64,000 nt of DNA from Terriglobia bacterium (GTDB taxonomy: Bacteria; Acidobacteriota; Terriglobia; Terriglobales; Acidobacteriaceae). The DNA lies in assembly GCA_020073495.1 (NCBI GenBank), contig JAIQFD010000003.1:558001-622000 (forward strand), in the 5' to 3' direction. Shown piece by piece: positions 1 to 64,000 of this stretch. Made by a program: the position numbers and the translations under genes. The notes under the pieces are model-generated. The model worked only from the letters and a program-made list of their open reading frames with translations. It did no database searches and was not told the DNA's origin. The first letter of the stretch is position 1; each line of letters starts with the position of its first letter.

Positions 1-854
1 ATTCTTCGATCGAGAAGGGCGCGATCGCGCTGGGCATCGGGCAAAACAACGTGCGCAAGATTCCGACGGATGCGGAATTCCGCATGAGACCGGACGCGCT
101 CGCCGCAGCGATCGGGCAGGACATCGCGGCGGGTCGCAAGCCGTTCTGCGTGATCGCGACCGTGGGTACGACTTCCTCGACCAGCGTCGATCCTGTCCCG
201 CAGATCGCCGACATCTGCGAGCGGCACAAAATCTGGCTGCACGTGGACGCCGCTTACGCGGGCACGGCGGCGATCGTCCCCGAATACCAGCACATACTGG
301 AGGGCTGCGAGCGGGCGCATTCGTTCCTGGTCAACCCGATGAAGTGGATGTTCATCCCCGTGGACCTGGACGCCTTCTACACCCGCTATCCCGACATCCT
401 GCGCCGCACCTTCTCCCTGGTGCCGGAATACCTGCGGACGACCGGGGCGGGGAGGGAAGTGAACCTGATGGACTACGCCATCCCGCTCGGCCGCCGCTTC
501 CGCGCGCTGAAGCTGTGGATGACCATGCGCTACTTCGGGCGCGAGGGGATCGTGCGCATCCTGCGGGCGCACATGGAATGGGCGCAGAGGCTGTCTGAGA
601 TGGTGGACGCTGATCCGCAGTTCGAGCGGGTCGCGCCCGTGCCGTTCTCCGTGGTCTGCTTCCGCTACAAAGGGTCGGATGACGACAATCGGCGCATCGT
701 CGAGCGGGTGAACGATTCAGGCAAGGCCTACATTTCGCAGACGGTCCTGAACGGCCGCATCGTTGTGCGCATCGCCATCGGCAACCTCGGCACCACCTGG
801 GACGACGTGGCGCAATGCTGGGAGCTGGTGCGCGCCGCAGCGAAACCCATTTAA
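1..854 (+). CDS. Group II PLP-dependent decarboxylase, C-terminal part (5' end outside window)
   Basis: The reading frame is open from base 3 and has no start, so the gene begins upstream. The visible 283 residues carry hallmarks of the aromatic-L-amino-acid/glutamate decarboxylase family: an SSIEKGA segment, the cofactor-binding HVDAAYAG with its Asp, and NPMKWM, where the Lys is in the place of the one that forms the Schiff base with pyridoxal phosphate. The last third matches the small C-terminal domain of these homodimeric enzymes. The reaction would be decarboxylation of an amino acid to its amine. The substrate cannot be judged from this part. The gene ends at TAA and is followed by a dispersed intergenic repeat rather than an operon partner. 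Confidence 0.85.
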   Translation, partial: SSIEKGAIALGIGQNNVRKIPTDAEFRMRPDALAAAIGQDIAAGRKPFCVIATVGTTSSTSVDPVPQIADICERHKIWLHVDAAYAGTAAIVPEYQHILEGCERAHSFLVNPMKWMFIPVDLDAFYTRYPDILRRTFSLVPEYLRTTGAGREVNLMDYAIPLGRRFRALKLWMTMRYFGREGIVRILRAHMEWAQRLSEMVDADPQFERVAPVPFSVVCFRYKGSDDDNRRIVERVNDSGKAYISQTVLNGRIVVRIAIGNLGTTWDDVAQCWELVRAAAKPI

Positions 855-975
855 CCGCCGAGATCGCAGAGGACGCAGAGAAATTCATTGGCGCGGATGC
901 ACGCGGATAAACACCGATTTTCCTCGCGTCCTTCGTGCCAACCTTCGTGTCCTTTGTGTTGAGCTTTTGATTTCC
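855..975. repeat. Dispersed intergenic repeat
   Basis: This spacer contains word-like repeats such as CCTTCGTGTCCTTTGTG, close to a stretch at 35985-36022. Similar 'cgcagaggacgcagag' and 'cttcgtgtcctttgtg' spacers occur in intergenic DNA of many environmental bacteria. No open frame or RNA gene is seen here. Confidence 0.6.
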
Positions 976-1002
976 TGGGTAGGAACGTACAATCGATGCA
1001 CG

Positions 1003-2166
1003 ATGAAATACGCTCTCATCGCTTACGCCGCCGTGATCGTGCTGGTGCTGACGCTCAAGCCCACGCCACAAAGCAAGGGCCCGGAGTGCGGCCCCGGCGT
1101 GCTCTGCATCCGCGACCAGAAGACCGTGCAAGCGGAACTGCGGGAGACGCCCAAGCCGCTGCGGCCGGTGCACACCTTTTCCATCGTGGCGCGCGACACT
1201 GAGACCGGGGAGATGGGCGTCGCCGTCCAATCGCACTGGTTTTCCGTGGGCTCGATCGTGACGTGGGCGGAAGCGGGCGTGGGCGCGGTGGCCACGCAGT
1301 CGTTCGTCGATCCGTCGTACGGCAAGTTGGGATTGGATCTCATGCGGGCAGGGAAGAGCGCGCCCGAAGCGCTGACCGGACTACTCGCCGGGGACGAAGG
1401 CCGTCAGGTCAGGCAAGTCGCGATGATCGACACTCAAGGTAAGGTGGCGGTTTGGACCGGATGCAAAGACATCCAAGCCGCAGGCGACCATGCCGGAAAC
1501 CAGATCGAAGGCGGAGCGCTATTCGGCGACTCTGGTTGCAAAAGTCAGGTTCACCTTGGCACAGGCTACTCCACCGAGGCTAACCTGATGTCCAATGACA
1601 AAGTCTGGCCGGCGATGGCGAAGGCCTACGAGTCCACGAAGGGGGACTTGGCCGACCGGATGCTGGCGGCGCTGGATGCGGCGCAGGCAGTCGGCGGAGA
1701 CATCCGCGGACGCCAGTCTGCGGCGTTGGTGATCGTGAAGGCAAAACCGAGCGGTAAGCCATGGGAAGACCGCATCTTCGATCTGCGCGTGGACGATGCC
1801 GTCGAGCCGCTGAAGGAACTTCGCAAGCTGGTCGTGCTCCAGCGCGCTTACAACCACATGAACGCCGGCGACCTCGCGGTGGAGCACAAGGACAACGAAG
1901 CCGCGCTGCGCGAGTATGCGACCGCAGAAAAGCTGACCGAAGGCGCCGCGGGCGTCGATCCCAGCCGCCTGGCCGAGATGCGTTACTGGCACGCGGTCGC
2001 GCTGGTCAACATGGGGCGCGTGGACGAGTCGCTGCCCATCTTCCAGAAGGTGTTCGCCACGCCCGGGATCGGCGAGAACTGGCGCACGCTGACCCCGCGC
2101 CTGCCCAAGTCCGGCTTGCTGCCCGACGATGCCAAGCTGATCCAGAGGATCACGGCGGCGAGATAG
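1003..2166 (+). CDS. DUF1028 family protein (Ntn-hydrolase-like) with N-terminal membrane segment
   Basis: A 387-residue protein. Residues 1-17 form a hydrophobic segment (MKYALIAYAAVIVLVL), probably a signal or anchor. From about residue 65 it has the DUF1028 pattern: HTFSIVARD, then VAVQSHWFSVGSIVTWAEAGVGAVATQS, then SYGKLGLDLM. The C-terminal part is a helical repeat-like extension (residues about 280-387) ending in a TPR-like segment. DUF1028 proteins resemble Ntn hydrolases and are often exported, but the reaction is unknown. I chose the ATG at 1003 because the frame upstream runs through repeat DNA. A TACAAT -10-like box lies 9 bases before the ATG and there is no Shine-Dalgarno, which suggests a very short or absent leader. 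Confidence 0.8.
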   Translation: MKYALIAYAAVIVLVLTLKPTPQSKGPECGPGVLCIRDQKTVQAELRETPKPLRPVHTFSIVARDTETGEMGVAVQSHWFSVGSIVTWAEAGVGAVATQSFVDPSYGKLGLDLMRAGKSAPEALTGLLAGDEGRQVRQVAMIDTQGKVAVWTGCKDIQAAGDHAGNQIEGGALFGDSGCKSQVHLGTGYSTEANLMSNDKVWPAMAKAYESTKGDLADRMLAALDAAQAVGGDIRGRQSAALVIVKAKPSGKPWEDRIFDLRVDDAVEPLKELRKLVVLQRAYNHMNAGDLAVEHKDNEAALREYATAEKLTEGAAGVDPSRLAEMRYWHAVALVNMGRVDESLPIFQKVFATPGIGENWRTLTPRLPKSGLLPDDAKLIQRITAAR

Positions 2167-2179
2167 TCGACGGTCGACG

Positions 2180-2219
2180 GTCAATTTCACCGTGGCGTTA
2201 TACTGAAGAGTCAATTTCA
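2180..2219 (+). promoter_or_regulatory. Putative promoter with direct repeats for the DapA-family gene
   Basis: Two copies of GTCAATTTCA start at 2180 and 2210, 30 bases apart, about three helical turns. Between them lies TATACT (2199-2204), a good -10 element. No clear -35 is seen. The arrangement suggests a regulator binding both sides of the -10 box of the gene starting at 2237. Confidence 0.4.
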
Positions 2220-2236
2220 GCATCCCGAGGCATTCC

Positions 2237-3280
2237 ATGCTTTTGCACGGCATCTTCCCGCCCATCGCCACGCCGTTCTATCCCGACGGCAAAGTCTATT
2301 TCAAGAAGCTCGAGCACAACGTGGCCCGTTACTCCAAGACGCCGATCGCGGGCATCGTGGTGCTGGGCTCGACCGGCGAAGCCATACTGCTCTCCGATGA
2401 GGAGCGCCGCGACGTCTTCAAGTGTGCGCGCGAGAACGCAGCACCGGACAAAGTCCTGATCGCGGGAACGGGCATCGAGTCGGCGATCGAGACCCTGCGC
2501 CTGACCGAGCAGGCCGCCAAGCTGGGCTACGACGTCGCCATGGTGCGCACGCCGCACTATTACAAGAAGCAGATGCACCCGCAGAACCTTCTGGCGTTCT
2601 ACCGCACCGTGGCCGACCAGTCGCCGCTGCCGGTCATCATCTACAACTTCCCGCAAGCGACCGGCTACGACATTCCGGCGGAGGTCGTCACCGAATTGGC
2701 AGAGCACCCGAACCTGATCGGAATAAAGGAATCGTGCGGCGTGATCGAAAAGATCAAGAAAATGGTGGACAGCACGCGGCACGTGCATTTCGAGACCACG
2801 GTCACCGAGGTCTTCGCCGCCGTGACACCGCGCATGATGACGGCGTGCGCCAGCTCCGCCGGGCCCGACATGGTCGCCGCCGAATCTCTGGGCGGAGTCG
2901 CCACCGCGGCCCCGGCAAGAATCAAGACGCGCAAGAAAGAAGTCGGATTCCAGGTGCTGGTGGGCTCGGCGCAGTCGCTGAAGCCATCGCTCGACGTGGG
3001 CGCCGTGGGCGCGATCCTGGCATTCGCCGACGCGGCCCCGACCGCCTGCTACGAGATCTATGCCGCCTACAAGGAAGAGGACATGGCGCTGGCCGAAGAG
3101 AAGCAGAAGCGCATCGCGCAGGCGGCCGTGGATGTCGTCGGCAAACTCGGTGTGCCGGGCGTCAAGTATGGGATGGATCTGAATGGCTACTACGGCGGGC
3201 CCTCGCGCCTACCTTTCCTGCCACTCACCGCGGAGCAGAAGGCCGACGTGGAACGCCTGATGGCGGATATCAGGAATTAG
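2237..3280 (+). CDS. Dihydrodipicolinate synthase/N-acetylneuraminate lyase family protein
   Basis: A 347-residue class I aldolase-type TIM barrel. Near the N-terminus is GSTGEA, matching the pyruvate-binding GTTGE motif; YNFP places the catalytic Tyr at 136 and GIKES places the Schiff-base Lys at 164. The family joins or cleaves pyruvate with an aldehyde: DapA, sialic acid lyase, KDG aldolase, hydratase-aldolases of aromatic breakdown. The protein is about 50 residues longer than typical DapA, with extra sequence around 200-235. It stands alone with no lysine genes beside it, so a catabolic aldolase is as likely as DapA. A CGAGG sequence lies 7 bases before the ATG. Confidence 0.85.
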   Translation: MLLHGIFPPIATPFYPDGKVYFKKLEHNVARYSKTPIAGIVVLGSTGEAILLSDEERRDVFKCARENAAPDKVLIAGTGIESAIETLRLTEQAAKLGYDVAMVRTPHYYKKQMHPQNLLAFYRTVADQSPLPVIIYNFPQATGYDIPAEVVTELAEHPNLIGIKESCGVIEKIKKMVDSTRHVHFETTVTEVFAAVTPRMMTACASSAGPDMVAAESLGGVATAAPARIKTRKKEVGFQVLVGSAQSLKPSLDVGAVGAILAFADAAPTACYEIYAAYKEEDMALAEEKQKRIAQAAVDVVGKLGVPGVKYGMDLNGYYGGPSRLPFLPLTAEQKADVERLMADIRN

Positions 3281-3354
3281 TAGGTGGTGGCTGGTAGTTA
3301 GTAGCTGGTAGGAACAGTGGCCCCGGAGGAATTCAGGGCCGCTCCTCTTCCGAT

Positions 3355-3765
3355 ATGGCGCGTGGACATCCCAAGCTGATCCGGATCTCCGAGCAGATGC
3401 AGCAATGGTGCGCTCTGCTGGAGACGGAGGTCCTGACCTGGCCTGACGTCGAGCCGAAGCCGATGTTCGGGATGCTTTCGTTCTACCGGAAGGGGAAGAT
3501 CTTCGCCGCGGTGCCGCGGACGCGCGGCCTCGGATCCGACCGCGCGGTCATCTTCAAGCTGGAGGGCGCGCCCGAGTCTCTGGTGAAGAAAGCCCTTACC
3601 CATCCCAAGGTCACGACGACTCGGATGGGCAAAGCGGGCTGGATCGCCTTCGAATTGGATTCGCTCGATGACGTGCGCGAGGCGCTGAGTTGGTTCTCCC
3701 AGGCATACGAAGTCGCGGGGAAGAAGAAGAAACAGGTCCCTCACGGCCGAGGCCGTTCGGGATGA
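3355..3765 (+). CDS. Small TfoX/YjbR-like protein whose C-terminus is made by a repeat
   Basis: A 136-residue soluble protein. The core (KPMFGMLSFYRKGKIFAAVP, then GAPESLVKKALTHP and WIAFELDS) resembles the TfoX N-terminal/MmcQ-YjbR-like alpha-beta fold, in which small proteins have roles that are mostly unknown. The last dozen residues, after AGKKKK, are encoded by a copy of the dispersed element that ends in CGTTCGGGATGACA, which also supplies the TGA stop. The ancestral protein therefore probably ended near residue 122. No operon partner is obvious. Confidence 0.6.
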   Translation: MARGHPKLIRISEQMQQWCALLETEVLTWPDVEPKPMFGMLSFYRKGKIFAAVPRTRGLGSDRAVIFKLEGAPESLVKKALTHPKVTTTRMGKAGWIAFELDSLDDVREALSWFSQAYEVAGKKKKQVPHGRGRSG

Positions 3766-3813
3766 CACATGGAAAAGAAGCGGGTCCCTCCCGGTCAAGG
3801 CCGTTCGGGATGA
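3735..3813. repeat. Two tandem copies of the 'GGTCCCTC...CGTTCGGGATGACA' element
   Basis: Two copies about 42 bases apart (3737-3768 and 3781-3812) share GGTCCCTC, a short inverted repeat around GGCCGAGGCC or a related sequence, and CCGTTCGGGATGACA. Relatives lie at 12260-12295, 46245-46280 and 60164-60222. The first copy overlaps the end of the preceding gene. Confidence 0.7.
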
Positions 3814-3846
3814 CAGGTGTTTCCTGGGGATGCTCCCGCGCAAACC

Positions 3847-3892
3847 TTGACCCTGCGAAAACGCATCCCATATACTGAACGAACGTTCGGTA
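3847..3892 (+). promoter_or_regulatory. Promoter plus TetR-type operator
   Basis: TTGACC (3847-3852), an 18-base spacer and TATACT (3871-3876) make a good sigma-70 promoter. Immediately downstream, and covering the expected transcription start, is the palindrome CGAACGTTCG (3880-3889). Perfect palindromes of this kind are typical operators for TetR-family repressors. The TetR gene starts at 3911, so autorepression is likely. Confidence 0.7.
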
Positions 3893-3910
3893 GAGGCTCA
3901 TCCGGACCGC

Positions 3911-4609
3911 ATGCCTGCCGCCACCGCTCAAATCGCCGCTGCCCGCCGCGCCAACGGCGCACGCCCGCGTTTCGGCGAGCGCATGGACGAGATCCTGCGC
4001 CACGCCGCCGACGTCTTCTGCGAAAAGGGCTACGAAGGCGCCAGTATGCGCGACCTTTCCCGCGCCACGAAGATGTCGCTGGCGGGCCTTTATTACTACT
4101 TCGAGAGCAAGGAAAAACTCCTCTACCTGATCCAGAAGCACACGTTCTCCACCATCCTGGCGCACCTGCACGAGCGGCTGGAGGGCGTCCGTGATCCCGA
4201 AGACCGCCTGCGCGTCTTCATCCAGAACCACCTGCAATATTTCCTGGCGAACCGCAAGGCGATGAAGGTGCTCTCGCACGAGAGCGATGCGCTCAAGGGC
4301 GAGTTCGGCGAGGAGATCCGCGCCATCAAGCGGGAATACTTCCGCACCTGCGTGGACCTGGTGGCGGGCGTGATGCGCAGGGGCAAAGCGGCGGGCGTAC
4401 AATCGTCGCGTCGCGAGGAGCTGCGCATCGCGGCGCTGAGCCTGTTCGGCATGATGAACTGGATCTACACCTGGTACAACCCGCGGGTGGACGCCGATGC
4501 CACCGTCCTCGCCGGGCAGATGTCCAAGATCTTTTTGAACGGCGTGCTCTGTGGGGCGCACGCCTCCGCCACCAAGCGGAGAAAACCTGCGTCCCGCCGC
4601 AAGCCATAA
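3911..4609 (+). CDS. TetR/AcrR family transcriptional regulator
   Basis: A 232-residue repressor. The N-terminal helix-turn-helix covers about residues 20-70 (ILRHAADVFCEKGYEGASMRDLSRATKMSLAGLYYYFESKEKLLY), including the family signature YYYF.SKE.L. The C-terminal ligand-binding helical domain is of the type found in regulators that sense acyl-CoA or fatty-acid-like ligands, but the ligand cannot be read from sequence. It has its own promoter with a palindromic operator just upstream and precedes a co-directional catabolic block starting 68 bases downstream. By position it is the likely regulator of the whole block, released by a pathway CoA thioester (inference). Confidence 0.9.
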   Translation: MPAATAQIAAARRANGARPRFGERMDEILRHAADVFCEKGYEGASMRDLSRATKMSLAGLYYYFESKEKLLYLIQKHTFSTILAHLHERLEGVRDPEDRLRVFIQNHLQYFLANRKAMKVLSHESDALKGEFGEEIRAIKREYFRTCVDLVAGVMRRGKAAGVQSSRREELRIAALSLFGMMNWIYTWYNPRVDADATVLAGQMSKIFLNGVLCGAHASATKRRKPASRRKP

Positions 4610-4628
4610 CAGCAATCTTTGTGATGAT

Positions 4629-4648
4629 GACAGCCGAGGGCGGCTGTC
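4629..4648. repeat. Hairpin between tetR and the first catabolic gene
   Basis: An 8-bp stem GACAGCCG/CGGCTGTC with loop AGGG lies 30 bases before the crotonase gene. No T-run follows, so it is probably a processing or REP-like hairpin rather than a terminator. Confidence 0.5.
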
Positions 4649-4677
4649 CCACACGAGCTTTGAAGGAGTTTTGAGAA

Positions 4678-5493
4678 ATGGCAACAACGACGCAATCCCC
4701 AGCCGAGACCAAGCAGCTCATCAACTACCGCACCGACGCGGGTGTAGCCGTCATCGAGATGAACGACCCGCCGGCCAACACCTACACCTACGAGATGAAC
4801 CGTCAGCTCGACGAGGCCATCCTCAAGGCGCGCATGGACAACGACGTCCACGTGATCGTCCTGACCGGCGCGGGGGACAAATTCTTCTCCGCCGGCGCCA
4901 ACATCAAGATGCTGGCCAGCGTGGACCCGGTCTTCAAATACTACTTTTGCCTGCACGCGAACGAGATGCTGCTGCGACTGGAGCACACGCCGAAACTCGT
5001 CATCGCGGCGCTGAACGGGCACACCGTCGGTGGGGGGCTGGAGATCGCCATGGCGGCCGACCTCCGCATCGCGCGCAAGGACGCGGGCAAGATCGGACTG
5101 CCCGAGGTCAACCTGGGTGTGCTGCCCGGCACCGGCGGAACGCAGCGCCTGTCGCGCATGGTCGGCAAGTCAAAGGCCATCGAGCTGATGGTGACGGGCA
5201 ACACCTTCAGCTTCGAAGAGGCGAAGGAACTCGGGCTGGTGAACGACATCTTCGAGCGCGACGGCTTCATGGAAAACGTGATGGAGTACGCGCGCCAGTT
5301 CTGCCCGCCCAACAAGGCGGCCAAGGCCGTCGGGCACATCAAGCGCGCGGTGCAGACCGGGTGGGAGATCCCGATGGAGTCGGCGCTGGCGGTCGAGCGC
5401 GAGTTGCAGGCGCTGCTTTTCAACAGCCAGGACGCCAAGGAAGGCCTGAACGCGTACGTGGAGAAGAGGCCCGCGACGTTTACCGCAAAGTGA
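4678..5493 (+). CDS. Enoyl-CoA hydratase/isomerase family protein (crotonase 1)
   Basis: A 271-residue crotonase-fold enzyme acting on an enoyl-CoA. The oxyanion-hole segment is FFSAGANIKML, and both catalytic Glu positions of hydratases are kept: one in GHTVGGGLEIAMAADLRIA and one in GLPEVNLGVLPGTGGTQRL. It is therefore likely a true hydratase or ring-opening hydrolase rather than only an isomerase. GGAGTTTTGAG precedes the ATG. It is the first enzyme gene after tetR. In this setting it may hydrate or open a ring-derived CoA thioester; beta-oxidation of the resulting chain is the alternative. Confidence 0.85.
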   Translation: MATTTQSPAETKQLINYRTDAGVAVIEMNDPPANTYTYEMNRQLDEAILKARMDNDVHVIVLTGAGDKFFSAGANIKMLASVDPVFKYYFCLHANEMLLRLEHTPKLVIAALNGHTVGGGLEIAMAADLRIARKDAGKIGLPEVNLGVLPGTGGTQRLSRMVGKSKAIELMVTGNTFSFEEAKELGLVNDIFERDGFMENVMEYARQFCPPNKAAKAVGHIKRAVQTGWEIPMESALAVERELQALLFNSQDAKEGLNAYVEKRPATFTAK

Positions 5494-5759
5494 CGGCGCT
5501 CGGCGGGCGTCAGCGAAGCGGGAGCCCGCCGCCGTCATCCTGAGCGAGCGAAGCTCGCGAAGGATCTCATGAAGATGAGTCGCAAGATCGGCGAGCTGCT
5601 CGGTGGATCGCGGCGGCCCGAATGGCGTAACCGCGACATCGCCGGCGAGCTGGAACGATTTGACGCGCGTCTGATCAGCAACCGCGCCATCTACTGGCGG
5701 TTTTTCTATAGCCGCGATCCAAAACGAAGGATCGAAGGGGAGTCACGGGTCCGAAACGT
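5494..5759. repeat. Spacer with a 'GTCATCCTGAGC' element
   Basis: The 266-base gap between crotonase 1 and the aldehyde dehydrogenase gene carries a short copy of the GTCATCCTGAGCGAG...GAAGGATC element at 5535-5568, containing an AGCGAAGCTCGC palindrome. A 65-codon frame at 5569-5766 overlaps the next gene and has no recognisable domain; I do not call it. Confidence 0.5.
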
Positions 5760-7226
5760 ATGCTGACCGCAACCAAAACGCAGATCCGCCCAGGCAAGCT
5801 GCTGATCAACGGCGAGTGGTGTGATGGCCAGAAGACCTTCGACACCATCAACCCGGCGACGGGGGAAGTGCTGACGCAGGTCAACGAGGCGGGCGCCGAA
5901 GGCGTGGATCGCGCAGCGAAGGCGGCGCGTGAAGCATTCGAGAAGACCGGCAAGGGCACGTGGCGCTCGATGTCGGCCAGCGAGCGCGGAAAGATCTTGT
6001 GGCGCATCGCCGACCTAATTGAAAAAAACATCGACGAGATGGCCGAACTCGAGACTCTCGATAACGGCAAGCCCATCTTCGAGTCGCGATATGTGGACAT
6101 GCCGATGATTGTGGACGTCTTCCGCTACTACGCGGGGTGGGCGACCAAGATCCACGGCGAGACCATCAACACCTTCGAGAACGCCTTCACCTACACGCTG
6201 CGCGAGCCGGTGGGGGTCATCGGCGCGATCGTGGCGTGGAATTTCCCGCTCTTACTGGCCTCCTGGAAGCTGGGGCCGGCACTGGCCTGCGGCAACACGG
6301 TCGTGCTCAAGCCGGCGGAGCAGACGCCGCTCTCTGCGCTGCGTTTCGGCGAGCTGGCCATGGAGGCCGGCCTGCCCGCGGGCGTGCTCAACATCGTGAC
6401 CGGCGGGCCGGAGGCAGGCAAGGCGCTGGTAGCGCACGCAGGGGTGGACAAGATCGCCTTCACCGGTTCGACCGCGGTGGGCAAGGAGATCATGCGCTCG
6501 TCGGCCGACACGCTGAAGCGCGTCACGCTGGAGCTGGGCGGCAAGTCGCCTAACATCGTCTTCGCCGATTCCGACATGGATTCGGCGGTAAAGGGCGCGA
6601 TCAACGGCATTTTCTACGGCAAGGGCGAAGTCTGCAACGCGGGCTCGCGCTTGTTCGTCGAGCGCAAGGTCCACGACTTCTTCGTGGACAAGCTGGTCGA
6701 GCGCACCAGGAAGATGCAACCCGGCGACCCGCTTGACCCCAAGACGCGCCTGGGCGCCATCGTCAGCCAGGAGCAGATGAAGACCGTGCTCGGCTACATC
6801 GAGGCGGGTAAGAGCGAGGGCGCGCAGCTCATCACCGGTGGCAAGCGCGTGTCGGTCGGCAACGGTAACGGGTTTTTCCTGGAGCCGACCATCTTCGACG
6901 GCGTCAGAAACGACATGAAGATCGCGCAGGAAGAGATCTTCGGCCCGGTGCTGAGCGTGCTCGATTTCGACGACATCGAGCAGGTCGCCACGCTGGCCAA
7001 CCAGACTCCATACGGCCTGGCCGCCGCCATCTGGACCAACGACATCAAGAAGGCCCACACGCTCTCGCGCCGCCTGCGCGCGGGCATGGTGTGGATCAAC
7101 ACATACGGATTGATGGACGCGTCTCTGCCCTTCGGCGGCTATAAGAGCTCCGGCTTCGGGCGTGACCTGGGAGCGGCAGCGCTGGAAGGCTACACGGAAG
7201 TGAAGTCCGTGTGGCTGAACCTATAG
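5760..7226 (+). CDS. NAD(P)-dependent aldehyde dehydrogenase
   Basis: A 488-residue enzyme of normal ALDH length that oxidises an aldehyde to the acid. Visible motifs: WNFPLLLASWKLGPALACGN (cofactor-binding N-terminal part), FTGSTAVGKEI (Rossmann nucleotide site), LELGGKSPN with the general-base Glu, and GEVCNAGSR with the catalytic Cys. The C-terminus has EEIFGPVL and PFGGYKSSGFGRD, as in betaine aldehyde/ALDH1-type enzymes. It ends 7 bases before the BoxB-like oxygenase gene, so the two are likely co-translated. A semialdehyde from ring opening, as handled by BoxD in the Box pathway, is the most economical substrate (inference). Confidence 0.88.
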   Translation: MLTATKTQIRPGKLLINGEWCDGQKTFDTINPATGEVLTQVNEAGAEGVDRAAKAAREAFEKTGKGTWRSMSASERGKILWRIADLIEKNIDEMAELETLDNGKPIFESRYVDMPMIVDVFRYYAGWATKIHGETINTFENAFTYTLREPVGVIGAIVAWNFPLLLASWKLGPALACGNTVVLKPAEQTPLSALRFGELAMEAGLPAGVLNIVTGGPEAGKALVAHAGVDKIAFTGSTAVGKEIMRSSADTLKRVTLELGGKSPNIVFADSDMDSAVKGAINGIFYGKGEVCNAGSRLFVERKVHDFFVDKLVERTRKMQPGDPLDPKTRLGAIVSQEQMKTVLGYIEAGKSEGAQLITGGKRVSVGNGNGFFLEPTIFDGVRNDMKIAQEEIFGPVLSVLDFDDIEQVATLANQTPYGLAAAIWTNDIKKAHTLSRRLRAGMVWINTYGLMDASLPFGGYKSSGFGRDLGAAALEGYTEVKSVWLNL

Positions 7227-7233
7227 GGGACTT

Positions 7234-8409
7234 ATGCCGGGTAAAGTTTTCAAGATTGGGACCTTCGCCGACTGGGTCGGCCTCTTCGAGGATTGGCGCA
7301 GAGAGATCGGCGTCAACACCGAGGAGATCCAGAATTTCAAGTTCGACACGCTCTACGGGGCGATCGAGACCGACGAGATCCAGTTCGGCTCATTCAAGGG
7401 CCGCAAGAAGTGGGAGAACCTGCGCCAGATCCCCACGCAGCAGATCCGCGACGCCCTGCTCAACATGATCGTCTATCAGGGCGACACCGAGTTCGCATCG
7501 GTGGAGCAACAGCGGAACCTGTTCCAGATGGCGCCCAGCGACTGGGACCGCAAGGCGCTCACCCGCGTCATGATCGAAGAGATGCGCCACGGCTGGCAGA
7601 TGTGCGCGCTGCTGGTAGAGTATTTCGGCGCGTCGGGCAAGGTCGAGGCGCAGAAGATGCTGGAGCGCCGCGCCTTCGAGAACAAGCGCCTGCTCGGCGC
7701 CTTCAACGTGGACGTGGACAACTGGCTCGACTTCTACACCTACACCGATTTCGTCGACCGCGACGGCAAGTTCCAGCTCCAGATGCTGAAGTACTCGGCC
7801 TTCGCGCCGCTGGGGCGGTCCATGTCGTACATGCTGCGCGAAGAGGCGTTCCACATGGGCACCGGCAACGACGGCCTGGCGCGCATCGTGAAGGCTGGCG
7901 TGATCCCGGCGTGGCTCATGCAGAAGTATCTGAACAAGTGGATCTCGACCTCGCACGACCTGTTCGGCACCGACAATTCATCCTCAGCGCATTGGGCGTA
8001 CGTCTGGGGAGTGAAGGGTCGCTACGACGAGCCCAAGAACCAGGCCGCTCCCGACCTCGACGACGTCAACGATTACAACCGGCACCTGTACCACGACGAG
8101 GTCGCGGGGCTGATCGAGCGCCTGAACAATCTTCAGAAGCCAGGCGAGCCTAAGCTCTATGCGCCGGACATCCGATTCAACCGCGAGATCGGACGCTGGA
8201 AGGGGCAGAAATTCCATCCGCTGAGCGGAGAGGCGATGGGCGAGAAGGAATACGAACAGCGCTGGGCGGAATTCATGCCTACCGCCGAGGACAAGAAGCT
8301 GCTGCTCGACATCATCGCCAACGAGCCCAAGTGGCTCGCCCCCAAAGAGGGCGCGCGCGACCCGCTGGCCACTATCGGCGAGGTGCGCAAGTCGGCCATC
8401 AATATCTAG
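7234..8409 (+). CDS. BoxB-like di-iron oxygenase (benzoyl-CoA epoxidase family)
   Basis: A 391-residue ferritin-like di-iron protein. Two E-x-x-H motifs are clear: E116-H119 in MIEEMRH and E204-H207 in LREEAFH. Glu86 in YQGDTEFASVEQQRN sits 30 residues before the first, as expected for the remaining ligands. The stretches RLLGAFN, TDRDGKFQL-like VDRDGKFQL, DLFGTDNSSSA and GLKGRYEE-like GVKGRYDE closely resemble BoxB as I recall it, more than PaaA. BoxB is about 470 residues, so this protein is shorter, mainly at the N-terminus and before the C-terminal region. BoxB makes 2,3-epoxybenzoyl-CoA with electrons from BoxA; no BoxA or large BoxC lies in the window. The true ring substrate is therefore open. 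Confidence 0.82.
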   Translation: MPGKVFKIGTFADWVGLFEDWRREIGVNTEEIQNFKFDTLYGAIETDEIQFGSFKGRKKWENLRQIPTQQIRDALLNMIVYQGDTEFASVEQQRNLFQMAPSDWDRKALTRVMIEEMRHGWQMCALLVEYFGASGKVEAQKMLERRAFENKRLLGAFNVDVDNWLDFYTYTDFVDRDGKFQLQMLKYSAFAPLGRSMSYMLREEAFHMGTGNDGLARIVKAGVIPAWLMQKYLNKWISTSHDLFGTDNSSSAHWAYVWGVKGRYDEPKNQAAPDLDDVNDYNRHLYHDEVAGLIERLNNLQKPGEPKLYAPDIRFNREIGRWKGQKFHPLSGEAMGEKEYEQRWAEFMPTAEDKKLLLDIIANEPKWLAPKEGARDPLATIGEVRKSAINI

Positions 8410-8441
8410 CAGTGGCTAGTAGCTGGTAGCTAGTAGCTAGG
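8410..8441. repeat. TAGCTAG-type quasi-tandem repeat
   Basis: A run of CTAGTAGCTGGTAGCTAG words fills the gap before the CoA-transferase gene. Similar runs lie at 3281-3311, 24243-24266, 28915-28936 and 41849-41880. Confidence 0.6.
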
Positions 8442-8456
8442 GTCAGCCCAACGACA

Positions 8457-9245
8457 ATGACGTCCCCTGCCACAGAAGCTCCGCGAGTGAAGCCCGCCTA
8501 CACCATGGGGGAACTGATGGTGGCCGCGGCGGCGCGGGAGATCAAAGACGGCGAGGTGGTGTTCGTCGGAATGCGCCTGCCGCTGATCGCCTTCGTGGTG
8601 GCCAAGCGCACGCACGCGCCGCATGCGGTTGGACTCTTCGAGAATGGCGTGGTGCGTTCGACGCCGGCGCAGGAACTCATCTACACCATGGCCGACCCGC
8701 CAAACATCCTCGGCGCGACGCAGTGTCTGGACATGCTGAGCGTGATGAGCATGTTGCAGTCGGGACGGGTGCACCTGGGGTTCCTGGGCGCGGCGGAGGT
8801 CGATCGCTTCGGCAACCTGAACTCTACGCAGGTGCACGGGCCTAAGGGAATGGTGCGTCTGCCGGGCTCAGGAGGAGCCTGCGACATCGCGTCCCTGGCG
8901 CAGCGATTCGTCGTCCTGCTGGAACATTCCAAGCACCGCCTCCCGGAGCGCGTTTCCTACATCACCAGCCCTGGGAACGGCGATGGCAAAGGATGGCGGG
9001 AGCGGGTCGGCCTGCCGCGTGGCGGGCCCTCAGCGGCGATCACTACCAAAGCCGTCCTGCGCTTCGGTGAAGACGGCGAGGCGTTTCTTGCATCGGTGCA
9101 CCCGGGCGTCAGCATCGAGGACGTGGTCGCGAATACCGGATGGAAGCTGCGCGTCCCGTCCGGCGTGGGCGAGACTGCGGTACCCACCCCCGCCGAGCTG
9201 AAGGCGATCCGCGACTACGACAAGGAAGGATTCTGGACCAGTTAG
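8457..9245 (+). CDS. Glutaconate CoA-transferase-like beta subunit (GctB/IpdB family)
   Basis: A 262-residue family I CoA-transferase beta-type subunit. Glu62 in GLFENG is at the position of the Glu that forms the glutamyl-CoA intermediate in true transferases. GSGGACDIASLA is the glycine-rich CoA-binding motif of GctB-like subunits, and FGEDGEAFLASVHPGV matches the conserved end region. The alpha subunit is encoded 1.2 kb downstream, separated by a crotonase and a small membrane protein gene. Members either move CoA between acids or, as in the IpdAB enzymes of steroid degradation, hydrolyse a ring by retro-Claisen chemistry. Retention of Glu62 favours transferase activity but does not settle it. 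The stop codon abuts the next ATG with no gap. Confidence 0.82.
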   Translation: MTSPATEAPRVKPAYTMGELMVAAAAREIKDGEVVFVGMRLPLIAFVVAKRTHAPHAVGLFENGVVRSTPAQELIYTMADPPNILGATQCLDMLSVMSMLQSGRVHLGFLGAAEVDRFGNLNSTQVHGPKGMVRLPGSGGACDIASLAQRFVVLLEHSKHRLPERVSYITSPGNGDGKGWRERVGLPRGGPSAAITTKAVLRFGEDGEAFLASVHPGVSIEDVVANTGWKLRVPSGVGETAVPTPAELKAIRDYDKEGFWTS

Positions 9246-10031
9246 ATGCAGAGCCAGACACAATCCGAATACAAGACCATCGCGGTTGCGATGGAGCCCC
9301 CGGTGGCCCGCATTACCCTCTCGCGGCCGCCGCTGAACGTCATCAATATGGAGATGATGGACGAGCTGCTGGCGGTGATCGAGCAGATCGAGCAGCGCCC
9401 CGACATTCCGGTCATCGTCTTCAGCGGCAGCCCCAAGGCCTTCTCCGCAGGGGTCGAGGTCAAGGAACACACGCCCGACAAAGTCGAAGGCATGCTGCGC
9501 AAGTTCCACTCGGTGATCCGCGCCATGCTGCTGACCAGAAAGGTCACCATCGCGGCCGTCGAGGGCGCGTGCCTGGGCGGCGGCGCCGAGGTGGCGCTGA
9601 TCTGCGACCTGGTCTACACCGCACGGGATGCCTCGTGGGCATTCCCCGAGATCAAGCTGGCCTGCTATCCGCCGGTGGCGTGCGCGGCGCTGGCCGCGCT
9701 GATCGGGCAGAAGCGGGCCGCCGACCTCATCCTGACCGGCCGCCAGATCTCGGGCGACGAGGCGCTCGCCATCGGCCTGGCCACCGGTGCCGCACGCGGC
9801 GAGGAACTGCTCGGGCTCGTCAACGACGCTGTTGATCGGCTGTCAAAGCTCAGCCCGGCGGCGCTGGCCATCGCCAAGAAAGCGTTCTACGCCTGGGATG
9901 CGTTCCACCTCGACAAGGGCCTGCAACGCGCCGAAAACCTCTACTTCGACGAGCTGATGAAGACCGCCGACGCCGCCGAGGGGATCAACGCGTTCCTGGA
10001 GAAACGCAAGCCGGTGTGGAAGGGAAAATGA
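9246..10031 (+). CDS. Dienoyl-CoA-hydratase-like crotonase (crotonase 2)
   Basis: A 261-residue crotonase-fold enzyme. The segment FSAGVEVKEHTPDKVEGML followed by FH is characteristic of cyclohexa-1,5-diene-1-carbonyl-CoA hydratases (Dch) and close relatives, and differs from beta-oxidation hydratases. The oxyanion segment GACLGGGAEVALICDL and the second Glu in FPEIKLA are present. In the anaerobic benzoyl-CoA pathway Dch adds water to the ring diene; related crotonases (EchA20, BamA) open rings. The gene lies between the two CoA-transferase subunit genes, an arrangement reminiscent of echA20-ipdA-ipdB in actinobacterial steroid clusters. It overlaps the next gene by ATGA. Confidence 0.8.
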   Translation: MQSQTQSEYKTIAVAMEPPVARITLSRPPLNVINMEMMDELLAVIEQIEQRPDIPVIVFSGSPKAFSAGVEVKEHTPDKVEGMLRKFHSVIRAMLLTRKVTIAAVEGACLGGGAEVALICDLVYTARDASWAFPEIKLACYPPVACAALAALIGQKRAADLILTGRQISGDEALAIGLATGAARGEELLGLVNDAVDRLSKLSPAALAIAKKAFYAWDAFHLDKGLQRAENLYFDELMKTADAAEGINAFLEKRKPVWKGK

Positions 10032-10444
10032 GATCGGTTCCTGACATCGAGGTAAATGCCGACAAACCCGGCACGGTGGCGATGGGCTTTTTCTTCATTC
10101 TCCTTCTGGTCGTCATACCATGGCACATTGCGCACTGGGTGCAAGGAGGAATAAGAGTCTCACCGTCGTTTGGCTGGGAAAACTACCCCGTTCTCGCGCT
10201 GGCTGCATACGTAACAGTTCATCCCAAGACTGACAAGGGCATACGCATCATTTCCATGCTTATCGTCATTCTCTTAGCAACTCGCGCTGTCCTCCACCTG
10301 GCGCATACTTCTGCCGAAGCGTGGCACTTGGCTGCGCGGGGGCTCGCCTTCGGAAATGTCGCTATCGAAGTTGCGTTACTCATTGGAATTGCTATTTGGT
10401 TCAAGAACCGGGTGAGGCTTGTCAAAACACCAAACAATGCGTGA
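10028..10444 (+). CDS. Small polytopic membrane protein of unknown function
   Basis: A 138-residue protein with about four hydrophobic helices: residues about 19-38, 51-62, 73-90 and 110-127. I recognise no domain. It overlaps the crotonase upstream (ATGA at 10028-10031) and the CoA-transferase alpha gene downstream, so it is translationally embedded in the catabolic block. Its base composition is clearly more AT-rich, especially at third positions, than the genes on both sides, which suggests later insertion into the operon. A transporter or sensor role is possible, but nothing in the sequence shows it. Confidence 0.7.
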   Translation: MRSVPDIEVNADKPGTVAMGFFFILLLVVIPWHIAHWVQGGIRVSPSFGWENYPVLALAAYVTVHPKTDKGIRIISMLIVILLATRAVLHLAHTSAEAWHLAARGLAFGNVAIEVALLIGIAIWFKNRVRLVKTPNNA

Positions 10445-11327
10445 CGCCATCGCCGAGTTGGTGCCCGACGGCTGCTCGGTGGCGATGGGGCTCCAGATGG
10501 AGCAGATGATCCCGTTCGCGGCGGGGCACGAGCTCATCCGCCAGAAGAAGCGCGGGCTGACGCTCATCGGGCCGATCTCCGACATCCTCTTCGACCAGAT
10601 GATCGGCGCCGGATGCGCGGAGCGCGTGATCGCGGCCTGGGTGGGCAACGTGATGATGGGCTCGGCGTACAACTTCCGGCGCGAGGTCGAGAGCGGGCGG
10701 GTGCAGGTCACGAACATGACCAACTTCGCGGTCGCGCTGGCGCTGCAAGCAGCGGCCATGGGTGCACCGTTCCTGCCCACGCGCACGGCGCTGGGCTCCG
10801 ACGTGGCCCGTGGAAACGAGTTCTTCACCGCGATCGAATCTCCATTCAAGTCCGGGGACAAACTGCACGCGGTGAAGGCTCTGGCGCCCGACGTGACCAT
10901 CGTCCACGTGCAGCGTGCCGACGAGCAGGGCAACGCGCACTGCTGGGGAAATTTCGGGGTCATGATCGAGGGCGTGCGCGCGGCGAAGAAGGTGATCGTC
11001 GTGGCGGAGGAAGTCGTCGCGCCCGAGGTCATCGCCAGCGATCCCAATCGCACCGTCATCCCTGGTTTCCTGGTGAGCGCGGTGGTCGAGTGCCCGATGG
11101 GAGCGCATCCGTCGCCAGTTCAGGGCTATTACAAGAGAGATGACGCCTTCTTCCGCCAATACCACGAGCAGACCAAGACCCAAGCGGACTTCGACAACTG
11201 GGCCGCGCGGTGGGTTAATGGCGTCCAGGACCGCGCAGGTTATGTGAAGCAACTCGGCGACTGCCGCGTGCAAGAACTCGGTGTCAAACAGCACGCCTAC
11301 GCCGCAGCTGCAGATTTCGGATACTGA
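10419..11327 (+). CDS. Glutaconate CoA-transferase-like alpha subunit (GctA/IpdA family)
   Basis: A 302-residue family I CoA-transferase alpha-type subunit and partner of the beta subunit at 8457-9245. Family features are RDAIAELVPDGCSVAMG at the N-terminus, GNEFFTAIESPF, and the ADEQGNAHCWG segment that precedes the conserved end. I take the TTG at 10419 because MSK..T.RDAI fits the usual N-terminus of these proteins; an ATG at 10437 is the alternative. Both starts lie inside the end of the membrane-protein gene, so translation is coupled. Possible roles are activation of an aromatic acid by CoA transfer or hydrolytic ring opening like IpdAB. Confidence 0.82.
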   Translation: MSKHQTMRDAIAELVPDGCSVAMGLQMEQMIPFAAGHELIRQKKRGLTLIGPISDILFDQMIGAGCAERVIAAWVGNVMMGSAYNFRREVESGRVQVTNMTNFAVALALQAAAMGAPFLPTRTALGSDVARGNEFFTAIESPFKSGDKLHAVKALAPDVTIVHVQRADEQGNAHCWGNFGVMIEGVRAAKKVIVVAEEVVAPEVIASDPNRTVIPGFLVSAVVECPMGAHPSPVQGYYKRDDAFFRQYHEQTKTQADFDNWAARWVNGVQDRAGYVKQLGDCRVQELGVKQHAYAAAADFGY

Positions 11328-11346
11328 GTACTGAGTACTGAGTACT
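11323..11346. repeat. ACTGAGTACTGAGTACT quasi-tandem repeat
   Basis: Three 8-base ACTGAGT words overlap the stop codon of the CoA-transferase alpha gene. Relatives lie at 39309-39331, 42864-42900 and 43697-43713. Confidence 0.65.
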
Positions 11347-11352
11347 TTTGTT

Positions 11353-11673
11353 ATGGATTACGAGATTACAGTTCAGGAAGTTAGAGAGAAGTTGGTGAGC
11401 GCCTCGATCACGCTCGTCGACGTTCGCGAGCCCGAGGAGTTTCGCCTGGCGAGCATCGAGGGCGCGAAGCACATCCCCATGGGCGATGTGCCCATGCGCG
11501 CGCACCAGGAGCTCGATCCCGATGACCACATCGTCGTGGTGTGTCATCATGGCGTGCGCTCGCTCAACGTGACCAACTGGCTGCGCGCCCAGGGATTCGA
11601 GAAGGCGCAGTCCATGCGCGGCGGCATCGATCGCTGGTCGCGGGAAGTGGATCCGAAAGTGCCGGTGTACTGA
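11353..11673 (+). CDS. Rhodanese-like sulfurtransferase domain protein
   Basis: A 106-residue single-domain rhodanese. The active-site loop is VVVCHHGVRS, with the catalytic Cys and the C-x-x-G-x-R pattern; LVDVREPEEFRLASIEGA is the usual N-terminal motif and GGIDRWSREVDP the C-terminal one. These proteins carry a persulfide on Cys. Its position just before the molybdenum-enzyme subunits suggests a role in sulfur supply, for instance for the cyanolysable sulfur of the Mo site or Fe-S clusters, but this is inference. It is of normal length and looks intact. Confidence 0.88.
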   Translation: MDYEITVQEVREKLVSASITLVDVREPEEFRLASIEGAKHIPMGDVPMRAHQELDPDDHIVVVCHHGVRSLNVTNWLRAQGFEKAQSMRGGIDRWSREVDPKVPVY

Positions 11674-11684
11674 GGAGCGGTTAG

Positions 11685-11756
11685 CTATTATCGATTGGCG
11701 TTTAGCCAGTGCAGATGTCGAATGGCTAAACGCTAATAGCTAATCGCCAACTGCTG
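11685..11756. repeat. Long imperfect inverted repeat (GCGTTTAGCCA family)
   Basis: TGGCGTTTAGCCA (11697-11709) and TGGCTAAACGCTA (11722-11734) form a strong hairpin, extended outwards by AT-rich arms (TTAGCTATTATCGAT and AATAGCTAATCGCC). A close relative lies at 56851-56932. Confidence 0.65.
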
Positions 11757-11762
11757 GTTTTA

Positions 11763-12257
11763 ATGAAGAAAGAACTCATCGAGCTTCGCGTCAACGGCCG
11801 CACCCACGAGGTCGCGATCGAGCCCAGCAAGCTCCTGCTCGACGTGCTGCGCGAGGACCTCGACCTGACCGGCTCCAAGCGCGGCTGCGACGACTCCTCC
11901 TGCGGCGCCTGCACGGTCATGGTGGACGGCGCACCCATGCTGGCCTGCACCATGCTGGCGGCGAGCTGCGAAGGGCGCGAGATCACCACCGTCGAGGGCA
12001 TCGCCGAGCACGGCGCTCTGGCCGCGATCCAGAAAGCCTATGGCGACTGGGGCGGCGCGCAGTGCGGCTACTGCACGCCCGGGTTCATGGTCACGGTCAA
12101 GCACCTGATGGACAACAATCCCGAGCCCAGCGAAGAGGAGGTCCGACAGGCGCTGAGCAGCAATCTGTGCCGCTGCACCGGCTACAGCCAGATGTACCAG
12201 GCGATCAAGGCGGCGATCGAGGCGGAGCAGAAGGGAAGAGCGGCGGCGGCGGATTAA
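11763..12257 (+). CDS. 2Fe-2S subunit of a xanthine-oxidase-family molybdoenzyme (4-hydroxybenzoyl-CoA reductase gamma-like)
   Basis: A 164-residue protein with two 2Fe-2S clusters. The N-terminal plant-ferredoxin-type cluster is bound by GCDDSSCGACTVMV plus a later Cys in ACTML. The C-terminal helical domain binds the second cluster through QCGYCTPG and LCRCTGY. It passes electrons between the molybdenum and FAD/4Fe-4S subunits encoded directly downstream. The gene order (Fe-S, Mo, FAD) and the special FAD subunit point to the hydroxybenzoyl-CoA reductase branch rather than xanthine or CO dehydrogenase. The hcr symbol is not assigned because the substrate is unproven. Confidence 0.88.
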   Translation: MKKELIELRVNGRTHEVAIEPSKLLLDVLREDLDLTGSKRGCDDSSCGACTVMVDGAPMLACTMLAASCEGREITTVEGIAEHGALAAIQKAYGDWGGAQCGYCTPGFMVTVKHLMDNNPEPSEEEVRQALSSNLCRCTGYSQMYQAIKAAIEAEQKGRAAAAD

Positions 12258-12259
12258 GA

Positions 12260-12295
12260 GCAGGTCCCTCACGGCTGAAGCCGTTCGGGATGACA
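12260..12295. repeat. 'GGTCCCTC...CGTTCGGGATGACA' element
   Basis: A single copy of the dispersed element sits in the 60-base gap between the Fe-S and Mo subunit genes. It has a hairpin ACGGC-TGAA-GCCGT at 12271-12284. Confidence 0.65.
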
Positions 12296-12317
12296 CTACT
12301 TTAGAACTCGATCACTC

Positions 12318-14903
12318 ATGAGCAAATTCTCCATCATCGGCAAGCCCATCGCCTTCGTCGATTCCGCGGGCAAGACCACGGGCTCCGGCAAGTACACCGA
12401 CGACCTGCGCGTCCCGGGCATGCTGATCGGCAAGATCCTGCACTCGCCGCTGCCGCACGCGCGAATCAAGCGCATCGACGCCTCCAAGGCACTGGCGCTC
12501 GAAGGCGTGGTCACCGCGGTCACCGGCCCAGACGCGCCCAACAAGTATGGCATCCTGCCCGTCGGCCACGACGAGACCGCGCTCGCCGTGGACAAGGTCC
12601 GCTACGTCGGCGACAACGTCGCGTGTGTGGTCGCTGTCTCCGAATCGATCGCAGAGAAGGCGTTGGAGCTGGTCGAGGTCGAATACGAGCCGCTACCCGC
12701 CTACTTCGATCCGGAAGAATCGATGAAAGCGACCGCCAACCTCATCCACGACCATAAGGCGAACAATCTCGAGAAGGATTATCACCACGTCTTCGGCGAC
12801 CCCGACAAGGGCTTTGCGGAATCGGACATGGTCGTGCAGGGACGCTACATCGCCAACGAGGTCACGCACGCGGCCATGGAGCCGCACTCCACGCTGGCAC
12901 AGTTCGAGATCGACTCTCACACCGGACAGCCCGGCCGCCTGACCGTGTGGTCGTCCACCCAAGTCCCGTACTACCTGCAGCACAAGCTGTCGCTGGTGTT
13001 GGACATGCCGATGTCGCAGATCCGCGTCATCAAGCCGCTGGTGGGCGGCGGCTTCGGCGGCAAGAGCGAGGTCATTCCGCTGGAGATCATCGCAGCGGTG
13101 GCGGCGCGCAAGGCCGAAGCGCCGGTGAAAATCACCTACACCCGCGAAGAAGTGTTCTGGGCGCATCGCGGGCGGCCGCGCACCATCGTCGACTTGAAGA
13201 CCGGCGTGAAGAATGACGGTCGGATCGTGTCGGTTGCGGCCAAGGTCATCCAGGACGGCGGCGCGTACTGCTCCTACGGCGTGGTCACCATCCTCTACTC
13301 CGGCGCACTGCTAGGTGCACTGTACGACATCCCCAACATCCGCTACGACGGATACCGCGTGCTGACCAACAAGCCGGCCTGCGGCGCCATGCGCGGCCAC
13401 GGAACCGTCAACGTGCGCTTTGCCTTCGAATCGCAGCTCGACGAGATCGCCGCCAAGCTGAACATCGATCCCGCGGTGATCCGCACGCGCAATTTCCTCA
13501 AGCCGCCGTGCATCACGGTGAACGGACTTCGGGTGCAGAGCTACGGGCTGCCCGAATGCGTGGAGAAAGTGGTCGAGCGCTCCGGCTGGGCGCAGCGCCG
13601 CGGCAAGCTGGGACGCGGGCGCGGTCTGGGGATTGGGTGCAGCCATTACGTGAGCGGCGCGGCCAACTCCATCATCCGCTCCGACATGCCGCACTCCACG
13701 GTCAACATCAAGATCGACCGCGACGGCGGGGTTGTGATCTACACGGGCGCATCCGACATCGGACAGGGCTCCGACACCATGGTGGCGCAGGTCGCCGCTG
13801 AGGTGTTGGGCTGCCGCATGTCGCGCGTAAAGGTGGTCGCTGCCGATACCGACCTGACGCCCATCGACATCGGCTCGTACTCCAGCCGCGTGACCTTCAT
13901 GAACGGCAACGCCACTATGCGCGCCGCCGAAGAGGTGAAGAAGCAGATCGTCTCCGCCGCCGCGCGCAAGATGAACTGCGCGTCCGAAGATGTGACGATG
14001 CGCGACGACCGGGTGTGGAAACCGGGCGGAGGCCCGGACGAACAAATCTTCCAGATTAAGAGCACGCCGCCCGGCGCCGCCGAGGTCGCCGGCCGCGTCG
14101 AAGGCCAGATCCTGCGCGGCTCGCTCCAGCAGAAGCGCAAAGAAGAAGGGCCCAAGGACCACATGTCGTTCGAGGAGGCGGTGGTGGCGGCCATCGACTT
14201 CCACGGCGCGCTCACCGGCACCGGCTCCTACGCGCCGCCGCCGGAAGCGCGCGGCGGCAAGCATAAAGGCGCGGGCGTCGGGCCGTCGCCGGCGTATTCC
14301 TATTCGGCGCAGGTAGCGGACGTCAGCGTGGACGAGGAGACCGGCGAAGTCACCGTCCACAAGATCTGGGCGGCGCACGATTGCGGCCGCGCACTGAACC
14401 CGGTTTCGGTCGAGGGCCAGGTGATCGGCTCCGTCTGGATGGGCCTGGGCCAGGCGCTACAAGAAGAGATGGTTTGGAAAGACGGCCTGCTGATGAATCC
14501 CGGCCTGCTCGAGTACCGCTCGCCGTCGTCGGTCGAATCGCCAGATGTGGAGTGCATCATCGTGGAGTCGCTGGATCCCGAGGGTCCCTTCGGGGCCAAG
14601 GAAGCCAGCGAAGGCTCTCTGGCAGCGGCCATTCCCGCCATCGCCAATGCCATTTGCGACGCGGTCGGCATTCGCCTGCGCGAGTGCCCATTCACGCCCG
14701 AGCGCATCCTCGCCGCGCTGCGCGGCCAGAAGGGGCTCAAGAAACTCAACCTGACCGATGGAGTGGACCCGACAGCCCCCACGACCTTCCGCGAACACGG
14801 CGGATCTCTCTGTTTCAAGGGCAAAGGTCCGGCGCGGCACAAGCTTGATTCAGCGGTCGCGAGCAATCAACCGGTAGCGCCACAATCCGGAGGTGACGAT
14901 TGA
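12318..14903 (+). CDS. Molybdenum-binding large subunit of a xanthine-oxidase-family enzyme (4-hydroxybenzoyl-CoA reductase alpha-like)
   Basis: An 861-residue molybdopterin-cytosine-dinucleotide subunit. Motifs: VGGGFGGKSE and CGAMRGHGTVNVRFAFE in the first cofactor region, DIGQGSDTMVAQVAAEVLGC in the second, and FGAKEASEGS, which holds the catalytic Glu. It is about 90 residues longer than the alpha subunit of 4-hydroxybenzoyl-CoA reductase as I recall it, because of a segment around residues 560-660 (rich in Lys, Gly and Pro) and a C-terminal tail after about 815. It ends in a TTGA overlap with the FAD subunit gene. In this context it would reductively remove a phenolic hydroxyl from an aromatic CoA thioester. 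Confidence 0.87.
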   Translation: MSKFSIIGKPIAFVDSAGKTTGSGKYTDDLRVPGMLIGKILHSPLPHARIKRIDASKALALEGVVTAVTGPDAPNKYGILPVGHDETALAVDKVRYVGDNVACVVAVSESIAEKALELVEVEYEPLPAYFDPEESMKATANLIHDHKANNLEKDYHHVFGDPDKGFAESDMVVQGRYIANEVTHAAMEPHSTLAQFEIDSHTGQPGRLTVWSSTQVPYYLQHKLSLVLDMPMSQIRVIKPLVGGGFGGKSEVIPLEIIAAVAARKAEAPVKITYTREEVFWAHRGRPRTIVDLKTGVKNDGRIVSVAAKVIQDGGAYCSYGVVTILYSGALLGALYDIPNIRYDGYRVLTNKPACGAMRGHGTVNVRFAFESQLDEIAAKLNIDPAVIRTRNFLKPPCITVNGLRVQSYGLPECVEKVVERSGWAQRRGKLGRGRGLGIGCSHYVSGAANSIIRSDMPHSTVNIKIDRDGGVVIYTGASDIGQGSDTMVAQVAAEVLGCRMSRVKVVAADTDLTPIDIGSYSSRVTFMNGNATMRAAEEVKKQIVSAAARKMNCASEDVTMRDDRVWKPGGGPDEQIFQIKSTPPGAAEVAGRVEGQILRGSLQQKRKEEGPKDHMSFEEAVVAAIDFHGALTGTGSYAPPPEARGGKHKGAGVGPSPAYSYSAQVADVSVDEETGEVTVHKIWAAHDCGRALNPVSVEGQVIGSVWMGLGQALQEEMVWKDGLLMNPGLLEYRSPSSVESPDVECIIVESLDPEGPFGAKEASEGSLAAAIPAIANAICDAVGIRLRECPFTPERILAALRGQKGLKKLNLTDGVDPTAPTTFREHGGSLCFKGKGPARHKLDSAVASNQPVAPQSGGDD

Positions 14904-15880
14904 GTCTTCCGGATTTCAAGCTGCTGCGTCCGCGTTCGCTTGGCGAAGCTGTCGAGATGCTTTCCCGGCACGCCGGAGACTTGCAGATCATCGCCGGCGG
15001 CACAGACATCATCCCGTCCCTGAAGCAGCGTCTGTTCACACCAGCGTACGCGATGGATATCCGCGGCATCGACGAGCTGCACGGCGTCCGCGTGCTGCAA
15101 GGCGGAGGCGTCGAGATCGGCGCGCTCACTACGCTCTCCGCCATCGAGGACTCCGAGTTCATCCGCCGCAACTATCCCGTGCTGCGTGAGGCCGCCATGA
15201 CCGTCGCCTCGCCGGTCATCCGCAACATGGCGACCATCGGCGGCAACATCTGCCTGGACACGCGCTGCCTCTGGTACAACCAGTCGCTCACCTGGCGCAA
15301 GTCTTGCGGCTTCTGCATCAAGAAAGACGGCAACCTCTGCCACGTTGCGCCCGGCGGCACGAAGTGCTGGGCCGCCTTCTCCGGAGACACGCCGCCCGCG
15401 CTGCTCTGCCTGGGCGCGGAACTGGAGATTGCCGGACCGAAGGGTGCCCGCCGCGTTGCGCTCCGCGACTTTTACACCAACGTGGGCGACGCCCGCATGA
15501 AGCTAGAGAAGAACGAGTTGCTGGCGCGTATCTCCCTGCCGGTAGCGACCGCGGGCTGGCGCGGCGCCTACACGAAGCTGCGCATCCGCGGCTCTATTGA
15601 CTACCCTCTCGCCGGTGTCGCCGTGGCGTTGAAGATGAATGGCAAGGTGGAAGACGCGCGCGTCGCCATCACCGCCGTGAACCCCGCGCCGCTGCTTGTG
15701 CCCAACGCCGAGCATGCGCTCATCGGGAAGCAGGTGGACGAGTACGCCGCCGGCGTCGTCGGCGAGCTGGCCGCCAAGACCGCCAAGCCTCTGACTACTT
15801 CCGCGCTCACCCCGGAATACCGTCGTGAAATGGTCCGAGTCTTCGCCAAGCGCGCCGTGCTGAAAGCCGCCCGCTCGTGA
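14900..15880 (+). CDS. FAD/4Fe-4S subunit of 4-hydroxybenzoyl-CoA reductase type
   Basis: A 326-residue FAD-binding subunit of the xanthine-oxidase family. FAD motifs are IIAGGTDIIPSLK and ASPVIRNMATIGGNI. The decisive feature is a cysteine-rich insertion: Cys123, 139, 147 and 156, with spacings of 16, 8 and 9. These equal the spacings of the four Cys that bind the unique 4Fe-4S cluster in the beta subunit of Thauera 4-hydroxybenzoyl-CoA reductase (122, 138, 146, 155 as I recall). Ordinary members lack this insertion. That cluster lets electrons flow toward the Mo site for reductive dehydroxylation. The TTG start at 14900 overlaps the preceding stop, and the stop overlaps the next start by GTGA. 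Confidence 0.88.
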   Translation: MSLPDFKLLRPRSLGEAVEMLSRHAGDLQIIAGGTDIIPSLKQRLFTPAYAMDIRGIDELHGVRVLQGGGVEIGALTTLSAIEDSEFIRRNYPVLREAAMTVASPVIRNMATIGGNICLDTRCLWYNQSLTWRKSCGFCIKKDGNLCHVAPGGTKCWAAFSGDTPPALLCLGAELEIAGPKGARRVALRDFYTNVGDARMKLEKNELLARISLPVATAGWRGAYTKLRIRGSIDYPLAGVAVALKMNGKVEDARVAITAVNPAPLLVPNAEHALIGKQVDEYAAGVVGELAAKTAKPLTTSALTPEYRREMVRVFAKRAVLKAARS

Positions 15881-16476
15881 ACTCAATGCGATTCTGGACG
15901 ATGGCGCCGGTTGTGTTCGTGATCGCGTCCTGGTGTGTCTTCGCGCTCATCTTCCTGCTGCGCAAGAAACCGGCGGAAAGTGCTCCTCCCGCCAAGCGCG
16001 ACCCGGCCGCGCGCTGGGGCATCTTCCTTAAGGGGATTGCGTATGCCATGGTCTGGTACGCTGGCTCACGGCGCGGTGGGTCCCGGCCCATCTTCGACAT
16101 GCCGCTGGCAGGGCAGATCGCCGTCGCGCTGCTGACGGCGGCGATCGCCGCGGCATCTGTCTGGCTGGTCCTCATCAGTGTGCACACCCTCGGTCGGCAG
16201 TGGGCGGTCCAGGCTCGCCTCATCGAAGGACATCGGCTCATCGTCGAAGGCCCGTACCGCTGGATGCGTAACCCCATCTACACCGGGATGTTCGGCATGC
16301 TGATCGCCACCGGCCTCGCGTTCGCCACCTGGCCGATGCTGCTGGGTGCCATCGTCATTTATCTGATCGGTTTCACCATCCGCGTCCGCACCGAAGAGAA
16401 GCTTCTCCGCGCACAGTTCGGAGAGGAGTTCGAGGAATACAGACGGCGGGTTCCCGCTCTGCTTCCTCGTTTATAG
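15877..16476 (+). CDS. Isoprenylcysteine carboxyl methyltransferase/PEMT-like membrane protein
   Basis: A 199-residue integral membrane protein with about five hydrophobic segments. The C-terminal signature VEGPYRWMRNPIYTG followed by RVRTEEKLLRAQFGEEFEEYRRRVP is that of the ICMT/phospholipid methyltransferase group, which methylate lipids or small molecules with SAM at the membrane. The GTG at 15877 overlaps the preceding stop (GTGA), with ATG at 15886 as an alternative. Its place in a catabolic operon is unexplained. It could methylate a pathway compound or belong to an unrelated process carried along. Confidence 0.8.
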   Translation: MNSMRFWTMAPVVFVIASWCVFALIFLLRKKPAESAPPAKRDPAARWGIFLKGIAYAMVWYAGSRRGGSRPIFDMPLAGQIAVALLTAAIAAASVWLVLISVHTLGRQWAVQARLIEGHRLIVEGPYRWMRNPIYTGMFGMLIATGLAFATWPMLLGAIVIYLIGFTIRVRTEEKLLRAQFGEEFEEYRRRVPALLPRL

Positions 16477-16521
16477 TGTCTCTGCCAGAGAACCACGTAC
16501 TGCTTGCGGGTGCGATCCGGA

Positions 16522-17370
16522 ATGATCACCGACTGCCACGTCCATATCCAGCCGTTCGAGTTGCTGCTGAGCCCGCCGGCCATGGAGCTGATGAAGCGCC
16601 AGCAGCTCGATTTCGATCGAGTCATGGAATTCACGCGCTCGCCCAAGGCGTTTCTGGAATACATGGACCAGCAGGGGATCGACCGCGCGGTGCTCATCAA
16701 TTCCGCCTCGCCCGAGGTCACCGGCTACCCGGCGGGGCTGAATGCGGTGGCAGCCAAGTACGCCAGCGCGGACCCCAAGCGCCTGATCTCCTGCGGCAGC
16801 CTTCATCCCAAGCACACCAAAAACGTGATGGCGGACGTGGAGGAGATCGTCCGTCTCGGCCTGCGGCTGATCAAGATCCACCCGCCGCACCAGCTCCTGT
16901 TTCCCAACGACTACCTGCGCGGCGTGAAGGAACTCGAGATCCTTTACCGCGCGGCCGAGGCCAACGGCATTCCTGTCATGTTCCACACCGGGACCTCGAT
17001 CTTCCCCGGCGCGCGCAATAAGTACGGCGACCCCATGGCCATCGACGACGTGGCTGTGGACTTTCCCAAGCTGAAGATCATCATGGCGCACGGCGGCCGG
17101 CCGCTGTGGATGGATACGGCATTTTTCCTGGTGCGCCGCCATCCCAATGTTTATCTCGACATCAGCAGCATCCCGCCATCACAGCTCTTGAAATATTTCC
17201 CGCGCCTGGAGGAGATCGCCGGTAAGACCTTGTTCGGCAGCGACTGGCCGGGCCCTGGCGTGCAGGACATCCGTGAGAACCTGGATGCGGTCCAGGCTCT
17301 CCCAATCTCCAGCTCCGCCAGGGAGCAGATCCTCGGCGGCACGGCGCTGAAGATTTGGCCACAGGCATGA
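16522..17370 (+). CDS. Amidohydrolase family 2 protein, copy 1
   Basis: A 282-residue TIM-barrel metal-dependent enzyme (amidohydrolase-related, ACMSD-like superfamily). Metal ligands are suggested by DCHVHIQ at the N-terminus, the His in MFHTGTS, the His in MAHGG and the Asp in FGSDWPGPG. The family contains decarboxylases (ACMSD, resorcylate decarboxylase) and hydrolases acting on ring or ring-cleavage products. It is about two-thirds identical to the next gene, so the pair is a tandem duplication. The ATG at 16522 begins the first strand; a TTG six codons earlier is less likely. It overlaps copy 2 by ATGA. Confidence 0.85.
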   Translation: MITDCHVHIQPFELLLSPPAMELMKRQQLDFDRVMEFTRSPKAFLEYMDQQGIDRAVLINSASPEVTGYPAGLNAVAAKYASADPKRLISCGSLHPKHTKNVMADVEEIVRLGLRLIKIHPPHQLLFPNDYLRGVKELEILYRAAEANGIPVMFHTGTSIFPGARNKYGDPMAIDDVAVDFPKLKIIMAHGGRPLWMDTAFFLVRRHPNVYLDISSIPPSQLLKYFPRLEEIAGKTLFGSDWPGPGVQDIRENLDAVQALPISSSAREQILGGTALKIWPQA

Positions 17371-18209
17371 TCACCGACTGCCACATCCACATCCAGCCGG
17401 TGGAGATGTTCAAGCCCGCCGCGCTGGAGGCGATGAAGAAGAAGCGGGAGAACTTCGCCCAGATCGAGGAATTCTGCCGCTCGCCCAAGTCATTCCTGAA
17501 ACACATGGACGCCTGTGGCCTCGACCGCGCCGTGCTCATCAACTATGTCGCGCCGGAGGTGATCGGCTTCACCAGCGGCGTGAACCAGTTCGTCGCTGAC
17601 TACGTGAAGGAGGACCCCAAGCGGCTGATCCCCTGCGGTTCGCTGCACCCAAGGCACACGCAGAACATCATGGCCGACGTCGAGCAACTGCTGAAGCTCG
17701 GCATCCGCATGATCAAGATCCATCCGCCGCACCAGTTGCTCTTTCCCAACGACTACCTTATCGGCGTGAAAGAGCTGGAGATCATCTACCGCGCTGCCGA
17801 GGCCAATGGCATCCCGGTCATGTTCCACACCGGGACGTCGATCTTCCCCGGCGCCCGCAACAAGTATGGCGACCCCATGTACGTGGACGACGTCGCCGTG
17901 GACTTCCCCAGGCTCAAGATCCTGCTGGCGCACGGCGGCCGCCCGCTATGGATGCACACCGCGTTCTTCCTGGTGCGGCGGCACGCCAACGTCTTCCTCG
18001 ACATCAGCGGCATTCCGCCCAAGACGCTGCTCAAGTATTTTCCGCGGCTGCACGAGATCGCGAGCAAGACTCTGTTCGGCACCGACTGGCCTGGTCCGGG
18101 CGTGCCCGACATCAAGCAGAACCTCGACGACTTCCGTGCCCTCCCTCTCGCGGACGCGGCAAAACAGCAGATCCTGACGGGCACCGCGCTGGCCATTTGG
18201 CCTGCCTGA
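17367..18209 (+). CDS. Amidohydrolase family 2 protein, copy 2
   Basis: A 280-residue paralogue of the preceding gene with the same metal-site motifs: DCHIHIQ, MFHTGTS, LAHGGRPLW and FGTDWPGPG. Long blocks are identical between the copies, for example LFPNDYL and RAAEANGIPVMFHTG. Differences concentrate near the N-terminal helices (residues about 15-45), which in this family shape the active-site entrance, so the copies may act on related but different substrates or form a heteromer. This is the last gene of the block and is followed by a terminator-like hairpin. Confidence 0.85.
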   Translation: MITDCHIHIQPVEMFKPAALEAMKKKRENFAQIEEFCRSPKSFLKHMDACGLDRAVLINYVAPEVIGFTSGVNQFVADYVKEDPKRLIPCGSLHPRHTQNIMADVEQLLKLGIRMIKIHPPHQLLFPNDYLIGVKELEIIYRAAEANGIPVMFHTGTSIFPGARNKYGDPMYVDDVAVDFPRLKILLAHGGRPLWMHTAFFLVRRHANVFLDISGIPPKTLLKYFPRLHEIASKTLFGTDWPGPGVPDIKQNLDDFRALPLADAAKQQILTGTALAIWPA

Positions 18210-18245
18210 CTTCTTCTCCGCTGACCGAGGCGGGTGAACCAACAA

Positions 18246-18272
18246 AGAAAAAGGGCGGGCCCGAGCCCGCCC
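18246..18272 (-). terminator. Terminator hairpin between converging genes
   Basis: The stem GGGCGGGC/GCCCGCCC (18253-18260 and 18265-18272) has loop CCGA. On the minus strand it is followed by TTTTTCTTTG, so it serves the S46 peptidase gene and may also stop the plus-strand block. Confidence 0.8.
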
Positions 18273-18290
18273 TGCAAGAACAAACCACTC

Positions 18291-20486
18291 TTACTGCTTC
18301 GGAACCGGGTGGGTGTTGTCCTCCTGGCTCACCTTGGCCGACTTGCCTTTCTTCTTCGCCGGAGCCGCCGGCTTTGTTGCCGCGGCCGGTGCACCGGTCA
18401 GCTCATTGGCCAGCGCGTCGGCGTGGTAGATGGTGCGCAGCGCCTCGATGATGCCCCGCGAATCCACATGCACCGCGCGGCCCACCTTGTCGTCGTACAG
18501 CGCATTCCACGGCAGCGACTGGATATTGCCGTCGAAGATGATCCCGACGACTTCGGCGTTCTTGTTGAACACCGGGCTGCCCGAATTGCCGCCGATGATG
18601 TCCGCCGTCTCCACGGCGTTCAGTGGCGTCGAGAGGTTGAGCTTGGATTTCGCCTTCATCCAGCTCTCCGCCAGCCGGAATGGCGGCTTGTTGTCATGCT
18701 TGGCGGCGTGCGCGAATGCGCCTCCCATGGTCGTGAAGTAAGGCACGTGCTCGCCCTTGGCGGCCACGTTGCCCTGTCCGTCCTCGACGTAGCCCTTCAC
18801 CGCGCCGTAGCTGAGGCGCAGGGTGAAAGTGGCGTCGGGCGGCAGGTTGTAGCCACTCTCGCTGAACCGCGCTCGCGCGATCAGGCCTCCGTTCTTGCGG
18901 AACACGGAGTCCACCTCGTCGTCATAGCGCTTGCGGACCGCCCGCGCTTCCGGCTCGATCGACCGCAGGAGTTGGATCATCGAGTCCTGGCTGGCGTTGA
19001 CCGGTGCCTCGCCGCCCTCGTAGAGCTGCTTGCGGAGAGCGACGTCGTCCAGCTTCGACCCTTCGACCGCGGCCTTTGCCACCTCGGCGGGAGTGCGGCC
19101 CTGCAAGACTTTCTGAACGACTGGATTGTCCGCGCCCAGGACGTCGCGCATGTTCTCCAGCGAAAAGGTCAGGCGCGCAGTCTCCAGGTCTTTGTACACC
19201 GGCGCGGTGGAGAACAGGTCCTGTTCGATGGATGGGAGATTGGAATCGCGATACTCGCGCAGCCGCTCTCCGTTCGGTTTCTGCTTTTCGACCACGACGC
19301 GGATCAGGGTGCGCGCAAATGCCGCTAGGTCGCCACGAAATCCGTTGCGCCGGTATTCCAGGTACATGTAGGGCAGAAAGATTTCGCGGTGCACCTGCAC
19401 TCCCTTGGCGATGGCGCCCCAGGCCCCGCCGAATTCCGCCGTTTTCTTGGCATCGGCTTCGATGGAGGCGCGCAGTAGCTTCTCCTCCGCCGCCTTCTTG
19501 CCCATCAATTCCTTGTCATTGACGCCCGCATTCTCGCCGCGAAAGGCCTTCAGCGTGTTCTCCACGCCGAAGATCTCTTCCTGGACCTCGCGGTACTTCT
19601 CCGGCGACTGCGCTCCGAACGCCTTCATCGCATCGGCGCGCAGCTTGTAGTTCTTGAGGTACCACGGATATTGGACGTCGCGCAGGAACGCGAGCCGCTC
19701 CATGGTGTAGAGGCGCTGGGTCGAGCCCGGATGTCCGGAGACGAAGATCAGGTCGCCCTCCTTCAACCCAGTCGTGGACCACTTAAAGTAATTGTCGAGC
19801 TTTGCCGGCTTATCGTTCTCGTAGATATGGAAAAAGCTGATATCGAGATCGTACCGCGGATATTCGAAATTGTCGGAGTCTCCACCGAAGAATGCGGTAT
19901 CGAACTCCGGCGCGAACACCAGGCGTACATCTGTGTACTTCTTGTACTGGTAGAGATGGAACTTGGCGCCCGAGTACAGCGTTATTACGTCGCAACGCAA
20001 GCCCGTCTTCTGGGTGCAGTCCTTCTCGATCTTCGCCATGGCCGAGCGCTGGGCCACGCCGGTCTCGGCGTCCGACATTCCGGGCTTCACCGTCGCGCTC
20101 ACCTGGTCGGTGACGTCCTCGATCTTCATCAGTACATTCAGTTCGAGGTTGGGACACTTGGGTTCCTGCGCCCTGGTTGCCGCGTAGAAACCGGTTTTCA
20201 TGTAATCCTTGCCGCCCGTGGAGAGTTCGTGGATGCAATCCGCTCCGACGTGGTGGTTGGTGAAGGTGAGGCCATCGGCCGAGACGAAAGACCCCGAACC
20301 CCCGCTGTTGAACCGCACCGACGACTTTTGCGCGTGGTCAAGCCACGCCTGCGTCGGCTCAAAACCATATTTCGCTTTCACCTTAGCGACGGGGAAGGCG
20401 TTGTACAGCCACATACCTTCGTCCGCCGCCGCTGTCCCTGCCCATAAGGCGAGAATGAGTACGTACAGGAACCCTCGTTTGATCAT
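18291..20486 (-). CDS. S46 family serine peptidase (dipeptidyl-peptidase 7/11-like)
   Basis: A 731-residue exported peptidase. Residues 1-21 are a signal peptide ending in TAAA before DEGMW, and this DEGMW start of the mature chain is typical of S46 enzymes. The chymotrypsin-fold triad is visible: His79 in FTNHHVGADC, an Asp near DNFEYPRYDLD, and Ser in GGNSGSPVFN. These periplasmic enzymes remove dipeptides from peptide N-termini. I chose the ATG at 20486, which has GGAG 6 bases upstream; an in-frame ATG at 20498 would add four residues. The C-terminus is an Ala/Lys-rich tail. The length fits the family. Confidence 0.9.
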   Translation of the reverse strand: MIKRGFLYVLILALWAGTAAADEGMWLYNAFPVAKVKAKYGFEPTQAWLDHAQKSSVRFNSGGSGSFVSADGLTFTNHHVGADCIHELSTGGKDYMKTGFYAATRAQEPKCPNLELNVLMKIEDVTDQVSATVKPGMSDAETGVAQRSAMAKIEKDCTQKTGLRCDVITLYSGAKFHLYQYKKYTDVRLVFAPEFDTAFFGGDSDNFEYPRYDLDISFFHIYENDKPAKLDNYFKWSTTGLKEGDLIFVSGHPGSTQRLYTMERLAFLRDVQYPWYLKNYKLRADAMKAFGAQSPEKYREVQEEIFGVENTLKAFRGENAGVNDKELMGKKAAEEKLLRASIEADAKKTAEFGGAWGAIAKGVQVHREIFLPYMYLEYRRNGFRGDLAAFARTLIRVVVEKQKPNGERLREYRDSNLPSIEQDLFSTAPVYKDLETARLTFSLENMRDVLGADNPVVQKVLQGRTPAEVAKAAVEGSKLDDVALRKQLYEGGEAPVNASQDSMIQLLRSIEPEARAVRKRYDDEVDSVFRKNGGLIARARFSESGYNLPPDATFTLRLSYGAVKGYVEDGQGNVAAKGEHVPYFTTMGGAFAHAAKHDNKPPFRLAESWMKAKSKLNLSTPLNAVETADIIGGNSGSPVFNKNAEVVGIIFDGNIQSLPWNALYDDKVGRAVHVDSRGIIEALRTIYHADALANELTGAPAAATKPAAPAKKKGKSAKVSQEDNTHPVPKQ

Positions 20487-20635
20487 TAGATTCTCCATTA
20501 AGGCGGCCTCAAAGATTTCCGCCGGGATTAGGCCAACCTTTGATGATACGTGACCGCTCCCGGCTCGCGCCACCCGCGACTCGCCTTAGGCGTCCCTCTT
20601 GAGGTATAAGAAAAGATTGGTGTGGGAAGGACGTG

Positions 20636-20655
20636 CGTCACCTTGCCGGGTGACG
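20636..20655 (+). promoter_or_regulatory. Hairpin in the leader of the citrate synthase gene
   Basis: CGTCACC (20636-20642) pairs with GGTGACG (20649-20655) across a 6-base loop, 41 bases before the start codon. A TATAAG box at 20605-20610 could be the -10. The frame open upstream of 20697 runs through this hairpin and is unlikely to be coding. Confidence 0.4.
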
Positions 20656-20696
20656 TTTCCGCGCTTTTATTCATCGAAGGGTACGAGAGGCTCCCT

Positions 20697-21836
20697 ATGT
20701 CCACGGTCACACCCCCGGCCAAGGGTCTGGAAGGCGTCGTCGCCGCTAATTCCGCCATTTGCTACATCGACGGCGAGAAGGGCGTGCTCGCATATCGCGG
20801 CATTGATATCCACGAGCTGGCCGAAAACTCGACCTTCGAGGAGACCTGCTACCTGCTCTGGTTCGGCAAGCTTCCCACCCGCCGTGAGCTGAGCGAGACC
20901 CGCGACGCCCTTGCCGGCGAGCGCAAGCTGGACCCCTCCATCGTCACCCTGCTGCGCCAGGCCCCACGTCACGCGCTGCCCATGGACGTGCTGCGCACTG
21001 CCGTTTCCGCACTTTCCTTCTACGATCCGGAGGAGAAGAACAACGACCGCGAGGCCAACCTCCACAAGGCCATCCGCCTGACCTCCCAGATCGCCATGCT
21101 GGTGGCGTATTACGACCGCATCCGGAAAGGGAAGCAGCTCGTCGAGCCCGACCGGTCGCTCGCGCACGCCGCCAATTTCCTCCTCATGCTCAGCGGCGAG
21201 CCGCCTTCGAACACCGCCGAGCGCGCCCTCGACATCGCCCTCATCCTGCACGCCGACCACGAGCTGAACGCCTCGACCTTTGCCGCGCGCGTCACCGCCG
21301 CCACTGAATCCGACATGCACTCCGCCATCACGTCCGGCATCGGCGCCCTCAAGGGGCCGCTGCACGGCGGCGCCAACGAATCCGTATTCAAGATGCTCCA
21401 GAGCATCGACCAGTCGGGCGCCGACCCGGTCGAGCACGTCAAGGGTATGCTGGCGCAGAAGAAAAAAGTGCCCGGCTTCGGTCACCGCGTCTATCGCACC
21501 GAGGATCCGCGCGCCACGCACCTCCGCCAGATGTCGCACGACCTCGGACACGCCGGCGGTCAGGCCAAGTGGTACGAGTATTCCCGCAAGATCGAGGAGT
21601 TCCTCAACAAGGACAAGAAGCTCAACGCGAACGTTGATTTTTATTCCGCTTCCACTTACCACACCCTGGGCATCGACACCGACCTCTTCACGCCCATCTT
21701 TGCGGTGTCGCGCATCTCCGGCTGGACGGCTCACGTTCTTGAGCAGCTCGCCGACAATCGCCTCATCCGCCCGCGCGCCGAGTACATCGGGCCCAGTTAC
21801 CCGACGCACTACACGCCCATCGACCGGCGGCCCTAA
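20697..21836 (+). CDS. gltA: Citrate synthase
   Basis: A 379-residue citrate synthase of the short bacterial (type I, dimeric) kind. Catalytic signatures are present: the His in GPLHGGANE, the GFGHRVYRTEDPR motif with its His and CoA-binding Arg, and LHADHELNASTF. A 2-methylcitrate synthase cannot be fully excluded from sequence, but no prp genes are nearby. I chose the ATG at 20697 because GAGAGG lies about 6 bases upstream and the protein then begins like other family members. It condenses acetyl-CoA with oxaloacetate; aconitase is encoded at 53013. Confidence 0.92.
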   Translation: MSTVTPPAKGLEGVVAANSAICYIDGEKGVLAYRGIDIHELAENSTFEETCYLLWFGKLPTRRELSETRDALAGERKLDPSIVTLLRQAPRHALPMDVLRTAVSALSFYDPEEKNNDREANLHKAIRLTSQIAMLVAYYDRIRKGKQLVEPDRSLAHAANFLLMLSGEPPSNTAERALDIALILHADHELNASTFAARVTAATESDMHSAITSGIGALKGPLHGGANESVFKMLQSIDQSGADPVEHVKGMLAQKKKVPGFGHRVYRTEDPRATHLRQMSHDLGHAGGQAKWYEYSRKIEEFLNKDKKLNANVDFYSASTYHTLGIDTDLFTPIFAVSRISGWTAHVLEQLADNRLIRPRAEYIGPSYPTHYTPIDRRP

Positions 21837-21856
21837 GGGGAAGGGAATACATCGGT

Positions 21857-21886
21857 AGAGACGCCCGTCACGGCGTCTCTTCATTC
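21857..21886. terminator. Terminator-like hairpin between converging gltA and VKOR genes
   Basis: AGAGACGCC/GGCGTCTCT (21857-21865 and 21872-21880) encloses a 6-base loop. Only a weak T-rich tail follows. Confidence 0.55.
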
Positions 21887-21891
21887 CTGGT

Positions 21892-22314
21892 TCAGGCTTC
21901 TCGTTGGGCCAGGCGTACGCTCGCGAAGGCCGTGATAAGCACGATCATCGCCAGCGAGCCCAGGCACAGGATGCACCACACGTGCAGCACACGGGCCTCG
22001 ATGTAGGTCAGGTAGAGGGAGAATCCCAGGCCGGCCAGGGACGCGGTGAAGAGCAGGATGGAAGCCGCCCGCCGCCGCACCAGCGCCAGGACGGCGGTCG
22101 CGACGTACCCCACCAGTCCAATGAGCGCTACCGGCACGCCCAGGAACCTCGAATAGATGCTGCGGTTCACGATGTCACAATCGAAGTTCTCGTCGAAACT
22201 GCAATACGAGGTCGGGTCGGTGCGGTAGTGGTTCACGATCGAGATCGCCGACAGCGCGATCCCCACCAGCGCGAACACGACGATGGCGATCGACAGCTTT
22301 GACGGTCGCGTCAT
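21892..22314 (-). CDS. VKOR family disulfide-forming membrane protein
   Basis: A 140-residue membrane protein with about four helices. Cys38 and Cys46 lie in the periplasmic loop (SYCSFDENFDC), and the active CxxC is Cys114-Cys117 in HVWCILCLG. Bacterial VKOR replaces DsbB: it re-oxidises a thioredoxin-like thiol oxidase and passes electrons to quinone. The partner is the gene immediately upstream, whose stop overlaps this start (ATGA, 22311-22314). I reject the longer frame because it only reads through that partner in another frame. Confidence 0.9.
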   Translation of the reverse strand: MTRPSKLSIAIVVFALVGIALSAISIVNHYRTDPTSYCSFDENFDCDIVNRSIYSRFLGVPVALIGLVGYVATAVLALVRRRAASILLFTASLAGLGFSLYLTYIEARVLHVWCILCLGSLAMIVLITAFASVRLAQREA

Positions 22315-22856
22315 GGCAACTTGCAGTGCGTCTTCATCGCCAGTTGATCGATCCCCATCACGCCCTCGATGTGTTCGCCGTCGGGGAAGACCCACGTCGG
22401 CGTGTGCTTGATTCCCTGCGCCTTGCACTCGGGAATCAGCGTTTTCGGCGCGTCCGGGGCCACGCACTCGACGTACTTCACGTACTGGAACGAATCTCCG
22501 AACTTCTCTTTCTGTTCGCGGCAGTGATCGCACCAGAACACGCCGTACATCGCCGCCCCTTGCTCGCTGAGGCACTTGGCGAACTTGTCCATCGGCGATC
22601 CCGTCTCCGGCTGGGCGGCGTGAGGTTTACGCTTGGCGGGCTCGCGCGCCGGTGCCTTGGCCGGCTGCGGGTCCGCCGGGGCGGGGGCGGAGGTGACCGC
22701 TGCCGGCGCGGCATCTGGCTTGGCGGCCTGGACCTGGGTTGGAGGCTGCTCCTTCTCTTTCTGCCTTTGATCGCGCGAACAGCCCGCGACCAGGTACGGG
22801 AGCACAGCCGCAGAGACCAGTAGAAGCAGGGAAGGGGCCAGCGTCCTTGTTCGCAT
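22311..22856 (-). CDS. Thioredoxin-fold lipoprotein, putative partner of VKOR
   Basis: A 181-residue lipoprotein. The signal ends with the lipobox LVAGC (Cys26), followed by a long Ala/Pro/Lys-rich linker (about 30-85) and then a compact thioredoxin-like domain with FWCDHC (Cys109 and Cys112). The HTPTW segment supplies the cis-Pro loop. This small domain resembles the thioredoxin modules found fused to plant and cyanobacterial VKOR. The likely role is disulfide formation in exported proteins together with the VKOR encoded directly after it. Confidence 0.88.
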   Translation of the reverse strand: MRTRTLAPSLLLLVSAAVLPYLVAGCSRDQRQKEKEQPPTQVQAAKPDAAPAAVTSAPAPADPQPAKAPAREPAKRKPHAAQPETGSPMDKFAKCLSEQGAAMYGVFWCDHCREQKEKFGDSFQYVKYVECVAPDAPKTLIPECKAQGIKHTPTWVFPDGEHIEGVMGIDQLAMKTHCKLP

Positions 22857-22907
22857 CGTGCTCCTATTACACCACGGAAGGCGCCATTCGAGAGATGCAC
22901 GATAGGG

Positions 22908-22923
22908 TGTGACCGTTGTCACC
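22908..22923. promoter_or_regulatory. CRP/FNR-like palindrome between divergent genes
   Basis: TGTGACCGTTGTCACC fits the TGTGA-N6-TCACA pattern with one mismatch. It lies between the thioredoxin-lipoprotein gene (minus) and the cysteine desulfurase gene (plus). Its centre is about 62 bases upstream of the start predicted from TAGAAT (22966-22971), a spacing usual for class I activation. Confidence 0.55.
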
Positions 22924-22979
22924 GACCGGCGGTCGGCCGGATGCACCCGCTGCGCTGCATCGGCGTAGAATGAAGGCAC

Positions 22980-24149
22980 ATGCGCCGCGTCTATCTCGAC
23001 AATAACGCCACCACCCCGCTCCTGCCCCAGGTGCTGGAGGCGATGCGCCCTTATTACATCGAGCAGTTCGGCAACGCCTCTTCCATCCACCACCACGGCC
23101 AGCAGACGCGGGCGGCGGTGGAGCGCGCTCGCGAGTCCGTCGCCCTGATGCTGCACGCGCGTCCCGCCGAGATCGTTTTCACCAGCGGCGGCACCGAGTC
23201 CGACAACCTGGCCATCTTCGGCGTGGTTGGCCCCGGCGACCACATCATCAGCTCCACCATCGAGCACCACGCGGTCATGAACGCCTGTCACGCGCTGCGC
23301 GACCGCGGCTGCGGGCTGACCGAGGTTCCGGTCGATTCGCGCGGCCAGGTCGATCCCGGCGACGTCCGCCGCGCCCTGCGTCCCAACACCAAGCTCATCA
23401 CCATCATGATGGCCAACAACGAGACCGGCGTGCTCCAGCCGGTGGAGGAGATCGGCCGCATCGCCGCCGAAGCCGACGTCTATTTCCACACCGACGCCGT
23501 GCAGGCCGCCGGCAAGGTCCCCATCGACGTCAAGAAGATCGGCTGCGACCTGCTTTCCATCTCCGGGCACAAGATGCACGCCCCGCAGGGCATCGGCGCT
23601 CTCTACGTGCGCCGCGGCACGCTGCTCCAGCCGCTGTTTTACGGCGGACGCCACGAGCGCTCGCGCCGCGCCGGCACGGAGAACGTCCCCGGCATCGTTG
23701 CTCTGGGAAAGGCCGCCGAGATCGCATGCGAATCGCTCGCCCGCGGCGATGCGGCTCGCTTTGCTGCCCTGCGCGACCGCCTGGAGGGCACCATCAAGGC
23801 GACCGTCGAGTCTGTCGGCGTGAATGGCGCCGGAGCGCCTCGCGTGCCCACCACGACCAATATCTTTTTCGATTTCGTCGAGGGCGAGGCCCTGGTCATT
23901 GCGCTCGACCTCAAGGGACTGGCGGTTTCGACCGGCGCGGCTTGCTCTTCCGGCGCCATCGAGCCCTCCCACGTGCTGACTGCCATGGGTCTGCCGCCCG
24001 AGCGCGCCCGCGCCAGCCTCCGCTTCAGCCTGGGCAAGCAGAACACCGCCGATGACATCGACTCCGCCCTCTCCATCCTTCCCGAGACCGTCGCCCGCCT
24101 GCGCGAGCTCTCGCCGCTGTACAAGAAGCCACTAACTGCTAGCCGCTAG
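22980..24149 (+). CDS. Cysteine desulfurase (IscS/NifS type)
   Basis: A 389-residue PLP enzyme that takes sulfur from cysteine as a protein persulfide. It starts with the family signature MRRVYLDNNATTPLLP. The PLP Lys is in SGHKMHAPQGIG, the cofactor His in the TDAVQAAGK/HTDAVQ region, and the catalytic Cys in STGAACSSGAIEPSHVL. The loop length before that Cys is that of IscS/NifS-type (group I) enzymes. MnmA follows 116 bases downstream, so tRNA thiolation is one likely use; Fe-S assembly is another. TAGAAT lies 8 bases before the ATG, and GAAGG could be a weak, close ribosome site. Confidence 0.93.
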   Translation: MRRVYLDNNATTPLLPQVLEAMRPYYIEQFGNASSIHHHGQQTRAAVERARESVALMLHARPAEIVFTSGGTESDNLAIFGVVGPGDHIISSTIEHHAVMNACHALRDRGCGLTEVPVDSRGQVDPGDVRRALRPNTKLITIMMANNETGVLQPVEEIGRIAAEADVYFHTDAVQAAGKVPIDVKKIGCDLLSISGHKMHAPQGIGALYVRRGTLLQPLFYGGRHERSRRAGTENVPGIVALGKAAEIACESLARGDAARFAALRDRLEGTIKATVESVGVNGAGAPRVPTTTNIFFDFVEGEALVIALDLKGLAVSTGAACSSGAIEPSHVLTAMGLPPERARASLRFSLGKQNTADDIDSALSILPETVARLRELSPLYKKPLTASR

Positions 24150-24177
24150 GCGCGCCGTCTCGAAGTCCGGGGCCGGG

Positions 24178-24229
24178 TATAATTGGTAAGAAGGGATGTG
24201 CGCCGACGCCGCTCTTTCAGCGGCTATTT
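24178..24229 (+). promoter_or_regulatory. -10 box and hairpin upstream of mnmA
   Basis: TATAAT at 24178-24183 is a perfect -10 element without a convincing -35. Downstream, GCCGCT-CTTTC-AGCGGC (24208-24224) followed by TATTTTCATCTTTT could be a weak terminator or attenuator in the mnmA leader. Confidence 0.45.
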
Positions 24230-24265
24230 TCATCTTTTGGGCTGGAAGCTAGGAGCTAGCAGCTA

Positions 24266-25378
24266 GTGGCTGCCGTCAAGACCATCGCCGTCGCCATGTC
24301 GGGCGGTGTGGATTCCTCCACCGTCGCGGCCATGCTGCGCGCCGAGGGAAACAACGTCATCGGCCTGACCATGCAGCTCTGGAACCAGCGCCGCCTCGCC
24401 GGGCACGACGGGATGCCCGAAGCGGTCACCGGCCGCTGCTGCTCCATCGACGACGTCTACGACGCACGCCGCGTCGCCGAACACCTTCATATCCCCTACT
24501 ACGTGGTGAATTTCGAGCGCCGCTTCGAGGACGACGTGGTGCGCCCCTTCGTCCAGGAATACCTCTCCGGCCGCACTCCCATCCCATGCAGCCTCTGCAA
24601 TAACCATCTCAAGTTCGACCAGTTCCTGGTTACCGCCCGGCAGATCGGCGCCGACCTGCTGGCCACCGGCCACTACGCCCGCGTCGAGTATTCGGCCGAG
24701 CTCGGCCGCTGGCTGCTCTACCGCGCCGTGGACCGCGCCAAGGATCAGAGCTACTTCCTGTTCGGCCTCACCCAGGAGCAGCTCGCGCACACCCTCTTTC
24801 CGCTGGGCAGCCTGACCAAGCCCGACGTCCGCCGTATCGCCTCCGAGCATGGCCTCGCAATTGCCGAGAAGCCCGACTCCCAGGAGATCTGCTTCGTCCC
24901 CGGCGGCGACTACAAGCGCTTCCTCGACGCCTACCTGGCCGAGCAGGGCGAGGCGCAGCCCGACACCGCGGGCGAGCTGGTCACGACCAGCGGGGAAGTA
25001 ATTGGCGAGCACCACGGCATCCACAACTTCACCGTCGGCCAGCGCAAGGGCCTGGGTGTCGCGACGGGCTCGCCGCTCTACGTCATCCAGATCGACGGCG
25101 CAAATCGCCGCGTAATGGTCGGCAACGACGACGAGCTGTGGTCCCGCACTCTGCGCGCACGCGACCTGAACTGGATCGCCGTTCCCGATCTGCGCGAGCC
25201 CTTGCGCGTCACTGCCAAGATCCGCCACCGCCACGAGCCCGCTCCGGCTACCGTGGAGCGTCACGGCGCCGGCGAGGTCCTGGTCACCTTCGATGAGCCG
25301 CAGCGCGCCATCACCCCCGGCCAGGCCGTTGTCTTCTACCAGGACGACCTCGTGGTGGGCGGCGGCTGGATCTGCTGA
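24266..25378 (+). CDS. mnmA: tRNA-specific 2-thiouridylase
   Basis: A 370-residue enzyme that makes 2-thiouridine at the wobble position of Lys, Glu and Gln tRNAs. The ATP-binding PP-loop is SGGVDSS. The two catalytic Cys are in [13 protein letters not shown] and [13 protein letters not shown], and GHYARVE and DQSYFLF are typical. The GTG at 24266 lies inside a TAGCTAG-type repeat, and the protein begins [14 protein letters not shown], as expected for the family. It follows the cysteine desulfurase that can supply its sulfur. Confidence 0.95.
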
Positions 25379-25393
25379 GTCACGCCAAGCAAA

Positions 25394-25421
25394 ACGGCAG
25401 CGCTTTCACGCTGCCGTCTCC
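25394..25421. terminator. Bidirectional terminator between mnmA and the next minus-strand gene
   Basis: ACGGCAGCG (25394-25402) pairs with CGCTGCCGT (25409-25417). On the minus strand TTTTGCTT follows. Confidence 0.75.
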
Positions 25422-25445
25422 GCATTCTGATTTCTGCACTCTGGC

Positions 25446-25970
25446 CTAGATAAACATTTCCTCGTCCTGGGTCGCCTTTCGCGCCCGCTCGCCCTCTTTC
25501 CTGGCCCGCCGCTTGGTGCTTCCCGTGAAGACTCCTAGCGCGCTGCTTATGCCCTGGATCACTGCCGAAACCTGCCGTACGGGCGACACCACCGTGTGGT
25601 GCACCATGTCCGTGGTTTCTTCCACCCGGTCCAGCGTGCGGCTCACCATCTCGTCGGCCCGGATCACCTGCAGCCGCGTCCGGTCCACGATGTCGTCCAC
25701 CGTGACCTCCAGCCGCTCCATCTGTTTTTTCAGCAGCACGGTGGTTTCGGCCAGGTTGGTGGTGATGATCTGCAGCCGAGGCCGCGTGTCGCTCAGGATG
25801 CCATTCGCCTGTTCCAGTACGGGGAGCGTGCGCGCCTGCACCTCAGCCACCATCTTCTCCATACGTTCCGTGGTCTTCTTGATGCTCAGGAACATGGCGA
25901 GCAGGATCAGCAGTTGCAGCACCACTGCAACCGCCGTCGCCGCGATGAACAGCTTCAGCCAGCCATCCAT
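25446..25970 (-). CDS. Membrane-anchored coiled-coil protein (DUF948-like)
   Basis: A 174-residue protein with one N-terminal membrane helix (about 5-27, LFIAATAVAVVLQLLILLAMF) followed by a long amphipathic helical region (about 35-140), as in DUF948 proteins. The C-terminus is charged (KRRARKEGERARKATQDEE). Its function is unknown. The YtxH-like gene just upstream in the same direction suggests an envelope-stress or cell-envelope role for the pair. I use the ATG at 25970, which has GGAG in front, over the GTG four codons earlier. Confidence 0.75.
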   Translation of the reverse strand: MDGWLKLFIAATAVAVVLQLLILLAMFLSIKKTTERMEKMVAEVQARTLPVLEQANGILSDTRPRLQIITTNLAETTVLLKKQMERLEVTVDDIVDRTRLQVIRADEMVSRTLDRVEETTDMVHHTVVSPVRQVSAVIQGISSALGVFTGSTKRRARKEGERARKATQDEEMFI

Positions 25971-26043
25971 GATCTGCTCCACGGTGGACCCGCAGCCTCA
26001 GCGCTTGCGCAAGGCTGGCGGGCGCCTGTGTCTGCCAGAGTGT

Positions 26044-26337
26044 TTAGCCCTTGTTCTCGGTAGCTTCCCGGTACGCCTGCCGGCCGGCGTCGACTGCGGA
26101 AGAGAATTGCTGCTTCTGCCGCTCCAGGACCTCGCGGCCCTTGTCGGCCCACTGCGTCGCCTGCTCGCGCGCCCGGCGTGCCTGCGAACCCACGTAGTCA
26201 CGGCCTTCGTCGGCGGCGTCGCGGATCTCCCGGCGGGTCTCTTCGCCCGACTTGGGCGCGTATAAAACTCCTAGAAGCGCTCCCAAACCCAAACCGGCGA
26301 GGAACCAGCCAAAACTGCTCCCATTGCTCTCGGCCAT
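26044..26337 (-). CDS. YtxH domain protein
   Basis: A 97-residue protein. A glycine-rich membrane segment (SFGWFLAGLGLGALLGVLYAPKSGEETR) is the YtxH signature, followed by a charged helical tail of A/R/E repeats. YtxH proteins are small and often stress-linked. An ideal AGGAGG lies 6 bases before the ATG at 26337, which rules out the longer frame. It is the likely first gene of a pair with the DUF948-like protein. Confidence 0.85.
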   Translation of the reverse strand: MAESNGSSFGWFLAGLGLGALLGVLYAPKSGEETRREIRDAADEGRDYVGSQARRAREQATQWADKGREVLERQKQQFSSAVDAGRQAYREATENKG

Positions 26338-26444
26338 GATGACCTCCTGAGGGATATCTAGACCCGGCGATGGTATCACAACGCTTGCGGACAACGGCGT
26401 GATCCGTGGGCCGCTTCCGCAGGTTCTTTGCGGTCCCGGCTGGA

Positions 26445-27173
26445 CTACGGCTTCAGTGTCGGCCGAAGCACGATCTCGCTGGAGAACGATTGCGGCGCCT
26501 GCGTCACGATCATCGCCACCACGTGCGCCACGTCTCCCGGTTGCAGCATCTTTCCGGGGTCTTTTCCGGCGTGCGGGCTCAGCTCGGTCACCGTCGAACC
26601 CGGGCAGACCACCGACACCCGGATGTTATACGCCCGCAGCTCTTCCGCCACCGAGTACGTCAGCCCGTTCAGTCCCCACTTCGAGGCCGCATACGCCGCC
26701 CCGTTCGGCAGCGCGTTCTTCCCCGCGATGGAAGAGATGTTGATGATGTGCCCCGTCTTGGCGCGGATCATCATCGGCGCGAAGGCGCGGATGCAGTAGT
26801 ACACGCCGCGCAGGTTGGTGTTCAGCACCGCGTCCCAGCTCTCGGGCGCGAGCTGGTGCAGCGGCCCGCCGAACCCGCCGACCCCCGCGTTGTTCACCAG
26901 GATGTCGGTCCGCCCGAAATCCTTCTCCACCTGCTGGGCGAGCTCCTCGACCGACCGCAGCTCGGTGACGTCGCAGGCCACCGTCACGGCCTCTCCTCCG
27001 GCCTTTCGTATGGCCCGTGCGGCAGCCTTGAGCCGCACTAGGTTGCGTCCGGCGAGTACGCTGACGGCGCCCAACTCGGCCAGCTTGCCCCCGATGGCGG
27101 CGCCGATCCCGCGTCCGCCTCCGGTTACGACCGTCACCTGTCCTGCTAGCGGCTTCCCATTTCGATAAGCCAT
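26445..27173 (-). CDS. Short-chain dehydrogenase/reductase
   Basis: A 242-residue classical SDR. The NAD(P) site is TGGGRGIG, the structural NNAG motif is present, and the catalytic set is Ser in NISSIAG plus YAASK (Tyr and Lys). It resembles 3-oxoacyl-ACP reductase-type enzymes, but the substrate is not predictable. LAGR after the second strand, without an acidic residue at its tip, is compatible with NADPH. It is a single gene with no clear operon partner. Confidence 0.9.
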   Translation of the reverse strand: MAYRNGKPLAGQVTVVTGGGRGIGAAIGGKLAELGAVSVLAGRNLVRLKAAARAIRKAGGEAVTVACDVTELRSVEELAQQVEKDFGRTDILVNNAGVGGFGGPLHQLAPESWDAVLNTNLRGVYYCIRAFAPMMIRAKTGHIINISSIAGKNALPNGAAYAASKWGLNGLTYSVAEELRAYNIRVSVVCPGSTVTELSPHAGKDPGKMLQPGDVAHVVAMIVTQAPQSFSSEIVLRPTLKP

Positions 27174-27300
27174 TGATACGATCCCTCCCGGTGCTCAAAA
27201 CCAGCGCCCCGCGCGGCTTTGGGGCGTCTTCGGCGCATCCAGCAAGGGCCCCGGATGCATCCCACTCCATGACAGACGGGCGACAACTCCAGCATGCAGC

Positions 27301-27415
27301 TTGCATCAGGTCGGCGGCATTCTTATAATCCCACCCTCTGTAATCTGCCCTGGCGTTGCGTCTCGGGCAGGTCGGCCCAAGGATATCCGGCAAACTCCGC
27401 TGTCCAGTTTGCCGG
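27301..27415 (+). promoter_or_regulatory. Promoter and structured leader of the 27515 gene
   Basis: TTGCAT (27301-27306), a 17-base spacer and TATAAT (27324-27329) form a good promoter, giving a leader of about 180 bases. Within it is a perfect 10-bp hairpin, CCGGCAAACT/AGTTTGCCGG (27387-27396 and 27406-27415, 9-base loop), not followed by a T-run. This accounts for most of the 341-base gap. I recognise no known riboswitch. Confidence 0.6.
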
Positions 27416-27514
27416 AAGGGCACGGGGAGCCGTACGACCCCTGCGTCCAGAGTGTACCGTCCTGGGAAATGGACGTCATCTTCGCCACTCTCCGTTGCCA
27501 TTGAGGAGCACCGA

Positions 27515-28864
27515 ATGAAGAAGTCGCTCGTCGCAATAGTCCTGGTACTCGTGGTTGGTGTTGCCGCTCAGGCCACACCGCTAGGGATGTCCGCCCCGTC
27601 CGGGCAGGCGGCTCAGCCAGGACAGACCACCCAGGCGCCCACTGCGCCCAAGAAAGAGATCAAGGACTCGGCCGAGTACAACGCTTACACCAGTGCTCTG
27701 AACGCTCCCGATCCTCAATCCAAGATTCAGGGCTTCGAGAACTTCGTCCGCCAGTTCCCCAACAGCGCTTTCAAAGAAGATGCGCTGGAGCAGTTGATGA
27801 CTGCTTACCAGCAGTCCAACAACCTCCAGAAAACGATCGAGACTGGCAAAGCGATCCTGCAGGTCAATCCGGGTAACATTCGTGCTCTGGCGCTGCTGGC
27901 GTATTTTGCGCGCGCCTCGGCGGAGGCGGGTCAGAACCAGCAACAGAACATCGCCGATGCCCGCACCTTCGGTGAGCAGGGGCTGAAGGCAGTTCAGACG
28001 ATGGCCAAGCCCGAGGGCGTTTCCGATGCGGATTTCCAAAAGCTGAAGACGCAGACCACCATCATCTTCAACGGCGCCGCGGGGTTTGCCGCTATGCAGA
28101 CCAAGGACTACGCCACCGCCGCTAAGTTCCTCCAGGCGGCAGTGGAACTGGAGCCGCCCACCCCGGAGAGTCTGCATAACGTCTATCCGCTGGCCGTTGC
28201 CGATCTGGAGCAGAATCCGATGAACCCGACGGGCCTCTGGTATGTGGCCCGGGCCGCCGCCTACAGCAAGGCGAATCCCGCGGGCTTCACCGCGATCACC
28301 AAGTACGGCCGCGCCAAGTACATCAAGTTTCACGGCGGCGACGACGGATGGGACCAGCTCCTGGCCCAGGCCACAGCCGCAGCCAGCAATGCCGTCCCAC
28401 AGGGCTTCGCGGTTCCTCCCGCGCCCAGCCCGGCCGAACAGGCTGCCAAGCTGGCCAGCACCGTCGATCCCAAGAAGATGGATTTCGGGCAGTGGGAACT
28501 GGTGCTGACCGCTGGCGACCCGGCTACTCAGGAGAAGGTCTGGTCGCAGATCAAGGGATTCGGGGTCCCATTCGCGGCCGTGGTGATCGAATCGACCAAG
28601 ACGAAGCTCAGCCTTGCCGCCACCTCCGATGCCATCGAGCAGAAGCGCGCCGATGTCACCGTTACCATGACCGGTCCCATCCCGGCCACCATGATGTCGA
28701 AGATCGCAGTCGGTAAGGAAGTTCAGGTCATCGCCAAGCCCGACAGCTACACCCCCAAGCCGTTCATGATGCAAATGGTCGAGGGTCAGCTCATCGCCAA
28801 GAAGGAGCCCCCCAAGCCCGCACCCAAGAAGGGGACCACCAGCCGTCGGCGCCCGGCTAACTAA
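27515..28864 (+). CDS. Exported TPR-like repeat protein
   Basis: A 449-residue protein with a clean signal peptide (residues 1-22, MKKSLVAIVLVLVVGVAAQA). After a Gln/Pro-rich linker, residues about 50-330 are helical repeats of TPR type (for example DALEQLMTAYQQSNNLQKTIETGKAIL and YATAAKFLQAAVELEPPTPES). The C-terminal part (about 355-440) is beta-rich, and the end is Lys/Pro-rich (KKEPPKPAPKK). I do not recognise a named family; such proteins are common in acidobacteria. GAGGAG lies 6 bases before the ATG. A strong terminator follows, so it is a single-gene transcript. Confidence 0.8.
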   Translation: MKKSLVAIVLVLVVGVAAQATPLGMSAPSGQAAQPGQTTQAPTAPKKEIKDSAEYNAYTSALNAPDPQSKIQGFENFVRQFPNSAFKEDALEQLMTAYQQSNNLQKTIETGKAILQVNPGNIRALALLAYFARASAEAGQNQQQNIADARTFGEQGLKAVQTMAKPEGVSDADFQKLKTQTTIIFNGAAGFAAMQTKDYATAAKFLQAAVELEPPTPESLHNVYPLAVADLEQNPMNPTGLWYVARAAAYSKANPAGFTAITKYGRAKYIKFHGGDDGWDQLLAQATAAASNAVPQGFAVPPAPSPAEQAAKLASTVDPKKMDFGQWELVLTAGDPATQEKVWSQIKGFGVPFAAVVIESTKTKLSLAATSDAIEQKRADVTVTMTGPIPATMMSKIAVGKEVQVIAKPDSYTPKPFMMQMVEGQLIAKKEPPKPAPKKGTTSRRRPAN

Positions 28865-28886
28865 AGCGCTTCCGCAGCAAGTACAA

Positions 28887-28917
28887 AAGGCAGCCTGCAA
28901 TGGCTGCCTTCTTTCTC
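28887..28917 (+). terminator. Rho-independent terminator
   Basis: AAGGCAGCC/GGCTGCCTT with loop TGCAAT (28887-28910), followed by CTTTCTCT. Confidence 0.85.
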
Positions 28918-28934
28918 TAGCTAGGAGCTAGCGG

Positions 28935-29213
28935 CTATCTCGCGATCTTCTTCTCCATTGCCACTGGGCGCGCGCTACGCGGAGGCCTCCGCACCCCGTT
29001 CCGCAGGCCGCGAACGTCGAGCTTCAGCTCGGCGATGGTTCGTGAAAGAGTATTGCGGTGCATGCCCAGCTCGCGAGCCGCCTTGCACTGGTTCCCCTGG
29101 TTCTCCTGCAGCACGGTCAGGATGAACCGTTTCTTGAATTCGCGCACGGCTTCCGAGTAAAGGATGCCGGTCTTGTACATCTGGCTGACGAGCGCTTCGA
29201 GCTGGTCCTTCAC
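28935..29213 (-). CDS. Fis-type helix-turn-helix protein
   Basis: A 92-residue DNA-binding protein. The core AVREFKKRFILTVLQENQGNQCKAARELGMHRNTLSRTI is the Fis C-terminal helix-turn-helix found in Fis and at the end of NtrC-type activators. A stand-alone copy like this is typical of small acidobacterial regulators or nucleoid proteins. I chose the GTG at 29213 because AGGAG lies 7 bases upstream; the longer frame runs into unrelated Pro-rich sequence. The C-terminal tail is basic (RRPPRSARPVAMEKK). It is followed downstream by converging genes. Confidence 0.82.
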   Translation of the reverse strand: MKDQLEALVSQMYKTGILYSEAVREFKKRFILTVLQENQGNQCKAARELGMHRNTLSRTIAELKLDVRGLRNGVRRPPRSARPVAMEKKIAR

Positions 29214-29256
29214 GACTTTCTCCTGACTATGATTGCCTCGGCTGCTTGGGCAGCGG

Positions 29257-29814
29257 TTATGGATGTTGTTTCCCGTTCTTCGGTTCGGTGGACTCGGGCT
29301 TGGCACGGCCGTTCCGCAGCACGTCCAGTCCCTCGCGGAACTTCCGCCGGATCTCCGCCGGTCCCAGCCAGCTCGCGCCCCGTCCTGCCACCAGAAAGTA
29401 TCCGGCGAACTGCGAATCTCGCAGCGCGCGCGCCCCGGGATCGAACGCCGCCAGCGCCATCAGCACCACGGTGACGATCACCAGCCCGCGCACCAGTCCG
29501 AAGGCCGCTCCCAGCAGCCGGTCCACCCATCGCAGTCCGACCTCTTGCAGGGCCCAGCGAATGATCCGGCCGGCCATCCCCGCCACGATCATGACTGCGA
29601 ACAGTATTGTCAAGAATCCTGCCAGGTCGGCGATCGCCTCCGTCTTCACGTACGGTGCGAACCACACGCCCACCCGGTGGTACCCCCAGGCGGCCGCCAC
29701 GTATCCCAATATCGCCCCCGCCAGGGAGAAAATCTCTACAAAGAACCCTTGCGCCGCCGCCATCAGCACTGACAACGCGATGACGCCTACGATCGCCCAA
29801 TCAGTCCCCGTCAC
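29257..29814 (-). CDS. CvpA family membrane protein
   Basis: A 185-residue protein with four membrane helices in the first 130 residues (starting TDWAIVGVIALSVLMAAAQGFF) and the CvpA signature around the RWVDRLLGAAFGLVRGLVIV helix. The C-terminal tail (about 145-185) is polar. CvpA proteins are tied to colicin V export, purine genes and envelope integrity. Here it lies directly downstream of purC, echoing the cvpA-purF link of enterics. Confidence 0.88.
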   Translation of the reverse strand: MTGTDWAIVGVIALSVLMAAAQGFFVEIFSLAGAILGYVAAAWGYHRVGVWFAPYVKTEAIADLAGFLTILFAVMIVAGMAGRIIRWALQEVGLRWVDRLLGAAFGLVRGLVIVTVVLMALAAFDPGARALRDSQFAGYFLVAGRGASWLGPAEIRRKFREGLDVLRNGRAKPESTEPKNGKQHP

Positions 29815-29819
29815 CCGGT

Positions 29820-29857
29820 CCTCACTGGCAACTGGGAACTGACAACTGGCAACTGCT
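29820..29857. repeat. CAACTGGGAACTGACAACTGGCAACTG quasi-tandem repeat
   Basis: Short repeated CAACTG/GGAACTGAC words fill the gap between purC and cvpA. They belong to the same style of word-like repeats as the TAGCTAG and GAGTACT runs elsewhere. Confidence 0.6.
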
Positions 29858-30787
29858 TCAAACGATCCACGGCGCCGCTTCGTCCAGATCCTTGCCCGTC
29901 AGCCTCCGATACGCCTCGCGGTACTTCTCGCTGGTCCTGCGGGCGACCTCTTCGGGCAGGGAAGGCGTCGGCGGCTGCTTGTTCCACTTGATCTCTTCCA
30001 GGTAGTCGCGGACGTACTGCTTGTCGAACGATTCCTGGCTCCTGCCCGGCAGGTACTTGTCTGCCGGCCAGAAACGCGACGAATCCGGCGTCAGCACCTC
30101 GTCTGCCAGCGTCACGCCCTGGGCTGTCTTGCCGAACTCGAACTTGGTGTCGGCGATGAGGATCCCTTTCCGGGCGGCGAATTCTGCCGCCGCCTTGTAC
30201 ACCTTCAGACTGATGTCCCGCAGTTGCGCGCTCAGCTTCGGCCCCGCACGCTGGCACATCTCCTCGAAGGAGATGTTCTCGTCGTGCCCGCTGGTCGCCT
30301 TGATCGCCGGAGTGAAGATCGGTTCCGGCAGTTTGTCGGACTCCTTCAACCCCGCCGTCAGCCTGATGCCGCACACTGTCCCGCCCTGCTTGTACTCTTT
30401 CCACGCCGAGCCGGAGATGTAGCCCCGCACCACGCACTCGATGGCGATCATGTCGGCGTGGATCACCTCCATCGAGCGTCCGCGCAGCTGCTCCGCGTAG
30501 GGCTTCAGGTTCGGCGGGTACTTTTCCACCTTCGCCGTCACCAGGTGGTTGGGCACGATGTCCTTCAGGAAGTCGAACCAGAACAGCGAGAGCTGCGTCA
30601 GCACAGCTCCTTTGTGCGGGATCCCTGTGCCCAGCACGTAATCGAAGGCCGAGATGCGGTCCGTGGCCACGAACAGCAGGTGCTCGTTGTCCACGCGGTA
30701 GATGTCCCGCACCTTCCCGCTGGCGTACATCTCCAGGTCCGGGAAGTCCGTCTGGAGCAGGGCTGGGTTGAGTGCTTGTTGAGTCAC
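29858..30787 (-). CDS. purC: Phosphoribosylaminoimidazole-succinocarboxamide synthase
   Basis: A 309-residue enzyme of purine synthesis that joins CAIR and aspartate using ATP. Motifs: SGKVRDIYRVD near the N-terminus, DRISAFD, PNHLVTAKVEKYPP, ECVVRGYISGSAWKEY, ILIADTKFEFG and SFDKQYVRDYL. The longer frame would begin with a TTG that is itself part of a TTGACA -35 box, so I place the start at the GTG at 30787, 29 bases after the predicted transcription start. No strong ribosome site is visible. Confidence 0.92.
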   Translation of the reverse strand: MTQQALNPALLQTDFPDLEMYASGKVRDIYRVDNEHLLFVATDRISAFDYVLGTGIPHKGAVLTQLSLFWFDFLKDIVPNHLVTAKVEKYPPNLKPYAEQLRGRSMEVIHADMIAIECVVRGYISGSAWKEYKQGGTVCGIRLTAGLKESDKLPEPIFTPAIKATSGHDENISFEEMCQRAGPKLSAQLRDISLKVYKAAAEFAARKGILIADTKFEFGKTAQGVTLADEVLTPDSSRFWPADKYLPGRSQESFDKQYVRDYLEEIKWNKQPPTPSLPEEVARRTSEKYREAYRRLTGKDLDEAAPWIV

Positions 30788-30822
30788 GGTCGGAAGCTTT
30801 TCGTTTGCTGGAACAGTCGCGT

Positions 30823-30850
30823 ATTCTAATCGCCCGTCCGATTTTGTCAA
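30823..30850 (-). promoter_or_regulatory. Sigma-70 promoter of purC
   Basis: On the minus strand, TTGACA (30850-30845), a 16-base spacer and TAGAAT (30828-30823) are nearly consensus. The predicted transcription start is near 30816. Confidence 0.8.
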
Positions 30851-30865
30851 CGCGGCGGAAGGTCA

Positions 30866-30881
30866 TGTGACCGTTGTCACA
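30866..30881. promoter_or_regulatory. CRP/FNR-like site upstream of purC
   Basis: TGTGACCGTTGTCACA is a perfect TGTGA-N6-TCACA palindrome, centred about 57 bases upstream of the predicted purC transcription start. The N6 is identical to that of the site at 22908. Confidence 0.65.
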
Positions 30882-30987
30882 AAAGTTTTCTAGTGAAAAG
30901 ATATTGACAGCGGAACAACTCTGCGAATCGCCCGTCCTGTGCGGGTCACCGAGCGCATAAAATTTCACACGGGCCGTCAAGAACAAA

Positions 30988-31055
30988 ACCACAGATCTGC
31001 ACGGATGGAACGGATTTGATTTTCCGATCCGCGCTCATCCGTGAAGATCCGTGGT
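30988..31055. repeat. Inverted repeat 'ACCACAGAT...ATCCGTGGT'
   Basis: ACCACAGATCTGCACGGATG and, in inverted form, CATCCGTGAAGATCCGTGGT bound this 68-base stretch between purC and smc. It is a spacer repeat of a type common in environmental genomes. Confidence 0.6.
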
Positions 31056-31091
31056 CAGGTCTTTTTCTTGCCGGCGGCCGGCGACCGGCGG

Positions 31092-34000
31092 CTAGTTCGC
31101 CGCCGCCCGCATCCCCTCCGGTACGTTCTCCCCGAAGCGTACCGAGACCAGCTTCGACACCCCCGGCTCCTGCATGGTCACGCCGTACATCACCGGCGCC
31201 GACGCCATGGTTCTCTTGCTGTGCGTGATCAGGATGAACTGCGTCCGGATGCTCATCTCTTTCACCAGCTCGACGAAGCGCCCGATGTTGGCCTCGTCCA
31301 GCGGCGCGTCCACTTCGTCCAGGATGCAGAACGGGCTCGGCTGGTACTGGAAGATGCCCACCAGCAGTGCCAGCGCGGTCAGCGCCTTCTCTCCGCCGGA
31401 CAGTAGCAGCACGTTCTGCAGCTTCTTGCCCGGAGGCGACGCCACCACGTCGATGCCGCTCTCGATCTGGTTCTCCTCGTCGGTCAGCCGCATGAATGCC
31501 TGCCCGCCGCCGAACAGCTTCTTGAAAGTTTCTCCGAAGTTCTCGTTGATCCTCTCGAACGCTTCCTGGAACTTCTGCCGCGAGAACGTCTCGATCTCCT
31601 TGATCGTATTCTGTGTGTTCTCGATGGACTCCAGCAGGTCCTTGCGCTGCGTGTCCAGGAACGCGTGTCGCTGCGCCGTCTCGTTGTATTCCTCCAGCGC
31701 CATCATGTTCACCGGGCCCATCGAGTCGAGCCTGTTCTTCATCTCGCGGTAGGCCTGCTCCTCGAAGGCCAGCGCCTCGCCCTCGACCTGCATGACGGCC
31801 GGATCCTCGCGCAACTGCTCCGGCGTGAGTCCCAGATCGTTGACCGAGGTTTCCAACAAGTATCCACGGTCGGCCTGGAGCTTCGCCGCCTGCGCCGAGA
31901 TCTCGCCGCGCCGGTCGCGCGCCCCGTCCAGCGCCTGCCTTGCTTCTTTCAACTGCTGTTCGATCTCCGCCAGCCGCCCCCGTACCTCTTCCGACTCCGC
32001 CTGCAGTTCCAGGCTGCGCGTCTGCGCGGCCACGCCTTCATCGGCCAGCGCGACCAGTTGCTCCGCCAGTTGCGCATTCTCCTGCTCGCGATGTTGTTTT
32101 TCCGCGGCCGCCGACGCCATCTGCTCGCGCAGGCCCATCACCCGCACCTCGACGTCCGCCGCCATCGACTCGATGCGATGCAGGTTCGTCGCCGCCGCCG
32201 TGCGACGTTCCTCCAGCACGGCGACCTTCGACGCCATCTCCGACGCCGTCTGTGCCGCCGCATCCCGCGTCACCTTCAGCGTGACCACCGCCTCCTGCGC
32301 CGCCGTCATCTCCCCCTCCAGCGCCGCCCGGCGCTGCTCGTGCGCCGCCGCTTCGGTCCGCTTCTCGGAAGCCAGCTTCTCCTTCTCCGTACGCTCGCTG
32401 GCCACCCGATCGAGCTCCACCCGGTACGTGGTAAGCCGCTCCTGGATACGCACCAGCTCCGATTCGAGTTGTTGCAGCGCGTGCCCGGAGGTCAGCGCCA
32501 GCCGCTCCGCCTCGCGCTTGTCCTCCTCCAGCCGCTCCAGCAGGGCAGTGAGGTCCCGGATGTCGTGTGCCAGCCCGCCGACCCTCGCCTCTTCCTCGCG
32601 TAGCGCGTGTTCGGCCTCATCCAGGTGCCGCAGCACTTCGCGCAGTTCGCGCTTCATCGAGAGCGGTCCCTCGCTGCGCTGCTTGCCGCCGGTGACGGTC
32701 ACGTTGTGGAAGCACTCGCCCGATCTCGACAGGAAGAACGCGTCCGGATTCTCCAGCGCCAGCTCCTTCGCCACGTTCGGGTCGGCGGTGATGTATCCGT
32801 TCCCCAGCTTGGGCAGGATCATCTCCAGGCTCTTGCCGAACCCGTTCAGCACCCGGATGCAGCTCTTCAGCGGCACGATCTCGGACTCGCGCCGCGGCGC
32901 GTGCCGCGTGCTCTCGTCCACCAGGAACGAGAACTTCGCCTGCGCGTCGTTGGGATGCACCAGGAAGGTCGCCCGTCCGCTCACGTCCGTGCGCAGCATC
33001 TGCAGGCCCGCGTCGGCCGCGTCCCACGACTTCACCACCACGTAGTTCAGCTCGTCGCGCAGGAAATCCTCGACCACGCGCTCGTAGCGGTCGTCGACCT
33101 CGAGGAAATCCGCCAGCACGCCCGCGGGCGCGAAGCCCGCGTTCAGCACCCCCGACTGGAACAGCCGTTTCACCGATTCCGTCGAATACCCGTGCTCCGC
33201 GATCACCGCCTCGAGCGATCCCTTTTTGCCCAGCAGCGTCGCGTATTCCGCGCGCAGCGCGTCTAGCCGCCTCTTCGACTCGGCCTCCGCTTCGCGCTTG
33301 ACCTCGAGTTGCTGCCGCGCCTCACCGATCTGCTCGCGCAGCGCGTTGACCCGTTGTTGCACGCTCTCGAACTCCAGAGAAAGCTGCCCGCGCTGGCTGC
33401 CGAACGACTCCACCTGCGACATCGCCGCCGCCAGCTCCTGGTTCAGCCGCGTCGCCTCCCGCTCCAGCGCCGCGATGTGTTCTTCCGCCTGGGCGATCAG
33501 GTTGCGCACGTTCGACGCCGCCCCCACCGCCTCCAGCACCTGCATGCGCCGCTGTTCCTGCTGCCGCTCCACCTCCAGCAGCGCGCTCGACGCCGACGCC
33601 GCCTCCTGTTGCCGCAGCGTGGCCTCCTGCTGCGCTGCCGCCACTTCGCCCGCCGCGGACTCCAGCGTCGCCTGGTTCGCCTCCACCTCCGCCCGCAGCG
33701 ACGTAAGCTGCGTGTCGGTGTGCGCGATCTCCGCTTCCGCCGCCGCCGACCTCGCCGCCAGCTCCGCGCAGCGCTCGTCGTTGGTCTTCTGCCTCTGCGT
33801 CGACCGGTCGATCTCCCGCCCGATCTCGTTCATGCGGTCGTTGTTGGCCCGCGCCTCGCCCGTGATCGCGTAGCCCCGCTGCGTGCGCTCCCCATGCTCC
33901 GCTTCCATCTGCTGTACCGACTCGCCCCGCGCGCGCATCTCTTCCGTCACCCGCTCCAGCTCGGCATTCAGCGATGCCAGCTCGCGCTCCATCTGCGCCG

Positions 34001-35057
34001 ACTTGCTGGCCAGCACCACGCGCAGCTTGCCGCGCATCTCGTCGCGCAGGCGTGCATACCGCTCCGCCTTCGACGCTTGGCGCTTCAGCGAATTCATCTG
34101 CCGCGTGACTTCCTCGAAAATGTCGTTCACGCGCGCCAGGTTCAGCTTCGCCTCTTCCAGGCGCAGTTCCGCCAGCCGCTTCTTGGTCTTGAACTTGGTG
34201 ATCCCGGCCGCTTCCTCGATGATCGCCCGCCGGTCGTGCGGCTTGCTCGACAGGATCTGCCCGATGCGCCCCTGCTCGATGATCGCGTACGACTCCGGAC
34301 CCAGGCCCGTGCCCATGAAGATGTCCTGGATGTCGCGCAGCCGGCACAGCTTCCCGTTCAGCAGGTATTCGCTGTCGCCCGAGCGGAACAGCCGCCGCGT
34401 CACCACGATCTGCCCCTTCTTGAACTCGATGTTCCCGAACTTCCGCCGCCGTACCTTCAGGACGACCTGCGGCTCGGCGCCCGTCGCACCCTCTTGCGGG
34501 GCGCGGCCGCCCTCGGCCGCGTTTCCCTCGGCCGGGGAGGCAGCTTCCGAGCTCTCCGCCTGTGCATCCTGGCCCTGCCCCGTTTCGCTCGCCGCATCTC
34601 CTGCCTCCTGCCCGCTGCCGCCTGCCACCTCGATTTCTTGATGGGGCTGGATCTCCTCCGCGATGTGCGCCGTTTCCGCCGCCGCCTCCGCCCGGATCGC
34701 CGTTTCGTCCCAGTCTTCCTCCGGCATCTCGTCGCGGATCTCGATCTCCGGTTCTGCCGTGAGCTCCGCCGCGCCGCCCTCGTACGCCTCCGGATCGATC
34801 AGCGTCAGCGACACCTCGGCCATCCCGTTGGGCGAGCGCTCGCGCGTTCCCGCGAAGATGACGTCTTCCATGCGCGCGCCGCGCAGCGACTTCGCCGACT
34901 GCTCGCCTAGCACCCACATGATCGAGTCGGAGATGTTCGATTTCCCGCAACCGTTCGGCCCCACGATCGCGGCGATGCCGTCCCCGTGGAACTTCAGTTC
35001 GGTGCGGTCGCAGAACGACTTGAAGCCCAGGATTTGTAGTTTCTTGAGTTTCAGCAA
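31092..35057 (-). CDS. smc: Chromosome segregation protein SMC with acidic head insertion
   Basis: A 1321-residue SMC ATPase that forms DNA loops and helps chromosome partition. The Walker A is GPNGCGKSN (about 33-41). Two long coiled coils flank a hinge (about 670-790, containing VLADFLEVDDRYERVVEDFL). The ABC signature LLSGGEKALTALAL and Walker B FCILDEVDAPLDEANI are near the C-terminus. It is longer than the usual 1170-1200 residues because about residues 92-205, inside the N-terminal head, are a low-complexity Glu/Ala/Gly-rich insertion. The TTG at 35057 begins the conserved LKKLQILGFKSF and has AAGGAG upstream. Confidence 0.93.
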   Translation of the reverse strand: MLKLKKLQILGFKSFCDRTELKFHGDGIAAIVGPNGCGKSNISDSIMWVLGEQSAKSLRGARMEDVIFAGTRERSPNGMAEVSLTLIDPEAYEGGAAELTAEPEIEIRDEMPEEDWDETAIRAEAAAETAHIAEEIQPHQEIEVAGGSGQEAGDAASETGQGQDAQAESSEAASPAEGNAAEGGRAPQEGATGAEPQVVLKVRRRKFGNIEFKKGQIVVTRRLFRSGDSEYLLNGKLCRLRDIQDIFMGTGLGPESYAIIEQGRIGQILSSKPHDRRAIIEEAAGITKFKTKKRLAELRLEEAKLNLARVNDIFEEVTRQMNSLKRQASKAERYARLRDEMRGKLRVVLASKSAQMERELASLNAELERVTEEMRARGESVQQMEAEHGERTQRGYAITGEARANNDRMNEIGREIDRSTQRQKTNDERCAELAARSAAAEAEIAHTDTQLTSLRAEVEANQATLESAAGEVAAAQQEATLRQQEAASASSALLEVERQQEQRRMQVLEAVGAASNVRNLIAQAEEHIAALEREATRLNQELAAAMSQVESFGSQRGQLSLEFESVQQRVNALREQIGEARQQLEVKREAEAESKRRLDALRAEYATLLGKKGSLEAVIAEHGYSTESVKRLFQSGVLNAGFAPAGVLADFLEVDDRYERVVEDFLRDELNYVVVKSWDAADAGLQMLRTDVSGRATFLVHPNDAQAKFSFLVDESTRHAPRRESEIVPLKSCIRVLNGFGKSLEMILPKLGNGYITADPNVAKELALENPDAFFLSRSGECFHNVTVTGGKQRSEGPLSMKRELREVLRHLDEAEHALREEEARVGGLAHDIRDLTALLERLEEDKREAERLALTSGHALQQLESELVRIQERLTTYRVELDRVASERTEKEKLASEKRTEAAAHEQRRAALEGEMTAAQEAVVTLKVTRDAAAQTASEMASKVAVLEERRTAAATNLHRIESMAADVEVRVMGLREQMASAAAEKQHREQENAQLAEQLVALADEGVAAQTRSLELQAESEEVRGRLAEIEQQLKEARQALDGARDRRGEISAQAAKLQADRGYLLETSVNDLGLTPEQLREDPAVMQVEGEALAFEEQAYREMKNRLDSMGPVNMMALEEYNETAQRHAFLDTQRKDLLESIENTQNTIKEIETFSRQKFQEAFERINENFGETFKKLFGGGQAFMRLTDEENQIESGIDVVASPPGKKLQNVLLLSGGEKALTALALLVGIFQYQPSPFCILDEVDAPLDEANIGRFVELVKEMSIRTQFILITHSKRTMASAPVMYGVTMQEPGVSKLVSVRFGENVPEGMRAAAN

Positions 35058-35466
35058 AGTCCACTCCTTCAGGCTTGCTGCGGCCGTGGCTGGTCCACCG
35101 CGCAGGCTCCTCGGTGGCCCATGGTCGAGTCCCTCTCCCCCAGGCTGGATACGGCGGAGATCGTTAACTGCCCTGTACTCAGGCTCTTGTAGCCCAGCTG
35201 CTCTCGGCTGGGCTGAAGGGAACCTCTCGGCCCCCCTCGTTCTGCCCAATGTACCCGGATGGTTAACAGGGGTCAAGCACTAAAAGCCCAATATATTGTG
35301 GGTGATTGCTTGATGCCCCACCATGTTGCACACCTAATGATGCCGCTTCGCAAACCTCTCCTGGTGAGGGCTTAAAAGGAAGGGAAAACCGCGAGAGCAA
35401 GCCCGAGCCTAGCTCTATTTATGTGGAAAATCAAGCTTTTCAGCGCCAGCAGCGTAATTCCGTGAT
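35058..35466. other. Intergenic region upstream of smc
   Basis: There is no supported gene. The part nearest smc reads as non-coding in all frames; 35277-35460 is more AT-rich than its surroundings and contains a short inverted pair around CTCCTGGTGAGGG. Nothing else was recognised, and no RNA family was identified. Confidence 0.4.
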
Positions 35467-35957
35467 GTCATCCTGAGCGAGGTGCGCCTCGGGGCGCGCC
35501 GAGTCGAAGGAGCTCTACCTGGCAAAAGCATTTTCAGGTCTGTCATCCTGAGCGGCTTCAGCCGCGAAGGACCTCGGACCCAGTTTGCACTGCTAGGTTC
35601 GTGTATCGGCTTCTCCCAATGCGCTGACCCTGTGATCCTGAGCGCAGCGAAGGGACCCCTACCGCTGCGACATGGCTCGCATCACCGTGGAAGCCCACGC
35701 CTTCAGGCGTGGGTTCATTCGCATCGGAAAGGGTACGGCTTTAGCCGCGGTGATAACCGCCGAACTACTTCTGCATTCTTACTTCCGCAATCCTACTTGC
35801 TTTTCCATGGTGTCATCCTGAGCGCGGCGCGCCTCGGGGCGCGCCGCGTCGAAGGACCCCTACCCATTTCTTTAGGTGTCATCCTGAGCGAGGCACGGCC
35901 GCAGTCGCCGTGCCGAGTCGAAGAGCCTGCCCTGAGCGAAGTCGAAGGGACCCCTAT
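35467..35957. repeat. Composite repeat block, copy 1
   Basis: A block of modules, each of the GTCATCCTGAGC...CGAAGGACCCCTACC type, with the stretch TTTGCACTGCTAGGTTCGTG, a CCCACGCC-TTCA-GGCGTGGG hairpin (35694-35713), a CGGC-TTTA-GCCG hairpin and CTACTTCTGCATTCTTACTTC. Most of it recurs in the same order and direction at 37590-37999, on the other side of the dipeptidase gene. Confidence 0.8.
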
Positions 35958-36088
35958 CGAACCAGCGAAATGTTCCCTCCATGCCCTTCGTGTCGACCTT
36001 CGTGTCCTTTGTGGTGAGCTTTTCCCGCACAAAACAAGTCGGCAGCCGCCATTTGCTGACGACTGCCGACTGACGACTGACGACTGCC

Positions 36089-37465
36089 TTACTGCTCCCC
36101 CACCCTCTGGAAGAACCGGATGATGCTCTCGATCCCGCGATAGAAGTTCGGGATGTGGAACTTCTCATTGGGCGCGTGCAGGTTGTCGTCCGGCAGGCCC
36201 ATGCCCATCATGATCGAAGGGATCTTCAGCACCTTCTCGAAGTCGGTCACGATCGGGATCGACCCGCCCGAGCGGATGAACACCGTGTCCTTCTTGAACA
36301 CGTCGTGCATAGCGTCCACCGACGCCTTCACGAAGCGGTTGTCGGTGCCCACCACGATCGCTTCGCCCTTGGAGTGCACCTTGACGTTGATCTCGATGCC
36401 TTTGGGCGTGTGCTTCTTGATGAATGCCAGGTACCGCTTCAGGATGTCGTCCGGGTCCTGGTCCGGAACCATGCGCATCGAGACCTTCGCCGACGCCTTC
36501 GCCGGGATCACGGTCTTCGCTCCCGGCGCAGTGAACCCGCCGGGCATGCCGTGCACTTCCAGGGTTGGACGCGCCCACGTCCGGTAGAGCACCGAGTAGC
36601 CGGGCTCGCCGGTCAGCACCTTCGAGCCGACCTCGGTCTTGCGGTAGTGCTCTTCGTTGAAGGGCAGGCGCTTCCACGCCTTCAGTTCGTCCTTGCTCGG
36701 CGCCTTCACGTCTTTGTAGAAGCCGGGGATCAGGATCTTGCCCTTCTTGTCCTTCATCTTGCTGATCATCTCGATCAGCGCGAACAGCGGGTTGGGCGCC
36801 GCTCCGCCGTACATGCCGGAGTGCAGGTCGGTCATCGCGCCCTTGGCCTCGATCTCGGTGTACACCAGCCCGCGCAGCCCCACGCACAGGGTCGGCAGGT
36901 CGGGCGCGAACAGCTCGGTGTCGGTCACCAGGGCGAAGTCCGCCTCCAGCTTCTTCTTGTTCTTGCGGACGTAGTCGGCGATCGACTCGCCGCCCACCTC
37001 TTCCTCGCCCTCGATGATTACCTTCACGTTGATGGGCATGCGGCCGTTGCCCGCCTTCATCAGCGCCTCAAATGCCTTGAGCTGCATCCAGAGCTGGCCT
37101 TTGTCGTCCACCGCACCGCGCGCGTAGATGTTGTTGTTGCGCACCGTGGGGTCGAACGGCGGAGAGATCCACTCGTCCAACGGCTCCGCCGGCTGCACGT
37201 CGTAGTGCGCGTAACACAGCACGGTGGGCTTGCCGCTGGCGTGCATCCAGTCGGCGTAGATCAGCGGATGGCCCTGGGTGGGGATGATCTCGACGTTTTC
37301 GAAGCCGATGCGCTTCAGGTCGTTGGCCACGAACTCCGCCGCCCGGCGGATGTCGCCTTTGTGCTCTTCCAGCGTGCTGATGCTTGGGATGCGGAGCAGG
37401 TCTTTTAATTCGTTAAGAAACCGGTCCTGGTTCTGTCTTGCGAAATCGATTGCGGGGGTCGCCAT
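36089..37465 (-). CDS. M20 family dipeptidase
   Basis: A 458-residue metallopeptidase of the M20 family (dipeptidase/CNDP-like). Zinc-site motifs: CYAHYDVQPAEP with the His-x-Asp pair, ARGAVDDKGQ with the bridging Asp, and IEGEEEVGGES with the catalytic Glu and a ligand Glu. The lid domain begins around DLHSGMYGGAAPNP. GLPDDNLHAPNEKF supplies the last His. It hydrolyses small peptides in the cytoplasm. The ATG at 37465 has GGGAG about 8 bases upstream. The gene is bracketed by two copies of the same repeat block but is itself intact. Confidence 0.92.
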   Translation of the reverse strand: MATPAIDFARQNQDRFLNELKDLLRIPSISTLEEHKGDIRRAAEFVANDLKRIGFENVEIIPTQGHPLIYADWMHASGKPTVLCYAHYDVQPAEPLDEWISPPFDPTVRNNNIYARGAVDDKGQLWMQLKAFEALMKAGNGRMPINVKVIIEGEEEVGGESIADYVRKNKKKLEADFALVTDTELFAPDLPTLCVGLRGLVYTEIEAKGAMTDLHSGMYGGAAPNPLFALIEMISKMKDKKGKILIPGFYKDVKAPSKDELKAWKRLPFNEEHYRKTEVGSKVLTGEPGYSVLYRTWARPTLEVHGMPGGFTAPGAKTVIPAKASAKVSMRMVPDQDPDDILKRYLAFIKKHTPKGIEINVKVHSKGEAIVVGTDNRFVKASVDAMHDVFKKDTVFIRSGGSIPIVTDFEKVLKIPSIMMGMGLPDDNLHAPNEKFHIPNFYRGIESIIRFFQRVGEQ

Positions 37466-37589
37466 ACGGTTGCTCCCTTGAGTGGTGATCAAAACTCAGA
37501 AGTATATACCCCGCCCAATCGCGACCGCCAGGAACCCGGCGGAGCTACTTTTGCATTCTCACTTCTGCGATCTGACTTTGTTTCCTGGT

Positions 37590-37999
37590 GTCATCCTGAG
37601 CGAGGCGCGCAGCGCCGAGTCGAAGGTTCCCCCTCCTTGGCGCGAGTGTTTTCAGGTCTGTCATCCTGAGCGGCTTCAGCCGCGAAGGACCTCGGACCCC
37701 GTTTGCACTGCTAGGTTCGTGTATCGGTTTCTCCCAGATCGTTGACCCTGTGATTCTGATCGCAGCGAAGGGACCCCTACCGCTGCGACGTGGCTGGCAT
37801 CACCGTGGAAGCCCACGCCTTCAGGCGTGGGTTCATTCGTATCTGATGAGACACGGCTTTAGCCGCGGTGATGAACGCGCGAACTACTTCTGCATTCTTA
37901 CTTCTGCAATCTGACTTGCTATTCCCGGTGTCATCCCGAGCGAGGCGCGCAGCGCCGAGTCGAAGAGCCTGCCCTGAGTGCAGCGAAGGGACCCCTACC
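37590..37999. repeat. Composite repeat block, copy 2
   Basis: Direct repeat of the block at 35467-35957, shorter by about 80 bases. The shared core from TTTTCAGGTCTGTCATCC (37649) through the CCCACGCC-TTCA-GGCGTGGG hairpin (37812-37831) is nearly identical. An extra copy of CTACTTTTGCATTCTCACTTC lies just before it at 37544. Confidence 0.8.
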
Positions 38000-38057
38000 T
38001 CCAGCGTCTCGGCAGTTTGAAATCACAAATCGCAAATCGAAAATTCTCGCCCACAAC

Positions 38058-38405
38058 CTACGACTCACCTCCGTACCTCTCCAGCTGCTCCTTCAACCTT
38101 GCGTTCCCGAACTTCGCCCCGTACTCCGCGTGCTCCCGCGCTCTCTCCATGTCGCCATCGGCGACGTACATCTCCCCCAGCGCCACATGCGCATCCGCCA
38201 ACGACGGCTTCAACTCAAGCGCCTTCAGTAACTCGAGCCGCGCTTCCTCTCGTTTGAATTGCACGCGATAGAGCTGCCCCAGGTGGTAATGCCCCTCCGC
38301 CCACGACGGGTCTTTCTCCAGCGCCGCCTTCTGCTCGGCGATGTGGCGCTCTGTGTCGCCATCGAGCATCTGGTCCATGATGCGCCGTGCGAACGAATCG
38401 CTCAT
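38058..38405 (-). CDS. Small TPR repeat protein
   Basis: A 115-residue protein consisting of about two and a half tetratricopeptide repeats (PSWAEGHYHLGQLYRVQFKREEA, then PSLADAHVALGEMYVADGDMERA). There is no signal peptide. It overlaps the methyltransferase gene upstream by ATGA (38402-38405), so the two are translated together. It probably serves as a protein-binding adaptor, but no partner can be named. Confidence 0.82.
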   Translation of the reverse strand: MSDSFARRIMDQMLDGDTERHIAEQKAALEKDPSWAEGHYHLGQLYRVQFKREEARLELLKALELKPSLADAHVALGEMYVADGDMERAREHAEYGAKFGNARLKEQLERYGGES

Positions 38406-39193
38406 TTCTCCGCCACAATTACCGTGTAAGTCAGCTCCCCCGACCGGTACGCGTCCAGGATACTGTCGATCCCGCCCACGAAGTCGCGGGCCGATTCCGA
38501 GAGCAGGCTGACTACGGGTTTTGCCGCATGCGCCGTCCGCCGGCAGATCTCCCAGGTCTGTACCACCTGCGCCGAGAGGTCTTCGCAGCGACGGATGCGC
38601 ATGCCGGCGGCCTCGATCGCCGCCTGGTAATGCGTCGCCGTCCACAGCTCGGGGCAGAGGAACGCCCGCGCTACCTCGCGAACTCGTGAGCTGGTCATCG
38701 CTCCCGTCCACGCCGCCAGCAGCAGCTTCCCGCCGGGCCGCAGTGTTATTGCGACGTTCGCGAGATACCGCGTTTTGTCCTGAAAGTGCTCCGAGGACTC
38801 CATCGTCCACACCAGGTCGAAGGCTGAGGCCGGGTATTCGTAGGTTTCCGCATCCTGCATGACGAAGGTGGTCGTATCGGCAGCGTCGGCGAACTTCGCA
38901 TTCTGCCGAGCCAGCCGTGCCTGCTTCTCGCTGAGGGTCAGCCCCAGCACTCGGCAATCGCACTTCCTTGCCAGCCGGATCGCCGTCCCGCCGTGTCCGC
39001 AGCCCACGTCCAGCACGTTGCTGCCTCCGGGGTTCACCAGCGCGATGCAATAGTCCAAAAGATTGACCTGTGCCTGTTCCGGCGTCTCCCCCGCGTGCAC
39101 GAAAAGGCCGTGATGGATATGGTCGCCCCAGAATGTGCGGTAGATGAAAGCCAGCGAGTCGTAGTGCTCGCGGATCGCAGCCGTGGTGACCAT
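38402..39193 (-). CDS. SAM-dependent methyltransferase (tocopherol/sterol methyltransferase-like)
   Basis: A 263-residue class I methyltransferase. The SAM-binding motif is VLDVGCGHGGTAIRLA; the N-terminal YDSLAFIYRTFWGDHIHHGLF is typical of the gamma-tocopherol/cyclopropane-like small-molecule methyltransferases. Motif II is AFDLVWTMESSEHF. It ends with a small helical region. The substrate is probably a lipid or quinone-like small molecule, but nothing nearby identifies it. The gene is followed by the overlapping TPR gene. Confidence 0.85.
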   Translation of the reverse strand: MVTTAAIREHYDSLAFIYRTFWGDHIHHGLFVHAGETPEQAQVNLLDYCIALVNPGGSNVLDVGCGHGGTAIRLARKCDCRVLGLTLSEKQARLARQNAKFADAADTTTFVMQDAETYEYPASAFDLVWTMESSEHFQDKTRYLANVAITLRPGGKLLLAAWTGAMTSSRVREVARAFLCPELWTATHYQAAIEAAGMRIRRCEDLSAQVVQTWEICRRTAHAAKPVVSLLSESARDFVGGIDSILDAYRSGELTYTVIVAEK

Positions 39194-39273
39194 CAGCCGA
39201 ACCTCGCAGGCGAGAATGCTTCGAGAGCGAAATCGCTCCCCTTGCCGCGCACCAATTGTGCCATGACGCGCGC

Positions 39274-39289
39274 CGTGACGGGAGTCACA
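39274..39289. promoter_or_regulatory. CRP/FNR-like palindrome upstream of lon
   Basis: CGTGACGGGAGTCACA keeps GTGA-N6-TCAC. Its centre is about 72 bases upstream of a start predicted from TACAAT at 39342-39347. The lon leader would then be about 86 bases, and lon has an AGGAG ribosome site. Confidence 0.45.
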
Positions 39290-39439
39290 CCGATTCGTCC
39301 TTCTGAACTGCGTACTGAGTACCGAGTACTTGGTTTTGCGCTACAATGGCGCGCTCTTAGGGGAGCCGCTCCCTCGGCTGCATCCTTTGAGGTCGGACGA
39401 GCATCAATCTTCTCGCTATCATTATCATTAAGGAGAACC

Positions 39440-41848
39440 ATGGCAGACCGCACTCATAACGATTCCAATGAGCAGCGCGTGCTCCCCGTCCTGCCCGTGC
39501 GCGACACCGTCCTGTTCCCGCACGCCGTGCTGCCTCTGACCGTGGGCCGCGACAGCTCGGTGCAGTTGATCAACTCCCTGGGCGAGGAGAAGACCATCAT
39601 TGTGGTGGCGCAGCGCGAAGCTCGCGTCGACACCCCCCAGCCCGTGGACCTCTACTCCACCGGCACCCTGGCCACCGTCCACAAGGTCGTCAAGATGCCC
39701 AACCAGAGCCTGTTCGTCTTCACCGAAGGCCTGGACCGCGTGCATCTCCAGGAATACATGCAGTTGACCCCCTTCATGAGGGCCACCTTCGAGATCCTGC
39801 CCCAGCCCGGCGCGCAGAAGAACCCCGAGGAAGAGGCCCTGCAGCGCAACGTGCTTTCGCTGTTCCAGCAGATCGTCGCTGGCTCTCCCACTCTCTCCGA
39901 CGAGCTCCAGACCGTGGCCATGAACATCGACGATCCCGGCCGGCTCGTGGATTTCGTCGCCAGCTCGCTGCCTTCTCTCGCCACCAAGGACAAGCAGGAC
40001 CTGCTGGAGACCACCGACGTCCGCGCTCGTCTGGAAAAGATCAACCGTCACCTGACCAAGGAACTCGAAGTCCAGCATCTCCGCAACAAGATCCAGTCCG
40101 AGGTCCAGGACCAGGTCCAGCAAACCCAGCGCGAATATTACCTAAGGGAGCAGATGAAGGCGATCCAGAAGGAACTGGGGGAGCAGGACGAGAATGCGAG
40201 GGATGTTGAGGAATTAAGGCAGAAGATCGAAGCGGCGGGCATGCCGGAGGAAGTGAAGAAAGAAGCATTAAAGGAACTCAACCGGCTGTCGCGCATGTCG
40301 CCCATGGCGGCCGACTACTCGGTCACGCGCACCTACGTGGAGTGGCTGGCGATCCTTCCCTGGTCGAAGTCGTCCGGGGTGACCGAGATCGACATCCCCA
40401 AGGCCAAAGACATCCTGGACCAGGACCACTACGACCTGCAGAAGGTGAAGGACCGCATCCTCGACTACCTGTCGGTGCGGCGCCTGAAGCCGAACATGAA
40501 GGGGCCGATCCTGTGCTTCGTGGGGCCCCCGGGCGTGGGCAAGACGTCTCTGGGCAAGTCCATCGCGCGCTCGCTGGGGCGCAAGTTCGTGCGCCTGTCG
40601 CTGGGCGGGGTGCACGACGAAGCGGAGATCCGCGGCCACCGGCGCACCTACATCGGGGCGCTGCCGGGACAGATCATCCAGGGCATCCGCCGCGCGGAGA
40701 CCAACGACCCCGTCTTCATGCTGGACGAGGTGGACAAGCTGGGGCGCGACTTCCGCGGCGATCCCGCGTCGGCGCTGCTGGAGACGCTCGACCCCGAGCA
40801 GAACAATACCTTCCGCGACAACTACCTCGACGTGCCCTTCGACCTGTCGAAGGTGCTGTTCATCACCACCGCCAACATGCTCGACCCGGTGCCCGAGCCG
40901 CTGCGCGACCGCATGGAGATCATCGAGCTCCAGGGCTACACCGAGAACGAGAAGGTGCACATCGCCGAGCGTTACCTGGTGCCGCGGCAGATCGAGGAGA
41001 ACGGTCTGACCACGGAGCTGATCGAGTTCCCGGAGCAGGCCATCCGGCACATCATCCGGCACTACACGCGCGAGGCGGGGGTACGCAACGTCGAGCGCGA
41101 GATCGGGAGCCTCTGCCGCAAGCAGGCGCGCCGCATCGCGGAAGGGAAGACGGAAAAGCTGGTGGTCACCCCGGATGCGATCAAGAACATGCTGGGCGGC
41201 ATCAAGATCCGCATCGACACCGAGATCGCGGAGCGCACCAAGCGCGCCGGGGTCGCGGTCGGACTGGCCTGGACGCCCACCGGCGGCGACATCCTATTCG
41301 TCGAGGCCAACAAGATGTCGGGCAAGGGGGGCTTCACCATGACCGGGCAGATCGGCCAAGTGATGCAGGAGTCCATGCAGGCGGCGCTCACCTGGGTGCG
41401 GTCGAATTCCGACAAGCTCAAGATCTCCGACGAGTTCTTCAAGGACCACGATCTGCACATCCACGTGCCCGCGGGCGCCATCCCCAAGGACGGCCCCTCG
41501 GCGGGCGTGACCATGGCCACGACGCTGGTGTCGCTGCTGACCGACCGCCGGGTGCGTCCGCTCACCGCCATGACGGGCGAGATCACGCTGAGCGGCAATG
41601 TACTGCCGGTGGGCGGCATCAAGGAAAAGGTGCTGGCGGCCAAGCGCGCCGGCGTGCACGACATCATCCTGCCGGCGGAGAACCGCATGAACGTCGAGGA
41701 AGACCTGACGCCGGACCAGCTCGAAGGGGTCACCATTCACTACGTCACCACCATCGACGAAGTGCTGGGAATCGCCCTGCCCACGACGCCGCACGAAGAG
41801 CGCAAGGACGCCGAGGAGCGGGAGCGGGTGCTCACGCAGGTGCAGTAG
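39440..41848 (+). CDS. lon: ATP-dependent protease Lon
   Basis: An 802-residue hexameric protease that degrades misfolded and regulatory proteins. The N-terminal substrate domain begins [19 protein letters not shown]. The AAA+ module has [13 protein letters not shown] (Walker A) and [11 protein letters not shown] (Walker B). The C-terminal serine protease domain has the catalytic Ser in [12 protein letters not shown] and the catalytic Lys in [15 protein letters not shown]. Length and domain order are normal for LonA. AGGAG lies 5 bases before the ATG at 39440; the much longer frame upstream reads through a repeat and is not used. Confidence 0.96.
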
Positions 41849-41911
41849 CTGGTAGCTAGTAGCTAGTAGTTAGTAGCTAGGGAAGACCAACGGCGCGGCG
41901 GAAGCCGCGCC
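41849..41911. repeat. TAGCTAG run and GGCGCGGC hairpin after lon
   Basis: A TAGCTGGTAGCTAGTAGCTAG-type run (41849-41880) is followed by GGCGCGGC-GGAA-GCCGCGCC (41892-41911), a perfect 8-bp stem with a four-base loop. Confidence 0.65.
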
Positions 41912-41981
41912 AACTATTGGGTCGAGCAGTTGCCTCCTGCGGTTGACCTCGAACTGGACCCTTCAGCAGCGTGCAATAAGA

Positions 41982-42003
41982 AAGCCGCCCTGCGGGGCGG
42001 CTT
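41982..42003 (-). terminator. Terminator of the minus-strand PEP-CTERM gene
   Basis: AAGCCGCCC (41982-41990) pairs with GGGCGGCTT (41995-42003). On the minus strand TTTCTTATT follows. Confidence 0.75.
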
Positions 42004-42023
42004 GTGAGCGCTGAGGTCAAGGG

Positions 42024-42626
42024 TCAGCTGAGCAGCTTACGGCGCAGCACGCCCGCCAGGCCAAGCAGGCCGCTTCCAAACAGGACCAGCGTGCCCGGTT
42101 CCGGAACGGTGTCATTCACCTGGAATGCCGGCACCACGCCCTGCTGGGCGCTTCCGGCGAGGTAGACGGTTCCGAGGGTATGGTTTTCATTCCACATCCA
42201 CGCGTCCCAAACTTCCGGCGGGGCCGAGCCGATCAGCCAATAGGTTGCGTTGCTCAGCACAAACCCGGCCGAATTCAGAGTTAGCAGCGTGCCGTTCGGG
42301 CTGCCGATATCTGGCACGCCTCCCAGGGTCCAGTCTTCCATCAGTGTTCCGGGAGCTCCCGCAATATCGGTATACAGCGAGATGGTCACCGGTCCGCTGT
42401 CGAGACCAAAGTGCAGCAGAGCCACTTGGATGTTCAGGAGTGTGTGGGACCCAGAAACGCTGAAGGCAGCGCCCGGCGCCCAGTCAGGGTTACCGATGGT
42501 CCATCCGGTATTTGGGTCATATGTCCCGCCGGGTCCCAGATTGGAGAAGATCACGTCCGCATGACTGAGAGGCGCGAGCAACAACAGTCCCAGGCACACA
42601 CACGAGAATATAAGAATTTTCTTCAT
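42024..42626 (-). CDS. PEP-CTERM sorted extracellular protein A
   Basis: A 200-residue exported protein. The signal peptide covers residues 1-23 (MKKILIFSCVCLGLLLLAPLSHA). The middle is beta-rich (VTISLYTDIAGAPGTLMEDW and similar), like carbohydrate-binding or matrix-type folds. The C-terminus is a canonical sorting tag: VPEPGT, a hydrophobic helix and LRRKL. Such tags direct proteins to an exosortase and the outer surface with exopolysaccharide. The exosortase gene is not in the window. I chose the ATG at 42626; the longer frame upstream lacks a signal. It is divergent from a second PEP-CTERM gene. Confidence 0.88.
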   Translation of the reverse strand: MKKILIFSCVCLGLLLLAPLSHADVIFSNLGPGGTYDPNTGWTIGNPDWAPGAAFSVSGSHTLLNIQVALLHFGLDSGPVTISLYTDIAGAPGTLMEDWTLGGVPDIGSPNGTLLTLNSAGFVLSNATYWLIGSAPPEVWDAWMWNENHTLGTVYLAGSAQQGVVPAFQVNDTVPEPGTLVLFGSGLLGLAGVLRRKLLS

Positions 42627-43095
42627 GACGGTCCTCTTGGTGCGGGCCCCCGGTTGCCTATCTGGGGCCAGAGAAACAATTACGCCTTCCATGCTGCATT
42701 TTCCTGGCCATCGACACAGGAAACTTGAAGCGGGCAACGCTCGGAGGCTCAGTGAGTTGAGAGGGCAGCGAAGAGGGCGCTGAATTTCGGGAGTGCGCAC
42801 TCCGGAAAAAAAGTTAAAAAAGGTGCAGCAAAACTGCAAAGAGATGCGGACTGGGCCGCGCCTCAGTACCTAGTACCAAGTATCAAGTACCCAGTACTCG
42901 GACGGCGTCCGCCGCGCCGCTCCCAATTCTGAATGGAAAATCTGGAGTGGCAGACGTTTGCAGTTTTAGTGCAGACATTTGTCTTCACATCCTGCGATTG
43001 CGGAATCTGGATGATGTTGAGCCGCAGAAACTTACCGCACGTAATTCCTGGTCACCGGCGTGCAAGAGATACCGACAGAAGGGAGGTACGCCGAA
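42627..43095. other. Intergenic region between divergent PEP-CTERM genes
   Basis: This 469-base gap has no gene. It should hold both promoters. At 42864-42900 is a run of AGTACCTAGTACCAAGTATCAAGTAC words related to the GAGTACT repeats. An A-rich stretch (about 42808-42840) may be part of the minus-strand promoter. I could not fix -35/-10 pairs with confidence. Confidence 0.4.
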
Positions 43096-43641
43096 ATGCG
43101 CAATCTCCGTGGAGTTCTCCTTCTGTTGTGTGTCTGTACGCTGAGTGTTGGAGCCGCGGCCGACACGATCGTTGGCAATTTCAACCTGGATGCCTCTCTC
43201 AACCCCGTCGCGAGCCAGGGGACCGTCACGTTCACGCTGAATGGTGACGGAACGATCGCTGCGACCGTGACTATCACCAACGGCGCCAATATCTGGGGCT
43301 TTGGATATGACTCGGTGGTCGTGGACCTGCCAGAATCGAATTTTTCGCCGACGCCGCCTGAGAATGCGTCCGGATGGTTCGATCCCTTTGGCTACAATTA
43401 CTCTGGATTCTACTGCCCCGCTTGCGGTGCGACCGAGAGCTTCATCATCGGCAATTCGGGTGACTTCGCATCGGTTTTTGGAGCCTTGGGTGGTGGCTAC
43501 TCCTCCGTTGATTTCTACCTCCTCGATTCCAACGGTAATGACTGGGGAGGGAATGCAGTGCCGGAACCTGGCAGCATGGCGCTACTCGGCAGTGGCCTGT
43601 TCGGTCTGGCGGGCGTGCTGCGCCGCAAGCTGCGGAAATAG
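43096..43641 (+). CDS. PEP-CTERM sorted extracellular protein B
   Basis: A 181-residue exported protein. The signal peptide is MRNLRGVLLLLCVCTLSVGAAA. The body is beta-rich with many Asn/Gly/Thr and one CPAC motif (FYCPACGATE), unusual for these proteins and possibly a disulfide or metal site. The C-terminal tag is VPEPGS, a hydrophobic helix and LRRKLRK, nearly identical to protein A. GGGAGG lies about 9 bases before the ATG at 43096. A terminator follows at once. The function is unknown; surface or matrix location is the safe statement. Confidence 0.88.
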   Translation: MRNLRGVLLLLCVCTLSVGAAADTIVGNFNLDASLNPVASQGTVTFTLNGDGTIAATVTITNGANIWGFGYDSVVVDLPESNFSPTPPENASGWFDPFGYNYSGFYCPACGATESFIIGNSGDFASVFGALGGGYSSVDFYLLDSNGNDWGGNAVPEPGSMALLGSGLFGLAGVLRRKLRK

Positions 43642-43659
43642 GCTCTTGTAGATTTCTAG

Positions 43660-43683
43660 GCCGCCCACGCGGGCGGCTTTTTT
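43660..43683 (+). terminator. Rho-independent terminator
   Basis: GCCGCCC-ACGC-GGGCGGC (43660-43677) followed by TTTTTT. Confidence 0.9.
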
Positions 43684-43843
43684 GTTGGAGGAAAGGACTC
43701 AGTACTCAGTACCCGGAAAAAACTTATTTGAATAATCAGACAGTCAGGTAGAAAGCGCTTGGTACTGAGTGCGGGAGTATTCATCGTTCGGCCACCTCGT
43801 TGCAAGCGTGTGTCCGGGCAATGGCGAGGGCCGGGTATTTAGT

Positions 43844-44728
43844 ATGGCCATTGTTCAGCCACAAACCGTTTATGTGGACGACAGCGGGACGGAACCAAAT
43901 GCTCGCATCGTTGTTGCGGCGTTCTGTGTCTCCCCGGTGCGTAAGTGGAAGCAATTTGAAGCCGCGTGGATTGCTGCCGAAGATACGTACGGGTTCAAAG
44001 AATTTCACATGACCGAATTTGCTGGGTGCCGACGCGGAGCATGGTGCCGAGATTGTCTAAGTGGCAAGACCGACGCAACTCAACATCCGTGGCGCGACTG
44101 GTCAAACACCAAGCGACACAACCTGCTCACCGAACTCTTGAGGATCGTTTGTAAGTACACTCAACAGGGGTTCGGAATCGCATTCACCAAAGAGGAAATT
44201 GATGGGCACGTTCAGAATCCCCGACTCCAGGAATTAGCTCCAGGCGCATTCGGGAGGCAGCATTTCACATTCGCTGCAACGACCTGCGGGGGAGAGCTGG
44301 CGAAATGGCGAGCGAAGCAGGCTGAATTTCCGCCAATCAAGTTCGTCTTCGACCTGTGCAACGAGGAACAGAAACTAGAAATAGCGAAGGCGTTTGTTGC
44401 GGAAAACCAAGTGAAGCCACGCATCGCAGATGGCGTAGAGCACTGGTTCGATGTGGATGGCAATGGCATTTCATTCGAGAGTCGGAAAAAGACTCGCCAA
44501 TTACTCTCGGCGGATATGCTTGCATGGGTGACAGCTAAGATTCGCGCTGCCGCACTTTTTCCTACGACCTTCCGACGACGCGGTGGTTGGGGAAAAGAAG
44601 TCAGCATGGTCGCGTTCAAGTTCGTGGATAGCGGCAAGCTCAATATCGGTTACAACACTGAGGCGTCATTGCGCGATTGGCTGGATCGCGAGATTAAGTT
44701 TTGGGAGCAGCATGAAGCACAAGAATGA
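43844..44728 (+). CDS. DUF3800 domain protein
   Basis: A 294-residue soluble protein. It opens with VYVDDSGTEPN, the acidic start motif of DUF3800, and LLSADMLAWVTAKI near the C-terminus is the second acidic motif; the family is thought to have an RNase-H-like nuclease fold, though its activity is not established. DUF3800 genes are frequent in accessory regions next to mobile and defence genes. Base composition is clearly lower in GC than the neighbours, and it lies alone between repeat-rich gaps, which fits acquisition by transfer. The start at 43844 is chosen by homology; no good ribosome site is present. Confidence 0.75.
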   Translation: MAIVQPQTVYVDDSGTEPNARIVVAAFCVSPVRKWKQFEAAWIAAEDTYGFKEFHMTEFAGCRRGAWCRDCLSGKTDATQHPWRDWSNTKRHNLLTELLRIVCKYTQQGFGIAFTKEEIDGHVQNPRLQELAPGAFGRQHFTFAATTCGGELAKWRAKQAEFPPIKFVFDLCNEEQKLEIAKAFVAENQVKPRIADGVEHWFDVDGNGISFESRKKTRQLLSADMLAWVTAKIRAAALFPTTFRRRGGWGKEVSMVAFKFVDSGKLNIGYNTEASLRDWLDREIKFWEQHEAQE

Positions 44729-45493
44729 ATTCGAGAAATTCGATGAAACAATGTAGAGGTTAGTAAGGGTCCGCATAGTGAGATAGCGGCCAAACTAGGA
44801 ACACGGTCAACATCGCGGCGATTGTAACGGAACACTCGTCCATCCAGATGACGAAGCAAATGGAACGCGGCGGATGGCCCACCCCTTTCACACCATACAA
44901 GTCTGGGTGCCCCGTCCTTTGCTGCGCCGGCGTTGCGCAGCTAAGGGTGGGGGAGAAGACCTCAGGGGCTAAAGCCCCAAATATTCTGGGCCCTCTATTC
45001 GCGGGTCTAAAGACCCGCACTACCTCAGTACCTCAGGGGCTAAAGCCCGCCCCTTTGATGGCCCGCTACGGCACGGCTAAAGCCGTGCCCCTTCCCCTCA
45101 CTATGGGCCGAGATTCGCGGGTCGCCGGCCTGCACTACCTCAGTCGTCCCTACAGGACTCTCATCGCACTGCCCCCCACCCGGCACTAAAGTGCCGGGCT
45201 ACTCTCAGTTGCCCCTTCGGGGCAGGCGGCCGGGCGTGACATCGACCCACTCGACATCGGCGCAGGTGGCCGGGATCGCCGGGAACGGAGCCTCCGGGGC
45301 TGAAGCCCACGAAATCTATCTGTCCGTGTCCGCAGGACCCACGGCCTGCACTACCTCACGGAGATCACTCTCGCATGGTCCGCTTTCTGCACGTCCGAGG
45401 GCCTGCCCGGCCAGCCCCAAGGCCTTGTTCCAGAACCAGAACAGAAATCAACATTCTGCGCCGCGGGGCAATTTCGGGCGTAGTTGTAAGAAC
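44729..45493. repeat. Repeat-rich region with an array of TAAA-loop hairpins
   Basis: There is no supported gene. Between 44965 and 45198 at least five hairpins share a TAAA loop but have different stems: GGGGC/GCCCC (44965-44978), GCGGGTC/GACCCGC (45001-45018), GGGC/GCCC (45037-45048), GGCACGGC/GCCGTGCC (45070-45089) and CCCGGCAC/GTGCCGGG (45179-45198). CACTACCTCAGT words separate them. A TGAA-loop relative lies at 45297-45308. Confidence 0.8.
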
Positions 45494-45997
45494 ATGCCGG
45501 CGCCGGAGAAAACCGGGAGCCAGTCGCCGACGGCGGTGGTGGTTCCACTGGCGGTGGCATTGATCGGCACTCTGGGCTTGATCGTGAGCGCCATCGTGCA
45601 GAGGCCGCACCCCCAGCCTCCACGCCCCTCCGGAAGCATCACCGCGCCCCTGCCGGGGCAGCGAGTGTCTGCGATCGTGGGCGTGGAAGGCAAGCTCTCC
45701 GGCATTCCCGGCCAGCACCACGTGTGGCTGGCCGTCCAGGTGGGGAATTCGCTTTGGCCGAAAGAGCCCGAGGTCCCCCACCGTCACCAGCACTGGCGGC
45801 GCGAGATCGTGGAGGCAGGGCTGCCCAGAGAAGGAAAGTTCTCCCTGGTGCTGATCATGGTGGGCCCCAAGGGACAGGCCGACATCGAGCAGTGGGTGCA
45901 GCGCGGTCACCGCACCAATGACTGGCCCGGACTCACTCAGGTCACGGACGGGGAACAATTGGCCGTGGTCGGTGACCTTCAAGTGGAAAGTCGCTAG
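45494..45997 (+). CDS. Hypothetical single-pass membrane protein
   Basis: A 167-residue protein with one N-terminal membrane helix (about 14-35, VVVPLAVALIGTLGLIVSAIV) and an outside domain of about 120 residues rich in beta-type patterns (GSITAPLPGQRVSAIVGVEGKLSGIPG, then HVWLAVQVGNSLWPKEPE). The outer domain resembles small Ig-like modules seen beside similar anchors, but I cannot name the family. The start at 45494 is chosen because everything upstream in frame is repeat DNA. It probably sits in the inner membrane facing the periplasm. Confidence 0.65.
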   Translation: MPAPEKTGSQSPTAVVVPLAVALIGTLGLIVSAIVQRPHPQPPRPSGSITAPLPGQRVSAIVGVEGKLSGIPGQHHVWLAVQVGNSLWPKEPEVPHRHQHWRREIVEAGLPREGKFSLVLIMVGPKGQADIEQWVQRGHRTNDWPGLTQVTDGEQLAVVGDLQVESR

Positions 45998-46007
45998 TGT
46001 CGGTTCG

Positions 46008-46520
46008 GCGCGCGGCGCGCCGGAATCGCCGGAACCAGAAATCGCCGGGATCGCCGCAATCGCCCCTTCGACTACCCCTTCGACTTCGCTCAGGGCTCGC
46101 CTTCGCGTCGCTCAGGCTCGGCTAAAACCAGGACAGGCTCAATCGCCGAGATCGCCGAAATCGGAGCCTCAGGGGCTGAAGCCCTAGTTTTCACTCGGGG
46201 CCGTCAATTGCAGGCCTAAAGGCCTGCTCCACCCGTCCGCACAAGCAGGTCCCTCAGGGTTGAAACCCTTCGGGATGACATTCGGGAGGGGGCGGCTCGA
46301 TTCATTTCACGTCGGCGCAGGCGGGCCATCGGGGGATCGGCGGATCGGGGGAGCTGGGAATCGGGGGAGCTGGGAATCGCCGAGATCGCCGAGAACGCCG
46401 GGATCGCCGGGACCTGAGAATCGCCGAGATCGCCGGGAGCGGAGCCTCAGGGGCTGAGGCTATCGCCGGGATCGCCGCCATCGCCCCTTCGACTAAGCTC
46501 AGGGCAGGCTCCATCACCGG
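46008..46520. repeat. Period-9 'ATCGCCGGG' repeat array with other elements
   Basis: Long runs of ATCGCCGAG/ATCGCCGGG words (46025-46065, 46139-46165, 46370-46440 and 46465-46480) are mixed with a GCAGGCC-TAAA-GGCCTGC hairpin (46210-46227), an AGGGT-TGAA-ACCCT hairpin (46256-46269) and CCTTCGACT...CTCAGG elements. ACGTCGGCGCAGGCG occurs twice (near 46309 and 46543) with a decayed copy near 45252. Confidence 0.7.
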
Positions 46521-46767
46521 GATCGGAGGGATCCACCCAGGTCACGTCGGCGCAGGCGTTGATGTTGAAGCGGCCGGGCTGGCGGAGAAGATGCCAGGCC
46601 TCGCGGTAGGGGGCGTACTTGTTATCGCGATGGTGGCCACGGGGGTCGAGGGTGACGGTCGAGGTGGCGATCACGGGAGGAAAATCGGACAGTGTACGAA
46701 CGGTGTATGGGCCATGTCCCTTGGGCAGCTTTTCGGGGCGCGAGGCGGGCGGTAAAGTCTTGCCCAT
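46447..46767 (-). CDS. Doubtful hypothetical protein on the minus strand
   Basis: A 106-codon frame whose first 80 residues look protein-like (LPKGHGPYTVRTLSDFPPV, then HHRDNKYAPYREAWHLLRQPG) and whose last 25 come from repeat DNA. Its ATG overlaps the ATG of the gene on the other strand (CCATGG), which is awkward for two real genes. It could be a true small gene whose end was replaced by a repeat, or a remnant. Confidence 0.3.
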   Translation of the reverse strand: MGKTLPPASRPEKLPKGHGPYTVRTLSDFPPVIATSTVTLDPRGHHRDNKYAPYREAWHLLRQPGRFNINACADVTWVDPSDPGDGACPELSRRGDGGDPGDSLSP

Positions 46768-47089
46768 GGCTCATTTCCCCAAGCCTCATCCATATCAGCG
46801 TTCCCCACGATTCAAAGTCCCGACCCCCGTGCAGATGGTGTTCGTGCACGGCGCCGGCCACCAGACGCGCGGGCGCCTACAGGTGTTTTCCGACACCGGC
46901 GGATGCGCCGGCATCGAGTCGCAATTGGCGCCGGGCACCCTGGCCCATCTTCAGGTGCGCACCTCCGCCGGCACGGTCAGCGCCATCGCCGAGATGCTGC
47001 GCCCGGTGGACGCCGCCCGCCAGCCCTTTCGCTTCATTGCCATGGACGAGACGGATTTCAGCCGGCTTAAGACACTGGTGGCGCGCTAG
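46766..47089 (+). CDS. PilZ-like domain protein
   Basis: A 107-residue protein with the outline of a PilZ c-di-GMP-binding domain: an Arg-rich start (YQRSPRFKV) and a later DTGGCAGIE where the second PilZ motif is expected. The end (PFRFIAMDETDFSRLKTLV) matches the C-terminal part of small PilZ proteins. The binding motifs are imperfect (RSPR instead of RxxxR, and no Ser in the second), so c-di-GMP binding is doubtful. The ATG at 46766 is chosen; the upstream frame is not protein-like. It converges on the kinase gene. Confidence 0.55.
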   Translation: MAHFPKPHPYQRSPRFKVPTPVQMVFVHGAGHQTRGRLQVFSDTGGCAGIESQLAPGTLAHLQVRTSAGTVSAIAEMLRPVDAARQPFRFIAMDETDFSRLKTLVAR

Positions 47090-47111
47090 AAAAGCACGAA
47101 CGAGAAGTGAA

Positions 47112-49877
47112 TCAGACACCCGCGACGCTTTGCTCCAGGCGGAGCAGAAAATCATTGGCGGAATCCGGCCGCCGCGCTCGGTCACCGGCAAAGGCGGCGG
47201 TGAAGAATCCGTCGAGCGCGACAGGCGCGCCGGGGAGCGTCTCGCGGAGCGGCCGGTAGTTGCCGGCAAGCACCGCGGCGTGCACCCCGGCGATAGTGGA
47301 AGCGCCAAAGGGATGCACTCCGGTCAGCATTTCGTAGGCGATGACGGCCAGCGCCCACAGGTCCCACGCCGGCTCCACCAGTTCGCCGCGCAACTGTTCG
47401 GGGCACATGTACTGGGCGGTGCCGAGCAGGACACCGTCTCCGGTGTCGGCGGTGGCCAGGGCGCTGTTGGCGGCCTGCGAAAGCAGCTTGGCGACGCCGA
47501 AATCCAGCACCTTGGGGACGTCGCCGCCCGGAGTGCGTGCGAGGAAGATGTTTTCCGGCTTCAAGTCTCGATGGACGAGGCCACGCTTGTGGGCGGCTTC
47601 CACGGCAGCGCAGACGCCGCGGAGGATCTCCAGCGCGCGCGCCGTCGGCAAGCGACCGCCGTGCAGCAACTGCTGGCGCAAGTTCTGGCCGACGAGTAAT
47701 TCCATCACCAGGAACGCGCCCCGGCCGCTCTCGATGCCGAAATCGTGGATGGCTACCAGGTTGGGATGGGAGACGGAGGCCGACATGCGGGATTCCCGGC
47801 GAAAGCGCTCGGCGGCTTCGGGATTGGCGATCAGGTCCTCGCGCAGCATCTTGACGGCGACGTCGCGCTCGAGGGCGGTGTCGGCGGCGCGGTAGACGGT
47901 GCCCATGCCGCCGCGTCCCAGACGCTTTTCGAGGCGATACCGCCCAGCCAGCATGCGCGGGAAGGGCATGGGCGTGAGCTGGGCGCCGTCGCCGGCGCAG
48001 CGATAGGTTCCCGAGTCGTAACAGGTCCCGCACTCGGTGCACTCGCCGTAGGCAGCCCGCGCCGGCCCCGGCGTGGGACGCTCCAGCAGCATCGCGAGCG
48101 CCCCCGCGATGGCAAGGAGCAGCTCCAGGTCTTCCGCCGTGTACGGTTCTTCCGACCTCTTGGGGCCGAAGGCAAGCAAAGCCTCGGTGGCGTCGGCCGT
48201 CAGAGCCACCGGGACCAATAACTCGATGCGAGCTTCCCGCAGGAAGTCGGTCTCGTCGTGGGGCAGTTGTGCGCGCAGCCAGCCGGTGTCGGATGCGGAA
48301 GCGTGCATCGGCTTGCCCAGCAGGCGCATCAGGCCGATGAGCTTGCTGTTGGCGTCGACGCCGGTGACGGCAGCGCCCGATGGGGCCGCGGCCACGCAGC
48401 GGTAGCGCGGTTCTCCGGGCGCGCGCACCAGCAGGGCGGCGAATTCGGGATGCAGCGCCGACTCGATGCGGGCCACCGCGCGGGGCGCTTCCTCCTCCAG
48501 GCTGCCCGCTTTGCGGATCTCCTCCACCAGCTCGCGCAGCATCTGCTGCGCGTTGTAGCGCTCGCGAAAGAAACGGCGGTCGAGCGCCTGCATCCAGCTT
48601 TGGCGTTTCACGTGCCCGACGGCCGCGAGGACGCCCAGCATGGCATAGGGCCAGCCGCGCTGCGACATCAGCGCGCCCACGGTCTGGTCTTTGTGCAGGA
48701 CGAGGTCGAGCACCAGCACGGCGGCGCACACTGGCAGCAGGTACAACAGCACGCCGCGCGCCACGGCATATTGCAGGCCCTGGCGGATCATCACGCGGAT
48801 GTCGAAGAGCCGGTGTTTGAGGATGGCGTAGGCAAAACACACCGGGAATGCCAGGGTCAGAGTGGGGATCAGAATCTGTATGTCGGTGCGGGTCCAGAAA
48901 GCGGTCGCGAAGGTGGCGAGCGGGAAACCCGCGAAGAATGAGCCGACGCTGATGATAGCTCCCGCCATCAGGAGGCGGACGCGGCGGCGCTCGTTGACGT
49001 CGCTGCGGCGGTAGTTCCAGACGAGACAGCCGAGGCCCGCGACCACGTACCCGCCTGCAATCACTAGCCCGCCGACGAAGACGGTTCGCAGCCGCGCAGA
49101 GGGCATATCGATCTGCATGTGTTGTGGAGCAAACAGCACGCCGAACTTTGCGGCCGCTCCAAAAAGAAAAAAGATGGCGCCCGGAGCGCAGGCCAATGCC
49201 CAGTGGAGGGGACGGGAAAATACCTTGCGGGGGAACACGGCGAAGAACAGGAAGGCCAGGAACCACCACGCTCCGTTGGACAGCACGTCGGGGATAAAGA
49301 AACTCGCCTGCATGGGCAGGGGGAGTTGCCGCCACACGAGCGCGCCGCCGATCACGACCGGTTCGTACTCACAGGCGAATGAAGCCAGGAATAGGGCCCC
49401 AAGGCGGGCAGTCAAGTCCATCGGCCGGCTGAACACGACGAACAACGCCAGAATGAACTGGACAACACTGACCAGCAGCCAGATCAGCCGGGGGGCGCGT
49501 TGCGATGGGGTGAGAGTGGAATAGCGCCGTGGGATCACCAGAGTGGCGTGGGCCGTTGCGCCGTTTCGTGTGAATTCGGCGGGCACCGGGGCGGAGCAAT
49601 CGAGATTCCAGTTTGCAACTAGAAATTCGGCAAAGTTCCGGACGCGGTAGCCTCCCAGGGTGAGCAGGCGGTCTCCCGACCTGATACCGGCGACCTCGGC
49701 CGGACTGCCCGGGAAGACCCTGCCGATGACGCCGTGTTCGTCGGCGCCCGGATCGGGGGTTATACCGGTCGTGCGCCAGCCGAAAAACTCGAAATAGCCG
49801 AAGTTCAGACAGAAGTAGCCGAGGAACACGACGGCGCAGGCGTAGATCCACCACGGGGCGCGCGGGCGGGAAGCCAT
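47112..49877 (-). CDS. PDZ-membrane-GAF-zinc-ribbon Ser/Thr protein kinase
   Basis: A 921-residue mosaic. After a first membrane helix (about 9-29), a PDZ-like domain (about 35-115) contains IGRVFPGSPAEVAGIRSGDRLLTLGG. Then come about eight membrane helices (about 130-450), a GAF-like domain (about 485-625), a small zinc ribbon (YGECTECGTCYDSGTYRC, about 627-650) and a Hanks-type kinase (about 645-905). The kinase has GRGGMGTVY, the Lys in VAVKML, HRDLKPEN and DFG, so it should be active. The kinase follows the membrane part, so the N-terminal PDZ is probably outside. The input signal is unknown. Confidence 0.88.
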   Translation of the reverse strand: MASRPRAPWWIYACAVVFLGYFCLNFGYFEFFGWRTTGITPDPGADEHGVIGRVFPGSPAEVAGIRSGDRLLTLGGYRVRNFAEFLVANWNLDCSAPVPAEFTRNGATAHATLVIPRRYSTLTPSQRAPRLIWLLVSVVQFILALFVVFSRPMDLTARLGALFLASFACEYEPVVIGGALVWRQLPLPMQASFFIPDVLSNGAWWFLAFLFFAVFPRKVFSRPLHWALACAPGAIFFLFGAAAKFGVLFAPQHMQIDMPSARLRTVFVGGLVIAGGYVVAGLGCLVWNYRRSDVNERRRVRLLMAGAIISVGSFFAGFPLATFATAFWTRTDIQILIPTLTLAFPVCFAYAILKHRLFDIRVMIRQGLQYAVARGVLLYLLPVCAAVLVLDLVLHKDQTVGALMSQRGWPYAMLGVLAAVGHVKRQSWMQALDRRFFRERYNAQQMLRELVEEIRKAGSLEEEAPRAVARIESALHPEFAALLVRAPGEPRYRCVAAAPSGAAVTGVDANSKLIGLMRLLGKPMHASASDTGWLRAQLPHDETDFLREARIELLVPVALTADATEALLAFGPKRSEEPYTAEDLELLLAIAGALAMLLERPTPGPARAAYGECTECGTCYDSGTYRCAGDGAQLTPMPFPRMLAGRYRLEKRLGRGGMGTVYRAADTALERDVAVKMLREDLIANPEAAERFRRESRMSASVSHPNLVAIHDFGIESGRGAFLVMELLVGQNLRQQLLHGGRLPTARALEILRGVCAAVEAAHKRGLVHRDLKPENIFLARTPGGDVPKVLDFGVAKLLSQAANSALATADTGDGVLLGTAQYMCPEQLRGELVEPAWDLWALAVIAYEMLTGVHPFGASTIAGVHAAVLAGNYRPLRETLPGAPVALDGFFTAAFAGDRARRPDSANDFLLRLEQSVAGV

Positions 49878-50063
49878 GGGCCGTGGGCCTCCTGGGCCTG
49901 AAGGTTGGCAGATTATACGTCCGGCGGACTCCTTCCACCTCGTTGGAGCCCGAACGGGGTACTGTCGTTTCCAGTCGGGGCCGGGAGCGTTGGCAATCCC
50001 GCGAACTGCTGCATCCTGGGCGGAGAGAGAGCCTGAGGGCTGACGGCAGACTGGGGATGGCTG

Positions 50064-50075
50064 TATGCTCTCAAA
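50064..50075 (+). promoter_or_regulatory. -10 box abutting the moaD-moaE start
   Basis: TATGCT (50064-50069) lies 6 bases before the ATG at 50076. No Shine-Dalgarno is present, which suggests a leaderless mRNA. Confidence 0.45.
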
Positions 50076-50810
50076 ATGCAGGTCCGGGTCCTGTTCTTCG
50101 GCATGCTGAAGGAGCTGGTGGGGCGTTCCAGCGAGTCACTGGAGCTGCCCGAGGGCTCCACTCTCGCCGACCTGCTGGCGGCCTATGAGGAACAGGCGCC
50201 GAAACTGAAAGAGTTCCGGTCCTCGGTCGCACTCTCCGTCAATCAGGAATACGCGCCGCCGGCCACACCCTTGAAGGACGGCGACGAAGTGGCGCTGCTG
50301 CCCCCGGTCAGCGGGGGATCCGCACCGCAGCCTGCCGGAGCCTGGGTCGCTATCGTGCGGGAGAAGATCGATGTAGCCGGCCTGTCGGAGGGTATCCGGC
50401 GGCCCGAGGACGGCGCGGTGGCCGTCTTCGAGGGCGTGGTGCGCAACCAGACCCGCGGCCGCCGCACCCTCTACCTGGACTATGAGGCCTACGAGAGCAT
50501 GGCGCTGAAACAGCTACAGGGCCTGGCGGACGAGGCGCTGCAGCGCTTCGCGGTGCGCGACGTGGCCATCGTGCACCGACTGGGGAAGCTGGAGCTGGGT
50601 GAGACCAGCGTGGCCATCGCGGTCGCCTCCGCCCACCGCGGCCCCGCCTTCGACGCCTGCCGCTGGCTCATCGACACGCTGAAGACCACTGTACCCATCT
50701 GGAAGAAGGAATATTTCGAGGATGGGGCTGTTTGGGCGGACGGCGAGCCGTTCCCGGAAGAAATCCGCGCCGGGCGCGGAGCGAAGGCCGGGCAGCGTGC
50801 ATCCAAGTGA
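50076..50810 (+). CDS. MoaD-MoaE fusion (molybdopterin synthase, MoaX-like)
   Basis: A 244-residue fusion of both molybdopterin synthase subunits. Residues 1-81 are MoaD (ubiquitin-like sulfur carrier) ending in PVSGG; residues about 88-225 are MoaE, with the conserved WKKEYFEDG Lys pair and FEGVVRN. MoaD works only with a free C-terminal Gly-Gly carrying thiocarboxylate, so the chain must be cut after Gly81, before Ser82; in the mycobacterial fusion MoaX the cut is also Gly-Ser. The enzyme makes the dithiolene of Mo cofactor needed by the molybdoenzyme at 11763-15880. Confidence 0.92.
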   Translation: MQVRVLFFGMLKELVGRSSESLELPEGSTLADLLAAYEEQAPKLKEFRSSVALSVNQEYAPPATPLKDGDEVALLPPVSGGSAPQPAGAWVAIVREKIDVAGLSEGIRRPEDGAVAVFEGVVRNQTRGRRTLYLDYEAYESMALKQLQGLADEALQRFAVRDVAIVHRLGKLELGETSVAIAVASAHRGPAFDACRWLIDTLKTTVPIWKKEYFEDGAVWADGEPFPEEIRAGRGAKAGQRASK

Positions 50811-50826
50811 AGTGATTAGTTCCCCA

Positions 50827-51765
50827 ATGAAACTGCTTTGGACCACCGTCCTTGTCTTGTCGTGTGCCGCGGCCTGGGCGCAGGCGTTCGCCCCGGTGCA
50901 GGCGCCCGAGCAGAAGATCCCGACCTTCAGGGCCGAGGTCAAGCTGGTCAACGTGTACGTGACCGTGGTGGACCGCAACGGCGCGCCCGTGGGCGGGCTG
51001 ACGCAGGACGACTTCGAGATCTTCGAGGACGGCGTGGCGCAGAAGACGGCGGTGTTCGCCAAGGAGTCGGAGCTGCCCCTGTCCATCATCCTGGCGCTGG
51101 ACACCAGCCTGAGCACGCGCAAGGACCTGAAGCTGGAGCTGGATTCGGCGCACGGATTCGTCCGCTCCATCCTGCGGCCGGTGGACGCGCTCTCCCTCTA
51201 CCAGTTCGCCGAAGAGACCGAAGAACTGGTGCCCTTTACCTCCGACATCAGCCGCATCGACCGCGGGCTGAAGCGGGCGCACATCGGGTCGGCGACGGCG
51301 ATGTACGACGCCATTTTCCTGGCCTCACGCGCGCTCTCCCGGCGCCAGGGGCGCAAGGTGATGGTGGTGATCACCGACGGCGGCGACACCATCAGCCGAG
51401 TGGATTACGCCGAGGCGCTGCGCGCGGCCCAGATCGCCGACACCATCGTGTACAGCATCATCGACGTCCCCATCGAGGCCAGCGCTGGACGCAACACCGG
51501 CGGCGAGCATGCGCTCATGCAGTTGGCCACCGATACCGGCGGCAAATTCTATTATGAGAATTCGCCGGAGGAGTTGAATCGCGCCTTTCGCCAGGTGAGC
51601 GAAGAGCTGCGCACGCAATACCTGCTGGGCTACTATCCGGTGAAGCGGCTGGCCGACTCCGACTACCGGCGTATCGAGGTGCGTCTGAAGGCCGACGCCG
51701 GCCCGCGCTTCGCCGGCCTGCGCCCCCGCCACCGCGCCGGATACTACACCTCCAAGGCGGAGTGA
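50827..51765 (+). CDS. Exported VWFA domain protein (acidobacterial type)
   Basis: A 312-residue exported protein with a signal peptide (about 1-18, ending AAAWAQ). A short beta module (VYVTVVDRNGAPVGGLTQDDFEIFEDG) precedes a von Willebrand A domain. The metal-site motif is LDTSLST, with VITDGGD as the second acidic patch. The arrangement is that of the VWFA-related proteins strongly expanded in acidobacteria, whose role is probably adhesion or complex assembly outside the inner membrane. It begins 16 bases after the MoaD-MoaE gene, so they may share a transcript without a functional link. Confidence 0.87.
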   Translation: MKLLWTTVLVLSCAAAWAQAFAPVQAPEQKIPTFRAEVKLVNVYVTVVDRNGAPVGGLTQDDFEIFEDGVAQKTAVFAKESELPLSIILALDTSLSTRKDLKLELDSAHGFVRSILRPVDALSLYQFAEETEELVPFTSDISRIDRGLKRAHIGSATAMYDAIFLASRALSRRQGRKVMVVITDGGDTISRVDYAEALRAAQIADTIVYSIIDVPIEASAGRNTGGEHALMQLATDTGGKFYYENSPEELNRAFRQVSEELRTQYLLGYYPVKRLADSDYRRIEVRLKADAGPRFAGLRPRHRAGYYTSKAE

Positions 51766-51771
51766 GTGGGT

Positions 51772-51783
51772 TAGAATGTCGCC
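51772..51783 (+). promoter_or_regulatory. -10 box abutting the hfq-like start
   Basis: TAGAAT (51772-51777) lies 6 bases before the ATG at 51784 and no ribosome site is present. A leaderless transcript is likely. Confidence 0.5.
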
Positions 51784-52050
51784 ATGCCTTTCCGCCCCAC
51801 GAACAGTTTCCGCAAAGCCAAGGCGCCTCCGCCCGACGAGACCTTCCAGGAAGCCGCCTATCTGAAGGCGCTGGGCGAGAAGCAGACGCCCGTCACCGTG
51901 AAACTGGTGGACGGCGAGACGGTGTATGGCTGGATCGAGTACTACGATCAGAACATGATCCGGCTGACGCGCGAGGGGGAGCCAAACCTGTTCATCTTCA
52001 AGCACGAAATCCTGTACATCGCCGAAGAGGGACGCCGCAAGCGTGAGTAG
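51784..52050 (+). CDS. Hfq-like Sm-fold RNA-binding protein
   Basis: An 88-residue protein. From residue 20, ETFQEAAYLKALGEKQTPVT followed by VKLVDGETVYGWIEYYDQNMIRL aligns with Hfq helix 1 and Sm1; FIFKHEILYI is the Sm2 motif, with K73-H74 matching the KH signature of Hfq. Gln22 matches the Hfq Gln that contacts uridine. The N-terminal 18 residues are an extra basic/Pro-rich extension. The likely role is a hexameric RNA chaperone for small RNA-mRNA pairing. It overlaps the inositol-monophosphatase gene by 8 bases. Confidence 0.85.
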   Translation: MPFRPTNSFRKAKAPPPDETFQEAAYLKALGEKQTPVTVKLVDGETVYGWIEYYDQNMIRLTREGEPNLFIFKHEILYIAEEGRRKRE

Positions 52051-52873
52051 CGAGTTCGTCCCCGCCATGAGCGAGATCGCGCGCGAAGCCGGCGCGCTGC
52101 TCATGACCTACTTCGCCCGCCGGGTCAAGGTCGAATACAAAGGCGACGTCGACATCGTCACGGAAGCGGACCGCGCCAGCGAGGCGCTGATCGTAGACCG
52201 CCTCCAGGCGCGCTGGCCCAAGCACGACCTGATCGGGGAAGAAGGCGCGAGCGCCAAACAGGGCAGCGACTACCGCTGGTACGTGGACCCGCTCGACGGC
52301 ACAACGAACTTCGCGCACGGATTCCCGGTGTTCTGTATTTCGCTGGCGGTGGAATACCGGGGAGAGGTGGTCGCGGGCGTACTCTACGATCCGACGCGGG
52401 ATGAGCTGTACTCCGCGGAAAAGGGAAGCGGCGCATACCTGAATTCGCGGCGCATCCACGTATCGAAGACGGCGAACCTGTCGGAGAGCCTGGTGGCGAC
52501 CGGCTTCCCCAGCCACAAGCGGCATAAGAACCCGAACATCCACTTCTATCACCGGATTACGCTGATGACGCACGGGGTGCGGCGGGCGGGCTCGGCGGCG
52601 CTCGACCTGGCGTCGGTGGCCAGCGGGCGCTTCGATGGATTCTGGGAATTCAATCTCAATCCCTGGGACACGGGCGCGGGCGTGCTGCTGGTGGAAGAGG
52701 CGGGCGGGAAAGTCACGCGCTTTGGCGGCGAGCCGTTCACCATCGATTCGAAGGAGACGCTGGCGACGAACGGGTTGATCCATGCCGATCTGCTGAAAGT
52801 CTTCCAAGACGTCTTCGCCGGGAAAAATCTCGAAGAGCTGCCGTCGGCGGTGGAGTACGGGAAGGGAAGATGA
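52043..52873 (+). CDS. Inositol monophosphatase family protein (SuhB/CysQ-like)
   Basis: A 276-residue magnesium-dependent phosphatase. Motif A is WYVDPLDGTTNFAHGFP with the Asp/Asp/Thr set, motif B is WDTGAGVLLVEEAGG, and GEEGAS supplies the Glu of the metal site. Substrates of the family include inositol-1-phosphate, fructose-1,6-bisphosphate and PAP; sequence alone does not decide. The GTG at 52043 overlaps the end of the hfq-like gene, so translation is likely coupled. Just after the stop lies a CCTTCGACT...CTCAGGATGAC repeat element. Confidence 0.88.
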   Translation: MSSEFVPAMSEIAREAGALLMTYFARRVKVEYKGDVDIVTEADRASEALIVDRLQARWPKHDLIGEEGASAKQGSDYRWYVDPLDGTTNFAHGFPVFCISLAVEYRGEVVAGVLYDPTRDELYSAEKGSGAYLNSRRIHVSKTANLSESLVATGFPSHKRHKNPNIHFYHRITLMTHGVRRAGSAALDLASVASGRFDGFWEFNLNPWDTGAGVLLVEEAGGKVTRFGGEPFTIDSKETLATNGLIHADLLKVFQDVFAGKNLEELPSAVEYGKGR

Positions 52874-52913
52874 AGCTGGTCCCAGGATGACAGAAGGGAA
52901 AGGCATCGGAGTG

Positions 52914-52963
52914 GGTAGGGGTCCTTCGACTCGGCCGCAGAGCGGCCTCGCTCAGGATGACAC
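52914..52963. repeat. 'GTCATCCTGAGC' element, inverted copy
   Basis: GTAGGGGTCCTTCGACTCGG, a CGCAGAGCG core and CCTCGCTCAGGATGACACC are the reverse complement of the modules at 35467 and 37590. Confidence 0.75.
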
Positions 52964-53012
52964 CATGTTGGGTGATCCGCGCGCTTGACGCTGCTTTGTT
53001 ACAATTCCCAAC

Positions 53013-55046
53013 GTGGGAAATGACCTCTTAACGCGACACATCGAAAAGCGCCCGGACAAGGTGCGGTTGCAGGGGCGCATCCTCTTTCTTACCGAAGATC
53101 CCGACCTCATCCGCAAGCAGCTCGACGGCTGGGACATGCCGTGGGACACCAAGAACCCGGCCAAGAATCCCAAGCTTCGCGACGACATCTCCACCGACGA
53201 AATCACTCCCGCCCACTTCTGTTTCTATTTCGACCAGACGCTCGGCGAGATCCCGTATGCCGGCCTCAAGTGCGGCAACGAGCTGCCCGTCAAACGCGGG
53301 GACGTGAAGCGCGGCGGGTTCGTGGCGGCGGTGAGCGGCAAGCGGCGGGGCAAGGGCTCGAGCCGCGAGCAGTCACCGTACGCGGAGATGTGCGCGGGCA
53401 TCCGGCTGGTGGTCGCGGAGAACATCGAGCGGATCTACAAGCAGAACTGCCAGAACCTGGGGATCCTGACCTCGACCAATTTCGAGCTGATCGACCGCAT
53501 TCGCAAGGGCGAGGAGATGCCGCTGGAAGAGTTCACGCGCGGCGAGGACGACATCACGCGGCAGGTGATCGAGTACGGTGGCCTGTTCCCGTTCAACGTG
53601 GCGCGCATGCAGAAAAAGGTCTTCCTGCCGCCGATCAAGACGGAGAAGCGGGGCATGACCATCGCGGAGAAGATCTTCGCGCGGCACATGGTGGATGCGC
53701 AGGGCAACGTCGGAGTGCCCGCGGTGAAGGCGGGCGATACCGGGTTCGCGCGCGCCGACCTGCGCTTCAGCCACGAGTACGTCACGCCCATGGCGGCGAT
53801 GTTCTATGAGCAGAACGTCGGGAAGGACGCGCCGGTCAACGATAAGGATTCGATCCTGTTCTTCCGCGACCACCTGACGTTCCTCGACGAGGTGATGTCG
53901 GAAGAAAAGCGCAAGATGGGGCTGCTCGACCTGGCCACGCAGCTCAAGTTCAAGCAGCAGGAATTTGCCGAGAAGCAGGGCATCCGGCTGCACGGCGAGC
54001 TGAAGGACCGCAAAGGCTCGGAAGGCATCTGCCACTCGATCGTGCTGGAAAGCTACGCGCTGCCGGGGCAGCTCAACGTCGGCTCGGACTCGCACACGCC
54101 GCACGTGGGCGCGGTAGGCTGCATCGCGTTCGGCATCGGCACCACCGACGTCTTCAATTCGTGGTTCACCAAAGACGTGCGGGTGAAGGTGCCGGAGTCG
54201 GTGAAGGTGGTGGTCCGGGGAAAGAAGCACCCGAACGTGACGGCGAAAGACTTCATCCTGGCGCTGCTGGCCATGGACTACATCAAGAGCGGCAAGGCGC
54301 TGGCCAAGGTCATGGAGTACTCGGGCGAGGCGATCGAGGAGCTGAGCGTGGACGAGCGCGCCACCATGACCAACATGGCGGCGGAGATCGGCGGGTTCAC
54401 AGGGATCGTTGTGCCGGACAAGAAAGTAGCGAACTTCCTGGTGGAACGGCGGGGCATGGATCGCAAGAAAGCCGAGGCCACGATCCAGGGGCTGAGCAGC
54501 GATGCAGACGCCAAGTATGCGCACGTGATCGAGCTGGACGCGGCGGAGCTGACACCGATGGTGGCGACGCCGGGCGATCCGGGGAACGGGAAATTCGTCC
54601 GCGACCTGAACACGCCGGTGCCGGTGGAGATCGCATACGGCGGGACCTGCACCGCGGGCAAGAATGAAGACATGGACATGTACGCGCGGGTGCTGGCGGA
54701 CGCGCTGGCGCAGGGCAAGCGGGTAGCCGATTCGTGCAAGTTCTACATCCAGTTCGGGTCGCAGGAAACGCGCGATTATTGCGTGCGCCAGGGGTACCTG
54801 GACATCTTCAAGAAGGCGGGAGCGATCGTGATCGAGCCGAGCTGCGGGGCGTGCATCAACGCCGGGCCGGGGGTCTCGACCAGGCCGGAGCAGATCGTGA
54901 TCAGCGCGCAGAACCGGAATTTCCCGGGGCGGAGCGGGCCAGGGCAGATGTACCTGGCAAGTCCACTGACGGTGGCGGCGAGCGCGGTGGCAGGGTATAT
55001 CACGGAATACCAGCCGTCGCAGAAGAGAGAGCTGGTCGGAGCGTAG
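53013..55046 (+). CDS. Aconitase family hydratase with N-terminal swivel domain (AcnB-like order)
   Basis: A 677-residue aconitase-superfamily enzyme. The swivel (LeuD-like) domain is at the N-terminus (about 15-165: DDISTDEITPAHF, GSSREQSPYAE, NCQNLGIL), and the Fe-S catalytic part follows (about 175-677: GSDSHTPHVGAVG; cluster Cys546, Cys611 and Cys614 in GGTCTAGKN and SCGACINAG). This is the order of AcnB without its HEAT domain, and opposite to AcnA. It should interconvert citrate and isocitrate; homoaconitase or methylaconitase activity cannot be excluded. The GTG start lacks a ribosome site, and TACAAT ends 7 bases before it. Confidence 0.85.
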   Translation: MGNDLLTRHIEKRPDKVRLQGRILFLTEDPDLIRKQLDGWDMPWDTKNPAKNPKLRDDISTDEITPAHFCFYFDQTLGEIPYAGLKCGNELPVKRGDVKRGGFVAAVSGKRRGKGSSREQSPYAEMCAGIRLVVAENIERIYKQNCQNLGILTSTNFELIDRIRKGEEMPLEEFTRGEDDITRQVIEYGGLFPFNVARMQKKVFLPPIKTEKRGMTIAEKIFARHMVDAQGNVGVPAVKAGDTGFARADLRFSHEYVTPMAAMFYEQNVGKDAPVNDKDSILFFRDHLTFLDEVMSEEKRKMGLLDLATQLKFKQQEFAEKQGIRLHGELKDRKGSEGICHSIVLESYALPGQLNVGSDSHTPHVGAVGCIAFGIGTTDVFNSWFTKDVRVKVPESVKVVVRGKKHPNVTAKDFILALLAMDYIKSGKALAKVMEYSGEAIEELSVDERATMTNMAAEIGGFTGIVVPDKKVANFLVERRGMDRKKAEATIQGLSSDADAKYAHVIELDAAELTPMVATPGDPGNGKFVRDLNTPVPVEIAYGGTCTAGKNEDMDMYARVLADALAQGKRVADSCKFYIQFGSQETRDYCVRQGYLDIFKKAGAIVIEPSCGACINAGPGVSTRPEQIVISAQNRNFPGRSGPGQMYLASPLTVAASAVAGYITEYQPSQKRELVGA

Positions 55047-55092
55047 GGATCCTTCGCGTCGACGTCACTCACGCCCGCTAAGCGCGTCAAAT

Positions 55093-55127
55093 TCCGACCG
55101 GAGAGGTCGGATTTCGAGGCTGGGTTT
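55093..55127 (+). terminator. Terminator-like hairpin after the aconitase gene
   Basis: TCCGACC (55093-55099) pairs with GGTCGGA (55105-55111). A T-run begins 14 bases later, so termination may be weak. Confidence 0.5.
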
Positions 55128-55209
55128 TTCGTGGAGTCAGCGGATTTTCTGTTAAAATCCTCCGTTCTGGAATCACAGCAATCGTAAGTAGCGACGGAGA
55201 GAACCCACA

Positions 55210-55470
55210 ATGGCATATGTAATCGCTGAACCCTGTATTGGAACCAAGGACACCGCTTGCGTGGACGCCTGCCCGGTGGACTGCATCCACCCCAAGAAGG
55301 ATGAGGAAAAGCACGCGACGGAAGAGATGCTCTACATCGACCCGGTCGAGTGCATCGACTGTGGCGCATGCGTGCCGGTTTGCCCGGTGTCGGCCATCTT
55401 CGCGCTGGACGACCTGCCGGAGAAGTGGAAACACTTCACCGAGCGCAATGCGAAGTACTACGGACGGTAA
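55210..55470 (+). CDS. Bacterial-type 7Fe/8Fe ferredoxin
   Basis: An 86-residue small electron carrier. The first half has CIGTKDTACVDACPVDC, with the C-x7-C-x3-C-P arrangement of 3Fe-4S/4Fe-4S (Azotobacter-type) ferredoxins, and the second half has CIDCGACVPVCPVSAI for a 4Fe-4S cluster. The length and the C-terminal tail (KWKHFTERNAKYYGR) fit this class. It is a single gene with a TAAAAT -10-like box at 55153 and a strong terminator. It could serve oxidoreductases generally, including the Mo reductase, but no link is shown. Confidence 0.93.
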   Translation: MAYVIAEPCIGTKDTACVDACPVDCIHPKKDEEKHATEEMLYIDPVECIDCGACVPVCPVSAIFALDDLPEKWKHFTERNAKYYGR

Positions 55471-55486
55471 CCTCAGCTGAGTTTGG

Positions 55487-55520
55487 AACGCGCACCCGCA
55501 TGGTGCGCGTTTTGTTTTTC
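55487..55520 (+). terminator. Rho-independent terminator after ferredoxin
   Basis: AACGCGCACC-CGCAT-GGTGCGCGTT (55487-55511) followed by TTGTTTTTC. Confidence 0.9.
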
Positions 55521-55561
55521 TCCCACCCTGTCGCTGCGCGACAAGGGTGGGGCACCCGCCT

Positions 55562-55969
55562 ATGAATGTCGATGCGATCCGCGAGTTCTGCATGTCGCTG
55601 CCACATGCCACCGAGCAGGTGCAGTGGGTGCGCGACCTGGTGTTCAAGGTCGGCGGAAAGATGTTCTGTGTGGTGAACCTTGAGCCGCAGCGGGAAGAAG
55701 TCCTGATGTCGTTCAAGGCGACCGAGGAGGAGTTCCACGAGCTGCAGGAGGTCGAAGGGATCATCCCGGCGCCTTACATGGCGAAGAACAAGTGGGTGGC
55801 GCTGCAGCGGTGGGACGTACTGCCGACACAAGAGCTGAAGCGGCTGGTCAGGACGTCGTATCAACAAGTGTACGCGAAGTTGCCGAAGAAGGTCCAAGCA
55901 GGGTTCGGACAGGGTAGGGGTCCTTCGACTCGGCGCCGCCGAACGCGGGCGGCGCCTCGCTCAGGATGA
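55562..55969 (+). CDS. MmcQ/YjbR family protein with repeat-encoded C-terminus
   Basis: A 135-residue protein. Residues 1-112 match the YjbR fold: MNVDAIREFCMSLPHATEQ, then FKVGGKMFCVV, MSFKATEEEFHEL and NKWVALQRWDVLPTQELKRLVRTSYQQV. Family members bind DNA or small ligands, with unclear roles. The final 20 or so residues (after KVQAGF) are Arg-rich and are encoded by an inverted GTCATCCTGAGC element, which also supplies the TGA stop. The same happens with a different element at 3735-3765. No clear ribosome site is seen. Confidence 0.78.
   Translation: MNVDAIREFCMSLPHATEQVQWVRDLVFKVGGKMFCVVNLEPQREEVLMSFKATEEEFHELQEVEGIIPAPYMAKNKWVALQRWDVLPTQELKRLVRTSYQQVYAKLPKKVQAGFGQGRGPSTRRRRTRAAPRSG
55908..55969. 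repeat. 'GTCATCCTGAGC' element overlapping a gene end
   Basis: GTAGGGGTCCTTCGACTCGG, a GCCGCC/GGCGGC hairpin core and CTCGCTCAGGATGAC, inverted relative to the copies at 35467. It forms the 3' end of the YjbR-like gene. Confidence 0.75.
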
Positions 55970-56109
55970 CTCCCATCAATATGTTCCGTCGAACGCGGGC
56001 GGACGCTTGAAGTCAGGTGTTTCGCTGCTTTCCATCCGGTAGCGGCTCCATTACAATCAAGGTTTCTGGTGGTGGTCGAAGCTGACGCCAGAGTGTCGGG
56101 GCGCTGCCG

Positions 56110-56850
56110 ATGCCGCTGAAGCAGTCCGAGGCGATCGTGCTGCGCAGCTATCCGCTGCGCGAAGCCGACCTGCTGGTGACCTGCTTCACCCGCGCCGAAG
56201 GCAAAGTACGGGGTGTGGCGCGGTCGGCCAAGAAGTCGAAGAAACGGTTTGGCGGGGCGCTGGAGCCGCTCACCTACGTCCGGCTCTACTGGGAAGACCG
56301 AGAGCGGGTGGAACTGGCCAGGTTGGATTCCTGCGAGGTGCTGGAATCGCCGATGGCCACGCAGGTGGACTATCCGCGGGCCGTGGCCCTGGGGTACGTG
56401 GCCGAAGTGCTGGACCAGGTGCTTCCGGACCGCGAGGCGCACGACGACCTCTTCCGGCTGACGCTGTCGGTTCTGCCGCAGGTGCAGGCGGGGGCGATCT
56501 GGATGCCTCTGACGTACTTCGACCTGTGGCTGGTACGGCTGGTGGGCCTGCTGCCGGAGCTGGGCGAGTGTATCGAGTGCGGCACGGCGCTGAACGGCAG
56601 CCGGGCGTACTTCCACCCGCTGGCCGAGGGTTTGATGTGCGGCGAGCACAAGCGGCTGGCGTCGGCGGAGATGTCGAGCGAGTCCCGGGCGACAGCGGCG
56701 CAGATGTTCCGCACTTCGGTGGAAACGTTCGCCGGCGAGCCGTGGCCGCGCAAACGCGGGGCGGACCTGAGGAAGTTCCTGCAGCAGCGCATCGAGCAGC
56801 ACCTGGAAAGAAAGCTGGTGACCGCGGCGATGTTGGACAGGATTGACTAG
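56110..56850 (+). CDS. recO: DNA repair protein RecO
   Basis: A 246-residue recombination mediator that helps RecR and RecF load RecA on gapped DNA. The N-terminal OB fold is visible (EAIVLRSYPLREADLLVTCFTRAEGKVRGVARSAKKSKKRFGGAL, about 7-51). The C-terminal helical domain contains the zinc-type cysteines CIECG and a MCGEH partner. FHPLAEGLMCGEH is typical. Length is normal. An ATG start at 56110 follows a spacer; a TACAAT box is found at 56053. It stands alone before the glyQS genes. Confidence 0.92.
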   Translation: MPLKQSEAIVLRSYPLREADLLVTCFTRAEGKVRGVARSAKKSKKRFGGALEPLTYVRLYWEDRERVELARLDSCEVLESPMATQVDYPRAVALGYVAEVLDQVLPDREAHDDLFRLTLSVLPQVQAGAIWMPLTYFDLWLVRLVGLLPELGECIECGTALNGSRAYFHPLAEGLMCGEHKRLASAEMSSESRATAAQMFRTSVETFAGEPWPRKRGADLRKFLQQRIEQHLERKLVTAAMLDRID

Positions 56851-56932
56851 CAATTAGCGTTTAGCAATTAGCGCTTAGCCAGCGACGATCTTGATCGGCT
56901 AAACGCTAATCGCTAGTAGCTAGCTGCTCAAC
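56851..56932. repeat. Imperfect inverted repeat (GCGTTTAGCCA family) plus TAGCTAG run
   Basis: AGCGCTTAGCCAGCGA and TCGGCTAAACGCTAA form a hairpin flanked by AATTAGCGTTTAGCAATT and AATCGCTAGTAGCTAGCTGC. It is a relative of the element at 11685-11756. Confidence 0.65.
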
Positions 56933-56942
56933 GTGAAGACAA

Positions 56943-57972
<1,030 letters not shown>

Positions 57973-57974
<2 letters not shown>

Positions 57975-57992
57975 TGTGACATGGCTCACATC
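57973..57992. promoter_or_regulatory. CRP/FNR-like perfect palindrome between glyQ and glyS
   Basis: GATGTGACATGGCTCACATC is a 20-base perfect inverted repeat matching TGTGA-N6-TCACA. It overlaps the glyQ stop. The related but weaker CTGCGACATGGCTCGCATC sits inside the repeat block near 35665. Confidence 0.6.
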
Positions 57993-58033
57993 AACAGAGT
58001 CGGCTGCGATGGGATTCTGAGGGTTCACCTACG

Positions 58034-60157
58034 ATGGCGGATTTCCTTCTTGAGATCGGGTGTGAAGAGATCCCGGCGCGGATGATCGACGGGGCCGAGG
58101 CGGAGCTGGCTCGCCGTGTCGGCGAACTCCTGACCCGCGAACGTCTGAGCGCAGACCCCAAGGTCGAGGCGTACTCTACGCCGCGGCGAGTGGCGGTGCT
58201 GGCGCGCGGAATCAAGCCGGCGCAGCCCGATATCGAAGAGCAGGTCACGGGTCCTGCGGTAAAGGTCGCGTTCAAAGACGGGCAGCCGGGGCCGGCGGCG
58301 CACGCGTTCGCCAAGAAGGTCGGTGTCGATGTCGCGAAGCTCGATCGGGTGAGCACGCCGAAGGGCGAGTATCTGGCGGCCAAGGTAGTGAACCGCGGGC
58401 GTAGCGCGTCGGAGGTACTGGCTGAGGCACTGCCCAAGGAGATCGCCGGGCTTTACTGGGCCAAGAATATGTACTGGCGCGAAGGGAAGCCGGAGCGATT
58501 CGTGCGTCCGGTACGCTGGCTGGTGGCGATGCTGGATGCGCAGGTGGTGCCGGTGGAGTTCGGCGGGATCGAGTCCGGGCGGGAATCGCGTGGGCATCGG
58601 ATCCTGGGCCGCGAGGTCAGCCTGGAAAGGGCAGACTCGTACGCCGGGGCGCTGTCGGATGCCAAAGTCGTGGCGACGCGTTCGGAGCGCGAGCAGCGGA
58701 TCCGCAAGGCGCTGGACGCGGCGACGCGCGAGGTGTCCGGGGCGCGGTGGCGCGAAGACAAAGCGCTGCTGGATACGGTCGTCAACCTGACGGAATCCCC
58801 ATCCGCCATCCTGGGAAACTTCGAGCGCGAATATCTCACGCTGCCGGAAGAGGTGCTGGTCACGGTCATGCGCGACCACCAGAAGTATTTCGCGGTGGAA
58901 GACGCAAGCGGAAAGCTCGCGCCTCACTTTCTGGCCGTACTGAACACCGACGGCGATCCCGAGGGAATCATCCGGCACGGCAATGAGCGGGTGCTGCGGG
59001 CGCGCTTCAACGACGCGCGTTTCTTCTGGGACACGGACCAGAAGGTCCCTCTCAAAGAGCGCGTTGAAATGCTGAAGAAGGTCACCTTCCAGAAGGACCT
59101 GGGCAGCTATTACGAGAAGGCGCTACGGATGCGGCGGCTGACGCGGCACACCGTGGATGAGCTGGAGAACAGCAAGATTGAGATCAATGAGCCGGCGCTG
59201 AGCGACGCTGCGTCGCTGGCCAAGACCGACCTGACGACCGAACTGGTGAAAGAGTTCACGGAGCTGCAAGGGATCGTCGGGGGACTGTACGCGCGGGCGC
59301 AGGGATTGGATTCCGTAACCGCGGACGCCATCTACGACCACTACAAGCCGGAGTCGATGGAAGATGCCGTGCCACGGACGATCGAGGGCGCGGTGCTCTC
59401 CATCGTCGATAAGGCGGATTCGATCGCGGGAATGTTCGCGCTGGGCTTGCAGCCGACCGGGTCCAGGGACCCGTTCGCGTTGCGGCGCCAGGCCAATGGG
59501 ATCGTCAAGATCCTGGCGGAGCACAAGCTGCCGCTCAGCGTCACGAAGCTGTTCGTGGAGGCGCGCGCCAGCTACAAGGGCTCGGAGGCGGAAAAGAAGT
59601 TCAAGGACCAGGAGTACAAGGAGAACGTTGCCGGGTTCCTGCGGGAGCGGCTGGAGTTCTACTTCAAGGACGTGCTCGGCCTGGAGTACGACACGGTGAA
59701 CGCGGTGCTGGCGGCGGGCGCGGAAGACGTGCCAGAGGCCGTGGCGCGGGCGCGGGCGGTGTCGGAGGCGCGGAAGGCAGAGGATTTTCAGCACATCGCA
59801 GCCGCATTCAAGCGCGTCAAGAACATCCTTCGCCAGGCGGAGGAGAAGAAGTTCGCCGTCGCCTCCAGGCTCGACCCGGTGCGGATGGGAGATGAAACGG
59901 CATTCAAGCTGGTGGGAGAGAGCGTGGCCATCGGAGCGGCGGTCGAGCAATATCGCCAGCAGAAAAATTACGACCAGGCCCTGCGCGCGATGGCGACGCT
60001 GCGTCCGCACGTGGACGCCTTCTTCGACAAGGTCATGGTCATGGTGGACGATGAGAAGGTGCGCAGCCACCGGCTGGCGATGCTGCGCGACCTGCTGGCC
60101 AATTTTTCCACGATCGCGGATTTCTCGGAGATCGTGACGGAAGGGAAGAGTTCTTAG
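58034..60157 (+). CDS. glyS: Glycyl-tRNA synthetase beta subunit
   Basis: A 707-residue partner of GlyQ that binds tRNA-Gly. It starts with the conserved FLLEIGCEEIPARM and has GPAVKVAFKDGQPGPAAHAFAKKVGV, NMYWREGKPERFVRPVRW, VTVMRDHQKYF and GDPFALRRQANG-like SRDPFALRRQANGIV. The C-terminal anticodon-binding region (about 590-700) includes FFDKVMVMVDDEKVRSHRLAML. Length and order are standard for the alpha2beta2 enzyme. A CRP-like palindrome lies in the short gap after glyQ. Confidence 0.95.
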   Translation: MADFLLEIGCEEIPARMIDGAEAELARRVGELLTRERLSADPKVEAYSTPRRVAVLARGIKPAQPDIEEQVTGPAVKVAFKDGQPGPAAHAFAKKVGVDVAKLDRVSTPKGEYLAAKVVNRGRSASEVLAEALPKEIAGLYWAKNMYWREGKPERFVRPVRWLVAMLDAQVVPVEFGGIESGRESRGHRILGREVSLERADSYAGALSDAKVVATRSEREQRIRKALDAATREVSGARWREDKALLDTVVNLTESPSAILGNFEREYLTLPEEVLVTVMRDHQKYFAVEDASGKLAPHFLAVLNTDGDPEGIIRHGNERVLRARFNDARFFWDTDQKVPLKERVEMLKKVTFQKDLGSYYEKALRMRRLTRHTVDELENSKIEINEPALSDAASLAKTDLTTELVKEFTELQGIVGGLYARAQGLDSVTADAIYDHYKPESMEDAVPRTIEGAVLSIVDKADSIAGMFALGLQPTGSRDPFALRRQANGIVKILAEHKLPLSVTKLFVEARASYKGSEAEKKFKDQEYKENVAGFLRERLEFYFKDVLGLEYDTVNAVLAAGAEDVPEAVARARAVSEARKAEDFQHIAAAFKRVKNILRQAEEKKFAVASRLDPVRMGDETAFKLVGESVAIGAAVEQYRQQKNYDQALRAMATLRPHVDAFFDKVMVMVDDEKVRSHRLAMLRDLLANFSTIADFSEIVTEGKSS

Positions 60158-60158
60158 A

Positions 60159-60223
60159 AGCAGGTCCCTCGCGGGAGACCCTGGGCTGAAGCCCAGGGCT
60201 ACGGCCCGCTCGGGATGACACAG
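60159..60223. repeat. 'GGTCCCTC...CTCGGGATGACA' element with TGAA-loop hairpin
   Basis: A copy of the dispersed element in the glyS-ppdK gap, containing CCCTGGGC-TGAA-GCCCAGGG (60179-60198), an 8-bp perfect stem. Confidence 0.75.
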
Positions 60224-60267
60224 GATTATTCAGGTTCATACGCACTTATTAGAGAGGACAGACATAT

Positions 60268-63003
60268 ATGAGCACCACAGTAGCGGAAGTCGAGAGAGAG
60301 CAGCCCGGCGCGAAAGCGGCGAAGTACGTTTACTTCTTCGGCGGAGGGAAGGCCGAGGGTAACGGCAAGATGAAGGATGAGCTGGGCGGCAAGGGCGCCG
60401 GGCTCGCGGAGATGACGAACGCGGAGCTCCCGGTGCCTCCGGGCTTCACCATCCAGACGGAGGCGTGCCGCGAGTACATGCGCGGCCACGGGAAGATGTC
60501 CCCCGATGTCGACCGGCAGATGGAGGAAGCGTTACATCGCCTGCAGCAGCTGCAGGGGCAGAAGCTGGGGATGGGCGAGAACCCGCTGCTGGTGAGCGTG
60601 CGTTCGGGCGCAAAGTTTTCCATGCCGGGGATGATGGACACCATCCTCAACCTCGGGCTGAACGACCAGAGCGTGGAGGCGCTGGCCAAGAAGAGCAAAA
60701 ACCCGCGCTTCGCCTACGACTCCTACCGCCGCCTGATCCAGATGTTCGGGAACGTGGTGCTGGACATCGAAAAGTCGGCCTTCGAGGAGGTGTTCGACGG
60801 CAAGAAGAAGCAGCGCAAGGTCAAGCTCGACACCGAGCTGGACGCGAAGGCGCTCAAAGAGGTCATTGACGAGTACAAGAAAGTCGTCAAGAAACACGCC
60901 AAGCGCGACTTCCCGCAGGAGCCGCACGAGCAGCTGATCATGGCGCGCGACGCCGTGTTCCGCTCCTGGGAGAACGACCGCGCCAAGCATTACCGCCGCA
61001 TCAACAACATCGACGACATGCTGGGCACCGCGGTGAACGTGCAGGCGATGGTCTTCGGCAACCTGGGCGAGAGCAGCGGCACGGGCGTCGGCTTCACCCG
61101 CAACCCCGCCACCGGCGTGAAGGAATTCTACGGGGAATTCCTGATGAACGCGCAGGGCGAAGACGTGGTGGCCGGCATCCGCACGCCGGTGCACATCTCC
61201 GAACTGCAGAAGATCATGCCGGGCGTCTACAACCAGCTGCGCGAGATCACGACGCGGCTGGAAAAACACTACCGCGACATGCAGGACTTCGAGTTCACCA
61301 TCCAGGAAAGCAAGCTGTACATGCTGCAGACGCGCAACGGAAAGCGCACGGGGCGCGCTGCGGTGCGGATCGCCATCCAGATGGTGGAGGAAGGGCTGAT
61401 CACGAAGGAAGAGGCGATCTTCCGTGTCGACCCCAACCAACTCTACGACTTCCTGGTGCCGGCGCTCGACGAGAAGAGCATCGAGGTGGAAGTGCTGGCC
61501 ACCGGTTTGCCGGCGTCGCCGGGCGCGGCGGTCGGCCAGATCGTCTTTACCGCCGATGAAGCTGTGGTGAAGGCAGGCCACGGACCGAAGAAGCACCCGG
61601 TGATCCTGGTGCGCGGCGAGACCGCGCCGGAAGACATCCACGGCATGGAAGTCGCGGCCGGAATTCTGACCTCGCGCGGGGGCATGACCAGCCACGCGGC
61701 GGTGGTGACGCGCGGGATGGGCAAGTGCTGCGTGGCCGGCGCCGGCGACATCGGAGTGGACGAGCACGCAGGCGAAATGCGGGTGAAAGGCCAGGTCTTC
61801 AAGGAAGGCGACTGGATCTCGCTCGACGGGACGACCGGCCGGGTCATCAAGGGCAAGCTCAACACCGTACCGCCCTCGGCCGACGATCCCGAACTGCAGA
61901 AGCTGCTGGGCTGGGCGGAACCGTTCCGCAAGATCGGGGTGCGCGCCAATGCCGACATTCCGCGCGACGCCATCCAGGCACGGGCATTCGGAGCGGAGGG
62001 CATCGGCCTCTGCCGGACGGAACACATGTTCTTCGCCGAAGACCGCATCCCGCACATGCGGGCGATGATCATGGCCACCAACGAAAAAGACCGCCGGGTG
62101 GCGCTGCGCAAGCTGTTGCCCATGCAGCGGGCCGATTTCGCGGGGCTGTTCCGCGCCATGGACGGGCTGCCGGTGGTGATCCGCACGCTGGATCCGCCGC
62201 TGCACGAATTCCTGCCCAAGCGGGAAGAGCTGATGGTGGAGATCACGAAGCTGGAGTGCACCAAGCCGAAATCGCCGAAGTTGAAAGAACTACGGCAGGT
62301 GCTGCGCCGGGTGGAAGAGCTGCATGAGTTCAACCCCATGCTGGGCTTCCGCGGCTGCCGCCTGGGCATCGCCCTGCCGGAGATCACGGAGATGCAGGCG
62401 CGGGCGATCTTCGAAGCGGCGGTGCAGGTGGCCAAGGAGGGCGTGAAAGTGATCCCCGAGGTCATGATCCCGCTCACCGCGGGCATCAAGGAGATGGCGC
62501 ACCAGGGCGGCATCGTGCGCCGGGTGGCGGAGGAGGTGTTCGCAGAGAAGGAGATGCGAGTCGAATACTTCGTCGGGACGATGATCGAGCTGCCGCGCGC
62601 CTGCGTGGTGGCGGACGAGATCGCCAAGGAAGCCGAGTTCTTCAGCTTCGGCACCAACGACCTGACGCAGACCACGTTCGGCTTCTCGCGGGACGACATC
62701 AACAAATTCCTGCCGAGCTACATCGCCGAAGGCATCCTGAAGCAGGACCCGTTCCAGGTGATCGACCGTGAAGGCGTCGGAGACCTGGTTCGCATGGCTA
62801 TCGAGCGCGGGCGCAAGACGCGTCCCAAGCTCGAGGTCGGAATCTGCGGCGAGCACGGCGGAGAACCGGCTTCGGTCGAGTTCTGCCACATGGTGGGCAT
62901 GGACTACGTTTCCTGCTCGCCATATCGCGTGCTGACCGCGCGACTGGCTGCGGCGCAAGCGGCCGCCAGCGAAGGTAAAGCGGAGGCGGGAAGAACGAAG
63001 TAG
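60268..63003 (+). CDS. ppdK: Pyruvate, phosphate dikinase
   Basis: A 911-residue enzyme that interconverts pyruvate, ATP and phosphate with phosphoenolpyruvate, AMP and pyrophosphate. The N-terminal nucleotide domain has GGKGAGLAEMTNAELPVPPGFT and the PPDK-type SGAKFSMPGMMDTILNLG. The phosphohistidine is in SRGGMTSHAAVVTRGMGK. The C-terminal PEP/pyruvate barrel has GFRGCRLGI, SFGTNDLTQTTFGFSRDD and the catalytic Cys in GICGEHGGEP. Length fits. GAGAGGA precedes the ATG. It may run in the gluconeogenic or glycolytic direction. Confidence 0.95.
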   Translation: MSTTVAEVEREQPGAKAAKYVYFFGGGKAEGNGKMKDELGGKGAGLAEMTNAELPVPPGFTIQTEACREYMRGHGKMSPDVDRQMEEALHRLQQLQGQKLGMGENPLLVSVRSGAKFSMPGMMDTILNLGLNDQSVEALAKKSKNPRFAYDSYRRLIQMFGNVVLDIEKSAFEEVFDGKKKQRKVKLDTELDAKALKEVIDEYKKVVKKHAKRDFPQEPHEQLIMARDAVFRSWENDRAKHYRRINNIDDMLGTAVNVQAMVFGNLGESSGTGVGFTRNPATGVKEFYGEFLMNAQGEDVVAGIRTPVHISELQKIMPGVYNQLREITTRLEKHYRDMQDFEFTIQESKLYMLQTRNGKRTGRAAVRIAIQMVEEGLITKEEAIFRVDPNQLYDFLVPALDEKSIEVEVLATGLPASPGAAVGQIVFTADEAVVKAGHGPKKHPVILVRGETAPEDIHGMEVAAGILTSRGGMTSHAAVVTRGMGKCCVAGAGDIGVDEHAGEMRVKGQVFKEGDWISLDGTTGRVIKGKLNTVPPSADDPELQKLLGWAEPFRKIGVRANADIPRDAIQARAFGAEGIGLCRTEHMFFAEDRIPHMRAMIMATNEKDRRVALRKLLPMQRADFAGLFRAMDGLPVVIRTLDPPLHEFLPKREELMVEITKLECTKPKSPKLKELRQVLRRVEELHEFNPMLGFRGCRLGIALPEITEMQARAIFEAAVQVAKEGVKVIPEVMIPLTAGIKEMAHQGGIVRRVAEEVFAEKEMRVEYFVGTMIELPRACVVADEIAKEAEFFSFGTNDLTQTTFGFSRDDINKFLPSYIAEGILKQDPFQVIDREGVGDLVRMAIERGRKTRPKLEVGICGEHGGEPASVEFCHMVGMDYVSCSPYRVLTARLAAAQAAASEGKAEAGRTK

Positions 63004-63028
63004 CGAACGAAGGTGCGCAAAACAATCA

Positions 63029-63058
63029 GGCCCGGCCATCCAGCCGGGCCAGTTCTTT
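63029..63058. terminator. Bidirectional terminator between ppdK and pilin
   Basis: GGCCCGGC-CATCCA-GCCGGGCC (63029-63050) followed by AGTTCTTT; on the minus strand TGATTGTTTTG follows. Confidence 0.8.
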
Positions 63059-63068
63059 GCCGTCTGAG

Positions 63069-63545
63069 CTACTGGATAAGAGCACCGGCGGCGTAACAGG
63101 TCGGAACGTCCGTGCTGTAGTGAATGGTGCCGGTCGTGTCCGTGCAGAAATAGCGGACCCCACTGGAATTGGGCGCTATTGGCGCAGCGGAATACTGGAA
63201 GCCGGTGGTCAGGGCGCCAGCTTTCGGGCAGACACCAGGAGCGAAGTTGTATCCCGCCTTAGTGCCGCTTTTGAGGACGTCGTCGATGATGCCGGCAGCG
63301 GTCGCGTCCGGCGGGTTCTTTCCCCCTCCCAAGGAATTCAAGTTGCAGGCATACCCAATGGTCGGGAACGTGGAGTTGTAAGTGTTCTCCGCCGTGGTCA
63401 AGGTGCGGAGAGAGTTGACCGCGGAGGCCTCGTTCGCGGCGATCCGCGAGCGCAGCAGGTTCGGTATGGCGATCGCGGCAATAATGAGGATGATTGCCAC
63501 CACAATCAACAGTTCAAGAAGAGAGAAACCGTTCCGGTTCCTCAT
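63069..63545 (-). CDS. Type IV pilin-like protein
   Basis: A 158-residue prepilin. The leader MRNRNG is cut before Phe7 of FSLLELLIVVAIILIIAAIAIPNLL, the class IV N-methylation/processing motif with Glu at mature position 5. The globular part is short, with four Cys (YACNLN, GVCPKAG, YFCTDT, PTCYAAG) that can make two disulfides. It could be the major pilin or a pseudopilin of a type II secretion system. AGGCGCAC-like sequence precedes the start, and no clear sigma-54 promoter was found. A pair of 16-base direct repeats lies about 150 bases upstream. Confidence 0.9.
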   Translation of the reverse strand: MRNRNGFSLLELLIVVAIILIIAAIAIPNLLRSRIAANEASAVNSLRTLTTAENTYNSTFPTIGYACNLNSLGGGKNPPDATAAGIIDDVLKSGTKAGYNFAPGVCPKAGALTTGFQYSAAPIAPNSSGVRYFCTDTTGTIHYSTDVPTCYAAGALIQ

Positions 63546-63864
63546 GTGCGCCTCTCAAGTCGATCTCAACAAACTCGTTCCTTAGCAGCGGGTGCAATCC
63601 AGTGGCCTAACTCAGCCCTCCGGCCCCTCCTATTAAGGCATAGTTACAGAAGTACTTGCCATTGCCAAAGTGGTGTCTGGGGGCTAGGTACGCCAAAATA
63701 AGTCAACAAAAAGTGCCAAAAATTGTCAACCACATTCACGAAACCGCTCTTCACGGGAGCGATACCAAGTGCCCAAAGTAATTGGACTCCCACTTGTAAA
63801 GGGAAGTAGATTAGGGACTGTGCTATAAGGCACTCACCCCCGAGAGTGTCGGTGTGCCCGGTCC
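63546..63864. other. Divergent intergenic region with 16-base direct repeats
   Basis: There is no gene. GCCAAAATAAGTCAAC (63692-63707) and GCCAAAAATTGTCAAC (63715-63730) are direct repeats matching at 13 of 16 bases with a 23-base period. A TATAAG box at 63824-63829 may serve the plus-strand gene. The region is visibly more AT-rich than the average of the window. Confidence 0.5.
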
Positions 63865-64000
63865 ATGCTGGATAAGAAACAACTGAAGGTCCAAGGTCTT
63901 CGCTACGCGCGCTCGTTGCAGGTGGTGCTGCGCACGGTGATGATGCTGTCGATCGATCACCGCGTGGCGTCCGGCCCTCTGCAAAACAGTTTCGACTCCC
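63865..64000 (+). CDS. N-terminal fragment of an unidentified protein
   Basis: The first 45 codons of a gene cut by the window end, starting MLDKKQLKVQGLRYARSLQV and continuing as a helix-rich, amphipathic segment. There is no signal peptide and no recognisable domain yet. It is divergent from the pilin gene, and a surface-motility or signalling role is possible from context only. Confidence 0.5.
   Translation, partial: MLDKKQLKVQGLRYARSLQVVLRTVMMLSIDHRVASGPLQNSFDS

Follow-up and report, generated by a model that had tools for sequence, protein, structure and literature searches.

Genes of the island

Fifteen open reading frames, all on the + strand, occupy positions 3911 to 18209 of the window (that is, the whole 64,000-nucleotide stretch of DNA, from a soil Acidobacteriaceae genome, that was analyzed). 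A first-pass annotation of this DNA was correct in describing 15 co-directional genes and in placing their end; its start, 3847, precedes that of TetR, at 3911, by 64 bases. Intergenic distances range from -26 to +89 bp, with the sole exception of 266 bp between the genes that we call ECH1 and ALDH. Many relatives have homologues arranged in the same order, which puts the arrangement far beyond chance.

The series begins with a TetR regulator (3911-4609; Pfam TetR_N and TetR_C_24); a possible TetR operator is also present. ECH1 (4678-5493), a candidate ring-opening enzyme, is a single-domain crotonase with BoxC-like residues Cys91, Glu122 and Glu143. It is followed by an aldehyde dehydrogenase, ALDH (5760-7226; BADH/StyD-like by Pfam/NCBIfam), and by BoxBL (7234-8409), a short BoxB-like di-iron protein and putative aryl-CoA epoxidase, as judged by profile, residues, tree and fold. 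Next are a GctB-like CoA-transferase subunit (8457-9245; 1poi_B, E=1.1e-38), a second crotonase, ECH2 (9246-10031), with both hydratase glutamates, a small membrane protein, Mem1 (10016-10444), without a Pfam/NCBIfam match, and a GctA-like subunit (10437-11327; 1poi_A, E=7.5e-45), whose reading frame opens at a TTG at 10419, the ATG at 10437 being the likelier start. A rhodanese-domain protein (11353-11673; PF00581) precedes three subunits of 4-hydroxybenzoyl-CoA reductase (4-HBCR) type: HcrC with 2x[2Fe-2S] (11763-12257; Fer2/Fer2_2, TIGR03193), the molybdopterin subunit HcrA (12318-14903; TIGR03194, 1rm6_A E=2e-238) and the FAD subunit HcrB with an extra cysteine loop (14900-15880; TIGR03195, 1rm6_B). 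An ICMT/PEMT-like membrane protein (15877-16476; Pfam) and two paralogous amidohydrolase_2 proteins (71% identity; PF04909), AH1 (16504-17370) and AH2 (17355-18209, metal-ligand motifs intact), complete the island.

Family scans assigned the types PaaA_PaaC/BoxB-like, Aldedh, ECH_1 (two), CoA_trans (two) and Rhodanese, and, for the rest, three molybdo-hydroxylase subunits, two Amidohydro_2 proteins and one ICMT/PEMT-like protein. They thus confirm the BoxB-like di-iron oxygenase and the aldehyde dehydrogenase that had been named at first pass. The two amidohydrolases, the rhodanese and the two membrane proteins were given no weight in that account.

A nearly constant core and nested modules

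Loci were compared for the best 80 of 271 confirmed relatives. Fifty of these span the island, the right end being defined by AH2 or an S46 gene, a criterion that favors AH2. TetR is present in 46 of the 50, ECH2 in 45 and rhodanese in 40, and ECH1 occurs in 74 of 76 BoxBL loci that have at least 1.3 kb upstream. When the right end is set by S46 alone, 31 loci run from ECH1 to S46, and AH2 is found in 29 of them; ECH2 is unmatched in five of the 31, of which three (L042, L101 and L106) contain some N. ALDH appears in 21 spanning loci, all with HcrA, and is missing from 29. HcrA is missing from 18, and none of those 18 has ALDH or GctAB. Across the 80 loci, Mem1 had no tblastn match, and the ICMT-like protein had a single weak one (33%, L113).

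TetR, ECH1 and BoxBL are almost always present and ECH2, rhodanese and amidohydrolase usually so; ALDH, HcrCAB and GctAB behave as nested modules that a locus may lack. The amidohydrolases and the rhodanese are linked accessories. Since the modules vary among spanning loci, we reject the idea that the whole gene set is conserved as one pathway, as first proposed. The genes had been expected to scatter in relatives if the proposal were wrong, and the outcome is mixed: the modules come and go, and the core hardly does. In two genomes (G257 and G297), HcrA and GctA share a contig with BoxBL but are not linked to it, the distances being about 107 and 421 kb. Outside the family, certain BoxBL genes lack any island neighbor within the stretch examined (L117, L122).

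In the HcrCAB module, HcrA scores 1018.6 bits against the 4-HBCR alpha profile TIGR03194, above the cut-off of 994.55, which upholds the earlier assignment of a 4-HBCR-type molybdoenzyme; HcrB (325.7 bits against TIGR03195, cut-off 404.55) and HcrC (179.4 bits against TIGR03193, cut-off 257.8) fall below theirs. Cysteines of an extra loop in HcrB align to 1rm6_B and are kept in 40 of 40 sequences; we take this to be the [4Fe-4S] loop of the 4-HBCR beta subunit. 4-HBCR is an oxygen-sensitive anaerobic enzyme, a point against an oxygen-dependent route. The island copy resembles HcrCAB of Thauera (1rm6) in its alpha subunit and in the cysteine-rich loop of its beta subunit, but its alpha subunit is longer (861 aa, the additional residues falling at about 567-615 and the C-terminus), and its genes neighbor an oxygenase gene, not a benzoyl-CoA reductase operon.

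Close HcrA homologues (at least 736 bits) are present in 27 of 60 genomes of the family, five of them below the 994.55 cut-off; the count leaves out G313 (578 bits) and second, weaker matches of G073 and G317. All 27 genomes also have an epoxidase, BoxBL in 25 and canonical BoxBC in two (p=1.5e-11 over the 60 genomes, Fisher test without phylogenetic correction). This association agrees with the hybrid, oxygen-dependent CoA-thioester route that had been proposed, in which a 4-HBCR-type step feeds a BoxB-like epoxidase.

GctA at 71% identity or more occurs in 22 family genomes, all HcrA-positive (G307, at 42%, is not counted). For both Gct subunits, the closest solved relative is GctAB of Acidaminococcus (1poi), although the island pair differs from it in being associated with HcrCAB. 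Glu62 of GctB aligns with the glutamate of glutaconate CoA-transferase, presumably the catalytic Glu of class I CoA-transferases, and is kept in 22 of 22 sequences, so that CoA transfer by the pair is plausible. In IpdAB, a ring hydrolase, the transferase Glu is lost. Chains 6co6 and 6con, which we take to be IpdAB, rank below GctAB as relatives, and an IpdAB-like ring hydrolase is thus disfavored; of the original GctAB/IpdAB comparison, the GctAB part holds, and IpdAB is the weaker match.

Activation by transfer, the role first suggested, has an alternative in an unlinked benzoate-CoA-ligase homologue of the window genome (626.4 bits against TIGR02262, cut-off 375.25). Among strong-ligase genomes of the family, 15 of 16 are GctA-positive, where strong means at least 600 bits, a threshold that leaves out G302 and G315 (380-381 bits, above cut-off); G299 was scored positive on two joined pieces, and the ligase frame of G310 has one stop.

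BoxBL and ECH1 compared with the Box pathway

BoxBL scores 232.4 bits against the BoxB profile TIGR03225, below the cut-off of 499.1. In a tree, the 24 BoxB rows form one clade with 100/100 support, and BoxBL lies outside as its nearest group. The best fold match of the BoxBL model is BoxB (3pm5, TMq 0.71), the model's moderate pLDDT of 73.3 restricting its use to fold. An alignment that leaves out the wrong-strand row L021 shows all six di-iron ligands of BoxB in 94 of 94 BoxBL sequences, as well as Gln116, Thr119, Ser123 and Phe193, with Phe203 in 92. Roles of the BoxB residues, including the substrate-contacting Gln, are given in PMC5489048. Two pocket positions differ: Phe206 is Tyr in 91 of 94, and Thr210 is Val or Ile in all 94. 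Because of these changes and the score far below cut-off, the product or regiochemistry of BoxBL may differ from that of BoxB. The oxygenase had been placed in the BoxB/PaaA sphere, which is right in substance. That BoxBL is a broken BoxB is rejected, as no ligand is lost and the family is widespread. In G201 the BoxBL frame has one stop, and in G316 and G326 it is partial. The matches listed from a plasmid search (15 of 36) comprise canonical BoxB and remoter relatives.

The partner genes set BoxBL apart. Among 297 Acidobacteriota genomes, BoxC accompanies canonical BoxB in 48 of 49 genomes and BoxBL in 0 of 17; partial BoxC matches in G271 and G295 were scored as present, G215 has BoxC without a BoxB match, and in G188, where BoxB lies at a contig end, BoxC is missing. 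According to PMC4498308, BoxC co-purifies with BoxB and is essential to relieve BoxB product inhibition, and BoxBL without BoxC is therefore unexpected. In a whole-genome profile search of the window genome, neither BoxC nor BoxA exceeded its cut-off, and this genome has no BoxA recognizable as electron donor for BoxBL. BoxA likewise exceeded its cut-off in none of the 60 family genomes, including those with canonical BoxB. The earlier statement that BoxA, BoxC, a CoA ligase and benzoyl-CoA reductase are lacking stands for the island; genome-wide, the ligase homologue and a bcrCBAD-like operon are present.

Two genomes of the same family (G343 and G315) constitute a natural swap. Both keep ECH1, GctB, ECH2, GctA, rhodanese and HcrCAB. 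Their island stretch gave no match to TetR or ALDH, BoxBL is absent genome-wide, and boxC-boxB is located on another contig. This replacement argues that BoxBL may do the job of BoxB on benzoyl-CoA.

ECH1, at 271 aa, has one domain, whereas BoxC has two (about 550 aa), and it scores 85.6 bits against the BoxC profile TIGR03222 (cut-off 712.3). It matches the first half of BoxC at 34% over 194 aa and is the best of the window genome's eight crotonase matches to that half (89 bits, next 58). Equivalents of BoxC Cys111, Glu146 and Glu168, presumably its catalytic residues, occur in 81 of 81 island copies; the ECH1 residue count took in four of five canonical-box loci, without L142, and one of three comparison rows of other crotonases (from L141) is no crotonase. 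The Cys is replaced (Ser, Ser, Gly) in all three distant BoxBL loci that have ECH1. A crotonase tree, in which rows own_L192 and own_L193 are wrong-strand reads, did not join ECH1 and BoxC.

ECH1 also adjoins canonical boxC in five of 23 wide stretches (L141, L142, L144, L145 and L152), and TetR homologues (42-43%) adjoin canonical boxB/boxC in L145 and L152. Because ECH1 lies beside canonical boxC elsewhere and is kept in both swap genomes, it cannot be merely a BoxC substitute. ECH2 is unlikely as a substitute as well, being retained together with BoxC in swap genome G343 (L163) and unmatched in the five ECH1-to-S46 loci; the amidohydrolase, retained in the same genome, is unlikely for the same reason. 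ECH2 is a crotonase, as first described, but its likeness to Dch is weak (150.3 bits against TIGR03189, cut-off 292.5).

The island resembles the Box pathway of Azoarcus evansii (BoxA, BoxB, BoxC and BoxD) in the iron ligands and substrate Gln of its epoxidase-like protein, in having a crotonase partner and, at some loci, ALDH, and presumably in CoA-ester intermediates. It differs in that BoxBL has about 391 aa, falls outside the BoxB clade and below its cut-off, and occurs in a genome without BoxC and without BoxA over cut-off.

Proposed pathway and alternative readings

We favor, by a modest balance, the view that the island specifies a modular CoA-thioester pathway that depends on oxygen and centers on benzoyl-CoA. 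The substrate would be 4-hydroxybenzoate, converted to its CoA ester by GctAB transfer or by the unlinked ligase homologue. HcrCAB, to judge from its strong family identity, would then remove the 4-hydroxyl reductively to give benzoyl-CoA, and BoxBL would epoxidize the ring, as active-site identity and the boxC-boxB swap suggest. ECH1 may hydrolyze the epoxide or oxepin and open the ring, the weakest step of the scheme. ALDH, where present, would oxidize the semialdehyde, ECH2 and beta-oxidation enzymes encoded elsewhere would carry the breakdown further, and TetR would regulate the genes. Dehydroxylation of 4-hydroxybenzoyl-CoA followed by oxygen-dependent ring opening is probably what the cluster encodes.

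It is rather unlikely that BoxBL acts on another aryl-CoA or ring position, for example forming a 1,2-epoxide as PaaA does. This would explain why BoxC is not found with it, and the ring would open in a Paa-like order (isomerase, hydrolase, ALDH). BoxBL and PaaA belong to the same di-iron superfamily; the single PaaA-like row of our alignment has Val at Thr210, before the Asp ligand, in agreement with the Val/Ile of BoxBL, and selectivity is ascribed to the Thr210-Asp211 peptide in PMC5489048. Distant BoxBL operons (L119, L126) have crotonases that we read as PaaG-like and two ALDHs. However, the same row has His, Ser and Gly where BoxBL keeps BoxB-type Gln116, Thr119 and Ser123, and the swap genomes keep HcrCAB with true BoxB and BoxC in place of BoxBL. 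Of the PaaABCE/PaaG/PaaZ pathway, PaaB, PaaC and PaaE had no match in the island scans.

A quite unlikely reading is that the molybdoenzyme serves an anaerobic benzoyl-CoA reductase route, the neighboring oxygenase reflecting a facultative lifestyle instead of one pathway. Tandem HGD-D genes occur in six of the family's 60 genomes, each of which has both HcrA and GctA (p=0.006 and 0.0015; G336, with a single HGD-D gene, is not counted), and the window genome has a bcrCBAD-like operon. The tandem genes adjoin Had and Oah, both over cut-off, in G257 and homologues of these in G297, G339 and G073, the reductase genes of G073 being distant (39-40%). Against this, 21 of 27 HcrA genomes lack the tandem pair in a search that did not extend to the class II Bam type. 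The operon of the window genome lies outside the island, with subunits below the Bcr cut-offs and no Had or Oah beside it, and at 1e-15 none of seven crotonases of this genome was matched by Oah (the eighth, L198, was left out). We regard as improbable a biosynthetic or detoxifying role for BoxBL and ECH1, such as the clearing of aryl-CoA, to which certain lineages would have joined HcrCAB and GctAB. Loci with the core but without ALDH, Hcr and Gct are common (the 18 of 50 above), and several distant BoxBL genes have no ECH1; yet the boxC-boxB swap, the occurrence of TetR and ECH1 at some canonical box loci as well, and the nested association with ligase and Hcr all argue for catabolism.

No description of this gene set was found in the open-licence PMC literature, and the main text of PMC10803450 contains neither "Acidobacteri" nor "4-hydroxybenzoyl". 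In SAR324 genome bins, BoxB, BoxC and 4-HBCR co-occur in one organism group; unlike in the island, BoxB there clusters with BoxC and a ligase, and the portion of PMC4782131 available assigns no HBCR gene to it.

As a tentative and somewhat doubtful extension of the pathway favored here, Acidobacteriota may possess an alternative aerobic benzoyl-CoA pathway, with a second epoxidase class (BoxBL) that operates without BoxA and BoxC, ring opening by a compact single-domain crotonase with the catalytic set of BoxC, and an oxygen-sensitive 4-hydroxybenzoyl-CoA reductase wired into the same oxygenase operon. Thanks to the two natural replacement genomes, the function can be tested directly. The island would link anaerobic-type dehydroxylation to oxygen-dependent ring opening, and would suggest how the mostly uncultured Acidobacteriota of soil and peat use 4-hydroxybenzoate.

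Island layout and conservation

The genome containing the window (3.70 Mb, 8 contigs) carries an island of 15 plus-strand genes at 3911-18209, in the order TetR, ECH1, ALDH, BoxBL, GctB, ECH2, Mem1, GctA, rhodanese, HcrC, HcrA, HcrB, ICMT-like, AH1 and AH2. BoxBL is a putative BoxB-like di-iron epoxidase, ECH1 and ECH2 are crotonases, AH1 and AH2 are amidohydrolases, HcrCAB is of the 4-hydroxybenzoyl-CoA reductase type, and GctAB is a CoA-transferase pair. Intergenic distances range from -26 to +89 bp, with the sole exception of ECH1/ALDH (266 bp). An ORF at 5569-5766 (65 aa) had no match in family scans and is probably not a real gene. Between TetR and ECH1, an inverted repeat at about 4629-4649 (8-bp arms, 4-bp spacer) is a possible candidate operator. 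After the island, a family scan identified an S46 peptidase gene on the opposite strand. Upstream, at 2237-3280, lies a DHDPS-family gene whose family match falls in two separate stretches; among the best 80 of 271 BoxBL relatives, 63 loci extend 4 kb or more upstream of BoxBL, and 56 of them have such a gene.

These best 80 of 271 relatives, from named genome contigs and with gene presence scored by tblastn, all belong to Acidobacteriota, mostly to Terriglobia, judged by record title. Among them, ECH1 accompanies BoxBL in 74 of the 76 loci with at least 1.3 kb upstream. In the 50 of these best 80 that span the island, TetR (46), ECH2 (45) and rhodanese (40) are common, as is AH2 (48, a count favoured by the spanning criterion). 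HcrC, HcrA and HcrB are each found in 32 of the same 50 spanning loci, ALDH in 21, and GctA and GctB in 10 each; HcrA accompanies ALDH (21/21) and GctAB (10/10), and neither occurs without it. The island is real and modular, and its core is conserved.

A family sample of 60 genomes, one per genus, contains BoxBL in 31, a close HcrA homologue (at least 736 bits) in 27, GctA in 22 and a strong benzoate-CoA ligase in 16. Every GctA-positive genome is also HcrA-positive, and GctA is present in 15 of the 16 ligase-positive genomes (G304 is the exception); Fisher p-values for these associations ignore phylogeny. In two genomes, HcrA and GctA are unlinked from BoxBL on the same contig, at about 107 kb (G257) and 421 kb (G297).

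Enzyme identities and BoxB types

BoxBL scores 232.4 bits against the BoxB family profile, under its 499.1 cut-off. Its best solved relative by sequence is BoxB (3per, 1.5e-50), and the best fold match of its model (pLDDT 73.3) is BoxB 3pm5 (TMq 0.71). HcrA exceeds the cut-off for the 4-hydroxybenzoyl-CoA reductase alpha subunit; that family gives the top score for HcrB and the second-best for HcrC, both under the cut-offs. The cysteine loop of 1rm6_B, presumably the site of the extra [4Fe-4S] cluster, is present in HcrB and kept in 40 of 40 sequences. At 861 aa, HcrA (12318-14903) is longer than 1rm6_A (769), with surplus residues at about 567-615 and the C-terminus; a split family match is also seen in 26 of the 27 close HcrA homologues of the family genomes. 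The nearest relative of GctA and GctB is glutaconate CoA-transferase, whose glutamate, which we take to be catalytic, is retained in 22 of 22 GctAB-type sequences. Two conserved glutamates, assumed to be those of hydratases, are retained in ECH1 (75/75) and ECH2 (68/68). The metal-ligand motifs of AH2 are intact in 46-48 of 48 sequences, the remainder being gaps; its best solved relative is the uncharacterised protein 3irs (1.4e-17).

In a survey of 297 genomes of the phylum, 77 have a BoxB-superfamily match (E at most 1e-20), sorted into 17 of the BoxBL type (50-100% identity), 49 canonical and 11 of a third type (31-36% to BoxBL). BoxC (E at most 1e-100) was found in 49 of the 297, namely in 48 of the 49 canonical genomes, 0 of 17 with BoxBL and 0 of 11 with the third type, plus one genome without a BoxB-superfamily match (G215). 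BoxBL and BoxC are mutually exclusive among these 297 genomes (canonical versus BoxBL genomes, p=7e-15, not corrected for phylogeny). G188, the sole canonical genome lacking BoxC, carries BoxB at the end of a contig. Phylogenetically, 24 BoxB rows form one clade (100/100) with BoxBL as the nearest group outside; resolution of the deeper branches within BoxBL is weak, and the outgroup, which is PaaA-like, sits on a long branch. Three loci from other Acidobacteriota families (L116, L117, L122) have BoxBL without ECH1 within the stretch examined; in L116 a ferredoxin-like match lies 4 kb away, and L122 is at a contig end.

Function of BoxBL without BoxC

In the family sample, BoxC exceeds the cut-off only in G343 and G315, and a search for BoxBL found it in neither. 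Both have boxC-boxB on a contig other than that of the island locus, which retains ECH1-GctB-ECH2-GctA-rhodanese-HcrC-HcrA-HcrB and shows no match for TetR, ALDH or BoxBL. AH2 is found in G343; the G315 stretch stops at HcrB. Since the two BoxBs differ in their nearest relatives, and the two BoxCs pair in the crotonase tree (support 96, with a smaller sample than for BoxB), boxC-boxB may have been acquired once or twice. Taken as two natural swaps, these genomes are most simply explained if BoxBL performs the task of BoxB on benzoyl-CoA, the product of HcrCAB.

The active site was compared by using the BoxB residues listed in PMC5489048. Of these, Glu120, Glu150, His153, Asp211, Glu240, His243, Gln116, Thr119, Ser123 and Phe193 are present in 94 of 94 BoxBL sequences, and Phe203 in 92. 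The Phe206 position is Tyr in 91 of 94, versus Phe in 24 of 24 canonical BoxBs, and the Thr210 position is Val or Ile in all 94, versus Thr in all 24; in the island's own BoxBL the two changed residues are Tyr170 and Val174. PMC5489048 attributes selectivity, by calculation, to the Thr210-Asp211 peptide, so a BoxBL product different from that of BoxB is possible. The third BoxB-superfamily type (L134-L138, L140) keeps the iron ligands and has Asn at the Phe203 position (6/6 aligned).

PMC4498308 reports co-purification of BoxC with BoxB, whose inhibition cannot be overcome without BoxC; the absence of BoxC here therefore calls for explanation. ECH1 is a tentative candidate for a single-domain BoxC-like role, with chances that we put somewhat below even. 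Its identity to the N-terminal half of BoxC is 34% over 194 aa, and of the eight crotonase matches in the genome it fits that half best (89 bits; runner-up, 58). The BoxC catalytic residues are reportedly Cys111, Glu146 and Glu168 (Bains et al. 2009). Cys111 is found in 26 of 26 BoxCs, and Cys occupies its position in ECH1 from islands (81/81), from G343 and G315 (2/2) and from the canonical box loci counted (4/4), but in none of the 76 ECH2 rows, nor in the PaaG-like and other rows; in the island's own ECH1 it is Cys91. The closest solved relative of ECH1, 2ppy, has the same FC..NE motif, which is missing in the next four aligned. However, the Cys position is Ser, Ser and Gly in the three distant BoxBL loci with ECH1, five of the 23 wide stretches around canonical box genes have ECH1 alongside BoxC, and the crotonase tree does not group ECH1 with BoxC.

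Other links to box loci were found. ECH1 (60-68%) is present in canonical loci L141, L142, L144, L145 and L152 of other Acidobacteriota, a TetR homologue (42-43%) in L145 and L152, and an AH2 homologue (34%) adjoins boxC in a Nonomuraea record with boxB and boxC. BoxA was above the cut-off in none of the 60 family genomes, including carriers of canonical BoxB. Two distant BoxBL operons, L119 and L126, contain ECH1, two ALDHs, a small ferredoxin-like protein, a NuoF-like protein and a PaaG-like crotonase (the last three names being our own reading of the sequences); this content suggests an electron supply other than BoxA there.

Probable role of benzoyl-CoA in the genome and the family

The island is on contig C3, and a benzoate-CoA-ligase homologue (626.4 bits) lies at C2:634555-636084; its neighbourhood had no other neighbour in common with the ligase stretches of six relatives. 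A bcrCBAD-like operon, below Bcr cut-offs, occupies about C2:231.5-235.6 kb, unlinked to the island. With its flanking genes (7784-13580 of L199, G000:C2:222000-241900) the operon encodes an amidohydrolase, an SDR, BcrC-like and BcrB-like proteins and two activase-like subunits. Had and Oah, enzymes of the anaerobic benzoyl-CoA route, were not found beside it. Their homologues adjoin HGD-D reductase genes in G257, G297, G339 and G073. The arrangement of HGD-D with Had/Oah in L200, L201, L202 and L203 resembles an anaerobic benzoyl-CoA gene cluster (cut-offs were applied to L200 alone).

Tandem HGD-D genes occur in six family genomes, all of which are HcrA-, GctA- and BoxBL-positive. Benzoyl-CoA is thus probably a hub that feeds an oxic branch, joined in a few species by an anoxic one. 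Judged from its genes, the island most likely represents an aerobic or micro-oxic variant of the benzoyl-CoA pathway with a second class of BoxB, into which 4-hydroxybenzoyl-CoA dehydroxylation would be built in part of the family.
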